Shown here: positions 1 to 64,000 of the stretch, in pieces
Layout: every line of letters starts with the position of its first letter
Numbering within the stretch: the stretch's first letter is position 1
Source: Hydrangea macrophylla
Lineage: Eukaryota > Streptophyta > Magnoliopsida > Cornales > Hydrangeaceae
DNA: 64,000 nt
Assembly: GCA_033977485.1 (NCBI GenBank)
Contig: CM066982.1
Location: forward strand, 34,636,218 to 34,700,217
Direction of reading: 5' to 3'
Translations under genes and position numbers: made by a program
The notes under the pieces: model-generated
Database searches by the model: none
Told to the model about the DNA's origin: nothing
Seen by the model: the letters and a program-made list of their open reading frames with translations, nothing else

Positions 1-14
1 AAAATAGAGATCAA

Positions 15-221
15 GTGATGACTCCGACATCGAATGAGATTCAGAGTGATTTAACGTATGTCGCGTATCCGGTAGAGATCTTGGATCGGAAGGATCAAGT
101 CTTACGAAATAAAGTAATATCAAAAGTAAAAGTGTTATGGCGTAGCCAAACTACGGAAGAGATGACGTGGGAGATAGAAGATGAGATGCGTACTCAGTAT
201 CTGCACCTTTTCGAGACATGA
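15..221 (+). pseudogene. pol: Tekay-type Gypsy pol C-terminus (chromodomain-like)
   Basis: The 68-residue frame is the extreme C-terminus of a Ty3/Gypsy polyprotein. The segment YPVEILDRKDQVLRN followed by a K-V-x-W motif and a W-E-I-E-D motif is the usual ending of Tekay/Del-type chromoviruses, where a chromodomain-like tail after integrase is thought to steer integration to heterochromatin. The frame enters from the left window edge, so the ATG at 15 is internal and not a true start. It ends with TGA at 219-221, about 30 bp before a polypurine tract and LTR, as expected. Whether the rest of pol is intact cannot be seen. Confidence 0.85.
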
Positions 222-250
222 GGTATAAGTTTGGGGACAAACTTCTTTTA

Positions 251-260
251 AGGGGGAGAG
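251..260 (+). other. Polypurine tract of the Tekay-type element
   Basis: The purine run AGGGGGAGAG lies directly between the pol stop and the LTR start. This is the expected primer site for plus-strand DNA synthesis. Confidence 0.8.
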
Positions 261-797
261 TATTATAACACCCACATTCGTGTTATTGCATTTGCATTAC
301 ATTGTCATGCATGATAATGTGATGTGGCGTGTCTTATGACACATGGTTGAGTGAGTTTTGACTCACGAGTTGATTTGGGTGTCTGTATTAGAGAACCCTT
401 TGAAACTATTGTGATTGAGGATTTATTGTTTGTGAAGTCTCTCCGAGTATGAGACGGTCACTGTGGAACACTTTAAATGTTTATCTGGAAATAAATGTTT
501 ACCTGTGTATTGCAATATCTGTATTATTTTCTGGCTTAGAATATATTTCTGTCGTTAGATTTAGTATCCTGGTGAGGACGAATGAACACGCTATTAATTT
601 GGTAGGCTAATTAGCAACTTCGGAAATGTCATATAGAAATTCGCATTTTAGCGACCAAACGAAACTTAGTCGAAAACTTTTATAATTTTGAGGTTTCACT
701 CGTGAAGCTATGAATAAGCTGTATAGAAAGTTTCAGAGACTGATTAGGAGTTTGGAAAACTCGTGGGGAGGTAAACGTAATTCCCAAAAGAGTTGCC

Positions 798-806
798 TAT
801 ATATAG
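798..806 (+). promoter_or_regulatory. LTR TATA box
   Basis: TATATATAG about 535 bp into the LTR fits the U3/R promoter of a Gypsy LTR. Confidence 0.55.
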
Positions 807-1957
807 ATAGAGATGGATCTTTAGATTTTTGTAAATCTTAACCTAAGTTCAAGAAAGGAGGCCATAGGGAGATTTTGGGAGCTTAGAGCTGCGACGCCAA
901 ACGACGACCTTCCGTCAGTTTGTTTTCTCCTAGATTTCATATTCGAGCTCCTCGAGGTAAGAGCTTCGTTTTGATATATGCTAGGGCTTGTTTGGCCAAG
1001 TTTTTAGAAAAGTTGTTTTGTAGAATTTTTCATAAAAGTTGATAAATGGAATTCTGATCCATAGGAATTTTACTAAACGGACTTTTGCACGTTCTTTGTG
1101 CACGGGTTTTCTTCAGTTTGAATTATAGGAGCGTTATTCGGAGGTGAGTGATTCAACTATGTTTTGGAATGATTTCTTGGCATGTATTCATGTTATGTTT
1201 GAATAGCATGTATTAATTCTTAGAGATATATTGTGTAGTTCATATTGGGCAATTATATTGATAAGTAGGCTCAATAGCACGGTGATATGTTTTGATTACC
1301 GCGAGCATGGTGATATGTATTTGAGCATGTTAAGTTGCTTATGTGGGTCAGAAGGAGCACGTGGTCACCGTGCCATTTTGTGGAGCCGATATAGGCATTA
1401 AGGTCGCACGATTGTTTGTAGAATCGTGGGTCTTACCCTTTCGCGTGGACTTATTGGCCAGGAGTCGCGGATTGGGAGTATGGACGGGCACGTGAGTCTC
1501 CGGCGACTAGTATGAATTGTAGAGATGTGAATGCGGACATGTTTATCATTCATGTACATATGTTGATTTATTCACTAAGCGTTAGCTTAAACAAATCGAA
1601 ATATGTGTGGTTATTCAAATAACCATTGCAGGTGTTAATGCTGGCGAGGAATCGCAGAAGTGAGCACGTGGGTTGGGAGTTCTTTTAGAAGGCAACTTGA
1701 ATGTTAACCTTGTAGTTTTGGGATAATAGGATGTTGTAATAAGAATTCTTATGGTTTTTAGTTAAGTTTAACTTGGTATGTTAGAATGAATCTAAAACGT
1801 TGTAATAGTTAATAACATGTTGTAATTGTGCTTCGGTAATATGTTAATACAGTTAGGATTGCCTTGGAGTACTTTTGGAAGTGTGTGTTTGATCGCCGTT
1901 CGAATTCAAAAGCTTTTAAACTTAGAAAACTCTGCAGAATGAGAAGCTTCCATAAAT

Positions 1958-2244
1958 CAGTCGACTGGTTGAGAAAACAGTCGATTGGGGCCTTTGTTTT
2001 CAGCAACTCACTACATTGTTTCGCAGGGGATCAGTCGATTGGGTCCTCGACACAGTCGACTGAATCATGTTTTAAATTCAAATATTTTGTTCAGGCCAAA
2101 CTTTAGTCGACCGGACTTTATCAGTCGACTGAAAATTTGAAGCACCAGTCGATTGGGTGTAGAAAGCAGTCGACTGGATGGTGTTTTAAAATCCAACTTT
2201 CTGCTAGACCAGGATCAGTCGACTGGGTCTGAGGATCAGTCGAT
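1958..2244 (+). repeat. Cluster of ten CAGTCGACTG palindromes
   Basis: Ten copies or close variants (CAGTCGACTGG, CAGTCGATTGGG, TAGTCGACCGG) start at about 1958, 1978, 2032, 2053, 2104, 2122, 2146, 2167, 2216 and 2237. The core 10-mer is a perfect palindrome. Spacing is irregular (about 18-54 bp), so this is not a simple tandem repeat. Confidence 0.9.
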
Positions 2245-2722
2245 ATTCCGCTGCGTGTGTTCTTCAAACTAATTTTTGGGAACGTTAATGAATTGGTTTA
2301 GCCTCGGTGGCGTGCCACGGGCTCCGATTCCGCTATTGTGGGATCGGGCTGTGACAGATGCTCTATCAGATGAGGTTTGAAAATCTGCGCCATTCAGTAG
2401 ACTGCCCGGGAAACTGCTCGGGGCACCCCTCGGGAATGGACCCGCCCCCTTGGCCGCTCGGGGGTTGAACTGGACGGTACTGTTGGGAACCTAGGGTCGG
2501 TGGCTGCCACGTGTCTAGGAATGATTGGTCTGGTTAGGATCCAACGAGGACGGTGTGGGTGTAACCGAATAGTCGCGTGGTAACTGGACTGTCATGTCAC
2601 ATATTTAATGCACACGTCTTTTGAGGTGACGCTTCACGTGCCCAAGGGGATAACTGTCTGGCGGTTTAGGCGGGAAAGTTTCCTGGCCGTTGGATCTAAT
2701 CTGATCTGGACCGTTCACGCTT

Positions 2723-2730
2723 TATAAATA
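2723..2730 (+). promoter_or_regulatory. TATA box of the antisense extra gene
   Basis: TATAAATA lies upstream of the plus-strand coding segments of the Tat extra gene and on their strand. No coding potential is seen at 2357-2720, which fits a promoter region. Confidence 0.5.
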
Positions 2731-2790
2731 ATGGACACTTATCCATTTCTTTCATTCCTGCTGCCCTGAGATAGAGACTATCTAGCGGTT

Positions 2791-5260
2791 TTGAGAGCAA
2801 AAAGTCCCCGGTCAAGCTTCCCGATCTCTTTTCCTGCTTTAATTCTTGTATGTCCTCACTTCCCTAGTTTAATTCACTGTTCTCTTCCTTATCCTTTTTC
2901 TTTTCTTTCCCGAGTGATGCTTGAGAGGGCGAACCCACTAGGGCTCGCACAAAAGTGGGATTTCTTCTTCCTCTTTAGGTCAAGTAACCCATCCTCTGTG
3001 GTAGAGCGATTGAGCCGGCCGAGTTGTCCCGTGGTAGTGTTAACCGAGTGTTACATTGCCCTGAAAGCCTTATACGCCTTGCTCCATAGGCTCTTGGACC
3101 TACCGCCCTTGTACCTTAGGCACGGAGCCCCCGACCCCTACCTAGGCCACCAACTATTACCCTGTCCAGCCTCGGGAACCTTAGAGATGTGCCAGTCCAG
3201 TTTTGATTCCTCTTCTCGGTTGGAGGATGAACATTCCCGGTCTGGGATCCCGGACACAAGCCTGGACCCACCCTCTGCCACTCCGTCAAACCATCATAGC
3301 GAGGGTAGGTTTCCGATCCGGGTTTCAGACGATGAGTCGGACTAGGAGGCCCCGGTGGCCTCCGTCTCATGGGGTTCAGGTGATGAGATACCCGGGGGGT
3401 CCTAACCCCGAGGTTGCATTTGCCTATGAATTCACTCCTTCCATCCTGCGTACCCAAGACCTTAGCCAAATTAGGGAGAGGTATGCCATTCCCAAAGGTT
3501 GATCCTTGGCTGTACATGCTGGCGAGGCCCAGCTCCGTCATCTGAGGTTCGTCTCTTTGTATAAAGATTCCCTCATGGGTGGGTTCCGCATCCCCCTTCA
3601 CCCGGTAGCCTAAGATGTCTTGATCTACCTTGGGATCACTCCCGGGCAGTTATCTCTGAATGGCTGGAGGTTCTTGATGGGGTCCATCTCTCTTTGGCCC
3701 CAAGTCTTCGGGTGTAAACTCACCCTCTAAGAGTTCTTGTGGACCCATCGACTGTTTCCCGTGCATTGGTAGGTCGGTTTCTTCTCTCCGGGGACTCGTC
3801 AGGGGCAAAAAATCATTGTAAACTGCCCAAGAAACAAGGGGCTAGAAGAACAAGTATCCACCCCCGGGCGCTGTGAGCAGGCCCCAGGAATTCAGTTAAG
3901 GACTTCTTGGGCTGGAGAGCCAAGGAGTAAGCCCGTCTGATACTTCTCTTTTTGCTTTCCTTTGCCTTTGAGCATAGTCATGTGGCTAACCGTTTCATGT
4001 TTTGCTTTGTAGTGGGGTAAGATGACCCGCCGAGCATTCCCGATGAGTGCCAAGCCAGGATCAGGCACTTGGCAAACCTGGCCACCAACATCTGGAACGT
4101 GCTAACCCGGACAGGAGATTTTAAGGCCTCCTACGATCCAGACCAGCCCGTCGAAGCTCCTGTCTTTCCACCAATCATCTGAACTATTTGGCCTTGGCCA
4201 TTCTTTACTGCTTTTCCTGGTTACTGACCGTATGATCTTTTCTCTTCGCAGAAATGGGCCCCAGGAGGGATTTGGAGTAGCTAAGGGCCAGATAGGCTAC
4301 TGCTATTGCCGCCGCCACCGCCGTCGCTCAGATAACGGAGAAAGGGAAGAGGCTAGCCGCCAAGGCCTCAGGCAGTGATCGTCTGCTCAGGCGAATAAGG
4401 CACAGGATGGCGGCGCACCAGGAACCCGGGGGGACGTCGGCTCCCCGTGTGGTGGTGGTGGAGGAGACTGCTCCTTGGGCAGACTTACCGTCTGGGACAC
4501 CGCTGGGGGAGTCGGCAGCGATTAGGGAGAGGGCCAGGTTGGGCCTTCTCCCAAGTCAGGTGGAGATGTGTGCAAATATGTCTCCCCAAGTCTTCCAGGG
4601 GTGGCTGTACAGCCTCTCCTACTTCGTAAGTACTTCTGCTACTGTGTTCTTCATTCCTTATTCACTCTGTTTGCTTGGTGACTTACCAGTTTACGCTTCT
4701 TGCAGGTCAGCTGGATGGCTGCCGGAGTTGAATCCTTCCTGCTCTCCCTGGATGGGAGGGCCACTACTGCTAAAGTTGCCTTGTCGCAAAAGAGGGCAGC
4801 CTCTGAGGCCAAGGAGATTACCCTGACCGTTGAGAAGGACAAGGTCAAGGGCTTGGCCCTGGGCCTTGATGCTGCGCAGACGGAGTTGGTGGCCGCCTTG
4901 GCTAATTTGGAGGTTACCCGGGCCAACCTGGCGGCGGCGGCGGAGGCTCGAGAGAAGGCCCTAGCTGAGGCGGTGGTAGTAGGGTCTATAGAGGAGGCCT
5001 TTAATGACGGCTTCTTCCAGGGCTACAAAGACCTGAAGAGAAGGCTAGCCCAAGACCACCCCAAGTGGGACATCTTATCCTATAAGTGGATATACTTAGA
5101 CTAGTGGGACATGGGTTCCGCCGCTGCCGAAGGTGCTATTACTGGGCTGGACCTGCTGCAGATGCCGCCCCAGGCGAGGATGCTGCTCCGGGCGGGGATG
5201 CTGCTCCAGGAGGGGAGGCTGGTGAGATCGAGGATGTGGTCGTGGTGGACGACGCCTAGC
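2791..5260 (+). pseudogene. Antisense spliced extra ORF of the Tat element (Transposase_28-like)
   Basis: Plus-strand exons lie opposite to gag-pol. At about 3557-3710 the translation carries GFRIPLHP, then L-G-I-T-P-G-Q-L and N-G-W-R-F-L, the core signature of the plant 'putative gypsy type transposon' family (Transposase_28), interrupted by a stop. Introns are visible. The best is 4626-4705 (donor TTC/GTAAGT, acceptor TTGCAG), which joins 4407-4625 to 4706-5104 in the same phase. Weaker ones are 3927-4012 and one ending at 4251. The last large exon is a coiled-coil-like, Ala/Glu-rich stretch ending in a conserved-looking DGFFQGYKDLKRR block. An Asp/Gly/Pro-rich tail continues in another frame to TAG at about 5260. 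The N-terminus is uncertain. Stops and frameshifts suggest decay. Function is unknown. Confidence 0.65.
4407..5104 (+). pseudogene. Two in-phase exons of the extra ORF with an 80-bp intron
   Basis: Exon 4407-4625 is exactly 73 codons and ends at GTAAGT. The next exon resumes at 4706 in phase 0 and is open to the TAG at 5102-5104. The joined product would be a hydrophilic, probably coiled-coil protein rich in Ala, Glu and Lys, ending with DGFFQGYKDLKRR and a W-D-I-L motif. The exact phase match, good splice consensus and short AT-rich intron make splicing credible. The conserved C-terminal block is familiar from many plant retroelement-derived hypothetical proteins, but I cannot give it a function. 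Confidence 0.6.
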
Positions 5261-6010
5261 CTCTCTACCTGTCTTTTTTTTTTTTAGGGGAGGCTACTAC
5301 AACTGCCCCCCAAGCTTTGTACATTTTTTTGTTTTTAATGAAAAGGTCCTCTGAGGCCACCCTTTTGCATCAGTCATTTTTCATTGTGTTTCTTTTTTGC
5401 ACTTGCCTGTTTGTATTGCCTGTGCCCGACCGGTTGTTAGTTATACAAAAATCCTGCCTTACCAAAAGGTTTATGACTGTGACTGGTAGAGAACACTTGG
5501 TCTTCTAGGGACCTGTTTTGAAGGGCCTATCTGGTATAGTGTAGGATTTTGATCTTGTTACTATCTGGACGGTTTCTCTGAGCAGTGTAAGTACGTAGGA
5601 ATGTTCGAGGATTCCAAGCCCTGTTAGTGCCCAATGTGATTCCCTGTTTTAGTCCAGCATCCCCCCTGCCCCCCAAGCTTTTGCTAAGGCGGGCATTAGT
5701 AGAGGGATTGATCGTAAGGAACCGACCTAGAATATGGGTGGTTATAGGGTCTTTTTAAGCTTGCTATCATTAGCTACCTAGGGGGATTTACCCCCATTGT
5801 CGGTTATGGACCTAAGCGAAGCCGGTGCCTCGGATGTGAACCCGAGGTCTTCTACCTTGGGTGTGACCCCGAGGTATTTTTTGCCTCGGGTGTTATCCCG
5901 AGGTCTTCTGTGCCTCAGGTATGATCCCGAGGTCTTTTTATTTGTTTGCACGGAACACTGGTAGTGCAACAAAAAAAGCTATATTACTTTTTGAAAATCA
6001 CAATAACTGC
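5261..6010. other. Non-coding spacer between extra ORF and integrase
   Basis: No coding frame is supported. The stretch holds a T-run at about 5276-5285 that could be a 3' UTR or poly(A) region of the plus-strand gene, and the hairpin array at 5828-5936. Confidence 0.5.
5828..5936. repeat. Four tandem CCTCGGG-N6-CCCGAGG hairpin units
   Basis: Four units of about 29 bp, each an inverted repeat such as CCTCGGGTGTTATCCCGAGG (7-bp arms, 6-bp loop), are separated by TCTTCT-like linkers. Arms in individual units carry one or two changes. Confidence 0.8.
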
Positions 6011-6049
6011 TTAAGGAGAGCTACAAATTCCCTAACCAACGCTATCTTG

Positions 6050-7350
6050 CTCTTATCCAAGCATCATTGAAAATACTTGCAGAGATGTTGTATGTTCTAA
6101 GGGTGAGATAGATCATGTCCGTCCAAAGTCTATAACCAATAGGTGCCTGATCGGTTGACCCAGGTAATCCTGTATGGTCCTTCCTAGTTTGGCCCTAATT
6201 TTTCGTGGCTCAAAACCTTGGTAGACTGATTTACCGCCTTAAGGACCAGATCTCCCACCTGGAAACTACGATGCTTGAATTTGTTGTTGAAATACCGAGA
6301 GACCCGCTGCTTATAGGCTGCCACTTTTAGATATGCCCGGTCCATTCTCTCCTCTATTAGATCGAGCTCCCCCCTAAGAGCTTCCTCGTTGCCTGCTCAC
6401 TAAAATTTGCTACTCAATAAGTCGATAATCCGAGCTCTGTGGGGAACACTGCCTCGAAGCCGTAGGTGAGGTAGAAGGGGGTCTCCCCTGTGGTCGCTCG
6501 GGGAGTAGTGCGGTATGCCCACAAGAGTGTTGGCAGCTCTTTGGCCCAGAGTCCCTTGGCATCTTCAAGTCTGGTTTTAATGGACTGCAGGATTGTTCGG
6601 TTTGTCACTTCGACCTGTCCATTGGCCTGAGGGTGCTCGGGGTATGAGTAGTGGATTTATATTCCATAGCCCGAGCAGATTTGCCTAAACACCGGGGTAT
6701 CGAACTGCCTATCGTTGTCACTGACCAGGACCCTAGGGATGCCGAACCGGTTGAGGATGTTTCTCTCGATGAAGTTCTCCATCTTTTTCTCGGTGATCTT
6801 TTTCAAGGGCTCGACTTCTGCCCACTTGGTGAAATAGTACACGACGATGATTGTGAACTTGACTTGTCCTTTTCCAATCAGGAGGGGACCGACAATATCA
6901 ATACCTTGCTAAGTGAATGGTCAGGGGCTGAGGATTGATTTCTAGAGCTCTCCCGGGAGGTTGATCATAGGCGAATGTCTTTGGCACTTGTCACACTGCC
7001 TGATATATTCTTGGGAATCTCGGGCCATCGTCTGCCAAAAATAGCCCTGTAGCAGGGCCTTTCGGGAGAGTGCCCGACCTCCCATGTAGCTTCCACACAC
7101 TCCTTCGTGGATTTCATGCAATATCCCACAGAGCTATTTAGAGTGGATGTACCCGAGACACGGGATAGTGAACCCTCTTTCGTAGAGGATGCCATCAACG
7201 AGGTGGTACCTGGCTGCCTGGTACTTTACCCGCCGGACTTCCTCTTTTTCATACGGTAAAGTACTAGTCGTGAGGAACATCATGATCGGATCTATCCAAC
7301 TGGGCCCCAAAGGGACCAGTTCAACCTCCACGCCTTCTAAGTTGACCACG
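6050..7350 (-). pseudogene. pol: Tat integrase, decayed
   Basis: Read on the minus strand. A zinc-binding region with C-D-K-C-Q-R lies near 6975-7010 and an N-terminal segment at 7134-7349. Core segments include YYFTKWAEVEPL and V-S-D-N-D-R-Q-F (6657-6842), then L-L-W-A-Y-R-T-T-P-R (6414-6608). The C-terminal QVGDLVL and N-W-E-G-P-Y motifs lie at about 6150-6270. These are in the normal order for a Gypsy integrase. Frames are broken several times, so the protein cannot be made. The terminal domain lacks a chromodomain, as expected for Tat. Confidence 0.8.
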
Positions 7351-7402
7351 CTGGGTTGGGTAAGTATTCTATCCTTATCCTGGGTAGGTCTGACTCAGAA
7401 GA

Positions 7403-8230
7403 TCAGGTAAGGCGGGCTAACCGATCGACCCTTGTGTTTTCTTCCCTCAGGATCTGTGTGATGGATAACCCCTTAAGCATCTTTGAGACTATTCGGACTA
7501 GGGCCAGGTAGGCTATCATGTTGTCTTCCCAGGCTTCATACTCCTGATTAACTTGATTGACCATGAGTTGGGAGTCACTGTACCTATGGACTTGTTGTGC
7601 ACCCATCGAAGTAGCTAATTGTAATCCAACCAACAGGGATTCGTACTCTGCCTCGTTGTTAGAGGCTTGGAAACCGAACCTTAGCACGTACTCTAGTTGG
7701 ATTCTGTCGGGTTTGGCGGGCTAACCGATCGACCCTCGTGTTTTCTTCCCTCAGGATCTGTGTGATGGATAACCCCTTAAGCATCTTTGAGACTATTCAG
7801 ACGAGGGCCAGGTAGGCTATCATGTTGTCTTCCCAGGCTTCATACTCCTGATTAACTTAATTGACCATGAGCTGGGAGTCACTGTACCCATGGACTTGTT
7901 GTGCACCCATCGAAGTAGCCAATTGTAATCCAACCAACAGGGCTTCGTACTCTGTCTCGTTGTTAGAGGCTTGGAAACCGAACCTTAGCACGTACTCTAG
8001 TTGGATTCTATCGGGTGTGGTGAGAATGATACCTATTCCACTACCCTGTTTGTTGGAGGATCCGTCCACATAGAGTACCCAGGTTGGGGTGTCAGGTTGT
8101 AGACCGGGCGGTAGAACCGACGGGTCAAGCTCTTCGATCGGATCTTCTGGATACGTGAATTCTACAAGAAAATCTGCTACTGCTTGCCCCTTAATTGTCG
8201 TCCAGGCTCTATAGACTACTTTAAGTTCTT
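7403..8230 (-). pseudogene. pol: Archaeal-type RNase H of the Tat element, internally duplicated
   Basis: The minus-strand translation shows Y-V-D-G-S-S-N-K-Q-G-S-G-x-G, then S-N-N-E-A-E-Y and Y-S-D-S-Q-L-M-V-N. These are the D-E-D catalytic blocks of the second, archaeal-type RNase H that distinguishes Tat elements. It is followed by REENTRVDRLARL. Bases 7411-7714 and 7715-8018 are near-identical copies, so most of the domain is present twice. The 304-bp unit is not a multiple of three, so the duplication also shifts the frame. Confidence 0.85.
7411..8018. repeat. Direct duplication of 304 bp (two copies)
   Basis: Copy 1 at 7411-7714 and copy 2 at 7715-8018 both start GGCGGGCTAACCGATCGACC and differ at only a few positions. 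The copies abut exactly, pointing to a fairly recent tandem duplication. Confidence 0.9.
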
Positions 8231-9263
8231 CTAACTCTAATGCCCACTTGACAAGCTTCTGGATGTCTCAAGCCTGCTTAAGATCCGACAAACAGGCTGA
8301 TACGTGAGGACTATAATGACATGGTCTTGAAAATATGGGCAGAGTCTCCAGGTAGAAGTAATAAGGGTAAAAGTGAAATTTTTGATGTGGGAATATCAAC
8401 TTTCTCCACCTTGAAGCGATCGACTGGTGTAATAAACCAGGAATTGTATATCGTGCTCCTTTCTGATGAGTGCCGAGCTCACTGCTGAAGGTGACACTGC
8501 CAAGTAAAGAAACAATTCCTCCTTTGGTACATGCGTTGAGAGTAGGGGAGGTGATTTCATGTATTTCTTGAGATCCTAAAACACCTCCTCATATTCTTTC
8601 GACCATTAAAATGCTTTACGTAGGATTTTGAAGAACAACAGACATTGATCGGTAGCTCGGGAGACGAATCGGTTCAGCGCTGCCACCCATCCGGCCAAAC
8701 TTTGAACTTCTTTGGTTGACCTGGGTGACTGTATGCTATTAATAGCCTGAATTTTTTTGTGGTTCGCTTCTATCCCTTGCCTGCTGACTAAATGCCCTAG
8801 AAATTTCCCGGACGAGACTCCAAAGTGCACTTGGCTGGGTTCAACCTCATCCGGTACTTTCTCAAGATGCTGAAGGCCCCGGCCAGGTGATCTAGATGGT
8901 CGAACTCATCTCTGCTTTTGACCAAAAGATCGTTGACGTAAACCTCCATCGATTTCCCGATTAAGTCTTTGAACATGAAATTGACCAGGCGTTGATAAGT
9001 TGCCTCAGCGTTTTTGAGCCCAAATGGCATCACCTTGTAACAATATGTCCCCTTATTTGTGATGAAGAAAGTCTTCTCTTCATCCAGAGTAGATGTTCAT
9101 GAATGAAAGAAGTGAGTGACCGGCCGTGAAGTCCACAAGGAGGTCTATTCGAGGTAACTTGCCACAGATAGCAATCCTTGGGGCAGGCCTTATTCAGGTC
9201 GGTAAAATCCATACACATTCTCCACGTTCTGTTGCTTTTCTTGACTAGTACTACATTTTCCAA
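8231..9263 (-). pseudogene. pol: Tat reverse transcriptase and first RNase H, decayed
   Basis: RT blocks on the minus strand run W-R-M-C-M-D-F-T-D-L-N-K-A-C-P (about 9180-9220), M-M-P-F-G-L-K-N-A (9007-9033) and the catalytic box at about 8930-8945. The box reads YVND instead of the family's YVDD, a lost metal ligand. F-L-G-H-L-V-S-R-Q-G-I and the thumb/connection follow at 8606-8830. Remnants of the ordinary RNase H lie at 8231-8600 (an L-F-L-Y-L-A-V-S motif and SRSLQG). Several frames are used, so the enzyme is dead. Confidence 0.8.
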
Positions 9264-9284
9264 CCAGTCGGGATAGTGAACTTC

Positions 9285-10160
9285 TTAGACGGACCTTGCC
9301 TTCAGGAGCTTTTTAATTTCTTCATGCACTGCTGCTTGTCTTTCAGGAGCCATGTCCCTCTGCTTCTGCTTGACCGATTGGGAATCCGGGTCGATGTTGA
9401 GACAATGGAACATGACCCGGGGGTCAATCCCTGGCATGTCTTCATGGCACCAGGCGAATACGTCCTGGTTCTGTCGCAGGAACTGGATCAACTTTTCCTT
9501 GAGGCTTAGCTCTAAGAGAGTGCCGATACTGACGGACTGGTCGGGGAGTTGGGGGTCCAACATAACTTGTTCCAGCTCTTCTACCGGGCTGACTCTACCC
9601 CTTATGTCCCTCGGGTCCATCTCTTGAACGTTCAACACCTCTACAACTGCTTCCCTATGCAAGGAGCTAACATAACATCTCCAGGCGGTTGCTTGGTCTC
9701 CACGCAAGCTCCTGGGACCCTGGGGGGTGGGGGGGGGGTCAGAAACTTCATCACTAGACCGTACATTGACACAACTGCCTTGGCCTTGTTGAGCATTAGC
9801 CTTCCTAGGATGACATTATAGGCAGACATGGCTTCTACCATCGCAAAGTTTGCAAGTATAGAGACTTGCTGGGAGTAGGTCCCCATGAGAACTGGGAGCT
9901 CGATCTTACCAAGCGATTGTGTGCTAGATCCGTTGAATCCTACCAGGAGAGTGGCTAATGGTTGGAGCCGATCCCTTAATATACCAAACTAATCAAAAGC
10001 TGAGATGAACAAAATGTTAGAGGAGCTGCTCATGTCCACCAACACCCTCTTGACCACATAATTTGCTATAGAGAGTGTCACCACCATCGGATCATCGTAG
10101 GGGCAACACAGATCCTTCACATCGTCAGACAAGAACGTCAACACATCGGTTAGTGGGTAG
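9285..10160 (-). pseudogene. pol: Tat protease and protease-RT linker, decayed
   Basis: The linker reads as one 140-residue frame (9285-9707) with QDVFAWCHEDMPGIDP, typical of plant Tat/Gypsy polyproteins. The frame shifts near a C/G homopolymer at about 9720-9735; upstream, Y-N-V-I-L-G-R-L-M-L-N-K-A-K-A-V-V-S is the C-terminal protease block. The active-site region at about 10010-10060 reads V-D-M-S-S-S-S-N-I-L, where D-T/S-G would be expected, so the catalytic triad appears lost. Confidence 0.75.
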
Positions 10161-11850
10161 TCGGTGGATTGGACATTCCAGACATCCGATCAGGATGCCC
10201 GAGTAGTCCTCTTCCTAGCCAACTGTGAGTCCCTTTCGACCAATATTCCCATGGAGATCACATTGATTTACCTGAGGGGTTGTGGCTGCTTGGTAGCTCA
10301 AGTGTCTTGCCGAGGTCGTCTATTCGCTGCGACAAACTCGGTGAGGTGACCCTGTTCGATCAGTTTCTCGATGGCAATCTTAAACTTGAAGCAATCCTCT
10401 GTGTCCTGACCATGGTCTTGATGGTACCGGTAAAACTTATCCTAATTTCTCTTCCCGGGTGGGCTTTTCAGCTTTGCCGACTATTGGAGAAGCCTCTAAG
10501 TCTCGACGGTGGTCAGGACCTCATGGATAGGCCAAAAAAGAGGTGTAAAGGTGATCAGGGCCTGATCTCGACTACCACTCTACTAATCTTGTTTTGGCTT
10601 CTTTCCCGAGCCCTTCTCGGAGCCCTCGCGCTTACGCTTGGAATTTAGGAACTCATTTCCCGTAAAGCTGGCACACTTGGACTTTAGGAACTCCTTCATG
10701 TCAATGTACTTCCCAACTCTCTTGGAGAGCTCAACCAGGGTTACCGGTTAGTCATGGTGAATGATGTGGCAACTTTGGTGTGCTGAACTCCCGGGCAAAA
10801 GGCTGTGATAGCGATTGTTTCATTTAGGTGGTGAATCTAGAGCCTTTGTTGATTGAAACGGCCGACGTAATCCTTCAGGGATTCTCCTTTGTGCTGCTTG
10901 ACGGCCAGCAACTAGGTGTCGGGCTATGACCAGTTGAGCATCCCCATAAATTAGCTAATGAAGAGCTTGTTGAGTGCCTTGAAATTGTTGACTGTTCGGG
11001 GTTTGAGAGCGTGGAATCACTGTGTGGCCGCCCCTTTGAGAGTGCTGGGGAAGGCCAGGCACAACAGTTTGTCATTGGTGGTGACCAGCGCCATCTAGGC
11101 CTTACAAGTCCAAACATGATCCACCGGGCTTCCCAAACTGTTATAAGAATTGAGATGTGGTGGTTTGAATTTCCGCGGGATGGGGAATCCTATGACCCGA
11201 ACAGTAAAGGGCGATTCAATTTCTGTATTGGTGTGATCATGGCGCGACTTATGGCTCAATTTCACAATTTACTTTTGTAGGTCCTCGATCTGGGCCTTGA
11301 CGTCTTTCTGATCGATTCTCCACTCTGTATCTGAGAGGTATGTCAGGTCGGACGACGAGGCCTTTTCCTCGAAGTGCATTGTCCTCGGGGATAGGACTCG
11401 GCTCCGACTCTGGACAATCGTGTGCCTAAGATCTCCACGGCTCTTGGCCGGGGGATCTTTGGCCGACTCCCAGGCTGTTTGTCCTTGCCCCTCCCCTTTA
11501 GCAGTGCGTCTGCTATTGATGATCTCTCTGGCATCCCCCGCCTGGCGCGGGTTGGCCTGGGCACGTTGCCAGGTCTGCTCGGGAGCCTAGCTACGCTCAT
11601 CATTCCCAAACCTCCCTAAAGCCAGCGGGGATACAAGCTTAGTGTGGGCACGTCTTTGAACCTGTACGGGCTCCCGATCACAAGTGCCCATCCTAGGCTA
11701 ATCCTCGATGGGAGGAAGCTTTTCATGTCGGGCCAATAGCACTTCGATCTGCTGTTGAATTTGGCGCTAGCCTTCCAGGAGTTGCGCAAGAGCCGCGGTG
11801 ATCTTATCGGAGGTCATGGAGGCGGCCGGTTGCCCGAGCTGTGAGTCCGC
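10161..11850 (-). pseudogene. gag: Tat gag, decayed
   Basis: The capsid-like region is at about 10740-11230 on the minus strand. It shows P-F-T-V-R-V-I, P-R-K-F-K-P-P, D-H-V-W-T, L-L-C-L-A-F-P-S-T-L-K-G-A-A, then LKDYVGRFNQQ, all familiar Retrotrans_gag blocks, with many stops between them. A downstream basic segment (about 10320-10400) contains D-C-F-K-F-K and IEKLIEQGHL. The upstream 88-residue frame at 11343-11609 is basic and Arg/Pro-rich, as in Tat gag N-termini. Confidence 0.75.
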
Positions 11851-11938
11851 CAGACTTATTGGAGCAGTAGTCTTCTTACCCTTCTTCGACGGTATGTTAA
11901 TCAGTCACAGATTTGTTTTTCTGAGAGAGTTTGTCTAG

Positions 11939-11957
11939 TTTCCCACAGACTGTACCA
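11939..11957 (-). other. Primer binding site of the Tat element
   Basis: On the minus strand this reads TGGTACAGTCTGTGGGAAA. It resembles the common plant Gypsy PBS TGGCGCCGTCTGTGGGAA with changes, and lies 3 bp inside the LTR end. Confidence 0.6.
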
Positions 11958-11960
11958 AAA

Positions 11961-12597
11961 TGATGATGCCAAAATTTGGGTAAGAGCTAGATGAGTAGTT
12001 TAAGGAGAGAGAGACACGAGAAGTTTGTCTGTGGTTCGGCCCTGTTAACTAGGTGACCTACGTCCACGTGGTGTGTCGGGGCACGTTCACTAACAAATCA
12101 CCAACGACCTTTGGTGAACCGACAAAGAGGGCGGCACTACCAGAGAACCGGCCATGTGTGAGTGATAGATGAATTCTATCCTCGTGAGATGAGAATGCCG
12201 TCCCCCTTAATGGGTGGTGAGTGGTCTCTTTTATAGATGCAAGAGACCACTCGTACAAGGTAACTAGCCGATTTAGGAAACCTAATTTGATTACAAGCGA
12301 TTGGCATAAATCATGGGAGTTCCCTAAGTGGTTTAGGAAACATCTTATACTTCCCATTAGTCCTCTAACTGAGTTAGGAAACTGCCTGTAACCTTGTAGA
12401 GCAAGCTACGAGATAGGCCCGGGTCGCTCCCACTGGGGGACGAGTCCGCCTCGTGAGCCCGAGCTGTGGGCCCAGACCAGGCGGTCTTCAACAGATGAGC
12501 CGGGGATGGTTAAACTCTAGGCACCTTTTTCGGATGACTCAGTGTCTCCATGTTGATGTGGCAATTTGACTTTGACTAGATATTTTTGGATCTATCA
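11961..12597 (-). repeat. 5' LTR of the Tat element
   Basis: This stretch of about 637 bp lies beyond the PBS and is bounded by TG (11961, TGATGATGCC) and CA (12597, GATCTATCA) on the plus strand. A minus-strand TATAAAAG box lies near 12227-12236. There is no second copy in the window, so the limits rest on PBS position and terminal dinucleotides. Confidence 0.6.
12227..12236 (-). promoter_or_regulatory. TATA box in the Tat 5' LTR
   Basis: TATAAAAGAG on the minus strand, in the correct orientation and about 270 bp upstream of the PBS. Confidence 0.5.
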
Positions 12598-12719
12598 CTA
12601 TACATTGGGGATTTATTATAGATTAATTGTTATTTCTTGTTGTGATTATAAATGTTATTTTTTATACATGTGCTATTAGTATTTTATATATTGATGCTAT
12701 GATGCTGTCAGATTTTGAT

Positions 12720-13020
12720 TCTTTTTGAAAATAAATATGGCACTGCTCAAAAGCGTGCTAGATTAATGTACTCGACACATACACGAGGCGAGAACAAATG
12801 TTGCCATATGTCGACTAACTATCTTGAAACGGGGCACAATTCAGGCACTGTTTTGAATAGTGCCAAAAAAGGGTGCCAAATCTCTGAAATATGGTACCCT
12901 TTGACCAAAAAATAGTGCCAAAAAAAATTGGATCCCCGATATTTGGCACTGAAAAAAAGTGTGCCAGATTCGGTCAGACACTATTTAAACAGTACCACTC
13001 TAGCATTTTTAATATAGTGT
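12720..13020 (-). mobile_element. Possible CACTA-type transposon end
   Basis: Read from 13020 leftward the sequence begins CACTATATTAAAAATGC and contains at least seven GTGCC/GGCAC words in both orientations within 300 bp. A CACTN terminus plus subterminal repeats is the CACTA pattern. The other end and a transposase are not seen, so this is tentative. Confidence 0.35.
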
Positions 13021-15057
13021 CCTACTCCAAATTCATCTCACCCCGTATGAGGTCGATCTCATAGATTTCCGCCATGTGTAATTCTTATCGTGAAAGACTA
13101 TAGGTCGGCCATTCTATCTTCGAGCATGTGAAGGTGCCTTTGGTGGAAGATAATAAGGTTGACCTCATATTTATTCGGCATTTGAAATTCTTATACTAGA
13201 AAACTAGAGGTTGACCTGTTATTCTTACGGAATGTGCAAAATTTATAGTGGAAGGTATAAGGTCGACTGTTGTTGCTTTCGGCATGTGAAAGTTATGTTT
13301 ATCATACTACGGTGCATATTTTATATTTAATTTTCATTCTTCCAACTTGATTATTCCAAATATTCTAAAAAGCAACATTTTTTTTGTCATGGACACATGT
13401 AAATCAAATAAATAACATCGACAACTCTCCGTTGTTTCTCTCATGGACACATCTCAATCACATTGGCATGGAATTCTAGCATCAAGAGCACATTCCCTTG
13501 ATGTGATGCCAAATCCATATGGAGTTATATATCAAATGGATACTTTCAACACCACCTTCGAGTCATTCCCTCAAACAATCAAAAGTCATTTGTGTTGTTT
13601 CGAACATACGATCATTAGTAGGAACCCTATAAGAGTAGAGACCATATATATATATATATATTCACATCCAACATGGACATCTTAATTTGTCACTTTAGAG
13701 ACTCATACAGTACTGTATTAGTATATGATCTTCATACTACCGTGTTACTAATTAGATCAGACATGTTTCTCCTAGTATGGACGCAGTATAATAACAGTTG
13801 AACAATGGTCTCCTCAATTCTAGGTTTTGTAAAAGAGTTTCATAAACACTTATTGCGTGATTACTAATACTTAATAATTATTGGCTCATATACTATGTTA
13901 CTATTTAGATCAGATATGTTTCTCCAAGTATAGATGCACTATAATAATAGTTGAACAATGGTCTCTTCAATTCTAGGTGTTGTATAAGAGCTTTATAAAT
14001 ACTTATTGCATGATTACTAACACTTACATGTCAAATAAGCGATACGTATTACTACCACTTGTACATCCGACATTTTGTGAATGGGTTACAATATTTTGTG
14101 ATGGAGAAAGGACTAGGTTACAATTTGTTTTCTTTGAGGTTGCAATATTTTGTCAATAGTTTACAATCATTTGTCATCAATGTTACAATATGAGTGACTA
14201 GTTGTGGAATTCAAACTTTTTGTAAACTTAGTGACAAAATATTATAACTATACCACAAAATGTTGTAATATGGAGAAAAAAGATTGTAACTTGGTCATAG
14301 AATATTGTAACTTTTGTGTATGCATGAACCTCAACTTTTTCTTTGTCTCCTTTATCATCAAAACATTATATTAAGTATAGAGTACATAATTACAATAATA
14401 AAGACTTAAAACAATTATAATCCATAACCTTATCTTATTCCGGCATATAAAGGTGCCTTGATGGAAGATAGGAAGGCCGACCTCGTATTCTAGGTGTTGA
14501 GAATAGTTGAGCAATGGTTTCCTAAATTTTAGGGATTGTAGAAGAGTAGCATAAACACTTATTGTGTGATCACTAACACTTACATGTCAATTAAACATAT
14601 AGACTCATATACTGTGTTACTATTTTGATCGAACATGTTTCTTTAATTAGCGACCCCACTATGATAGATGTTGAGCAGTGGTCTCCTTAATCCTAGATGT
14701 GGTACAAGAGCTTCAAAAATAATTATTGCGTGATGACTAACACTTACATGTCAATTGAACATATATACTCGTGTACTATTTTACTATTTAGATCATATAT
14801 GTTTCTTCAAGTGAGACCCACCATGATAATGGTCTAGAACTGTGCACCCAAGTAGAGACCTATGAGCAAGGAGAACTTGGAATGGAATACTACCACCCAG
14901 AGCACATTCATTTGGTGTGAGACTCATATATCACTGTGTTAATATATGATGAAAATAATGTTGTGTTACAATTTAGATCTTTAAGTATATACCCACTATG
15001 ATAACAGTTCATGAAATTGTCTCCTCGATTCTAGATGTTGTATAAATAAACACTTAT
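13021..15057. repeat. Mosaic of diverged short repeat modules, left part
   Basis: No gene is seen. Three module types recur. One is about 60 bp with GGTCGACCT...GGCATGTGAAAG (four copies at about 13050-13310, one at about 14440). One is about 150-190 bp with AACAATGGTCTCCT...ACACTTATTGCGTGATTAC (copies near 13800, 13960, 14520, 14690, 15030). One is a GTTACAATATTTTGT word (14085-14310). The same modules resume after 20358, so the insertions in between are younger. A (TA)n run lies at about 13650-13668. Confidence 0.75.
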
Positions 15058-17090
15058 TATAGACACCCCAATTTTGACCAAACTATCAAACTAAGGGGAG
15101 AATTACCTTTGGATGTAGTGATGATATTGTCTGGCATGATTCGACAATCTTCGAAGGATGCTTCATGAACTTCTGAAAGCTCTACAACCTATTTTTTGAG
15201 CCAAAATGACCAATGGTCCCTAGGATGGCATTCCGATAACTTTTGAGTGAAAATACGCATGATAGAGAAATAAGAATGCATGAGATAATCCTTAGATCCA
15301 AGGGAAGAGATTCAAAAACTCAATTATCTTATTTTTCCATTATTATTTTTATTAAAAGAAAAGTACGAATTTAAAGAAAAAAAAATTAAGAATAATAGCT
15401 TTCCAAGTTGAATTTAGTTTGTTCTCGGCGACAATACCTTTCCAAAGGTATTTAATTTGTCATTTTGTTCTAGAATGAGTTAGATAATGATTTTCAAAGG
15501 ATGGAATAGAAAAATAAATAAAGAAAAAAATAAAAAAATGATAAAAAAGGGAAAGAGCCGGCACTCGGTGCCGCAGACAACTCATTGAGTGCTGCTCTGG
15601 GCACTGTTTTGAAAAATAAATTATTTCTAGACCTCCTTAGATCTCTAGAATATCCCAAATGACCCCAAATCTTTAGTGTTTACTTAGCACCCTTAAGTCA
15701 CATTTTACATGCTGAGATCATCCTAAAAGGACTAATTTGCCCCCTACTTCAATGATTCTATAAATATAGACTTTCTTCAAGAGGGGAGATTGAACTTGAA
15801 TCAAAGATTTCAAAGAGAGAAAGTGATGAATTCATATTGTTTTGAATAACTATAGTCTTTGAAGATCAAAATCAACCAAAAACAAGAAGAGTTTTGATCC
15901 AAAAACAAGAAGGGAAGAATAGTTTGAAGAAAAGTTATGAAGATTGATCCATTCTAATCAAATTCTCTATAAATTTGAGTAATTCTAGAGGTAATTCTCT
16001 CCTCTTTGATTTTATACTTCATATTTCAATCACAATTTGTCGATTACTAGGACTTTTTCACATATTGGAAAGTCCACTCCTCATCCTTTCTCCACACACC
16101 ACTTGACCAAATTGTAATTGGATTATCATGAATTGTTGTTGATTTAGATCAAGATGCTTATCTAATCTGTATAAAATATGTTTTTCAATTAAAATCTAGT
16201 CATGGATGATCCAAATTTGCTTTGATTTCACCTTTTGTCTCTCATGCTCTTTTCTTGGAATTCGTGAAATCTTCTATATTCCATTTGAATTCCTTGAGAT
16301 TAGATCCTCCAATTCTCTGTAATTTCATGATTATAAGAGGATTAGAGTTGATCTAGATCATATGTATGAATAATTGATGGATCTAAGTCTACGACCATGT
16401 CTTTGGTTCATTCATTTGAAGCTTGTGAAACTCTCTATGTTTCATTGTGTTGTATGGAAATTGAGTTCTCAATCCTAAAGGATCATATATTTGGGAGAGG
16501 AATTAGGGATGGATCTAGTTGAATTCATGAGTAGATCATTAGATTCAAGTGAATTCAAGTGTTTAAGTTCATTCATAGGATTGAGTAAGACCTTAGAACC
16601 CATTTCTAGATTCTCTCATAAGGTTTATGTTTGGATTCCTTCAAGGCTAAATCCATGAATTTCTATGATATGCAAGTGATATTGTGATTGACTATAATCA
16701 TACTTGATCTATATTCTCCATAGAATTATGGATCTAGTTTGGTTTGAATCATGAACACTAATTCATCAATGGTGTAGTGATTAGAATGATAATTTGTGAT
16801 CAAGGATTTTTAATTAATCATGATCTATTGGATTTGAATGAGACTAATTGAAGTGTGTTCATAACACATAGATATACCACTGCAAATTTTATTTTGTCCC
16901 AATTAAGTGGTTTAGATGGTTTGATGATGGATTTTTTGAACAAGTCATTTTCTGTCCAGAATTCCAGAATAGTGAACTCATTTTAAAATGAATGGTTTAG
17001 AACATTAATTGAACTATTTTTTTTCCAAAATATTTTTCCCATTAACTCTGATGAGTTAATAAAAATCTCTGAGAAATTTGAGTGTCTTAG
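15058..17090 (+). repeat. Tat-like LTR fragment, 5' part
   Basis: It begins TATAGACACCCCAATTTTGA, matching the start of the LTR at 49751-52599 (TGTAGACACCCCAATTTTGA on its own strand) apart from TG to TA. It has a TATA box CTATAAATATAG at 15758-15769 and palindromic GGCACTC words 150-200 bp upstream. Homology to the other LTR can be followed to about 17090, where a Copia remnant intervenes. Confidence 0.75.
15758..15769 (+). promoter_or_regulatory. TATA box in Tat-like LTR fragment
   Basis: CTATAAATATAG is about 700 bp into the LTR. It is equivalent in place to the CCTATAAATAGA box of the LTR at 49751-52599. Confidence 0.5.
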
Positions 17091-17371
17091 GGTTGATATG
17101 CTATTTTACGCTAATCTCCTTGTGAATACTTTGCAATAATCCTTGCTGTATGAACTTTTAGCAGCCACCACTAGATGATCTTCACTCCTATGACACTGGT
17201 GGAGGATGCTTGCAAGAAGAATAGGACTTGTGAGAGTCCTTCCATGAGAGAGAAAATGCCAAAAGAAAACCGTAAAACTATTCTGGAGAGTTAGAGCAAG
17301 AAAAATGACGTTCTGAATAATTTTGCACGCAACTCTCCTATTTATAGGTTTTCTAACCGACCTAAGGTCCA

Positions 17372-18953
17372 ATCGATTGCCAAGAATGGCAATCGATTGC
17401 CTTATCAATTGATTGCTAGTAAGTCCAATCGGTTGCCTATGCAATCGATTACTTGTCATGCCAATTGATTGGTTCTCATTTCTCAAAACTTTTTACATCC
17501 TGTCGAGCTAAGACTGGGACCTCTTAGGTTCTTTATTGTTGGCTTAGATCAGTCATCTATCTCTTATACCTCTATCTTCATAGATTCATCTCTTGGTTTG
17601 GTCACCTTTGAATCCATCTTCATGGACTATCGGTTTGCTTCTTCATCTTCATGGACTATCCTATTGTATTACATTGTCCTATGCCTCTTTCGAAGCTTAC
17701 AATTTATCTAGAAAAGGAAAAATAATAATAGCCTTGGGAAACTGGTGCGACTTTCCTTTTCATAGGAATGAAGTCGCAATGCCCTTTACACATGCCTTAA
17801 TACCAAACCAAAACATAAAACACTAATCTCAAATTTAAACAAAAATTTAAAGCTTGGTGCTATGGGAGACAACTGTCTAGTCCTTGCTGCAAAAGGTTAG
17901 ATGATGCAAATCCTCGCAATATATATAACAATATATAAACTAGAAGTCCTAGATGAAATGTATACTTCATAAATTAGATTCACGAAGCATTTAGTCTTAT
18001 AAAATAGTAAATTGCATTCTCTGTTCAACCCAATCGATTGGCATAAATAGCCAATCGATTGCTTCTACCAATCTATTGGATGAAAGCAGTAATGAAAAAT
18101 TTTAAAATTTGTAGAAACTGTTTATGAAAACATTGTCAGACTAATAAAAATTTTAGAGAACAGTTTATAGATAAAAAAGTGAAAATAAATTGAATCTATA
18201 TGCCAATTGATTGCATCCCCAGATCAATGCCAATTGATTGTATTAAACAGCAATCGATTGCCATTTCCAGATCTATGGAAATCAATTAGATAAAGACCCA
18301 ATCAATTGCCTGGAGCCCATCGATTGCCTTTGGTATCTTTTTGATCCAGAATATTACAAATCTATTTCTATAATCTAAATGATCATAGAAACACGTTTAT
18401 GTAATTACAGTTTTACAAAAAGACTAAAACTACACATGCTAACACATCTAGTCTTCCAAAATATGTTAGTAGATTCGTTATAAGTATGGCTCTAATACCA
18501 ATTGAAGGAAATTATGTTACAAAAAACATGTTGCACAGTGGAAGATTTAGTTTCAAAACTTTAAGTAATTAGGAGCTACTACTTATTTGGAAACTAGAAA
18601 CATGTAGGAGAGTAGAATACCTTTTACGCTAATCCTTGTGGATACTTTGCAATAATCCTTGCTGTATGACTCCAGTGGATGCTTGCAATAAGAATAAGAC
18701 TTGCAATAGTCCTTCTATGAGAGAGAAAAGGCCAAAAGAAACCCCTAAAACTGTGTCTGGAGAGTTGGAGCAAAAAAAAAGTGTCGTTCTGAATAATTTT
18801 GCATGCAACTCTTATATTTATAGGTGTTCTAACTGACGAAAGGTCCAATCGATTACCCAAAGTGGCAATCGATTGCCATGCCAATCGACTACTAGTAAGT
18901 CCAATAGATTAATCGATTGCCTAAGCAATCGATTGGTTATCATGCCAATCGAT
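17372..18953. repeat. CAATCGATTG palindrome clusters (three groups)
   Basis: Groups lie at 17372-17472 (truncated LTR, upstream of the minus-strand TATA at 17338-17347), 18030-18327 (leader) and 18845-18953 (5' LTR, upstream of its TATA). The consensus is GGCAATCGATTGCC. Variants change symmetric positions, for example CCAATTGATTG. Confidence 0.85.
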
Positions 18954-19934
18954 TAGCTTCTCATTTCTCAAAACTTCTTACATGCTGTTGAGCTAAAAGT
19001 GGGATCTCCTAAGTTCTCTATTATTGTCTCATATCAGTTATTAATTCTCATGATCAAACTCTTTGATCTGCAAATTAACCAAATGATCAGTTAACGTTTA
19101 CTCTACTAACACATGATATCTGCACTCCAACACAAAAGAACATATTTGAAGCGATAACTAGACTTGTATAGTTGTACTAATGTCCCTCTACCTTCAACAT
19201 TCGTAATCATATTCAGGTAGTCAGATAAAATATTACTGTCATCCTAAAAAATGATTACTTCTTCCATACCTTGAGCTTTATTCACCTTTCATACTTACTA
19301 AACATGTTGATAGCTACTTATCAGCAAGACTATAGTTCTCAGTAATCAACTTGGTGACATTCTCAAGGCAATGCTTACTCTTTATCATAGGGTAGATTCT
19401 ATCTTGACAATATATGTTCACAACCCTATGAACATGACATACCTAAAACACCTAGGTGTTGATCTTTTAGACCTCACTGATTGGTAAGTCAAAGCACTAA
19501 TATTCACAGTCTTTGTCCATAATCGTCTCAAGATTAAGAACACGTACCTCATACAAGTTATGGGTTTCTATCTACTAATGATAGTTTAGGTGTCAATAGA
19601 AAAGCTCATGGTCCATCAATGCACTATAAGCACTAGCATATTAACTAAGAGTCTCACACTCTAGTGCTTAAGATTCATCACTCCATCCAATGGTAGTTTA
19701 CAATGCTATAGTGTATACCTGATGAGATATCCAGTCTCATCATCTATTGTGACAAGTTCGAAGCATTAAAGAATAGTAATTCGTATCTCATGCATACACA
19801 AATTACCTACTATAATATTTAAGGATTACAAACAATCATCTCATGAATCATACATAATGAAATGTAAACTAATATCCATATGTAAAACGTTAATCTCTCA
19901 TGCATAGAGTAATTGTTTGAGGGCATAATCCCCA
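18504..19934 (-). repeat. 5' LTR of the Copia-like remnant
   Basis: Plus-strand limits are TGAAGGAAATT (18504) and ...GCATAATCCCCA (19934), so on its own strand it runs TGGGGATTATGC to TTCCTTCA. It has a minus-strand TATA box (CCTATAAATATAAG, 18811-18824) with CAATCGATTG palindromes at 18845-18953 just upstream. The PBS abuts the left end. Other parts show no coding potential. Confidence 0.7.
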
Positions 19935-20357
19935 CGAAAATTCTTGTTATTAATGTCAATTCATGTACCCTTTGTTTTGTAGCACTATCAAGGTATGAGT
20001 CTTCATATTCATATCTATTTCTTAGTTTTGATTATTTTATCGAATTTTACAACTACATGTATGACACCCTAGATTAGGTGAGTGCCTTATATGTTTATGT
20101 GAAAGAGAGACATTTTTCTTAAGTTTTCTATTTATGTATGTATTGCACGTTTCCCTATTGCAACTGGAACCCAATGAGCTTTCTTGTTTCCTTTTGCATT
20201 GCATATTGTGTGCTACTTGAATCTATCTGGTTTTGGATGCATCTTTTAGCAATCACATACCCTTTTCAAGATGCTTATGCCATGTATACCTTTATCTAAG
20301 TATCATTTGGGACGCACATAAACTTTTCAATTGAATAAAAGGATGGTGACTAGAGGA
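19935..20357 (+). repeat. Tat-like LTR fragment, continuation
   Basis: This continues the LTR of 15058-17090. It shares an ordered series of words with the reverse complement of about 50350-49990: GCACTATCAAGGTATGA, GACACCCTAGATTAGG, TGTATTGCACGTT and TTGCTACTTGAA-like blocks, up to ATTGAATAAAAGGATGG. The final 230 bp of the LTR are absent and the host repeat mosaic resumes at about 20358. Confidence 0.65.
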
Positions 20358-21600
20358 CACTTACATGTTAATTATACGTAGTCACTACGACTTTTACATT
20401 CAACCTTTTATGAACGGGTTACAGTATTCTATGATGGAGTTACATGTCCATTAAACATTTAGATTCATATATAGTGGTACTATTTAAATCGAACATGTTT
20501 GTTCAAATAGAGACCCACTATGATAATGGTTTGAAACCATGCGTCCATGTTGGTAATAGCTTATTAAACAATTATTAATAACACTTACATATCAATTGTA
20601 CATAGTCACTATGACTTTTACATTTAACCTTTAATGAATCAGTTACAATATTCTATGACGGAGTTATAATCCAAAAGGACTAGTTTACAACTTTTTGTCA
20701 TCGAAGTTGCAATATTTTGTCAAGAGGTTACAATACTTTGACACCAGGGTTACAACCTTAGTGATTAATTGGGTGATTCGAATATTTTGTAACCTTAGTG
20801 ACAAAATATTATAACATGGACAAAAAAATTTGTAACAGTATCCGACTTATAAAGGTACCATTAGTGGAAGACTTGGAGGTCAACCCATTATGCTTCCCAC
20901 ATATGAAATACTAAGTAGATTATGAATTTTGTAACCTTGGTGACAAATACTTTTTTTCATACTTAATTTTTTCTTAAATAAATATGGCACCATGGTTTAT
21001 ATGAATAAAAGCTACATCTTCAAAAATTTGAGTGAAGAGAAATTATATGTATGATGGTTGATAGAAATTTACCTATGTGGAAAATGAATATTTCCTTATA
21101 TACTCCTCTTCGTCAAACTATTCACTTCAACATTCACATCCACCCGATTTAATTGGTGTACTTAATGATCTACCTACCGGTTGTTGGAAAGTTTAAATGC
21201 ACATGGTTGTAGCTTTTTCTCATAGAGTTACAATCTCTGTGATGGTTCTATCTTCAAGTTACAATTATTTGTTATGGAGTTATATTTTTTTCTCACGAAG
21301 TTACAATATATAGTGATAATAGTTACAATCTTTTTGATGGTTTTACCTTCAAGTTACAATCATTTGTCATGCAGTTACAAATATTCTCACGAGACTATGA
21401 TATTTTGTCATACAGTTATAAAACAACTCATGATGTTACAATCTCTTGTCATATAGTTACAAAACTCCTCATGCGAGTTATAATCGTTTTTCATATACTT
21501 ACAAAAGCTCTTTATGATGTTACAATCTCTTGCCATATAGTTACAAAACTTCTCATGCGAGTTACAATCACACTTGGTTGACTAGTTGTGTAACTGGGAA
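20358..21600. repeat. Repeat mosaic, right part, with GTTACAAT lattice
   Basis: This resumes the module set seen at 13021-15057 (ACACTTACATG, GGTTACAATATT, AAGGTACC...GGAAGA). From 21226 to 21570 the word GTTACAA occurs roughly every 20-30 bp. Part of it forms an 84-bp period: GATGTTACAATCTCTTG at 21432 and again at 21516. The small frames here are repeat translations, not genes. Confidence 0.75.
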
Positions 21601-21848
21601 ACTTGATAGCATTTAATGGTGTATGGACATGTGTCACACTCTTAGACCCTCCAACATTTCCCTCTCCAGGCTGCACGGTGCGTGCAAGACCATTGTGTGC
21701 ACAAAGAATTTTCCATAATTATATAATTATCTTCATTAGTAGTTTTATTTTAAAGATGTATTTTAATACAAATATATATATATTTTCTTCATAAAAGTAA
21801 ATCCTACTTGCTTCTGCTTTTAAGTTGGAGATGATGTTATGCATTTAA
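21601..21848. other. Unassigned AT-rich spacer
   Basis: I see no gene or clear repeat here. It contains a GTGTGCACAAAG stretch and AT-rich sequence up to the MITE arm. Confidence 0.4.
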
Positions 21849-21889
21849 GTAATGCTATGCTTCCCAAATTTTGAATCCCAAATGTTTCC
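21849..21889. mobile_element. Foldback MITE, left arm part 1 (split by Athila)
   Basis: GTAATGCTATGCTTCCCAAA and following bases, continued at 36376-36400, form the left arm of an inverted repeat whose right arm is 36445-36503. The arms of about 60 nt match at most positions, for example GCTATGCTT-CCAAATTT and the GTGGG-CCAC inner end. Confidence 0.75.
21885..21889. repeat. Target-site duplication of Athila, left copy (TTTCC)
   Basis: TTTCC abuts the left LTR start at 21890. The identical 5-mer follows the right LTR at 36371-36375. Confidence 0.95.
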
Positions 21890-23417
21890 TGGCACGAATA
21901 TCTTTCTGTGTGCGCTTGTGTGCTATACCCAAGTGTAGGTAATCGTGCAAGTAGTAAACTAGATTAAGTCCAGGTCGATCCCACAGGGAAGGATGAGAAT
22001 TAATTTACCTAGATTAAACTCAAAAAGAAAACAAAATTCAATGTTTTGAGAGAAATGTAGAACACAAAGTTCTACGATTAACAACTACTAAAATTAAAAG
22101 TAGCTAAATTAACTTAACTAACGATAGACTATTTAACTAAAGCAAGATTTTAAAAACGGTTTTTCTTAATAAAAGGAAAGTGTTGGGATCACACGAATCC
22201 ACTATGACCCAGCCATCTACCATGCAATTGCAGTTAAGCTCAATGGAGTACAACTTCTATAGTATTCCGTACTTCTCTAAGGATATAGAATCAATAGTCC
22301 TTTCATGGCCGGGACTATATCATCTCAATTAAGTTTGAAATACACAAAGGTGGTTTAATTCAATAGTTAAGACTCGCACCTACAATGGTGTGAGCATTGA
22401 GGGTGGTTTGCAAAATATATTAAAAGAAAATGCCTTAAGGCTTAGAGTTTAAAGACTGTTTTGACAAACTGAGCATTTGGGGACAGTTTGATAACGAATC
22501 AGTAAAGCAGAAAGTCTTGGAATACTGTATAAGATGTTCTCAAGAATCAGAGGATTCGATCGATCGACGTGCTTTCAATCGCTCGACTAAGTCTCCGGTC
22601 CGATCGATCGAACTACATCCGATCGATCAAACATAGGAATAGAAATACTGCATGGCATAGGCCTGAAAGTTGAGACATGGTCTGGGAAGTCTCAGATCTA
22701 TTTTCAACGTAAAGGTTCATTACGGTATCGTTTGTTTGTGAGTTTTTCATTAAAACTACGAAAACTAATGATTTCAACTTAGCTAGCATGCAATACTACG
22801 AGATTGAAGGCTAAACTACGATTAACTAAGTGCAGAATGTAAACAAAACAATAGTAAGTAACCTGGAACGAAGAAACTTGTATTAAACTATAGCAAATCC
22901 AAGCTAACAATGATGAATCTTGATAAAACCTACAAAAACACAAGTAAAACTCTCTTCTCTCTATGAAAACTAATGAAAACCAAGTGTGGGCGTCCTCTGG
23001 GACGTAAACAAAACAAGTATATATAGTAGAAGCCTAATGCTAGGGTTAAAAACCCGTTTCTACTGCGTGCGCGTATAATCTGATAAAAGGCATGTTCGAT
23101 CGATCGAACAACTCTCGATCGATCGAACTTCTTCGAGCGCTTGAGCTTTACTCAATCGATCGAACTCTGAATTTCAGCTTTTGATTGTCTTCATTAGAAT
23201 TCAACACTTCCTTTTATTGTTATCTTCCAATCTTGTACACAGCAGCATTAACCTGCACAAATAACCACTAAAATAATACCACTTATCATAGTTTAATCAC
23301 AATGTGTAAAAACTGGTATTGTAATTCAAACTGCAGATAAATCGAGGAGTTGTAGAATTTTCTAGTGTATTTTCTTCTTTTAGCGCGGTTGTATTTTACA
23401 AATACCCCCACTTGTCA
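21890..23417 (-). repeat. Athila 3' LTR (left copy)
   Basis: Runs TGGCACGAATATC (21890) to ...CCACTTGTCA (23417) on the plus strand, 1528 bp. It has a TATA box at about 23018-23027 (minus) and palindrome clusters at 23095-23166 (upstream) and 22555-22640 (downstream). Against the right copy it lacks about 45 bp inside the downstream cluster and about 30 bp just after it (near 22660). Confidence 0.95.
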
Positions 23418-23429
23418 CAACCCCCAACT
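23418..23429 (-). other. Athila polypurine tract
   Basis: Minus strand AGTTGGGGGTTG directly precedes the 3' LTR. The second Athila copy has AGTTGGGGTTTG at the same place. Confidence 0.8.
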
Positions 23430-25574
23430 AGCGATTTGCTAGTCCCTAGCAATAAAGTGAAAATAAAAAAACAAGCTTACTACTACTACGACGACTAAAG
23501 CAAAGAAAATAAAACTAAAGCAAACTAATCTAGTTAGAAAGAGACGCTACCTAACTCACTTTTGCAGGAATCACGGTTACATTTAGCAAATGCAACAATT
23601 CGTTAAACCCCTAGGTTTCCCTAGTGGACGAGTGTTGTCTCGTGAGGGTTTGCAGTGAATATACCCACAAAATTCTTAATTTTAAGCTCAAAAAGATATA
23701 GAAAAACTTATAAACATTCTTTCCCATTCGACTATCAATTTAGCTCTACAACACATACCAACCTCATACAAACCATGAAGAAACCCACATGTTCCTCATG
23801 TCACCGAGATAAATATACATATGCATTACATTCATGTATCCGTGTGTGTGTAAAATCAACAGCTATGCATCCAACTTTATTTAGAATTGTTCAGACTATC
23901 ATACTTTTGGAACTCGTAGTTTCAACTCAATTCTCACATGGGTTTACACTCAAAAATGAACATCTCACAGAAACTTGTTTAGAAATGGTGGCTCGTGGTG
24001 TGAAAGCTTTAATAAGAATGATGTTCTGGCTACTAGTGTTTCACACCCAACTCGATAAAAGACAAACATTTAGAGTAATATAGTCTCATGAAAGGGAATG
24101 CTACTTACTAGAGGAGCGAAATACCGTGGATACTCAAATTGCACGTTCATATTCAAACTAAGTTGTTAAAAATCATTAAGACTTTGACTTTTCGGCTTTT
24201 ATTTAGTAGGATAGAGATAAGAGAGGCGAGATGTGCACATCCTTAGCATATGATGGAGACTAGTTTATTTCTTCTTTATTCCAAACATCCTCTATTCTCA
24301 TTTATGTTCATGTCTTTTTACTCCTTCTTCTTTCCTTTTCTCTTTTTTTTTTTATATATATATTTTCAACATCTCCTTGCATATTTTCTTTTTATAATGT
24401 CCTTCTCACAACTACACCCTTCTCGTCACATACTTCAACAGTTTTAATCGCCTTAGATGTGCAATCGGGTTTATAGAGGCTTTTATATTGGCAATATTTA
24501 ATCAGTGTGGGCTCAAGAGATTCTTGGATGTTGATACAGGTATATGAAAAAGGGTAAGGAATGAATAACGATGGATTAAATCATTTTCCTAACTTCTTAG
24601 TTTTAGCACTTCGGTGTTCATTGAGTTTGATTGGTAAATCCTGAACGTTCTCCTCTAATAAACAACCTAAATGAAAAATTTTGAGACTATTCAATGAATT
24701 TAAGATATATTCAAGAAAAACAATTCGAATTTAATGTGACAATTCCCTCAAAATTGAAGATTGGGTTCAAAAACTCACTAAGGGTCATTAGTTTCCACTA
24801 TTTGTTCGTGAAGCATAAAAGTCATATTAATTCTTATTTTCAGTTTTCTGCATAGCTATTAACACGTGCAAATGGATGTTGGATACTAGAATGGTCAACA
24901 TATGCATTCATCTTAGTGAAGCTAGAAAAAACGCGTGAACTTAATTCATAAAGGGATGAGATCAATAGGAATGTATCATTGCTTAATGGCAGCTAAATAG
25001 GAATGAATATTTAAAGTAATCTACCAATAAAGTTCATAATAAAAGAAAATTTCAATTTTTTTTTTGAAATGAAACGTTTGGTTAAATGTTTGGTTTGCGA
25101 AAGAGATTGTGTGAAATTTGCAATAAAGTGAATCAGATTGCTAAGTAAAGTGAAACATGCTCAGGTGATACTCTATCTACATCCTACCCCCAACTGAAAA
25201 TTACGATGACCTCAGAAGTTGATTTTCAAAAATAGATAGAGAGATATCACCTTATAAGGCAACTCAATAACTGCAAGCGTAACAATCTGTAAGGAACATA
25301 CAATCTCCAAAAAGCCAAGATCAAGAGAAAGATACACAGAAATAAAAAACATATGATCCACATATAATAACAGAACCAATCACTGGAAAGATAAAACAAT
25401 AAAAATGACAGAATAGTGATAATAAAGTGCAGCTAAACCAAACCAACCAAGCCAAACCAAATAGTCACAAATATCCACAAATAGTCCAAAAACTAAAAGA
25501 CCAAAAGAAGAGAGCAGAGAGATAGAAATAAGAAAGATACAACAGAACTCTCCAAACACTCTCAAAATCAAGAC
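23430..25574 (-). other. Long Athila 3' untranslated region
   Basis: About 2.1 kb between the env-position stop and the PPT with no supported coding frame. Parts near 23530-24200 are conserved in the second Athila copy (about 55680-56466), for example around CCACGGTATTTCGCTCCTCT. A T-rich run with TATATATATA lies at about 24340-24365. Confidence 0.7.
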
Positions 25575-27006
25575 CTACACATCATCTGCGACATCGGATA
25601 ATATCTCTATCGGCGCATCGGGAGTATCCTCAACTCCACCCTCAGCAACAGTATGAGCCGTCGCCGGGTCACTCTCAGTCACAACTAGAGGTGGTGGAAG
25701 TGGGGGCTCCGCAGAAGGTGGGGCCGCTGATGATGATGGTACAGAAGGATCAGCAGGTGGTGGTGGGACTGTGGATGTGGATGGGCCAGTGGTAGTCGGT
25801 GCAGCAGGAGGGGGAGTAGTGGTAGGTGGAGGTGTATGTAATGACTGGTCAACCCCTAACTGGATCAAGATGGCCTCCAGCAAAGTCGTCATGTGGTCGA
25901 CCCGGCCCTCGAGTCTGATCCGAGTTTCTCTCTCCTCCAACAATAACTCATGAACAGTCGGGAGAGGCACGGATGAAGAAGACTCTCCCTGGGCCTGAGC
26001 TTGAGCCTGAGATCGCTGTCTCAGCTTAAACTGTGCAATCTCCACCCGAGGATCAACCTCGTCATCAGAATCAAGCTCCTCAGCCTCTGTCGGCATCCCT
26101 GAAGCTGCACCCTCAGTATCGGTGCCTGCGCCCCTCCTCCTCTTCACCCTCAATTTCACCTTACCCTTTGCTTTTCTCTTTTTCTGAGCATCAGAACGGC
26201 GGGCCGCTGTCTCACCGAATTGACTAGAGGCCTAAAGAATGGAATCTGTGGCCAACGGGACTAATTCGGCCCGCTCAATAACCCTATGTATAGGCCAAGC
26301 GCCCTTCAGATGGCGCTTGGCGGCAATATACCGCATAGGCTGAACGAAAAAGTTGATATACAGGCGAGACAGACAGACACGCTGTCCTGTCCCAATGGAG
26401 TACAGAGCACGGGTATACCATGGCGCAAATTTCTCGTGGTAGGACGTCATCATAATACAATTGACCAATGCAAGGTGGAGGAGGTGGTAATTCTCGGTCA
26501 GAGACTTATCCTCGATGTTGGACTCGCCGTTCCAAGATTTGAATGGCACCTCCTGTGAGCTCACGGATAATGGTGGTCGACGGGATCTCTGGGGCTCCTG
26601 GTAATGAGGGATAGAAACAGTCAGGGACCTCAGGAACCCCTAAAGCTGCAGAGATTGTGGCAGGACTGAAAATGATCTCGTGCCCTCGAAAGAATGATCG
26701 GTAGGTAAACGGGGCCGCGGGATCCTTGATCATGGAAGAGCAAGCTTCACGAACCCAGTGGATATTTATTTTCTTGGTCTGGGTCAACATGTCTTACCAC
26801 AATGGCATGTCTCTGATCCGTGCTAGGAACCATGGAGCGGCAAGCCATACGGACTCCAATGGCCGCTCCAACATGACCTTCTGTGTATCGAAGTAGCGGT
26901 TGAACCAAACACGCTCCTCGGGGCTCCGGAACCCGTGGTCAGGTATGGGATCCGGTATAGCGAGATCCAGAGGTTTGGACTTGTGATATCCTGTGATAAG
27001 GTTCAT
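25575..27006 (-). pseudogene. Env-position ORF, Transposase_32-like with Pro-rich tail
   Basis: Starts at ATG 27004-27006 just after the predicted acceptor. The central part (about 26790-26300) has HWVREACSS, FRGHEIIFSPATISAALGVP and an L-T-E-N-Y-H-L-L-H-L block. This resembles the 'putative plant transposon protein' domain (Transposase_32) common in Athila-type elements. A short basic K-K-R-K-A-K-G-K stretch (possible nuclear signal), an acidic patch, a coiled coil (LLLEERETRIRLEGRVDHM) and a long Pro/Thr/Ser-rich tail follow to TGA at 25575. TAA at 26794-26796, one frameshift near 26510-26560 and TAG at 26232-26234 break it. I see no clear transmembrane segment, so an envelope role is doubtful. 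Confidence 0.6.
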
Positions 27007-27015
27007 TGCGGGGTC

Positions 27016-27363
27016 CTGAAAATAGAAGAAATACAGAATAGAAATCAAAACAAGAAAGAAAAGAAAAGAAACTGAAACTGCTTGTGTTCGACCGATCGAA
27101 CAATGTTCGATTGATTGAGAAAGGACAGAGTTCGATCGCTCGATACTCTTTCGATCGATTGAGAAAGGGCTGGGTTCGAGCGATCGAACCCAGCTCGATC
27201 GATCGAGCACAGCGAATGTGCAGTAACCACTTTCGAGAACAGAAAGGGCCCTCACACACACAAAACAAGACAAAACTAAAAAGGAACAATTTTGAAAACC
27301 AATGGGGGGCACCCCCACAAGAAATGGAACAAATTGGAAAGAGGGGGTGACTTTAGGCCTTAC
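27016..27363 (-). other. Putative leader intron of the env-position gene
   Basis: Minus strand donor GAG/GTAAGG at 27363 and acceptor TTCTATTTTCAG ending at 27016 give a 348-bp intron. The first exon (about 27520 to 27364) has no ATG. The start codon lies 9 bp into the second exon. The intron holds a second palindrome cluster at 27087-27215. Confidence 0.55.
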
Positions 27364-27545
27364 CTCGGGTTAACTCGCGGAGGGGAGGATGTGATTTAGG
27401 ATGATGATGATGATGTGGACCAAGGGCTCCCCGTATGCGTGAATGATGAGGGAAAGCTAAGAATCGCCCCGAGTGCTCCTCTGTGGTCAATCGCTCGAAG
27501 ATATGAAAGTGTGAGAGAAACTGAGAAGGTGTACTGGAGATGCCT

Positions 27546-27556
27546 CATTTAAATAC
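27546..27556 (-). promoter_or_regulatory. Putative internal promoter of the env-position gene
   Basis: Minus strand GTATTTAAATG, placed directly downstream of a TCGATCGA palindrome cluster and about 540 bp upstream of the start codon at 27006. The arrangement copies that of the LTR promoter. No transcript evidence is available. Confidence 0.45.
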
Positions 27557-27560
27557 AAGG

Positions 27561-27672
27561 CTCGATCGCTCGAGAAAGTTCGATCGATCGACAGTGCAAT
27601 CGATTGAATACTCATCAAGCGCTCGAAGATCTGATACGGTCGATCGATCGAGATGAGTTCGATCGATCGAAC
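27561..27672. repeat. Palindrome cluster upstream of the internal TATA
   Basis: Copies of CTCGATCGCTCGAG, TTCGATCGATCGA, CAATCGATTGA, CGATCGATCGAG and TTCGATCGATCGAAC lie within 112 bp. The cluster ends about 5 bp from the TATA-like box at 27546-27556. Confidence 0.85.
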
Positions 27673-28099
27673 ACCCAAATTTTATAATAACCCTGAATTA
27701 AGAAATTTAGCACCCCCAACAAGACAACAATGTTCTGGACAAACAGAATAGTGAAAAACAGTGCATTTGACAGAACATGTAAGCCAAAACTCATCCTCAA
27801 AATAGAAAATTGCAATTTGATATAAATAAATCCTTTTAATAGCATCCATATTGCAACAATATTGCCCCCAACTGGTATTTAAAACCTTATTCTACTAAAG
27901 AAAACTAAAGTAAAACTTAAACCAAACATATTTTGTCAAGGATTACACTCCAATTGATAAAAGAAAGAACGATGAAAGAAAACAATTGAAGTGAACACTA
28001 CTCTTCGAGCAAGAAGATTTCTTCTTCCACCAATGCTTCATTTTCCGCTAAAACTTCGCATGTGGATTCCAAACTTGATGACTCCCTTTCCCAGAACAG

Positions 28100-28312
28100 T
28101 CAGAAAGCAGCAAGGACATCATCGAGCAAGTCTGAAGTCTCTAAGGAATTGAAAGCCCATGCAAGAGGTGATCCTGTTGGAGACAAGGATAACGGAGTGT
28201 AACTGTGCAACGGAATTTCCTCTTGCGGCGGAGTGCCCGGGGGCCTTATGTAGGGCCCAAAGCCATGAATCATTTGATGTGGAAGGAAGAGAGGTGGGAA
28301 CGGTAGATTCAT
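28100..28312 (-). CDS. Possible second accessory exon, Pro-rich
   Basis: A 70-residue frame beginning M-N-L-P-F-P-P-L-F-L-P-H, Pro- and Ser-rich and ending in D-L-L-D-D-V-L-A-A-F. Its ATG follows a splice-acceptor-like TTTTGTCAG by about 10 bp, mirroring the acidic ORF. It could be a separate spliced product or the 3' exon of the acidic ORF. No homologue comes to mind. Confidence 0.4.
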   Translation of the reverse strand: MNLPFPPLFLPHQMIHGFGPYIRPPGTPPQEEIPLHSYTPLSLSPTGSPLAWAFNSLETSDLLDDVLAAF

Positions 28313-28349
28313 AGTGACGATCCTGACAAAACAACGAAAAGAAAAGAAA

Positions 28350-28910
28350 TTAAATAAGAACTAAAGAAACGACAACAGAAGGAAAATAACTAAAATGAAG
28401 AAAACAGTGGAAGGACAAGTGATAACGAAGTAACCTCACTATTGGCATGAGACACCTATGTGCACTAGCAGGTAATGGGCATTGGAGCCGGAACAACAAA
28501 TAGCTCAAGTGCACATAAATGTAGGGAACCGCTTCGATGACAAGGAAGTCATCCACAAAAGTGAATACAGCATTGTGGCGTTCAGGCACCACATCCTGTA
28601 AGTCTTCCTCTTCCCACGGCTCCCACATGGAATCATTTTCCCATTGTTCCATCAGAGCCTCATCTATCTCCCAAACAACATACCCTTCAGGCTCTCCTTC
28701 CTCTTCAGGAAATTCCATGTGTTCAAAAGGGTTGATTTGGAGGAGAGCAGGGTTGTAAGGGATGTACCCTTGAGTCAGGTCAACGACATCATCCGCTCCT
28801 GGACCTTCATATGGAGAGAGGCAGAAGGCTATCTCCTTAGCAGTCCAAGGGGGATTCGGATATTCTGAATCAGCCCAAGACCCAATTGAGTGGACATCAT
28901 CACCTCTCAT
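28350..28910 (-). CDS. Acidic accessory ORF downstream of integrase
   Basis: I do not recognise a family. The ATG at 28908-28910 lies 10 bp after a splice-acceptor-like CCCATGCAG (AG at 28921-28922). The N-terminal part (about 110 residues) is very acidic and Trp/Pro-rich: HSIGSWADSEYPNPPW, NPFEHMEFPEEEGEPEG, QWENDSMWEPWEEED. It is also present, with the same acceptor position, in the second Athila copy (55248-55595), so it is a shared element gene. The C-terminal part is hydrophobic and may be intron: a GTGAGG donor-like site lies near 28434. Location and partners are unknown. Confidence 0.55.
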   Translation of the reverse strand: MRGDDVHSIGSWADSEYPNPPWTAKEIAFCLSPYEGPGADDVVDLTQGYIPYNPALLQINPFEHMEFPEEEGEPEGYVVWEIDEALMEQWENDSMWEPWEEEDLQDVVPERHNAVFTFVDDFLVIEAVPYIYVHLSYLLFRLQCPLPASAHRCLMPIVRLLRYHLSFHCFLHFSYFPSVVVSLVLI

Positions 28911-29060
28911 ATTGAACAGCCTGCATGGGAGAGATAATATAAAACAGCAGATTAGAATCGAAATCACTTGCAGAGAAAGAGAAAAAGAAAATAAAAACGG
29001 AAAGGCAGCAAAAGTAAAGGTATACAGCAACAACGTGGGGAAAACGCTTAGCAGTTGGGA

Positions 29061-29510
29061 TCAAGAGTAGTTGGGTTCATCCAGTTGGATGAACTCAGCC
29101 TCAATTTGGAAATTCTCCAAGAACGGTTTTAGCCTTTGGCCATTGACCTTGAAAATTGCATCGTTCTTGGGGTTTATCAACTCAACAGCCCCGTGTGGAA
29201 AGACAGATTTGACGATGAAAGGTCCTGTCCACCGGGATCGGAGTTTTCCAGGAAAAAGGTGGAGATGAGAGTCGTACAGCAAGACTTTCTGCCCCGGCTC
29301 GAATGATTTACGACAAATTATTCTGTCATGGCAAGCCTTGAACCTTTCCTTGTTTAGTTTGGCGCTGTCGTATGCATCTCTACGTATTTCCTCCAATTCA
29401 GCCAATTGGAGTTTTCGGAGATGACCTCCCTCTTTGATGTCGAAGTTTAGTGAGCGTGTCGCCCAATATGCTTTATGCTCTATTTCGACCGGAAGGTGAC
29501 ATGCCTTACC
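29061..29510 (-). pseudogene. pol: Athila integrase C-terminal domain
   Basis: Still the gag-pol frame. It has [16 protein letters not shown], a helical A-E-L-E-E-I-R-R-D-A-Y block, then the SH3-like GQKVLLYDSHLHLFPGKL and S-R-W-T-G-P-F motifs and a natural-looking stop at 29061-29063. There is no chromodomain, as expected for Athila. The ATG at 29405 is internal and not a real start. Confidence 0.85.
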
Positions 29511-30371
29511 TTACACTAGCCTGAATGGGGACATCCCTAGGTTCGTTTTGTATGCAGTACGGTATGCCCATAGTGCATCAGTTAGTTTATATGCCCAATC
29601 CTTTCTGTTGAAACTAACCGTCTTTTTGAGGATATGCTTGATTTCTCGGTTAGCCAACTCCGCTTGCCCGTTTGTTTGTAGATGGTAGGCGAGAGCGATT
29701 TTGTGGTTGACCCCATATTTCTTGAGTAGTGACTCCAAAGGCCTATTGCAGAAATGCTTGCCTTGGTCACTTATTAGGGCTTTCGGGGTTCCAAAACGCG
29801 ATAGAATATGTTCCTTAAGAAAGGACATCACCATTTTGTGGTCATTGCGTCTTGTTGATATCGCTTCTACCCACTTAGATACATACTCCACAGCAAGGAG
29901 TATATATTCGCAGTTGTTGGATTTAGGGAACGGGCCCATGAAGTCTATGCCCCAACAATCAAATATTTCAATCGTAATTATGGGGGTTAAGGGCATAGAG
30001 TTCCTTTTTGAAATTATACCTAGCTGTTGACAACGTTGGCATGTTTTGCAAAAAGCGTAGGCATCTTTAAACAAAGTGGGCCAGTAGAAACCGCTATGTA
30101 GAATTTTTTGCGCGGTCTTTTGTGATGCGAAATGGCCACCGCATGCCTCAGAATGGCATGATGCTAAAATGACGGTTATATCCTCGTTTGGAACGCAACA
30201 TTTGATGACCTGATCAGCACAATACTTAAATAAGTACGGGTCATCAAAGAAGAAATGATGTGCGAAAGAGAGGAACCGCTTCCTGTCTGGTTTAGACCAA
30301 TGACTTGGGGTTTCTCCTGTGGCAAGATAATTTACTATATCAGCATACCAGGGTAGATCCAAAACAGTCAT
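29511..30371 (-). pseudogene. pol: Athila integrase, zinc and catalytic domains
   Basis: A 286-residue open segment in the gag-pol frame after the TAA at 30375-30377. The zinc-binding HHCC motif is H73, H80, C108 and C111. The catalytic core has D143 (GIDFMGPFP), D202 (ISDQGKHFC) and E238 ([11 protein letters not shown]), giving the D,D35E spacing of retroviral-type integrases. TAA at 29511-29513 interrupts just before [16 protein letters not shown], which continues in frame. The core is intact in sequence, but the C-terminal domain is separated by the stop. Confidence 0.9.
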
Positions 30372-30374
30372 CAG

Positions 30375-32498
30375 TTACTCATCTGGGAATTCATCCTTTA
30401 TCGGTGTGGATTCGGTGTTATCAACAAAAGTTAACCGAGATAGATGGTCGGCGACCACATTCTCTACTCCCTTTTTATCTTTGATCGTTATATCGAATTC
30501 TTGGAGTAGGAGTATCCAACGGATAAGCCTCTGTTTCGCATCTTTCTTAGATAACAGGTACTTAAGGGTCGAGTGGTCTGTAAAACAGACTATTGGGGAC
30601 CCTATCAGATAAGACCTGAATTTATCCAGTGCGAAGACTATTGCCAGCAGCTCTTTTTCGGTAGTTGTATAGTTCATTTGAGCTTCATTGAGTGTTCGAA
30701 TGGCATAGTAAATCACGTAAGGCTTATTATCCTTCCTCTGTCCTAGGACTGCACCAATGGCGTAGTCACTAGCGTCGCACATTAACTCAAATGGCAAACC
30801 CCAGTCGGGTGCCTGTATAATCGGTGTGGAGGTAAGGTGTTCTTTTAGTGCTTCAAATGATGTTTGACACTCTTCTGACCACTCAAAAGGTGTGTCTTTG
30901 ACTAAGAGTTGGCACAGTGGTCGAGAGATCGCACTAAAATTTTGGATAAAGCGCCGATAAAATCCCGCGTGTCCCAGAACAGATCGAATGTCTTTGACCG
31001 TACGAGGGACAGGTAGATTCGAGATTATATCGATTTTAGCTTTATCAACTTGGATACCTTGATCGGAGATAATGTGGCCAAGAACAATCCCTTTGGTTAC
31101 CATGAAGTGACATTTTTCCCAGTTTAATACTAGGTGTTTGTCCTCGCATCTTGCTAATACTCTCTCAAGGTTTTCTAGGCAGTTATTGAAACTATGGCCA
31201 AACACTGAGAAGTCGTCCATGAAAACCTCCAATATCTGTTCGACCATGTCGCTGAATATACTTAGCATGCACCGTTGGAAGGTAGCAGGTGCATTGCATA
31301 GGCCAAAGGGTATACGGCGGTAGGCGAATGTACCGAACAGACATGTGAATGTCGTTTTCTCCTGATCTTCAGGAGCAATTTCTATTTGGTTATACCCACT
31401 ATATCCGTCCAAGAAATAATAGTACTTGTGACCCGCCACTCGTTCTAACATCTGATCCATAAATGGCAGTGGAAAGTGGTCCTTACGAGTCACAGTATTT
31501 AGTTTTCGATAGTCAATACACATCCGCCATCCAGTGGGGATGCGTGTTGGTACTAACTCGCCCTCTTTATTTAGAATGACTGTTATGCCAGCTTTCTTTG
31601 GCACTACTTGGGTCGGACTAACCCAAGGGCTATCAGAAATGGGATATATAATCCCAACGTCAAGAAGTTTTAAGACTTCCTTCTTGACGACCTCCTGCAT
31701 ATTAGGATTCAGACGCCTTTGTATTTGTTGCGAGGGTTTGGCGTCTTCCTCCAGATATATTTTATGGGTACAAATGGATGGGTTTATGCCTTTAAGGTCG
31801 GCAATAGTCCATCCTAATGCTCCCTTATGTTGTTTTAACACCTCGATTAACTTACCCTCTTGTTCAGCATTCAAAGTTGATGAAATTATGACAGGGTAAG
31901 TCTTTTCAGTCCCTAGGAAAGCGTATTTGAGCTCTTTTGGAAGCTCCTTTAATTCCAATTCGGGGAACTGCATGTTCGAGGGCATGACTAACTTTGTTTT
32001 GGGAGGTAGTGGTTCATATGGTGTTACCCACATGCATTCAGCTCTATCCTCCTCTAGTGTATCCAACATGAGGCAAGTGTGATTTAAAGCAGCATCCAAT
32101 GGAGTAGACTCTTTAGGTTGATAGATAACATCGAATTGTGACACGACTACCTCCAAAGGATCTTTATAATCAACAACATCTGCCTCATCCTCGATGACTG
32201 TCTCGATGTAATGAGCTTCTTCCTCATCTTCGTACTCTTCAGGTCTAGGATTGGAGAAGATTTTTATGGTTGCAGTCATGTTTCCGAACACAATGGTCAT
32301 TGTACCACTTCTTATTTTTATTGAGGCATCGATTGTGTTTAGAAAAGGACGTCCGAATATCACCAGGATTTGTGTACCTGCGTTAGACACAGGTTCGGTG
32401 TCTAAAATTACAAAATCAACCGGGAAAACAAATGAGTCTATCTGCACAAGGACGTCTTCCAACACTCCTCTCGGGTATTTGACCGACCTATCTGCCAA
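30375..32498 (-). pseudogene. pol: Athila protease C-half, reverse transcriptase and RNase H
   Basis: A 707-residue open segment in the gag-pol frame. Residues 1-60 complete the protease (I-F-G-R-P-F-L-N-T). RT spans about 270-460, with D364 in [20 protein letters not shown] and the catalytic box FMDD (426-429), all intact. RNase H spans about 570-690, with acidic residues D575, E614, D641 and D684 present. Together these copy genomic RNA into DNA and remove the RNA strand. The segment is bounded by TAA at 32502-32504 and TAA at 30375-30377, so it would be translated only by read-through. All catalytic residues I can check are preserved. Confidence 0.9.
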
Positions 32499-32501
32499 TT
32501 G

Positions 32502-33131
32502 TTATGCAACTCGGGTGGGTTTGTATTCGCCTAGCCCTAGTTGTTTATAGACTGAATATGGCAGAAGGTTGACGCTTGCTCCTAAGTCGAGGAGTGCGTT
32601 ATCTATTCTCTGATTCCCAATTTGACATGAGACAGTGGGAGTACCGGGGTCTTTGAGTTTCGAAGGCAATTCGTTTTGGATGATTGAGCTTGCTTGGCAA
32701 GCAACGTAAGCGTGTTTCTTCACACTTTGCCTCCTCTTGACCGTGCATAAATCTTTAAGATTTTTCGCATAAGCCGGTACTTGTTTAATTGCATCAAGGA
32801 GTGGGAGGATTATTTTTACTTGTTTAAATAATTCCATGAACTCCTGATTCTTTGTCTCATTTCTAGGTTTCTTAAGCCTTTTAGGGTAAGGCGCAGGGAA
32901 AGGGCATTTTGGTAATTCATCATTAACGGGCTCCTTTCCGGGCCTTCTCTCAACTTCTTCCACTACTTTTGGAGCTTCAGTATTTGTCCCTAATGGTTCA
33001 TCACTAGTAGTTGGCTCCTCTTCTTGAGTAGCAGGTTTGTTTGTATTGACCACTTCGTCCTCCTCATACTCTTCGGGAGTAAAGGTAGGCATATTTTGCC
33101 CTATAATCTTGCCGCTTCTTAGATTCGTCAC
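32502..33131 (-). pseudogene. pol: Athila gag-pol linker and protease N-half
   Basis: Same frame as Gag. Residues 1-165 are an acidic then basic linker (TNLRSGKII, K-R-L-K-K-P). The aspartic protease follows with the Athila-type active site DLGAS (D182-S186) and NLLPYSVYKQLG. A TAA at 32502-32504 cuts the protease domain in two, and the flanking coding sequence continues in frame. An ATG at 33131 follows the Gag stop, but nothing suggests an independent start. The protease would be truncated before its C-terminal strand. Confidence 0.85.
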
Positions 33132-33224
33132 GGCTTTAGCTTGTTCATGATTAGGGGGACCGTTGTTGTATCCCTTAGGGTTTTGAAGTGGTTGGGCAGG
33201 AAATGTTCCACCCGATCCCTCTTG

Positions 33225-34625
33225 TCATGCATCCATCCTATCTAACGTCGCAGACATTTTACTCATCATTTGAATTAATTGTTGCGTTAAGTTGACATTA
33301 GACATAGGATCTTCCTCTTGCACCTGTTTGTGCGGAGGAACGTACACATTAGATTGTTGATTATTAGGAGGTTGCACTTGGTTATAATTATTATATCTGT
33401 TTTGATTGTATGGCTGGGACTGCCTATTGTATTGCCCTTGATATTGGTTATTGTTATTGTAGGGCTGCTGTTGTTGGTGTTGATTTTTGGTCCCAGCATC
33501 ATTTTTCCAATCAAAACCAGGGTGATTCCATCGATTGTTATTATTTTGTGAATTATTGTTGTTATAGGAATTCCCTGTCCCCCTATACCCTTGCATGGCA
33601 TTCATTTCCATGGGGGGTTGTTCTTGAAAATACGGCACATTGGGACAATATTGGGTAATGTGCCCCAGCATATTGCACGTGTCGCATGGTTCTTCAGGTA
33701 AATTCTGCCTCGAACTTCCTCCTTTCATACCTAACTCCTCTACTTTCTTAGCTAGTTCTTCGTATTTAGTCATGAGTTGATCTTCATTGTTTAGTTGATA
33801 TAGGCTTTTCTCTTCTACACAGGATATCTGTGAGCGTGAGATATCGTCAGAATTCGACCATTCATGAGCATATTCGGCCAACCATTCGAAGTGGGCTTCC
33901 GCCTCTTCGGTATTTTTACGGAGAAATGGGCCTGAGCTCATGGTTTCAACCAACTTTTTCGTCTCACCGTTTAACCCATTATAAAAGAAGCTGATTGTTC
34001 GCCATTTCTCGAATCCATGGTGTGGGCACGAGAGAAGCAGATCTTTGAAACGCTCCCATGTTTGAGTGAAGGTTTCGTTGCTCTTTTGTTTATAAGAATT
34101 GATTTGGCGTTGAAGATCAGTGGTCATGCGAGTTGGATAAAATTTCTTAAGAAATGCGGTGTTCATCGCCTGCCAGGTGAAGATTGAATTGGGTTTTAGG
34201 GTGAGTAACCACGCCTTTGCCTTATCCTTCAAGGTGAAAGGAAATAGCATTAGACGTGTCACGTCCACAGGACAGTTTTGTGAGAATGTTTTGCAAACAT
34301 CCTCGAAGTCCTTGACATGTAAGTATGCCTTCTCATTTTCCATCCCATGAAAGGTGGGAAGAAGTTGGATCATCCCATTGCGAAATTGAAATTTGCCATT
34401 ATGTGGTGGGATTAGAATGCAAGAGGGAGTAGGTGCGTGTTCTGGTTGCATGAGATCGCACAAAGGACGCAGTGAGTCGTCCAATTGTACCACCAGATTG
34501 TCACCATTTTCACTTTGATTATCACCCATTGATTCAGTAGGAGTAGCTACAGGGTTAATAGAACTAGAGGAATCTGATAAGTAGAGCGGATTTTCGAAAA
34601 TTCCTTCGATGGAATTGTTGGGCAT
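33225..34625 (-). CDS. gag: Athila Gag (466 residues, ends at nonsense codon)
   Basis: Structural capsid/nucleocapsid protein that packages the element RNA in the cytoplasm. The frame starts at the first ATG after the PBS. A Retrotrans_gag-like helical region covers about residues 95-250, with W-E-R-F-K-D-L-L. A CCHC zinc knuckle is formed by C314, C317, H322 and C327 (C-X2-C-X4-H-X4-C). The tail is strongly Asn/Gln/Tyr-rich (about 355-445). The frame stops at TGA (33225-33227), but the same frame continues into protease, so this stop is probably a C-to-T change in the gag-pol fusion rather than a natural terminus. Gag itself looks usable. Confidence 0.85.
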   Translation of the reverse strand: MPNNSIEGIFENPLYLSDSSSSINPVATPTESMGDNQSENGDNLVVQLDDSLRPLCDLMQPEHAPTPSCILIPPHNGKFQFRNGMIQLLPTFHGMENEKAYLHVKDFEDVCKTFSQNCPVDVTRLMLFPFTLKDKAKAWLLTLKPNSIFTWQAMNTAFLKKFYPTRMTTDLQRQINSYKQKSNETFTQTWERFKDLLLSCPHHGFEKWRTISFFYNGLNGETKKLVETMSSGPFLRKNTEEAEAHFEWLAEYAHEWSNSDDISRSQISCVEEKSLYQLNNEDQLMTKYEELAKKVEELGMKGGSSRQNLPEEPCDTCNMLGHITQYCPNVPYFQEQPPMEMNAMQGYRGTGNSYNNNNSQNNNNRWNHPGFDWKNDAGTKNQHQQQQPYNNNNQYQGQYNRQSQPYNQNRYNNYNQVQPPNNQQSNVYVPPHKQVQEEDPMSNVNLTQQLIQMMSKMSATLDRMDA

Positions 34626-34742
34626 GAACGAAGAGAGTTCCTAAGGAGAGTGTTTTACCTAAAGGACTAAAAGAAAAAGGAAAATAAAAGCAGAAAAAGA
34701 TTAAGAAAGATTGAGGTAACCTAAGAATTAACTCGTCGCCTT

Positions 34743-34760
34743 CCCCGGCAACGGCGCCAA
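34743..34760 (-). other. Athila primer binding site
   Basis: Minus strand TTGGCGCCGTTGCCGGGG, the typical Athila PBS (tRNA-Asp type), 5 bp inside the 5' LTR. Confidence 0.9.
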
Positions 34761-34765
34761 AAACT

Positions 34766-36370
34766 TGGCACGAATATCTTTCTGTGTGCGCTTGTGTGCT
34801 ATACCCAAGTGTAGGTAATCGTGCAAGTAGTAAACTGGATTAAGTCCAGGTCGATCCCACAGGGAAGGATGAGAATTAATTTACCTAGATTAAACTCAAA
34901 AAGAAAACAAAATTCAATGTTTTGAGAGAAATGTAGAACACAAAGTTCTACGATTAACAACAACTAAAATTAAAAGCAACTAAATTAACTTAACTAACGA
35001 TTGACTATTTAACTAAAGCAAGATTTTAAAAACGGTTTTTCTTAATAAAAGGAAAGTGCTGGGATCACACGAATCCACTATGACCCAGCCATCTACCATG
35101 CAATTGCAGTTAAGCTCAATGGAGTACAACTTCTACAGTATTCCGTACTTCTCTAAGGATATAGAATCAATAGTCCTTTCATGGCCGGGACTATATCATC
35201 TCAATTAAGTTTGAAATACACAAAGGTGGTTTAATTCAATAGTTAAGACTCGCACCTACAATGGTGTGAGCATTGAGGGTGGTTTGCAAAATATATTAAA
35301 AGAAAATGCCTTAAGGCTTAGAGTTTAAAGACTGTTTTGACAAACTGAGCATTTGGGGACAGTTTGATAACGAATCAGTAAAGCAGAAAGTCTTGGAATA
35401 TTGTATAAGATGTTCTCAAGAATCAGTGGATTCGATCGATCGACGCACTTTCGATCGATCGAACACTTCATCTCTCGATCGATCGAACAACCTTCGATCG
35501 CTCGACTAAGTCTCCGGTCCGATCGATCGAACTACATCTGATCGATCGAACACAGGAATAGAAATACTGCATGGCAGAGGCCTGAAATCACAGTTTCATC
35601 GTGATTTCCCAACCTCGGACTACTCAGACATGGTCTGGGAAGTCTCAGATCTATTTTCAACGTAAAGGTTCATTACGGTATCGTTTGTTTGTGAGTTTTT
35701 CATTAAAATTACAAAAACTAATGATTTCGACTTAGCTAGCATGTAATACTACGAGATTGAAGGCTAAACTACGATTAACTAAGTGCAGAATGTAAACAAA
35801 ACAATAGTAAGTAACCTGGAACGAAGAAACTTGTATTAAACTATAGAAAATCCAAGCTAACAATGATGAATCTTGATAAAACCTACAAAAACACAAGTAA
35901 AACTCTCTTCTCTCTATGAAAACTAATGAAAACCAAGTGTGGACGTCCTCTGGGACGTAAACAAAACGAGTATATATAGTAGAAGCCTAATGCTAGGGTT
36001 AAAAACCCGTTTCTGCTGCGTGCACGTATAATCTGATAAAAGGCATGTTCGATCGATCGAACAACTCTCGATCGATCGAACTTCTTCGAGCGCTTGAGCT
36101 TTACTCAATCGATCGAACTCTGAATTTCAGCTTTTGATTGTCTTCATTAGAATTCAACACTTCCTTTTATTGTTATCTTCCAATCTTATACAGAGCAGCA
36201 TTAACCTGCACAAATAACCACTAAAACAATACCACTTATCATAGTTTAATCACAATGTGTAAAAACTGGTATTGTAATTCAAACTGCAGATAAACCGAGG
36301 AGTTGTAGACTTTTCTAGTGTATTTTCTTCTTTTAGCGCGGTTGTATTTTACAAATACCCCCGCTTGTCA
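34766..36370 (-). repeat. Athila 5' LTR (right copy)
   Basis: Runs TGGCACGAATATC (34766) to ...CGCTTGTCA (36370) on the plus strand, 1605 bp. Its TATATATA box at 35971-35978 drives the minus strand. TTCGATCGATCGAA clusters lie at 36047-36118 (70-145 bp upstream) and 35430-35552 (420-545 bp downstream). It is longer and apparently more complete than the left LTR. Confidence 0.95.
35971..35978 (-). promoter_or_regulatory. Athila 5' LTR TATA box
   Basis: TATATATA lies within the 5' LTR. It is conserved in the left LTR (about 23018-23027) and in the second copy (56881-56888). Confidence 0.65.
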
Positions 36371-36503
36371 TTTCCCAAATACATGTGCTAGTGGGACCAC
36401 CTTACGAACATGGGACCACTTAAACACTCTCCAATCAAAATCTAGTGGGCCCACTATCACTTGTATATGGGAAGCATTTGAAATTTGAAATTTGGAAAGC
36501 ATA
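36371..36503. mobile_element. Foldback MITE, remaining left arm, loop and right arm
   Basis: After the target duplication (36371-36375), bases 36376-36400 complete the left arm. A loop of about 44 bp follows, then the right arm (36445-36503), which reads GTAACGCTATGCTTTCCAAA on the minus strand. Without the Athila element the MITE would be about 169 bp. Its own target duplication is not obvious. Confidence 0.75.
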
Positions 36504-39010
36504 GCGTTACTCTTTGCACATGTGGACATGAGTTGGGAGTTGACTTATTTACCCTATATTTTTGGAATGTATAAAATGTCACCACTGTGTAGCAAGATAG
36601 GGAAGATGGATGCTCCACTCTTGGACCCGATGAGTTGCAATAGTTCGTGAGTAGCCAGATTGTCCAAACCACACAATGTAACAGTAATAACACTAATAAT
36701 CAGAGAAAATAGAAGTGCCCAAGGATCATAACTTAAGTCATAAGCATTACTAAACATAAGGGATACATAAGGTCTTACAAAACATTCGGAGTCTAGAAAT
36801 AAAAGTACTACATAAGTCTGGGATTACAACATAATATAACAACAAGCCGAACAGGTGGCCAAACATATCATCTAGGATAAGCTGAACAAAGCTAAACATA
36901 ATTTCGAGAAGCCTCTCAACAAGGTCCTCTAATCGAGCATCCGGGCCTGCCTCAACTGGCAAAGGGGTACCATTCTTCTCTGTATTGCTCATCTTCTTGG
37001 TAGTCGGCTTCTGGGTCCTCTTAGAATTGGTAATGTGAGCATAGAATGCCTAGGCGAGTACACCGTCAGCTATTAAGCCGAGTGAATACAACACAACAAT
37101 TGCATACTAACAAAACATAGATTAAAAGCATATATGGAAACACAATTAAGATTAGAATGTAATTATCATTTATTCATTATTAGAATTCTCATCACACATC
37201 TTGTTTCGAAGTCAGTACTGTTCTAGTGACAACCATAATCTCAATGCGACTCAAGACAACACACTTAAACAGACAAGTCCAACTAACACAATGTCAACTC
37301 ACTTGAAAGCATCACCCAGTTGGCCCAAACTCAAACATACAAACACTGTACTTGTCTAAAAGATCATAGCACAAATATCATCACCCACCCAATTGGTTGC
37401 TAGTTACCATTGGTAACCCATTGGATCCGCTTTTCCACACCATGGATATCGTCGCCCACCCAGTTGGCTGCTAGTTACTGAAGCATTCTCCATGACTTGG
37501 TAACCCATTTTATCTTTTACTAGCGTTACCCACCCAGTTGGCCCAAATTAGTAAATGGTATCCGTAAATCATTCTTTACACATAAACCTTGCCCACTCAG
37601 TTGGCCCCATAAATAATTCACAGGAACATACCTATTACTAATGCCCCTCATGGCCTCGATATCATCATACATGCAACTCTTAGCTTCAAGGTCCACGTGA
37701 CCGAGCCTAACATAAATGACATGCAATATGACTCTTACACGTAACATGAACCTCAGTTAGTACTATCCGTATCATCGTCTCTAACATGAAAGGTCCATAT
37801 AATATCTACGTAATCATATGTAAGTATTTGGAAATATCACATGATCAAGATAACATATGAAACATACTGAAAACAGACACTACAGCACTTAGGAATACTG
37901 GAAATGTAATTATAGTAGCTCGAATGGAATCAAAATAGCCTGAAAACAAAATTTAGTAAAACTGTCACATTTGATCGATCAAGGCTTGATCGATCAAGGG
38001 TTTGCATGATTGATCATGCCTCTCTTTTACAAAATCTGATTTTTGAACATCTTCTGAGTTTGATTGTAAGAAATTGTCAATATGAAAAAATACTTCTTTT
38101 AACAGTGTGTTTACAAGAATATTAGTCTCAAGTCCTCAAGCTTACTATCATACTACATGCATCAACGTACAACATTCTAAACACATAGTACAAGTATCTA
38201 AGCACATCTTTGGCAACATCTATAACATGTAGAGGTTGAATTCACATATAAGTACACATGCAAGTAGTATAACACATAGCACATGTTTATATAGCATCAA
38301 AACAACATTTACACGAAATAGTGCCTTTGATCGATCAAGGGATGATTGATCAAGCTCGTCTTCTTTACTAACTTGCTAGAAAAACTAAGTATTACAAAAT
38401 GATTTTTGGTTCTATTTTCGCATGGCTTTTTATACAAGTCTAAACTATAGTTTGGGAGCACCCAAAGGAGTCTTGTAGACTTGTACTCACCTTGAGTAGA
38501 TGTCTTTGTGTTTTAAGCTTTGCTTGAAGCCTTAATGGCCTTCTCATCCACTTGCTTTATTCTTCCTTCTCTAGACTCTAAATCTCTTTCTCTCTCTCTA
38601 GAACTCTCTATCTCTCAATGTATAACAAAGATAAATGAAAGCATATGTGTGTGGTTTATATAGATAAAGAGTGGGTCAAAGCTCTTTCTCTCTTTCTCAC
38701 TCGGTCCACACACTCTATCTCTCTATCTATGTGTGTATAATCTAATTGTATGTCAGTGTATATGTGCAAAAGTGAAGTAATGATAGTATGTGTGTAAGTT
38801 GATGAGACATAATAGGATGATGGTGGTGTAAAGTGATGATGTGTGAAGTGAGAGCTCAATGGGAGGTGCTATGATGAAGCTTGGGAGGTTCTAGGTTGCA
38901 GACTGACCATCTTAGGCATCTAGAAGTGAAGGTAGTGGTAATAATGAAGCTATAGCTCATAACAGCCAAATGGCAAGCTTTGACAGTCACCTTTGATCGA
39001 TCAAGGGTTG
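36504..39010 (-). repeat. LTR-like non-coding region of a Tekay-like element
   Basis: Lies downstream of the Tekay-like pol at 39160-43243, where its 3' LTR is expected. It has a minus-strand TATATAAACC box near 38653-38664, CTTGATCGATCAAG palindromes at 37972-38015, 38332-38352 and 38993-39018, and five CCCAGTTGG words at 37313-37600. I cannot fix the LTR ends. The small frames here lack recognisable domains. Confidence 0.5.
37313..37605. repeat. Periodic CACCCAGTTGGC repeats, about 72-bp spacing
   Basis: Copies start near 37313, 37386, 37457, 37530 and 37592, some followed by a shared GCTAGTTACC...GGTAACCCAT block. They are diverged. Confidence 0.7.
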
Positions 39011-39159
39011 ATCAAAATGAAAATTCTAAAATGTTAAACCAAGCACAGAAATGCAAACAAAATTCACAGATAATTTCATATATTACAGCTCGTAGAAAAG
39101 TATAATAGGGTTTATAGGGGTTATAACTCTCCATAAACAATAAAAAGATTTCTTCCTCA

Positions 39160-40520
39160 TTTCTAACTAAGTTCTCAAGAAGCTTCGCCTTCGTCATGAT
39201 GCTTTTGGACTTTCACCAATGGAATCTCTTTGTTCCTCAACTTCTTGACTCTGTGATCCAAAATCTTGAATGGTCCTTCATAGTAGGTCGTGTTATCATT
39301 AACTTCAATGTCTGTGAAATCTAATTTGTGAGAGTTATCTTGAACATACCTCTTTAGCATACTTACGTAAAATACATTTTGCACGCCGGACATCCTTGGT
39401 GGCGATGCAAGTCTATAGGTGACTTTGCTGATTCACTCCAAAATCTCTAATGGTCCAACATATCGAGGTGATAACTTACCTCTTTTCTTACCAAATCTCA
39501 TAACTCCTCATATTGGTGAAACCTTCAAGTGTACATGGTCTCCTACTTGATACTCTTTATCCTTGTGCTTCTTGTCGGCATAACTTTAACACCTACTCTG
39601 TGCTATACGCATTCTTTCTCTCATAATTTGGATCTTGTCTCTGGTTTCCTTAACCATGTTGGGTCCCAACTACTAATCATCACTCGCTTTGGTCCAATAC
39701 GAAGATAATCTATACGATCTTCTGTACAATACCTTGAATGGTGCTATTCTAATACTTGCTTGGAAACTATTGATATATGCAAACTTAATCAGTGATAAAT
39801 GATCTTCCCAAGATCCTTCAAAGTAGATTGAGCAAGCTCTTAACGTGCCTTCCATTACTTGATTGGTCTATTCTGTCTGACCATCAGTATGGGGGTGATA
39901 ACTTGAACTCATATTCAACAAAGTTCCCAAGGCGACTTGCAAACTCTTCCAAATTTTTGAGGTGAAAGGAGAGTCTCAGTGCAATACTATCGTGATAGGT
40001 ACTCCGTGCATTCTCACAATCTATTGAATGTATAACCTAAGCATCTTTTCCATCAGATATGTCGTATTCTAGGCGATGAAAAGTGCAGATTTGGTGAGTC
40101 GGTCGTTAATCAACCAAATCATGTCATGGTTTTACTGAGTCCTCATTAAACCAACCACAAAGTCTATAGAAATATGTTCCTACTTCAATTCAGGAATGGG
40201 CAACAGTTGTACTAATTTTGTTGGCTTCTAGCGATCAACCATGACTTGCTGGCACATCACACATCTGGATATATAATCACTGACATTTTTTTCATACCTT
40301 CCCACCAGAAACTCCTCTTAAGGTCCCAGTACAACATTGTCTCTCGGGGATGTACGGTCAATTTAGATTTGTGTGTTTCATCCATCACATCTTTCCTTAA
40401 GCTTCTATCACCTGGTACACACAGTCTACCTTTACATCGATATCTGCCATCTATCCCGATGCTCCAAACTTCTGGCTCTTTGCTTGACATCTTTGTAAAC
40501 CTGTCTCCAAGTGATTTATT
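39160..40520 (-). pseudogene. pol: Tekay-like integrase with chromodomain-like end, decayed
   Basis: On the minus strand, the integrase zinc-region block (CVPGDRSLRKDVMDETH, FWWEGMKK) is at 40257-40490. The core tail with SFQASIRIAPFKVLY is at 39673-39855. The GVQNVFYVSMLKRY and ILDHRVKKLRNKEIPLVKVQ chromodomain-like ending is at 39175-39393. TGA stands where the family has Trp in A-S-W-E-L. Order and strand match one element whose RT lies at 41130-42400. Multiple stops make it non-functional. Confidence 0.8.
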
Positions 40521-42950
40521 CTCCTATTATGTCTCAAGGATTCTATCTATCAAAATTTACTGCATAAATAGATATCCAAAGAATAGTCTTTTACTTGATT
40601 TCGGTGTCTGAACATCAAATGTTGACAAGATCTCTAATGCCTGCCATTCTCTAATCATAAAAGAGGTGATCAATTCGTGGGGTTTTTGACTTAATGCATC
40701 CGCGACTATATTTTCCTTATCAGGGTGGTACTTCAATGTAAAGTTATAATCCTGTAACAATTCTATCCACCTTCTTTATCTCTTATTCAACTACTTTTGA
40801 GAGAACAGGTACTTCAGGCTCTTGTGGTTAGAAAATAAGTCAAACTTTTATCCAATAATGTAATGCCTCCAAATCTTGAGTGCAAACTCAATCGCTGCCA
40901 ATTCCAAATCACGCGTCAAGTAAATCTTCTTATACAGATTCAACTATCTTGAACCATAAGCAATTACCTTACCATCCTGCATCAACACTCAACCGAATCC
41001 TTAGTATAATACGTCACTGAAGATAGTGTACTTCTCTCTGCTCTCTAGGATAACAAGTACTGGTGCTAAGGTGAGTCTATCTTTCAATTTCCAAAAAGCA
41101 CGCTAATGATTGTCGTTCCATTAAAAATTTAAATCCATCTTGGTCGAATTTGTTAGTGGAGATGCAATCTACAAGAATCCTTCAAAGAATCTCCTATAAT
41201 ATCTTGTCAATTCAAGGAAACTCCTGACCTCTAAGGCTGTGGTCAGTCTACTCTAATCCAGAACTACGTCTGTCTTTGATGAGTCTATGGCTATACTGTC
41301 CTGTGAAACCACATGACCCAAAAATTTGACTTTTTTTAGCCAAAAGTTGCACTTATTGAACCTCGCATACAAGTGGTTGTCTCTGAGGGTCTGTAAAAGT
41401 AATTCCTAGATGCTTCTAGTGTTCTTTCTCTGTCCTTTAGTAATAGTGAACTACTGTGACTAACGATGTACTAATTGATATGACAAGTCAATAGTGAACT
41501 ACTATGACTGTCATGGATTGGATCAACAGTTGGAATAACCATGATCAGAAGAACTGGCGATGTACAAATTGAGATGATAAGTCGACAGTGAAATACCGTG
41601 ACTGTCATGGATTGGACTGACGATGTACTAATCCGGATGACGGGTTAACAGTGAACTACTGTGAATATCATGGATTGAATTGACGACGTATTAATTAATA
41701 CGACTAGTCAATAGTGAACTATTGTGACTGTCATGGATTGGATTAATAGTTGGAATAACTGTGATCAAAAGAACTAGCAATGTACGAATTGAGATGACGA
41801 GTCGACAGTGAACTACTATCACTGTTATGGATTGGACTGACGATGTACTAATCGAGATGACAAGTCGATAATGAACTACTATGACTCATGAATTGAACTA
41901 ACGATGTACTAGTTGGATCAAGATGTCGTTGATAAACATGATGGTGAATTGATCCAAATATGGCTTAGATATTCGATTCATCAAGTCTATAAATACTACA
42001 GGAGTGTTCGTTAGTCCAAACGACATGACTAAGAACTCATAATGTCCATACCTTGCCCTGAAGGTTGTCTTTGGTATATCTTCTTTTTGAACCAGTAATT
42101 AATGATATCCCGAGCTCAAGTCTAACTTCGAGAAAGTAGTTGCACCTTTTAACTGATCAAAGAGGTCATCTATTTAGGGCAGTGGATACTTGTTCTTGAT
42201 TGTTGCTTTGTTCAACTCTCAATAGTCTATGCAAAGCCTCATCGATATATCCTTCTTCTTAACAAAGAGCGCTGGAGCTCCCTATGGTGAAGTCCTTGGT
42301 CTGATAAACCCAAAGTCCTCGAGTTCCTCCAATTGTTTCTTTACCTTAACCATCTTCGTTGGAGCCATTCGATAAGGTGCCTTAGATAGGGGTCATCCTA
42401 GGTGATAACTTAATTTAGAAGTCGATCTCGCACTTGAGTGGTAATCCAAATATATCTTGAAATGCATCTTTGAACTCAAAAATAATAGGGATCTGAGTGG
42501 GGGTAAGTTCCATACTAACGCTTCCAACAATAGCTAGTCGACTCATAAAAAGTGCATCATAATAGAGATTAAAAATCAAATGAAGGGCTCCTGGGTATGG
42601 TGAAGGAAATAGATTTGCTCACACAATCCAATTTGGCATGATACGTAGTGAGCCAATCAAATCTTAAAATGACATCAAACTCCTTCATCGATAACACAAC
42701 CAAATCAGCAGGTTAGGCTATGATTCTCAAGAGTCAATGGGCAATTCTTGTATACTTTACTCAAACTCATGATTACTCCTAAAGGTGATACAACACTTAG
42801 AGCCTTCTCTAATGTCTCAGGTACTAAACCTAGCAGTTATACTACTCGAATAGCAATGAAGGAAATAGAAACCCATTTCAAACAAAACCTTAACTCTGCT
42901 ATTGAATAGAGTCAACGTCCCTTCTATAGGTTGTTATTCGCCTTCATTGA
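40521..42950 (-). pseudogene. pol: Tekay-like RT-RNase H with a tandem-repeat block inside, decayed
   Basis: Minus-strand RT runs from PR-linker remnants (about 42450) through A-P-Y-R-M-A-P, F-V-K-K-K-D and F-S-K-L-D-L-S-S-G-Y-H to the catalytic box region F-I-N-D-I-L (about 41930), where FIDD is expected. The chain is then interrupted by about 490 bp of tandem repeats (41441-41930). It resumes with C-N-F-W-L-K-K-V-K-F-L-G-H-V and Y-R-R-F (41130-41400). RNase H follows (about 40560-41050), ending LKYHPDKENIVADALSQKP. Stops are frequent. Confidence 0.75.
41441..41930. repeat. Tandem repeats of about 62 bp (some about 95 bp) inside RT
   Basis: About seven copies of an AGTGAACTACTGTGACTGTC...GGATTGGACTGACGATGTAC unit start near 41445, 41494, 41587, 41651, 41714, 41817 and 41872. 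Two copies carry an extra block containing GTTGGAATAAC, giving a higher-order period of about 220 bp. Confidence 0.8.
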
Positions 42951-42982
42951 AACTAGCTTCCTTGGGAATGATATCATTCAGT

Positions 42983-43218
42983 CTATCCCTGGGCTACTGG
43001 CTTATAATATCCTCCTGGTGGCAACCAGTAATCTCTTCTCACATCAATCGTCTTGCCACAGTTGTAGCGAACAACTTCCTTACGGGCATTCTTCCTTGGG
43101 GCTTGACAATCTTTAAAAATGTGCCTAGGGATCCAACAATTATAGCATCCTCCATCTCTTAGCCCTGTCCTTGGCTGTCCTTGGGTAGTTGGTGAAGGGA
43201 AAATAGGTTTAAAATGTT
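42983..43218 (-). pseudogene. gag: Tekay-like gag zinc-knuckle fragment
   Basis: Minus-strand translation contains C-Y-N-C-W-I-P-R-H-I-F-K-D-C, a correct C-X2-C-X4-H-X4-C knuckle, then a basic stretch and a second degenerate knuckle (Y-N-C-G-K). The upstream gag is missing: a Copia LTR fragment begins at about 43219. Confidence 0.75.
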
Positions 43219-43875
43219 GATTTAACACGCAACAAAAAAACAAGTCTATAAAACTTAATTAGCATGCCCGAATCTACTACTTATTAACTCTATAGATGCG
43301 TACAAGAGAGGGACAAGAGTTATACTTTTAAGTTTTGAACCCATTCTAAAATCTTTGATTTCCAGTAGCCTCCACTAGATGTTCTTCACTCTTATGACTC
43401 CTTTGGATGCTCCCGGAGAGACTAGGGTAGGACGAAATACTAATAAAGAGGATAAGAAGGCTAAGGAAATCCGAAAATAGTTCCTGTAGCTCTGGTAGAG
43501 AAAAATGACGATTATTTAATTCTATACGCAAGTGCCCTATTTGTAGATTCTCAGAACTAGCTTTACCTTCAATCGATTGAAGTGGCTTCGATCGATTGAA
43601 CATTGTTCGATCGATCGAACTTGCCTTGACTTCAATCGATCGAGACTACTTTGATCTATCGAACCTGTCTTGACAAGATCCTCTTATGCCTTTCCAAGCA
43701 TCCTAGTGGAGCTAAGAGAGGGACCTCCTAGGTTCTTTATTGTTGGCTTAAATCAGTTGTTAATTCCCATGACCAAACTCTTTGATTAGCAAATTAACCA
43801 ACTGATCAGTTAATGTTTACTCCACTATAAAATGATAAATGAACTCCAACGCAAAAGAACATATCCAAAGCGATG
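43219..43875 (-). repeat. Copia-type LTR fragment, second copy
   Basis: Shares an ordered series of blocks with 18612-19150: TCTTCACTC...GACTCC, GAGAAAAATGACG, CTATTTGTAG, GGACCTCCTAGGTTC and CCAACTGATCAGTTAA. It is truncated at both sides. At the palindrome position (43570-43662) it has TTCGATCGATCGAAC and TTCAATCGATTGAA in place of GGCAATCGATTGCC. Confidence 0.7.
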
Positions 43876-43879
43876 TCTA

Positions 43880-44412
43880 TATGTCTTGTTTCAAGTTACA
43901 TGCGCATCGATCTTCTAGATTTTTGTAAAAAAATGCTTTTTGGCCTCTCAAATCATCTACTTACATACTGTTGGAAAGCTATTAAGTTGAGTTTTAGTGT
44001 AAAAAATATTATGGGAGAGACTTAGATAAGAATTAAAGGTCAATTGAAGTCCGAAAATCTCTCAAAACTTTTGTCGTCTTTTCAAAATCAAACGACTTCC
44101 TTTTCAAAATTGCTTTCCAATGTGCATATTTTGAGATTTTTTAAAATTGAATCGTTGGATATCTAGATTACTGCGTTTTGAACATTTCATGTCCTTTAAT
44201 CCCTGAGTGAATAAGATTTCGAGAGACGTTTTTTAGAAAATTGGGATTTGTGCTTGAATAATGACTTTTTTGACCCTTGGATCACTTTCCAAAGTTCGAT
44301 CTTCTTGTTATGTGGAATACAACACCTTCCACTGGGTACTTTTCATCATCGAATCCTTCAAGTGCTTGTCCACCCTAAATTCTAAGAGTGTGGTCAAAAT
44401 TGGGTGTCTACA
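43880..44412 (-). repeat. Tat-type LTR start fragment
   Basis: On the minus strand it starts at 44412 with TGTAGACACCCAATTTTGAC, the same start as the other Tat-like LTRs. It runs about 530 bp before meeting the Copia fragment. There is no internal sequence. Confidence 0.6.
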
Positions 44413-44806
44413 GATCGTCTCTCTTAACTTATCAACATTGGTTATACTGACCCGATTCTTGAACTTCAATAAATCATTTTCAAAAGTAAATGCCAAATTC
44501 TTGACCTCAGGCATCTTATCAAAAATTTTCTTTAGAGCTGGGTCTTGTAATTACTTAGGCTTAATTTCATCCACTAACAATAGTTGAGTCACAATAGCCT
44601 TCATCAATGCACCTCCCATCTGAAGAATTAGCTCAAGTCCCAACTGCTCCATTTCACGAATTAACTTCTCTCAAGTAGTCAAACTGTAAGCCAGATTATC
44701 TGTTGTCTTCCAGCTCAATGCAAGCTACTACATTAGCCTTCCCCAGATGATAGTGATTCGAGATGTCATAATATTTCATCAATTCTAGCCAACATCTTTG
44801 TCTCAT
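44413..44806 (-). pseudogene. pol: Gypsy RNase H end and integrase start, fragment
   Basis: The minus-strand translation M-R-Q-R-C-W-L-E-L-M-K-Y-Y-D and H-L-G-K-A-N-V-V-A is the end of a Tekay-type RNase H. It is followed by K-N-R-V-S-I-T-N-V-D-K-L-R-E from the region preceding integrase (44413-44514). It probably belongs with the RT fragment at 48722-49750, now separated by about 3.9 kb of inserted sequence. Confidence 0.7.
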
Positions 44807-45527
44807 GTCACTGCACTAGATTGGCCGATCATTGCTCCAGACTGTGAAAATTCTGGGGGTGACAAAAAATATTTGTCGAGCAGTGACAATTGACAATTTT
44901 GTTTGTTAAAACCCATTTGAGGACCCCTTGAAGGGCTAAATTCCTTCCCTTTGTTACTGCTATGAACCTTGACAAATAATTTTAAATTTGTCACTGCTCT
45001 GAGCAGTGACAATTTATGAACAATTTGTCATTGCTATTAACCTTGACAATGTTGGTGACAAATGTTTTATTGTCGCCTCTTTAAACTGTGACAAATGTTT
45101 GTGACAATTAAAAAAAAGACCATGTTTCATTATAATTTCCTTAAAAATAATTTAAGCCATCACCCAAATAAAGACATATAAGAAATTCTCTCCATTCAAA
45201 TGACTCTCCAAGTAATCAAAATATATGAATTCTAAAATCTCTTTCAATCAATATATGGAAAGATAGCAAATGTCTCAAAAAAGGCATCCCAATCAAAGGT
45301 TCAAATAATTTTTTTTCATCAATTGCCAACATCAAGAGTGTAAACAAAAAGTTTTCCATCTATTGTCAAAATAACTGGTAGCATTGCAGCTCATAAATGC
45401 TCATGAACCCGAGTGGCTCTCTCCTACTATCTTTGAGTGGTCTTTGCTGAGAAGATAAAATGTTGCCATATGCTTCTTTGGTATTTTGAAGCCAAGCAAA
45501 GTTACTTTAGGATTGACCTACAATAAT
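44807..45527. mobile_element. Possible DNA-transposon end with TTGTCAC repeats
   Basis: Starts within RNase H at CACTGCACTAG (44811). In the next 300 bp GTGACAA/TTGTCAC words occur many times in both orientations, a pattern of subterminal repeats in CACTA-like elements. No transposase or opposite end is found. The part from 45120 on shows no feature. Confidence 0.35.
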
Positions 45528-47036
45528 TGGTAGCCAAGTGTAGGTAATCGTGCAAGTAGTAATTTGGTTAAGACCAGGTCGACCCCACAGGGAAGGTGTT
45601 GAACTAAAAACTTAGATTAAACTCTAAAGGTAAAGGAAAATTCAAGATTTAAAACAAGGTGTAGAACACGAAGTTCTACAGACTATAACTGCTAGAGCAA
45701 ATAAAGTAAACTAATGATTAAGTAATTAATGAAAGCAATATTTTAAAGGTGGTTGTCTTTATATAAAGGGAATGTTGGGAACACACAAATCTGCAGCGAT
45801 CATACCATCTACCATGCAGTTACATTTAAGCTCTAAGGAGTGTATCTATCTACAATATTCTGTATTTTCTAAGGATAAAGAATCAATAGTCCTTTCATGG
45901 CCGGGACTATATCATCACAGTTAAATCGAAACACTTGAAAGCGGTTTAAATCAATAGTTAAGTCTCGCATTTTGAATGGTGTTAGCATTCAAAATGGTTT
46001 GCAAAAGTTATTGAAGAAAAATGCCTTAAGGCTTAAAGAAATGAAATTGTTTTGACAAATTGAGCATTTGGGGACAGTTTGATAACAAATCTCAAAAGCA
46101 GAGAGTCTTGGAATACTGCAAAAGACACCTCAAGAATCTGATAATTCGATCGATCGACGCGCTTTCGATCGATCAAAAATCATCATCTCTCGAGCGATCG
46201 AACAGTCTCGATCGCTTGACTATGCGTCTGCTTCGATCGATCGAGTGCAGGTTTTATACTACTACATGGCAGAGGCTAGAGATCACTGTTTTATCATGAT
46301 CTCCTAACCTGGGGACTACTCAGACATGGTCTGGAGTGTCACAGATTTGTTTTTAACGTAAAAATCCATTAAAGTCTTGCTTGGTTGAGTTTTAATCATG
46401 TAAACTAAGAAAACTATGTTTTAACCATAAACGAGCATGCGAGACTATGATTACCACTACTTAAACTATGCGAGATCACTAGTAGAATGTAAAGAAACTA
46501 AAATAAAAGAACCTGGAATGTTGTATTAAGATTAACTTGCTGTAAATTCAAAGTAATCAATGACAAACCATGAAAAACCTACAAGAAACAAGGTAAACTC
46601 TCTATCTCTCTTTATAAACTGATGAAAAACAATGTGGGTCTCTCTGGGACATAAATAAAATGCATATAAGCCGTGTTCGATCGATCAAACATCACTCGAT
46701 CGATCTAACTTCTGGAATCTTAGAGCGCTTTAACTATCTTCGATCGATCAAACTCTCGATCGCTTGAGGGATCTTCGATCGCTCGAGACTCGCTTTTCAT
46801 GTTTGAATTGTCTTCCTTAAAATCCAGCAACCCTTTTATCCTGCTTATTCATTTCTTCACACAGCAAGCAGTGATCTGCACAAATTATAGCTAAAACAAT
46901 ACAACTTATCATAGATTAATCATATTATGTAAAAGATGGCATTGTAATCCAAATTGCAGATATATAAAGGAATTGTAGACTCAGTGTATTTTCTTCTTTT
47001 ACCACAGTTGTATTTTACAAATACCCCCGCTTGTCA
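45528..47036 (-). repeat. Athila-type solo LTR, related subfamily
   Basis: TGGTAGCCAAGTGTAGG (45528) to ...CCCCGCTTGTCA (47036) aligns along its length with the Athila LTRs, including the LTR interior near CCTTTCATGGCCGGGACTAT and two TCGATCGA clusters (46146-46250, 46675-46795). No PBS, PPT or coding sequence adjoins. The flanks do not form a clear 5-bp duplication, so one edge may be eroded. Confidence 0.8.
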
Positions 47037-48721
47037 GTGGACAACAGATAACATAGTCAAAATCATTCAGTGGCATACAACTGCATTGCAAGAATAATGA
47101 ATTAGACAAGTGACAATAGCATAAAATCACAATCAAGTAAACAAAGATATTTATGGTAACACTATCACCCAGTTATCAAGAAAACTGATAGTTTTGCATC
47201 AACCATTGAAATTTTTCCCCACACAACCTGCACACAGTTTGACTTATAAACCCATATGATGATGATGGTCGTAGCAGTTGTACAACTGCCAATGTAAGAG
47301 TGGTTGATTAAATTCCCCACAAATAAGTAATAACAAAAATTGTAACAACACTTAATTTTTTTGGCTGCAACTACCTTGACCATACATCTAGATATTTCCT
47401 AAGAAATACTCAAATAAAGGCAATTTTACAACAACATTTACCAACATTCATATTCATCTTTTCTATACACATTTATCTTCTTAAATTCAAGTCAGCCATG
47501 TGATTAATCAATAAGCATATGATCCCAAGGATTAAATTTTTATTTCATAAAGCCTACAAAAATTTATATATATATACACTAGTTGGACTATGCATTTGCA
47601 TGGGGTATAAAGTAACAATTTAACAATTTTTTTACCATATATAGTCAACAATTCCCATGAACTTGGAATGGTATGATGATGCCAAGAGTTCTCTATTACT
47701 ATCTCTAGTTATACAGCTTCCCTAAGCAAAAACTATAGTACGCAACAAATTATGTGACAAAGATTGCACATCAAAATCCTATTAGACTGGAATTTTACTT
47801 CCTAGGACAAGTAGATTATGATATTCTCATTAATGACTATAGAGTTTTAAATTAGGTGTAAGTTGAGTTTCTCCTTTAGACCCAATAGCAAGCCTTAATT
47901 CTCATTATGTTTGGGTTCTTTAATCCAGTGTGGGAAATTTATGACAATCATATCATATGTTAGGGGTTGTTTGGGAATGTTGTAACGTGCATGGAGTCAA
48001 AGTCTGAGTTTCTATTTACTTTTTGTGAGAACCAAGGTTATGTGGGTTTGACGAAGAACCAGCTTTAAGAGAGTTGTTAGGTTGCGTATGGACTCCTATG
48101 CAAGAAATGGACACCCACCAAGCACTTGAATTTATAGAGCCGACTACTTATAAATTACACAAGCAGCCCCTTAAACTTGAGCTAGTAAATGAATGAGAAT
48201 ACAAAAAGTGAATTGCCTCACTTGCATGGACTCCTATGCAAGAAATGGACACCCACCAAGCACTTGAATTTATAGAGCCGGCAACTTATAAATTACACAA
48301 GCAGCCCCTTAAACTTGAGCTAGTAAATGAATTGCCTCACTTACATGTGGAGTCCCCAAACGCACTTGAGAATATACAAGATAGTTTTACAACTAACTCA
48401 ATAGCATTGTTATTCCGTGATTGGAATGCTTGATGCTCTAATGGACAAGTTCTCCCTCATACATTCCTTCGGTCCTGTAATTTGACATCCAATAGCAGGA
48501 CAAAATAAAGGTAAGACGTTAATACAAATGAAATTTCTCCAACAAATAATTATATGTATCATATGTATGTAAGTATAGACAGAACCTCTTCTACGACCTT
48601 TTCTCTAAGATGTTCCAAAAACCTCAATGCCTTGATCCCCACTTGGGATTTCCCTAATTTATGATCCTTTTCTGCACAAACAACACTAAAAAACAACAAC
48701 AACCAAATCAACCTAAACTTG
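47037..48721. other. Unassigned AT-rich sequence with a 138-bp duplication
   Basis: No supported gene. It contains two copies of a block starting TGGACTCCTATGCAAGAAAT (48089 and 48227). The 65-residue frame at 48236-48433 lies largely in the second copy and has no recognised domain. It may be part of the insertion that separates the two Gypsy fragments. Confidence 0.45.
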
Positions 48722-49750
48722 AACTTAGCCTGAATCAACGAGGTCTAATTTACAAAAAAATCCTCGGTATCTGATTAGAATAGACAGAATTGGTGCCATC
48801 ATCAAACAAGCCTTCAGCTTATTAAATCCATCTTCACATTCTAGAATCCAATGAAATGGAACATTTTTCCTCATTAACTGTGTCACAAGCATGGTGGTTT
48901 TGGAGAAATTCTCAACGAACCTCCGATAATAACTAGCTAATCCCAAGAAACTTATAACTTCGAATACATTGGTCGGCGGTGTCCAATTAGCCACAGCTTT
49001 AATCTTTTGCTGATATGCCATAACACCTTCCTTGGAGATAACATGCCTTTGAAAGGCTATCTCTACAACCAAAATTAATATTTCTTCAGCTTTCCAAACA
49101 ACATCTTCTCTTGCAGCCACTGTAATACAAGTCGAAGATGCTTCTCATGATCTTCAAAACTCTTGGAGTAAATAAAATATCACTATGAAAACAATTACCA
49201 TCTCATCCAAATAATCTTTAAACACTCGATTCATAAGGTCCATAAAAGTTGCTAGTGCGTTAGTGACCCCAAATGGCATGACCAAGAACTTATAGTGGCC
49301 ATAACGAGTCCTAAATGCGGTCTTCTCTATGTCTTCTTCTTTCACCTTCAGCTGTTGGTAGCCCGATCACAAATTGATCTTCGAAAATACTTTAGCCCCT
49401 TAAAGCTGATCAAACAAATCGATAATTCGTGGTAAAGGATACTAATTCTTTATTGTTAGCTTGTTTAATTCTCATCTTCTTCTTCACAAACAAGACCGGT
49501 GCACCTCACAGCAGTACAATAGGTCGATTAAACCCCTTATCCAAAAGCTCTTGTTGAATCTTCAACTCCTTGAACTCTACTGATGCCATTCTATATGGTG
49601 TCTTTGATACTGGTTTTGATCCTGGCTATACCTTGATAGTAAATCATTCTCCCTTCCAATTAAAACACATAGCAAGTTATTGGGAAACATATCTAGAAAT
49701 TTTCGTACCATAGAGATGTCATCAACCCCTATTCCGGTGACACATGTGTG
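48722..49750 (-). pseudogene. pol: Tekay-like Gypsy RT fragment
   Basis: Minus-strand pieces run from a protease-RT linker (about 49577-49740, R-K-F-L-D-M-F-P), through RT blocks [11 protein letters not shown] and V-M-P-F-G-V-T-N-A (49250-49340). The catalytic box is replaced by V-F-I-V-I-F. The thumb/connection with SFLGLASYYRRFVENFS follows (48725-49120). It is cut at 49751 by the Tat-like LTR and at about 48722 by unassigned sequence. Confidence 0.75.
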
Positions 49751-52599
49751 TGGATATCGCAATTTTTCCTACCCACAACTTTTCTTTTAAAATTCTTTTA
49801 AATTTCAAATTCAAAACAAATGAGTCGCCATTTAATTTTTTAAAGGAAAACTAAGAAACCATTTCAAAAGGGAATTGATCTTTTGCGAAACCAAAGATTG
49901 ACTAGGTTCGGGGATTATGGAATGAGAGAGGAAGGAGCCCGTTAGACTAAAACACCCTCTCTCATCCTATCTTGCGATAGGCCTCTAATCAACATCCTTT
50001 CAATCGAATTATTAATTTAAATGTGCCCTCAACTAATACATATGTATAAATATACATTACAAAAGCATGTCTAAAGGGTGTAAGATTGCAAGTTATAAAA
50101 TATCATTCAAAAGCCATGTATTTCAAGTAGCAAGCAATATGATATGCAAATAGGGAACTAGAGAACTTACCCGGGATCCGGCCGCAAATATTGAACGTGC
50201 AAATGCATACAAATAGATAAAACCTAGGAAAAGAGTCTCTAATCCATATATACAAGTAAAGCAAGTCCTAATTCTAAGGTGTCGCGCCTGAAGTCGAAAA
50301 TCAATTAAAATCAAAGAATACAGTAAACTAGAGAGGGGTTGAGAAATCGTACCTCAATAGCGCTACAAAATAGAGGTTAGTGCACATAATATACAAGATA
50401 TAAAGTTGGATCTTAAATAACAATCCTAGACTTCTAGCTTTAATCTATCAAGTGTAATTAAATCTAAAGCGAACAAGTCCTAATTACAAACATCAAGCCA
50501 CATGGATGAATGTATACATGAACAAGAGTAAATTATGAAATATTCATTGATTTGTATCACTTAAACTTTGAATTCAAGTTTAATTGATCATTATTAAAAC
50601 ATGGTTTGAGCCCTAGGTCATAGAAAAGTCATTTGGACCATTATTTACAAAGTTGGTCAAATTTGTCATAAAATTCTAAAAATTACAGAGAGCAGACCAG
50701 AAACTAAAAGAAACAAAAAGCATGCTTCCCATGGTTTGATGTCGGTGAATTTTGGACACAAGATGCCTCCCATCCCGAAAAGAAAATCAACGTTTCAACG
50801 GTTAGATCTCTGGGAAATGGACAAAATCCAGACGTCACTAAGAGATTTACAAATCTCTGTCCAGAGATTTTGTACGATTTTTTAAAAATAGTAAAAAAAT
50901 CAGAAATGCTTTGGTCTTTTTAGGGTAGCTTCCTAACACATTAAATACCTATAAAAATTTATTTTGGATCAAGAAAGCTTGATTAAGGTTCTGGTTTTCT
51001 TATTTCAAAAGAGTGTTACTGTTCTGAAACTCTGGACAGATTGTAGTGACTTCACAAAACTCATGACCAAACCACTTTAAACATGAAATCTCCTTAAAAC
51101 AAAAATTTAAGTGCTAGAACTTTGAGTTATAGACACTTTCCCATTGGTTTCACTTAATTCCAACGGTAAAATTATCAACTAAAAACCTATGATCAAAAAC
51201 AGTTTGTGAACTCACTGCTCCACTATTGGGCTTATCACCATTTTGTTACATCTATCAACAAAGCCATGGGTATTGGCTTATCCTAAACCTAATTCTCCTT
51301 TCCATTGAGGGTCATTGAAGATCAATACATGAGTAGTGCTCATGAGATTTCAAGAAATATAAAAATGATTCCATAGAAACTCTAAGTTAGAGAATCCAAA
51401 CCATGGTAGGGGTTTGGATTCATCTACTTGTTCTTAATGAGATGGTGATCAAAGTATGACTCCCATGTGAAGCATAAGCTTACATGAGCCTAAAAGTTCA
51501 AACTCATGAGATTTAAGTGAGATATGAAAGATCCCCAAGAGTCTTAATAGAAAAGCATAAACAAGAAAAAGAAAAGAAGAATCAAATAACTAGCTCATGA
51601 ACTTCAAGATAAAATAGAGAAGATCCCATGAAATTCCAAGTTAGAGAATCCAAGTCATAAATATGGACTTGGATCCATCTATTTGTTTACAAATGATGAT
51701 CAAGCTTTGGCTTCCATATGAAGCATAAGCTTACATGGAATCTAAAGATCAAACTCAAGAGCTTTAAAGAGAGATATTGAAGATCTCCAAGAACCTCAAG
51801 AGAAAAGCAAAAACAACAAGAAGGAATGAAATAAAGAAAACTAAGAGAGCAAAGTGCTCTAAATCCATAAAAGAAAACTAACAAGAGTAGAGTCTCACCT
51901 CCAACTATCCTCAAACTTCTATATTTTGAAGATCTTCCAAGCTATTCTTCAAGCTCTCAAAACTCTCTTTTCCCCAAAATTCTTTTTGTTTTTCTCTTTA
52001 AAATTCCCCTCTCCTAAAAATGTGTAGTAGTTCTCCCAAAAAAAAATCCCTTGTAATGGAGTATTCACCCTCTATTTATAGGCAAATTTTCTGAAGGGTA
52101 TTTCAGTATTTTCAAGCCAAAAACCCTAACTTCAGATGCACTTTTGAAGGTATAAAACGTGTTGTATAACATCTGGCTACTAAAAAAATGCGGCACTCAA
52201 TAGAGATGGAAGCGGCACTCAGTAAATATCGTTACGGCATTCACTGACTGCCGGAATGGCATTCAATGAATGCCGCAGATAACTCTAGGGACTGCCGTCT
52301 TTTCTGGAAATCCATTTTTTTTATGGCACTTGATGTAAAAATGCGGCATTCAGAGAATGCCGTCTGACAGTCCAGCGACTGCCGCAGCGACAGCCCGTGA
52401 CTGCCGTGAATGGGTTTAATTGCCGTTCTGCCTCTCTTTTTTCTTTTCCTCTCTTTTTGCTTGTTATTTAGGTTGGAGAGTCTTTCGAAGAGCTTGAATT
52501 GTCCTTGGAAGTCCTAAATAAGTTCGGACATTGTCATCATCGGATATGGAGGTAACACTCCCCTTAATTCGACGTTTGGTCAAAATTGGGGTGTCTACA
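49751..52599 (-). repeat. 3' LTR of the Tat-like element
   Basis: Plus-strand limits TGGATATCGCAATTTTTCC and ...GGGGTGTCTACA, 2849 bp. The first kilobase matches 62985-64000 with few differences. A minus-strand TATA box CCTATAAATAGA lies at 52071-52082 and a palindromic GGCATTCA/TGAATGCC cluster at 52191-52407 just upstream of it. Frames inside are not genes. Confidence 0.9.
52071..52082 (-). promoter_or_regulatory. TATA box of the Tat-like LTR
   Basis: CCTATAAATAGA on the minus strand, about 520 bp into the LTR. It matches the box at 15758-15769 in the related fragment. Confidence 0.6.
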
Positions 52600-52615
52600 A
52601 TTTGCCCCTCTTCGG
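52600..52615 (-). other. Polypurine tract of the Tat-like element
   Basis: Minus strand CCGAAGAGGGGCAAAT immediately precedes the LTR start TGTAGACACCCC. Confidence 0.75.
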
Positions 52616-53110
52616 AAGAGCTCGTGGAGCTACGCATTTCACAAGCGAATGCCGAAGCCTGTGTGAAGACAAGCCTTTGACAAAACTATCAGATTTAGGT
52701 AAAACAAAATGTGTTGCAAAAGAAGAAAGACGCGCGGTAAGGTCCCATCTGGTCGTGCTCAATGGTGAGCTGCCTACGTATCCATTCAGGAATCAGACTA
52801 AGACGTAGTTCAGGCAGGGGTCAAACACACACACAAGCATAAATAATCATACGAATGAATGCACCTATCCTATCGTGATGCACGTGCTCATACAATGACG
52901 GCTGTCAGTGCAAATTCATGCTCTATAAATGATGTGATTCGAAACCGTGCTATCCTGACATTTCTTGATGCAATCCATGCCTTACTTAATGCTCGCGTTT
53001 ACTCGAACTTAAAGACAAGTTATTCTTTAGAATTCAAAGTTTTGATAATCCACAGGTTGATTCTTCTTCAAGATACTTGGCCGTCTCAGCCAAAAGGACG
53101 AACGCAATTC
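52616..53110. other. Non-coding 3' internal region of the Tat-like element
   Basis: Small frames only. Contains one CTGCCTACGTATCCATTCAG word at about 52770, repeated in altered form near 60020 and 60113. Confidence 0.5.
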
Positions 53111-53640
53111 ACCAGGCGGTGCTTCGAGACTTAGGCCCCGGTGTCAACGCGGGTTTGCTCTCTCAACGTAATCGACTGGGCGGCACTTTGCGACTTAGGC
53201 CCCGGTGTCTTCCAAGAATCATCTGATCGACTGAGATGCACTTCGCGCCTTATACTCCTGCATCGAATCAGGAACAACACTTTTTGAAAAGACTGAGATG
53301 CGCTTCGCGCCTTATACTCCGGTGTCTTCCAAGAATCATCTGATCAATTGAGATGCACTTTGCGCCTTATACTCCGGCGTCGAATCAGGAACCACGCTTT
53401 TTAAAATACTGAGATGCGCTTCACGTGTTATACTCTGGTGTCTTCCAAGAATCATCTGATCGACTAATATGCGCTTTGCGCCTTATACTCCGGTGTCGGG
53501 TGAGTTTGCTCTGAAAAATCCGCAGCCCTTCGGCCCTGTCAGATATGTTTTCTCACAATGATCCACAGACCTTCGACCTCATCGGATATGCTTTCTCGCA
53601 ATGATCCGCAGCCCTTCAGCCTCGTCGGATATGTTTGCTC
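53111..53640. repeat. Two-type tandem repeat region
   Basis: A GAGATGCGCTTCGCGCCTTA...CTCCGGTGTC unit recurs about every 55-60 bp (five or more copies, 53150-53500). Units alternately end in TTCCAAGAATCATCTGATC and AATCAGGAACCACGCTTTT, so the real period is about 118 bp. It is followed by about three copies of a 58-bp CCGCAGCCCTTCGGCC...GGATATG unit (53519-53640). Confidence 0.8.
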
Positions 53641-54080
53641 TAAATTCGGGGTTAATCAGACTCAAATTCATTTCAATTTTCAAAATCGGGAGTCAATCAG
53701 ACTCAAATTCTTTTCAATTTTCAAAATTTGGAGTCAAATTGACTCAAATTCTTTTCAATTTTCAAAACTTGGAGTCAAATAGACTCAAATTCTTTTCAAT
53801 TTTCAAAAGATGAGTCGAACAGACTTAAATTCATTTTATTTTTCAAAACCTGGAGTTGAACAGACTCAAATTCATTTTATTTTTCAAAACCTGGAGTTGA
53901 ACAGACTCAAATTTATTTTATTTTTCAGAACCTGGAGTCGAAGAGACTCAAATTCATTTTATTTTTCAAAACCTGGAGTCGGACAGACTCAAATTTATTT
54001 TATTTTTCAAAATTGGGAGTCAACCAGACTTAACTCAATTTAATTCAAAATTTGGAGTCAGTCAGACTCGATTGTTCTCT
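53641..54080. repeat. 41-bp minisatellite with GAGTC/GACTC arms, left block
   Basis: GACTCAAATTC starts at 53659, 53700, 53741, 53782, 53822, 53863, 53904, 53945, 53986 and 54027, an almost exact 41-bp period. Each junction reads GGAGTC-N5-6-AGACTC, a short inverted repeat. Open frames here are repeat artefacts. Confidence 0.95.
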
Positions 54081-54149
54081 CCCGATCAATGCCTATTCTT
54101 TTTGTAAATTGTCCCAACGTTGTCAGAAGCTTGGTACAATTTCAAAACA

Positions 54150-55099
54150 GAATTCTATGCCCTTAACCCCCATTATCACAATTGAAATATTCGATTATTG
54201 AGGCATAGACTTCATGGGCCTGTTTCTAAAATCAAATAACTGTGAATACATACTCCTAACTGTAGAGTATGTATCAAAATGGGTGGAAGCGATACCGACG
54301 AGACGCAATGACCACAAAATAGTAATGTCCTTTCTTAAGGAACACATTCTGTCGCGTTTCGGAACCCCAAAAGCATTAATCAGTGACCAAGGGAAGCACT
54401 TTTGCAATAGGCCTTTGGAATCGTTACTCAAGAAATACGGGGTCAACCACAAGATCACTCTAGCCTACCACCCATAAACAAATGGGCAGGCAGAGTTGGC
54501 TAACCGTGAAATCAAGCATATATTAAAAAAGACGGTTAGTTTCAACAGGAAAGACTGGGCTTATAAATTGACTGATGCTCTATAGGTGTACCGCACTGCT
54601 TTTAAGACAAATCTGGGGATGTCCCCATATAGGTTAGTGTACGGTAAGGCATGTCACCTTCCTGTCGAAATCGAGCACAAAGCATATTGGGCGACACGCT
54701 CATTGAACTTCGACACTAAAGAGGGGGGGTCATCTCCGGAAACTCCAGTTAGCTGAACTGGAAGAAATATGTCGAGATGCATACAACAATGCTAAACTAC
54801 ACAAGGAAAGGTTAAAGGCTCGCCACGATAGAACAATTTTTCAAAAATCTTTTGAGCCAGGGCAGAAAGTCTTACTGTACAACTCTCGCCTCCTCCTTTT
54901 TCCAGGTAAGCTCCGATCCCGGTGGACAGGCCCATTCCTTGTCAAATCTGTTTTTCCACATGGGGCTGTTGAGCTAGTGAATCCCAAGAACGATGATTGT
55001 TTCAAGGTTAACGGCCAAAGACTAAAACTGTTCTTGGAGAACTTCTTACCAGAAGCTGAGCACATCGAGTTCGATGAGCCCAGCTATCCCTCCACCTAA
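54150..55099 (+). pseudogene. pol: Athila integrase fragment, second copy
   Basis: Contains GIDFMGLFLKSN, ISDQGKHFC and [11 protein letters not shown] (D, D, E residues kept), then [15 protein letters not shown] and [11 protein letters not shown], ending E-P-S-Y-P-S-T with a stop at 55097-55099. It is broken by stops near 54199, 54475 and 54582, two of them at Trp positions of the other copy. An extra G in a run near 54724-54731 shifts the frame. It closely resembles 29061-30060. Confidence 0.85.
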
Positions 55100-55247
55100 A
55101 ACACCAAAGTGTGTTCACATTATGTTGTTGTACTCTTTCTTTTATTGCATTTTGCTTTGTTTAGTTCTTTTCTGTCTTTTTTGAATGTGACTTCGATTCT
55201 TAATCTGCTATTCCTTGCTGACTCCCCCTTGCAGGATATTAAAAAAA

Positions 55248-55595
55248 ATGAGGGACGACGATGTTCATTCCATAGGGTCATGGGCTGATTCAGAATATCC
55301 TAACCCCCCTTAGACTGTCGACACAATAGCATTATATTTTTATCCTTATCAAGGACCAGGGGCAGAAGATGTAGTGGACCTAACCCATGGGTACATCCCT
55401 TTTAACCCTCCTCTCCTCCATATCAATCCATTTGAGCACATGAAATTTCCTGAAGAGGAAGGAGAACCTGAAGGGTACAATGTTGGGGAAGTGGATGATG
55501 CACTGCTGGAACAATGGGAGAATGACTCAATGTGGGAACCGTGGAAAGAAGGAGTCCAGGTTAAAAAAAATGAGAATAGAGGATGGTCGGAATGA
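55248..55595 (+). pseudogene. Acidic accessory ORF, second copy
   Basis: ATG at 55248, 13 bp after a CCTTGCAG acceptor. It aligns with 28910-28550: HSIGSWADSEYPNP, NPFEHMKFPEEEGEPEG and NDSMWEPW are shared. TAG at about 55311 replaces the Trp codon of the other copy. It ends at TGA 55593-55595 after a divergent basic tail. Conservation of the acidic core across two diverged copies suggests it was once a real protein. Confidence 0.6.
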
Positions 55596-55599
55596 AGTG

Positions 55600-56466
55600 A
55601 AGAAGAAATTACTACACTCAATCACATGCTAAAGATGTGCAATTTCTTACCCTTTCATTTCTACCCTACTATATAAAATTGTACCGAAAAGTCAAAGCCT
55701 TAATGATTTTTAACAACTTAGTTAAAACACGAACGTGTAATTTGAGTTATCCACGGTATTTCGCTCCTCTAGTAAGTAGTATTCTTTTCTTGAGACTTTG
55801 CACTCTAAATGTTCGTCTTTATTGAGTCAGGTGTGAAAATATTAGTAACCAAACTTTTAATTTTTATTAAAGCTTTCACACCATGTGTGATCATTATTAA
55901 CCAAGTTTCTATGAGATGTTCTTTCTTGAGCGTAAAACCATGTGAGAATTGAGTTGAAACTACAAGTTCTGAGAGTATGATAGTCTAAACAACTCTAAAT
56001 AAAGTTTGATGTATAGCTGTTAATTTCACACACACACACGGATACATGGATGTGATACATATGTTATTCTTTCTTGGTGGCATGAGGAACATATGTATTT
56101 CTTTCATGGTTTGAATGAGGATGATATGTTTTGTAGAGCTAAATTAATAGTTGAATAGAAGAGAGTGTTTACAAGTTATTATATATCTTTTTGATCTTAA
56201 AATCAGAGAATTTTTTGGGTACATTCACTGCAACCCCTCAATAGACAACACTCGTCCACTAGGGGGAACCTAGGGGTTTAACGGCTTGTTGCATTTGCTA
56301 AATACAATCGCGATTCTTGCGAAAGTGAGTTAGGTAGTTTCTTTCGTGTTATTTTAGTTTAGTCTATCTGAGTTTATTTTATTTCATTTTAGTCATTGTA
56401 GTAGTAGTTAGCTTGTTTTATTTTCGCTCTATTGCTAGGGACTAGCAAATCGCTAGTTGGGGTTTG
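55600..56466 (+). other. Athila 3' UTR, second copy, with PPT
   Basis: Homologous to the complement of 23418-24210. No coding potential. AGTTGGGGTTTG at 56455-56466 is the polypurine tract. The sequence jumps from the acidic ORF straight into this UTR. Confidence 0.75.
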
Positions 56467-58092
56467 TGACAAGCGGGGGTATTTGTAAAATACAACCGCG
56501 CTAAAAGAAGAAAATACACTAAATTAGTTTACAATTCCTTTGTTCATCTACAATTTGAATAGCAATGCCAGTTTGTACACAAATTGATTAAACTATGATA
56601 AGTGATATTGTTTTAGTGGTTATTTGTGCAGATTTCTATTGATGTGTGAAGAATTGGATGAGAATAATAAAAGGACGTGCTTGGTTTTAATGAAGACAAC
56701 TCAGTCATAAAAAGGAGGTTTCGAGCGATCGAGGTTTCGATCGATCAAACTCTGCTCAAGCGCTCGAAGATCCCAGACGTTCAATCGATCGAGAGGTGTT
56801 CGATCGATCGAACATGGCTTTTATCATAAATAACGCGCACGCAGCAGAAATAGAGTTTTAACCCTAGCATTAGGTTATTGTATATATAGTCGTATTGTAT
56901 ACGTCCTAAGGACGCCCACTTTTACTTTTTATCAGTTTCATACAGGGAGAAGAGAGCTTCTTTTTATTTTTGTAGGTTTTATCAAAGATTGGTATTGTCT
57001 GGCTTGAGTTCTCATAGATTAATACAAGTCATCTTTCCAGGTTACTTTGTATTACTTTACTTCTATTCTTCTCATAGTTTATTATAGTTCAATCTGTTAA
57101 ACTAGTGGTTTTGAATGTTAGATAAGTTTACACCATTAGTTTTCATAGTTTTTATGTTTAAAATACAACCAAACAAGACCTCAATGGATCTTTATATTAA
57201 AAACGACTCTGTGATACTCCAGACCATGTCTGAGTAATCCTCAGATTGGGAGATCACAATGAAACTGTGATCTTAAGCCTCTACTATGCAGCAAAATAAT
57301 CCATGTGTTCGATCGATCGAAGTTATATCGATCGATCGGAACAGAGACATTGTCGAGCGATCGAAGACATTTCGATCGATCGAGAGATGAAAATGTTCTA
57401 TCGATCGAAAGCGCGTCGATCGATCGAACTCTCTGATTCTTGAGAACATTCTATGCAGTATTTCTAGACTTTCTGCTTTATAAATTTGTTATCAAACTGT
57501 CCCCAAATGCTCAGTTTGTCAAAACAATATTTAAACTTAAAGCCTTAAAGCATTTTTCTTCAATACATTTTGCAAACCACCCTCAATGCTAACACCATTG
57601 TAGGTGCGAGTCTTAACTATTGTTTTAAACCGCTTTCATGTGTTTCAAACTTAATTGTGATGACATAGTCTCGGTCATGAAAGGGCTATGGATTCTTTAT
57701 CCTAAGAGAAATACAGAATACTGTAGAAGATGTGCTCCATTGAGTTTTAACGTAATTACATGGTAGATGGCTAGGTCGCGGTGGATTTGTGTAATCCCAA
57801 CATTTCCTTTATATTAAGATCAACACGTTTTAAAATATCGATTTAATTAATTAGTTGGTCATTAGTTTAATTTAGTTTAATTGATTTCTCTTTTGTAGTT
57901 GATAAACTGTGGAACTTGGTGTTCTACATCCTTTAAAAATATTGATTTTTATTTTCCTGTTAGAGATTAATCTAGGTATTTAGTTTAACATATTCCCTGT
58001 GGGATTGACCTGGACTTTACCAGATTACTACTTGCACGATTACCTACACTTGGGTATAGCACACAAGCGCACACAGAAAAATTCTCGTGTCA
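56467..58092 (+). repeat. Athila 3' LTR, second copy
   Basis: TGACAAGCGGGGGTATTTG to ...TTCTCGTGTCA, 1626 bp, reverse-complement homologous to 34766-36370 with more divergence than the pair has with each other. TATATATA at 56881-56888. Palindrome clusters at 56723-56816 and 57306-57434 flank it. Confidence 0.95.
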
Positions 58093-59200
58093 ACACACTC
58101 AACAAATATATATGTATATACATTTTTTACACGAATGGAGTCACACAGACTCAACAAATTCACTTTTTTACACAAATGGAGTGACACAGACTCAAAAGAA
58201 TTTCTTATTTCAAAATTGGGGGTTAACATTTCAAATTTTCTTAATCAGAATCAATTTTGACTCAACAAGAATCTCAAATCTCGAAATTGGAGTCAAATCG
58301 CCTAAACAAAAATTCCAATTTTCAAAATTAGGAGTCAATCAGACTCAGAGAATTTCTCTTTCACAAAATTGGGAGTTGATCGGCCCCAAAGAATTTCTTC
58401 TTCACAAAACTAGGAGTCAATCAGACTCAATTTATTTCAAACTCATGAATCAGGAGTTAATTAGACCCAAACAAATTCAAATTCTCAAAATCTGGAGTCT
58501 GGAGTCGGTTTAACTCAACTCAATTCCCATTTCCAAGTCGGGAGTACATTCGACTTGAAGCAATTCCTATTTCCAAATGGGAGTCGCACTGACTCAAATA
58601 ATTCACATTTTACAAAAGGAGAGTCATATGATCTTGAAAATTCACATTTCCCAAACACGAAGTCACATGGACTCAAAGATCCATTTTTTACAAATACGGA
58701 GTCACGCAGACTCGAAACATTCTTATTTTACAAACACGAAGTCACGCGGACTCAAGAACTCAATATTTTATACTCACGGAGTCATGCAGACTCAAAAACT
58801 CAATATTTACACACACAGATTCACGCGGACTAAAAAGATTCATATCTTACATATATGAAGTCACGCAGGCTTAAGAACTTATTATTATTTTATATTAACG
58901 GAGTCATGCGGACTCAAGAATTCATTAACGGAGTCATGAAATCATATTCTATGTAAACGGAGTCACGCAGACTCAAGAATTTCATATTTTACATTAACAG
59001 AGTCACACGAACTCAAAGAATTGATTTTACAAAGATAGAGAGTCCTCAGACTCAAAGAATTGGTCATTTTTTACAAAAATGGAGAGTCTTTGAATCCAAA
59101 GAATTAGTTTTTTTTTTTTACAAAAATGGAGAGTCCTTGAACTCAAAGAATTGGTTTCACAAAAGTGGGGAGTCCTCAGACTCAAAGAATTTGAACGGAG
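58093..59200. repeat. GAGTC/GACTC minisatellite, right block
   Basis: About 20 diverged units with GGAGTC-N-AGACTCAA junctions. The first are 41 bp apart (GGAGTCACACAGACTCAACA), later ones are variable. Same family as 53641-54080 but older or more rearranged. Confidence 0.85.
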
Positions 59201-62200
59201 CTGATGGGGTCACGAAGGGAGTTGTGCTACCATAGCGGTGTTTGGAAAGCATGATTTTCTGCACTTGCAAATCATTTGGAAGAAACACAATAATTGTGTC
59301 CAAATAGGGAAGTCCTCTTTGCCCTTAGTCTTAGACCATTATCATATTTTCACTTTTAGTATTGTGTTGTGATAGTGTTTAAAACTCCTGCTTGCCATGC
59401 TCGTCGGATGCTTTTGGAGGCTTTTCAAATCTTTATTCATCATCTTAAACCCACATTTGAGATCATTATTGACTCATCGAAGGAGGACAATCTTAACAAA
59501 GCAATTACAAAAGATGACTGACTCAAACTCTATATTATTATGAATCATTGTGTTTTCATCGTGAATAATGTATCATCTCACCTTTCATTTATTCATCACC
59601 TTACAATGGTAGTACTTCACCGACAAATCTAAACTTTGAAGATTCTCCCTTTTCGATTTGGCTAGGTTTTTTTTTTGCCTATCCAGAGTGTGCTTCAAAT
59701 TAGTGCTTTAGCTTAGAGAATAAAAGACATTTTATTTCAATCCATTCAAACAAACTTGATTACTTGAGAACTTTTCTCTGACATAGGGGGATTATGGCAA
59801 ATGAAGTTTGCCCTTAGTTTAAATAGGACTTGGAGGCATTGCTTCTGGGATTAAATAAGGTGTTCAGCAAACGAAGTTTGCCCCCCCTAGTTTGGCAATA
59901 TATATGTGGCTTCAGGCAAACTTACGCAAATTTGCCCCTAGTCCAAAGGAAGAAAACCAAAGGCATAAAGGGTGATGCTTACGGTTTAGGGATGGTTATG
60001 GATCGAGAACCTTGCAAGGTTTGCCTACTTATCCCTAAATGGGAATCAGGTCCAGAGTAGTTCAGCCAAAGCTTAAATAAAGTGCCAAATCATTGGTGGC
60101 GACCGAACCGAACAGGTTGCCTACATATCCCCGAGTGGGAATCAGGTTAAGCGTAGTTCAAGTACTCTGGAGTCTTGAAAGAATAAGGCTTTAAGAATCT
60201 GTGGGCTTTTCGAGCCATGTTTCCATATGGGTTCAATGAGAGCTCTCTCTTAGGTAGATTTTCTGAAACAGATTCCTTGTGGTAGCTTTTGAACAGAATG
60301 ATGAGAATATGAACTACTTCTCCCTTTTTTTTTGTGGCGATTAATTCTTTAACCTCTTCACTAGCCAGTTAATCTTTACAACTCTCATCATGTTTTATTC
60401 ATACTCTATCAGATTCACAAAGTAATATCATCCCTTCAAATCATTATTTGTTTTTCTCAAAGATATCTCTGCATTGTTTTAGGCTTACTTAGCATTTGAG
60501 CCTTTCATGAAAATTTTGAAGCTGATAAATTTCTTTTCTTTGTTTAGAACAACACAATGCCTTGAGATAGTTCATGTGTCAATGATCTTCTTTGAAGTGC
60601 TCAAGAATTCTCAATCTTATCTATTCTCTGCCTTTTCTTTTCTCTTTCCTTTCTTTTCTCCACCTTACTATCTCTTATTCTCTCCATGATTTTAACTGGC
60701 TAGGATTAGGATTTTTGAAATTAACACGCATCTTATTTTTGCTCTAACTTTTGCCTAGGCGCCCTTTCGGGTTTTCATCCTAGCAAGCTCTTTCTTCTTT
60801 TTCTTTTTCTTTCTTTCATTTGCTTTTTCAATTCTTTTTTTTTTGGAAGAAGAAGTTCATTTAAAATATCTGGCTGCCATCAAGGACCAAGTTTATGATT
60901 TTGGACTAGTTGGGCTTACCTTTTAGGCTTGGTATTTGAAAAAAGGGGATGGTGAGCAAGCTTCAAGTTCCAAGTTCATCTTTTCAAGATTGAGCAAGAG
61001 CATCTTTAAATTCTTAAAGTTAAGCTAATCAATTATCTACTCCTCCTTGGTTTTGGCACAAAATCTGCTTTGATCACTTGGGGATCCTTTTTAATGCAAA
61101 GATTTATTAGCAAAGTATTTTCCATGATCTCTGACAAAAGTTATTATTATTTTTTTTTGGCTTAATGATCCATTTATTCACGACTTGGCACACTGAATCA
61201 AACAAAAATGAGATTTTATTCAACTAGGATAGAAGGAGGATTACATCACTTGACTCGATTGACTCGATAAAGACTTGACAATAAACTCGATAACAGACTA
61301 ACTAAAAGACTCGACTGGACTCGACATTTGACTCCAACTTAGACATGAGTCGATTACAATGGACTAGACTCGACTTTGGCCTCAATTGGAGTGTCACAGA
61401 TGATCTTCAATTTATTAAATTTCCAAGAGCATCCACATGTACTTTAGCAGTAGTAGTTCCAAACACTATCACTTCACTGGCATCATTTGAACCTTCGGGT
61501 TTGCTACTCGTGTTTGCGGTAACATTATCCATCCCTATGGCCAATTTCTCAGTTAAGTGGCCCTTCTTCGAATCATTAGGCTCCACAAGCTAATCAACCT
61601 CAACATAATCCTTTTCATTATCTTCTCTCTTCTAACTATTCTCACGCTTGAATTGCTAACCCAAACTGTTCTAGGGTTGATACTATCTCGCCTACAGTCA
61701 TGTTCTGTTTTTAATCAATTTTGATTGATTCCAAAGGAATTTTCATTTTGTTATTATTTTCACATTTTCTTTTGCAAATGCTTAGTAAAATGTTAATGAA
61801 TGGTTCATATGTCACACGGATGTAATGTATGTGTGTGTGTGTGTGTCTATTCTATATGCAAAAAGAAGAGAAAATCCTAACCCTAACACATAAGGCACAT
61901 AAGCACATAAAATCCTCATTCATGTCAAGTGTGCTGATTTCTCTTTTCATTGTGATCCTCATTACCCCTTCAAAGATTGAAAATTTTTAAAATTTTTAAA
62001 ATTCATTTGAAAAGAATTTCTCTAGATGATGTGATCTTTTAAATTCTCAAGAATTTTAGATTTTTTCTTTGAAGGCAAAAAAAAAAACATTTCTCAACAA
62101 AAGATGATTGGGTTGAAACTTTGCTTTGAAATTCATATGAAAAAAAAACATTTCTTTAGTTGGCGAAACTTTTCAAACATAACTCCTGAGAATTTTGGGT

Positions 62201-62960
62201 TCTCCATTCGAAGATGAGAATGTGAAAATATACCTCAACAAAGGTTGACTTAGAATCTTAAAAAGCTGAACTCCAAAGATTTTTGAAAGAGCGATTGAAA
62301 ACTTTAAAAAAAATATGACAAAAATCTATTTTGCTTTCAAAGATGGATTTAAAATTCTTTGGGTAGAAGGATCACATGATCGGATTATCACCGTACTTTT
62401 CATGAATTTGGATACATATAAGGTCAATGATGCTTAGCTAAACATGATATAAGAAATGCAATCTTATAATCAAGATTCGACATATTCTCAAATGTCATAG
62501 GACATGAAGAGGAATTGCTCAAAAGTGATTAAGAGGTTACAGATATTTCATTAAGCAAGTATCATCATCATCTCAAGTAATCCCTTTCGGGCATACAAAA
62601 CTCCCTAGCACATAATCCTAATCAAGAATTAATTTCCTAACTTTGAAAGGTTCTACAGAAGCTATCATGCAAAGGCCGAGTTTTGGTCAAATAAGGGACC
62701 CTTAACACACATTCGATAGGATGCTTCATATACGAACACATGGTACGAGATCAAGGGTGATTACACAGTCCCATGATAACTTGACCGACCGGGTTGCCCC
62801 GAGTCTTAGTTCTGTGCAATCGACTGGCTGGACATGCAAGTGAAATGCAACAGGCACACAAAGATTGATTAATTTGATAAAAGGAATGTTTTCAAGTTTA
62901 ATCCTCGAGTGAACCCAAAATCAGGAATTCTGGTCTGCAAAACCAAAGATTCTAGGTTCG
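59201..62960. other. Non-coding 5' internal region of the Tat-like element
   Basis: 3.7 kb where gag-pol would be expected. I find no gag, protease, RT or integrase motif on either strand. It contains two GGTTTGCCTAC-like words (60018, 60113), a (GT)n run at about 61826-61846 and AT-rich sequence. Small frames lack domains. Confidence 0.6.
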
Positions 62961-62979
62961 ATCCGCAGCAGAGTCGCCA
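62961..62979 (-). other. Primer binding site of the Tat-like element
   Basis: Minus strand TGGCGACTCTGCTGCGGAT, close to the TGGCGACTCTGCTGGGGA PBS used by Tat/Ogre-type elements, 5 bp from the LTR end. Confidence 0.8.
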
Positions 62980-62984
62980 GATTA

Positions 62985-64000
62985 TGGATATCGCAATTTT
63001 TCCTACCCACAGCTTTTCATTTAAAATTCTTTTAAATTTCAAATTCAAAACAAATGAGTCACCACTTAATTTTTCAAAGGAAAACTAAGAAACCATTTCA
63101 AAAGGGAACTGATCTTTTGCGAAACCAAAGATTAACTAGGTTCGGGGATTATAGAATGAGAGAGGAAGGAGCCCGTGGGACTAAAACACCCTCTCTCATC
63201 CTATCTTGCGATAGGCCTCTACTCAACATCCTTTTAATCGAATTATTAATTTAAATGTGCCCTCAACTAATACATATGTATAAATATACATTACAAAAGC
63301 ATGTCTAAAGGGTATAAGATTGCAAGTGATAAAATATCATTCAAAAGCCACGTAATTCAAGTAGCAAGCAATATGATATGCAAATAGGGAACTAGAGAAC
63401 TTACCTGGGATCCGGCCGCAAATATTAAACGTGCAAATGCATGCAAATAGATAAAACCTAGGAAAAGAGTCTCTAATCCATATATACAAGTAAAGCAAGT
63501 CCTAATTCTAAGGTGTCGCGTCTGAAGTCGAAAATCAATTAAAATCAAAGAATACAATAAACTAGAGAGGAGTTGAGAAATTGTACCTCAATAGCGCTAC
63601 AAAATAGAGGTTAGTGCACATAATATACAAGATATAAAGTTGGATCTTAAATAACAATCCTAGACTTCTAGCTTTAAGCTATCAAGTGTAATTAAATCTA
63701 AAGCGAACAAGTCCTAATTACAAACATCAAGCCACATGGATGAATGTATACATGAACAAGAGTAAATTATGAAATATTCATTCATTTGTATCACTTAGAC
63801 TTTGAATTCAAGTTTAATTGATCATTATTAAAACATGGTTTGAGACCTAGGTCATAGAAAAGTCATTTGGACCATTATTTACAAAGTTGGTCAAATCTAT
63901 CATAAAATTCTGAAAATTACAGAGAGCAGACCAGAAAGTAAATCAAATAAAAAGCATGCTTCCCATGGTTTGATATCGGTAAATTTTGGACACAAGATGC
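62985..64000 (-). repeat. 5' LTR of the Tat-like element (partial)
   Basis: Begins TGGATATCGCAATTTTTCC and follows 49751-50766 almost base for base. It is cut by the window edge. Confidence 0.9.

Follow-up and report, generated by a model that had tools for sequence, protein, structure and literature searches.

Why should several unrelated LTR retrotransposon families carry clusters of short, perfectly symmetrical words, and what could read them? The question is raised by the 64,000-nucleotide stretch of Hydrangea macrophylla DNA analysed here (the window), in which a sequence-only reading had seen such clusters and suggested sites for dimeric proteins or hairpins in leader RNA. The clusters are real. 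Perfect even palindromes of at least 10, 12 and 14 bp, AT runs included, number 134, 63 and 30 in the window, against 67, 18 and 5 in 200 global and 72, 19 and 5 in 200 local dinucleotide shuffles (5.0 +/- 2.2 for the longest class). A word-blind scan for a palindromic 8-mer occurring at least six times per 400 bp, with at most one mismatch, returned 29 of 319 scan windows where 0.17 were expected. Of these, 27 are either places already recorded or further arrays built from the same words, at 27087-27207, 27561-27671 and 43568-43663, and two fall on an AT-rich tandem repeat at 53.6-54.2 kb. The three additional arrays, two of them internal to an Athila element, had been missed earlier.

Most of the reported words were recovered. 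CAGTCGACTG has five exact copies in the cluster at 1958-2225, CAATCGATTG has nine copies, seven inside 17370-18935, and TTCGATCGATCGAA has seven in the window. In the Tekay-like region CTTGATCGATCAAG occurs once, at 37985, and TTGATCGATCAA additionally at 37971, 38327 and 38993; a TCGA centre in four of the five words was correctly described. The Tat word is present at 52191-52406, but at 15557-15612 both GGCATTCA and TGAATGCC are absent and a related CGGCACTCGGTGCCG is found, so that this word rests on 52191-52406.

The names Athila and Tat are carried over from the sequence-only reading. Athila matches Retrotrans_gag, RVT_1, RT_RNaseH, rve and Integrase_H2C2 in Pfam, and its domains follow the Gypsy order of gag, RT, RNase H and then integrase. 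Its LTR features are:

21890..36370, minus strand: Athila element, with LTRs at 34766-36370 (5') and 21890-23417 (3') that are 93% identical
36048..36117, minus strand: 5' LTR array A, upstream of the TATA box; spacings 19, 18, 19
35973..35978, minus strand: 5' LTR TATA box
35431..35550, minus strand: 5' LTR array B, downstream of the TATA box; spacings 19, 24, 19, 25, 19
34742..34759, minus strand: primer-binding site, an exact match to what we take to be the tRNA-Asp pattern
23095..23164, minus strand: 3' LTR array A
22555..22631, minus strand: 3' LTR array B
46676..46787, minus strand: array A of a second Athila LTR (45531-47036)
46145..46245, minus strand: array B of the second LTR
56720..56812, plus strand: array A of a third Athila LTR (56467-58093)
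57308..57428, plus strand: array B of the third LTR; spacings 19, 25, 19, 25, 19

The remaining arrays belong to other families. No coding frame could be tied to Copia1 or Copia2, for which Copia serves as a label; in L009 the match to the Copia2 LTR breaks off before the Gypsy frames are reached. The Tekay-like family has RT_RNaseH, integrase and SH3_Tf2-1 in a frame ending at the L004 LTR, a Gypsy-type integrase frame. L007, a Tekay-like relative, has a Copia-type gag-integrase frame (3622-5808) about 1.2 kb past the matched stretch. Matches to the LTR-start pattern that we take to be that of Tat were not above chance.

43568..43663, minus strand: Copia2 array, the Athila word within Copia1-like flanks; spacings 19, 19, 25, 19
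18844..18957, minus strand: Copia1 array of CAATCGATTG, upstream of a TATA box (18822); spacings 20, 16, 28, 16, 20
18489..18500, minus strand: Copia1 PBS-like site with one mismatch (the window holds 3 such matches where 4.3 are expected)
18029..18328, minus strand: Copia1 array downstream of the PBS-like site
17368..17473, minus strand: second Copia1 array; spacings 20, 16, 20, 16, 20
38991..39006, minus strand: single TTGATCGATCAA site of the Tekay-like LTR, where relatives have array A
37969..38355, minus strand: array B of the Tekay-like LTR, five sites of the TTGATCGATCAA word
52191..52406, minus strand: Tat LTR array of CGGCATTCANTGAATGCCG; spacings 22, 22, 22, 87, 44; TATA box at 52080
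1958..2225, plus strand: CAGTCGACTG array, nine sites, mostly in pairs 18-21 bp apart

The placement relative to promoter sequence varies within this set. In Copia1, Copia2 (TACAAATA), Athila and Tat a cluster lies upstream of the LTR TATA box, 22-111 bp from the TATA-like word; the Tekay-like array is about 330 bp from such a word. For the 1958 array no close TATA box was found, the nearest on the scanned plus strand lying more than 350 bp downstream.

The spacing of the palindromes, described earlier as an irregular 18-55 bp, is in fact quantised. Of the 102 distances between neighbours that do not exceed 80 bp (six longer ones were left out), 50 are 19 bp, 20 are 25 bp and 10 are 16 bp; with L037, an exact duplicate, excluded, the counts are 47, 20 and 10 of 95. 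On 41 of the 88 sides that flank perfect sites another site lies 19 bp away, and on these 88 sides none was found at 17, 20, 21, 22 or 26-28 bp. None of the three spacings is a whole number of helical turns. The spacers themselves are nearly random between loci, with identities of 0.280 for 5-mers (0.251 expected) and 0.264 for 11-mers (0.260 expected), and Copia2 and Athila spacers compared with each other give 0.242 (0.264 expected) and 0.264 (0.253 expected).

Within the sites, the two halves vary independently. In 96 half-sites from 48 sites, A5 is found in 96, C7 in 94 and T2 in 92, and a second set keeps A5 in 55 of 56, although the sites were chosen by word similarity, which favours an invariant core. 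Symmetry was equal after the halves had been dealt anew (P 0.17 and 0.68 in two tests). Palindrome columns are 91-93% identical between LTR copies, against 72-78% in flanks within 40 bp, despite their CpG richness; this conservation is modest, as between 10 and 149 column sets score equally well among about 1600 that were shifted.

Neither does each family have its own word, as the sequence-only reading had held. TTCGATCGATCGAA is common to Athila and an unrelated, Copia-labelled family, and at corresponding positions copies of the same family hold different words; an element mostly repeats one word across its separate arrays, and that word differs between copies in all of them. Genome-wide (2.22 Gb), TTCGATCGATCGAA occurs 101,717 times against 8 for its control and CCAATCGATTGG 28,527 times against 29, the control being the word read backwards, itself palindromic. 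CAGTCGACTG and TTGATCGATCAA showed no such excess in 272 kb of sampled stretches (7 against 4, and 0 against 2), so these two window arrays look rare. Of the stretches used, one set of 29 was spread by hand and is non-random, and a set of 20 was hand-picked among about 100 listed TTCGATCGATCGAA places, all on C1; the sampled arrays are partly copies of one another. Across L001-L020, 31 of 980 scan windows reach a count of six, against none of 980 after shuffling, and going by the list we class 21 of those 31 as ATCGAT-word arrays and 10 as other repeats, two windows having been inspected more closely.

The two internal Athila arrays precede a third ORF:

27561..27671, minus strand: array C, partly an inverted copy of LTR array A
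27549..27555, minus strand: TATA-like TATTTAA adjoining array C, only loosely kept in L003 and L011
27359..27366, minus strand: donor-like GAG/GTAAG (GAG/GTAAG in L003, GAG/GTAGG in L011)
27087..27207, minus strand: array D, inside a putative intron; spacings 19, 25, 19, 25, 19; partly also in L003
27015..27022, minus strand: acceptor-like TTTTCAG/G, preceding an ATG at 27006-27004
25575..27006, minus strand: third ORF, broken; judged by eye, it has a basic stretch and perhaps a coiled coil

Array C, which is present also in L003 and L011, aligns to LTR array A with a local score of 71 inverted and 37 direct, and 0.17% of 3000 nulls reach 71. L003 diverges, and L011 ends, before the acceptor-like site is reached. 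The third ORF has no Pfam match, and no homologue was found at E 0.01 among 800 candidates.

We propose that the arrays are promoter binding arrays of fixed geometry for dimeric, sequence-specific DNA-binding proteins, a reading to which we assign a probability of about 0.68. Of the two options offered at the outset, this one has the indirect support of fixed spacing with unrelated spacers, independently varying halves and a nearly invariant core. Each palindrome would consist of two half-sites, with an ATC/GAT core in the commonest words and outer bases that set specificity. Palindromes come in pairs spaced by roughly two helical turns (19-22 bp); pairs of the Athila word recur at 16 or 25 bp, such that neighbouring dimers could touch and perhaps cooperate. 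Lying ahead of the LTR TATA box, a second time downstream of it and, in Athila, before the third ORF, the arrays probably promote or enhance LTR transcription as well as transcription from a putative internal promoter. The reader protein is more likely a host family, or one factor for several element families, than the product of each family, given that a word can be common to unrelated families and can differ between copies of one family. No ATCGAT-reading protein was identified. An element-private transcription factor was considered and is kept as a minor possibility, given the lack of matches to the third ORF and a word shared with another family.

The palindromes could instead act as RNA hairpins, or as extruded DNA, a pair with its 5-nt loop forming a 14-bp stem that feeds small-RNA silencing; we regard this as unlikely. 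Array RNA does fold stably: all 14 arrays tested beat the shuffle mean (z -1.8 to -7.5), 12 of them falling outside the 5th percentile (-2.4) set by 36 control windows. Palindromes 19 bp apart pair slightly better than when dealt anew (P 0.08), and two papers relay an excess of small RNAs at maize Sirevirus palindromes (PMC10760457, PMC5311732). The substitutions, however, ignore base pairing, with 86 one-sided and 15 two-sided changes in 62 sites, where chance predicts 12.5 +/- 2.7 two-sided ones. Counted without distinction of strand, 26 of 36 inner substitutions fall outside the wobble-keeping class, and A5 is kept although A to G would preserve the pair. Complementarity of neighbouring palindromes was non-significant in further tests (P 0.13-0.57), arrays are found upstream of the TATA box as well, and a hairpin has no need of exact 5- and 11-nt spacers. 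The leader RNA is thus predicted to fold strongly, but the tests of the hairpin suggestion did not support it.

Composition bears on another possibility, that the arrays are host repressor or CpG methylation sites rather than activator sites. The Athila and Copia2 arrays have a CpG observed/expected ratio of 1.9-3.0 where their flanks have 0.3-0.8; for the Copia1, Tekay-like and Tat arrays the figures are 0.8-1.2 and 0.3-0.6, but the 1958 array equals its flanks (0.96 and 0.97). A selfish element would also be expected to shed sites for a repressor, whereas these are numerous and more conserved than their surroundings; we consider this explanation quite improbable. Less credible still is neutral tandem repetition, with the palindromes as leftovers of one duplicated pair. 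Tandem Repeats Finder reports periods of 19, 36 and 44 bp in the window (71-84% matches), and the 11-nt spacers of a single array are on average 0.48 identical (3 pairs), so some duplication occurred. Spacers between arrays are nevertheless near chance identity while their lengths are fixed, and the separate arrays of one element share a word that differs between copies in all of them.

The dimer-binding reading could be extended, tentatively and at somewhat less than even odds, to a plant with a small vocabulary of palindromic address words, having an ATCGAT core and exchangeable outer bases, that paralogous dimeric proteins would read on a fixed 19/25/16-bp grid. Unrelated LTR families would converge on these words, a lineage could switch its word in all arrays together, as if changing a trans-acting partner, and Athila would apply the same code, inverted, at an internal promoter that serves its third ORF. 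The array pattern looks like a docking code for paired regulatory proteins, swappable between elements. Such arrays in Gypsy elements, with their shared vocabulary and strict geometry, would imply that retrotransposons of unrelated families rely on common reader proteins, and the question of how plant LTR promoters are activated would reduce to a few DNA-binding proteins. Some 100,000 perfect copies of one word could be a large protein sink and a source of regulatory sites, and the internal Athila array offers a test of how a gene in the env position is expressed in plant elements.

Several known systems invite comparison. In VANDAL elements, element-made VANC anti-silencing proteins read family-specific clusters of short motifs in non-coding parts and change expression. 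The motif clusters in non-coding element parts are alike, but VANC is element-encoded, whereas in the present case unrelated elements use one word and no protein of that type was detected. The small-RNA hot spots at maize Sirevirus palindromes, reportedly described by Bousios et al. in 2016, likewise fall in a palindrome-rich regulatory LTR region. Titles and abstract openings in the open-licence literature searched show no report of such arrays in Gypsy elements, and among the 30 listed of 313 papers that contain one of the words, none is on retrotransposons by title. According to PMC10760457, the regulatory regions of other elements are likewise marked by arrays of repeats, some of them palindromic. 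In the literature examined, palindromic arrays of this kind are described in detail only for Sireviruses, whose LTRs carry palindromic repeated motifs (RMs; Bousios et al. 2010, PMC2829016); for these, the claim that the feature is undescribed does not hold. According to the available sections of that paper, whose "classic" elements are Ty1/copia only, RMs are dyad words present 8-32 times in each element, grouped upstream of the TATA box and, where an ENV gene is present, mostly upstream of ENV; the word differs in most Sireviruses, CpG islands are present, a CGG-CCG core occurs in 12 of 13 published RMs (Tnd-1 lacks it), and a regulatory role, with support of an internal ENV promoter, is proposed (PMC2829016). 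The window arrays resemble RMs in dyad symmetry, in many copies per element and, apart from the 1958 array, in clustering on the upstream side of an LTR TATA box, and the Tnd-1 motif ACAATCGATTGT contains the Copia1 word (PMC2829016, same sections). They differ in lacking the CGG-CCG core except in the Tat word, and in a fixed grid, no spacing rule appearing in those sections of PMC2829016. They also occur in the Gypsy families Athila, where RT precedes integrase, and Tekay-like, with its Gypsy-type frame, neither of them a Copia host, and here one word is common to unrelated families while words change within a family.

Palindrome arrays are a real, genome-wide feature of this DNA, of a kind previously described in Sireviruses. 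The window contains 30 perfect even palindromes of at least 14 bp, AT runs included, compared with 5.0 ± 2.2 in 200 dinucleotide shuffles and 5.2 ± 2.3 when shuffling is confined to 500-bp blocks, which bears out the excess over shuffled sequence expected from the sequence-only reading. The word positions listed there were recovered by a word search of the window, except those of the Tat word at 15557-15612. In a scan blind to the words, a palindromic 8-mer occurs at least six times in 29 of 319 windows of 400 bp (0.17 expected); 27 of these are arrays already listed or unlisted arrays of the same words, and the other two fall in an AT-rich tandem repeat at 53.6-54.2 kb. Repetition by itself is unremarkable here: some 8-mer reaches at least eight counts in 41 windows, and the top word is palindromic in nine of them, several of the non-palindromic top words being register shifts of the same arrays. 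Other repeats include tandem repeats with a period of ~40 bp within or beside nested elements (53657-54069 and 58570-59191), a 304-bp tandem duplication of 96% identity (7411-8020), and a related repeat in several copies (13732-14833 and 20440-20835; matches of ~90-400 bp, 70-87% identity).

Across the assembly containing the window (2.22 Gb, 19 contigs), TTCGATCGATCGAA occurs 101,717 times and its reversed control 8 times; CCAATCGATTGG occurs 28,527 times, versus 29 for its control. We also sampled 29 stretches (L001-L020 and L041-L049; 272 kb), hand-spread over the 19 contigs. There, counts against control were 69 versus 5 for CAATCGATTG (at most one mismatch), 38 versus 3 for TTCGATCGATCGAA (at most two) and 19 versus 1 for the Tat word (at most five), while CAGTCGACTG (7 versus 4) and TTGATCGATCAA (0 versus 2) showed no excess in this sample. 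One sampled stretch, L008, carries an array of palindromes of another kind, the GACGAAATATTTCGTC type, at 4400-4890.

Spacing within the arrays is quantised.

Spacings (bp) within arrays of the window
Athila array D: 19, 25, 19, 25, 19
Athila array 57308-57428: 19, 25, 19, 25, 19
Athila array 35431-35550: 19, 24, 19, 25, 19
Athila array A: 19, 18, 19
Athila array C: 18, 16, 19, 25, 19
Copia2 array: 19, 19, 25, 19
Copia1 array: 20, 16, 20, 16, 20
Tat array: 22, 22, 22, 87, 44
1958 array: 20, 54, 21, 51, 18, 24, 21, 49

At 20 places hand-picked among the listed perfect sites on one contig, C1, 102 spacings of at most 80 bp (six of 124-147 bp were left out) comprised 50 at 19, 20 at 25, 10 at 16, 5 at 18, 4 at 44, 3 each at 23 and 24, and 7 others. 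Dropping the seven spacings of L037, an exact duplicate of L021, leaves 47, 20 and 10 of 95 at 19, 25 and 16 bp; many other C1 stretches are related copies, 70-94% identical, and these spacings are not independent. Across ~12-430 kb, 512-950 kb and 1.02-1.46 Mb of C1, site positions recur at an offset of ~500-504 kb and, a further time, in reversed order; this recurrence and the identity of L021 and L037 suggest a large duplication with an inverted copy, or an assembly artefact.

When site-like 14-mers were scored at each offset from the perfect sites of L001-L040 (L037 included), they were found at 19 bp on 41 of 88 sides, at 44 on 21, at 35 on 7, at 25 on 6, at 16 on 5, at 38 on 2, and at 18, 24 and 29 on one each. 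Offsets 15 and 23 gave 10 matches each, which a shift of the word's register by 4 bp would produce, and none of the 88 sides had one at 10, 13, 14, 17, 20, 21, 22, 26, 27, 28, 30, 32, 41 or 50 bp. Distinct spacers compared between loci are near the identity expected from composition (0.280 versus 0.251 for 5-mers, 0.264 versus 0.260 for 11-mers); inside one array, 5-mers are at chance level (0.244 versus 0.264, 18 pairs) and 11-mers above it (0.48, 3 pairs). Spacer length is thus fixed while sequence is nearly free, the strongest single evidence for a geometric constraint at the DNA level.

Variation within the sites bears on whether the arrays instead act as RNA folds. We selected 48 Athila-type sites (96 half-sites) for their likeness to the word, counting those of Copia2 and omitting the 3' LTR of the first Athila. 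Their half-sites have A at position 5 in all 96, C at position 7 in 94, T at position 2 in 92 and C at position 3 in 89, with positions 1, 4 and 6 variable. Sites defined by position, 19 bp from a perfect site with at most five mismatches, retain A5 in 55 of 56 half-sites and C7 in 49. Across 62 sites, which include a few isolated ones due to chance, one-sided changes number 86 and two-sided ones 15; halves redealt among sites are as symmetrical as real sites, and neighbours 19 bp apart pair at 11.5 of 14 positions versus 11.34 ± 0.11 when redealt, a gain that is not significant (P 0.08). These are the results that independent half-site recognition would predict; what counts against that reading is that the arrays fold well as RNA, as any palindrome set must.

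The words are shared and swapped among LTR families. The word of the window's Copia2 array is that of Athila, and the flanks of the array are homologous to those around the Copia1 array, whose word is CAATCGATTG: one side matches at 83% over 169 bp, and the TATA side can also be aligned. Copia2 LTRs are present in the spread stretches L009 and L018, with half-site position 4 being G in 7 of 8 in the former and A in 14 of 16 in the latter; the window array is mixed (4 A, 6 G). L004, L007 and L017 form one LTR family matching the Tekay-like region (L004 to 39135-39585 and L017 to 39170-39313, both 69%; L007 joined via these two). Each has CAATCGATTG in two arrays, at offsets ~345-525 and 957-1208, and the window copy has TTGATCGATCAA instead, as a single site at 326 plus 977-1348. 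Within the Copia2 group, the array that follows the PBS and the one before the TATA box agree in their word (L034 with L053; L023 with L050 and L022), and both such Copia1 arrays have CAATCGATTG. Arrays are not pure, one CAATCGATTG lying inside Athila array C. With palindromes masked, 19 distinct Athila-word stretches comprise six Athila LTRs, four Athila regions before the third ORF plus one weak match (L032), three Copia2 and five unmatched; among the last, L034 and L035 have a PBS pattern and L023 follows one. The other two unmatched stretches are L027, which by its coordinates probably occupies the expected place of array D next to L028, and L021, a further family outside those named, with two arrays ~650 bp apart (L051).

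Athila can be assigned to Gypsy by its domain order, and its primer site exactly matches what we take to be the tRNA-Asp pattern. Copia, Tekay and Tat are labels taken over from the sequence-only reading. The frame that ends right before the arrays of L004 is of Gypsy type (RT_RNaseH, integrase, SH3_Tf2-1). No coding frame attributable to the Copia1 or Copia2 arrays was found: in L009, the Copia2 match stops at 6962, inside its array, and gag, RT, two RNase H-type domains and integrase lie in Gypsy order at 656-5042 (-), directly beside the broken Copia2 LTR. As far as can be told, the frames beyond 6962 belong to another, Gypsy-type element. Therefore, our claim is that a word is common to families without similarity outside the palindromes, and it is made for families, not for superfamilies. 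At C1:337200-339300 of the assembly (L052, L034, L053), a Copia2 LTR, PBS and ~0.9 kb array-bearing leader precede LTR-like sequence; this resembles a short, gene-less element, as does Copia1.

The Athila element also carries arrays before its third ORF, in this order:

27671-27561 (-), array C, then TATTTAA and a leader
27364/27363 (-), donor-like GAG/GTAAG, after the leader and before array D
27016/27015 (-), acceptor-like TTTTCAG/G, after array D
27006 (-), ATG of the broken third ORF, after the acceptor-like site

LTR array A aligns with array C better inverted (score 71) than directly (37), and 0.17% of 3000 nulls reach 71. This internal region can also be made out in L003 and in L011, in the latter as far as the fetched stretch reaches; their donor-like sites read GAG/GTAAG and GAG/GTAGG, and the TATA-like word is only loosely kept (TTTTGAAAT, CATTTAAAC). 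A module in both orientations beside promoter-like stretches would look enhancer-like. PMC2829016 raises the possibility that ENV of Sireviruses has an internal promoter and, for Athila, refers to predicted splice acceptors; here, the third ORF may be expressed in either way. Opposite the gag frame, at 34012-34118 (+), is a match to snoR71 (Rfam, C/D snoRNA) above the gathering score.

Based on their geometry and variation, the palindrome arrays are probably dimer-binding promoter arrays. A search of open-licence literature returned no arrays in Gypsy families, spacing grid, shared vocabulary or swaps; evidence for the novelty of these is weak, because of that scope and because PMC10760457 cites five further studies on arrays of repeats carried by other elements. 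The nearest described feature is the palindromic repeated motif of Sirevirus LTRs (PMC2829016), and the published motif of one Sirevirus, Tnd-1, contains the Copia1 word of the window.
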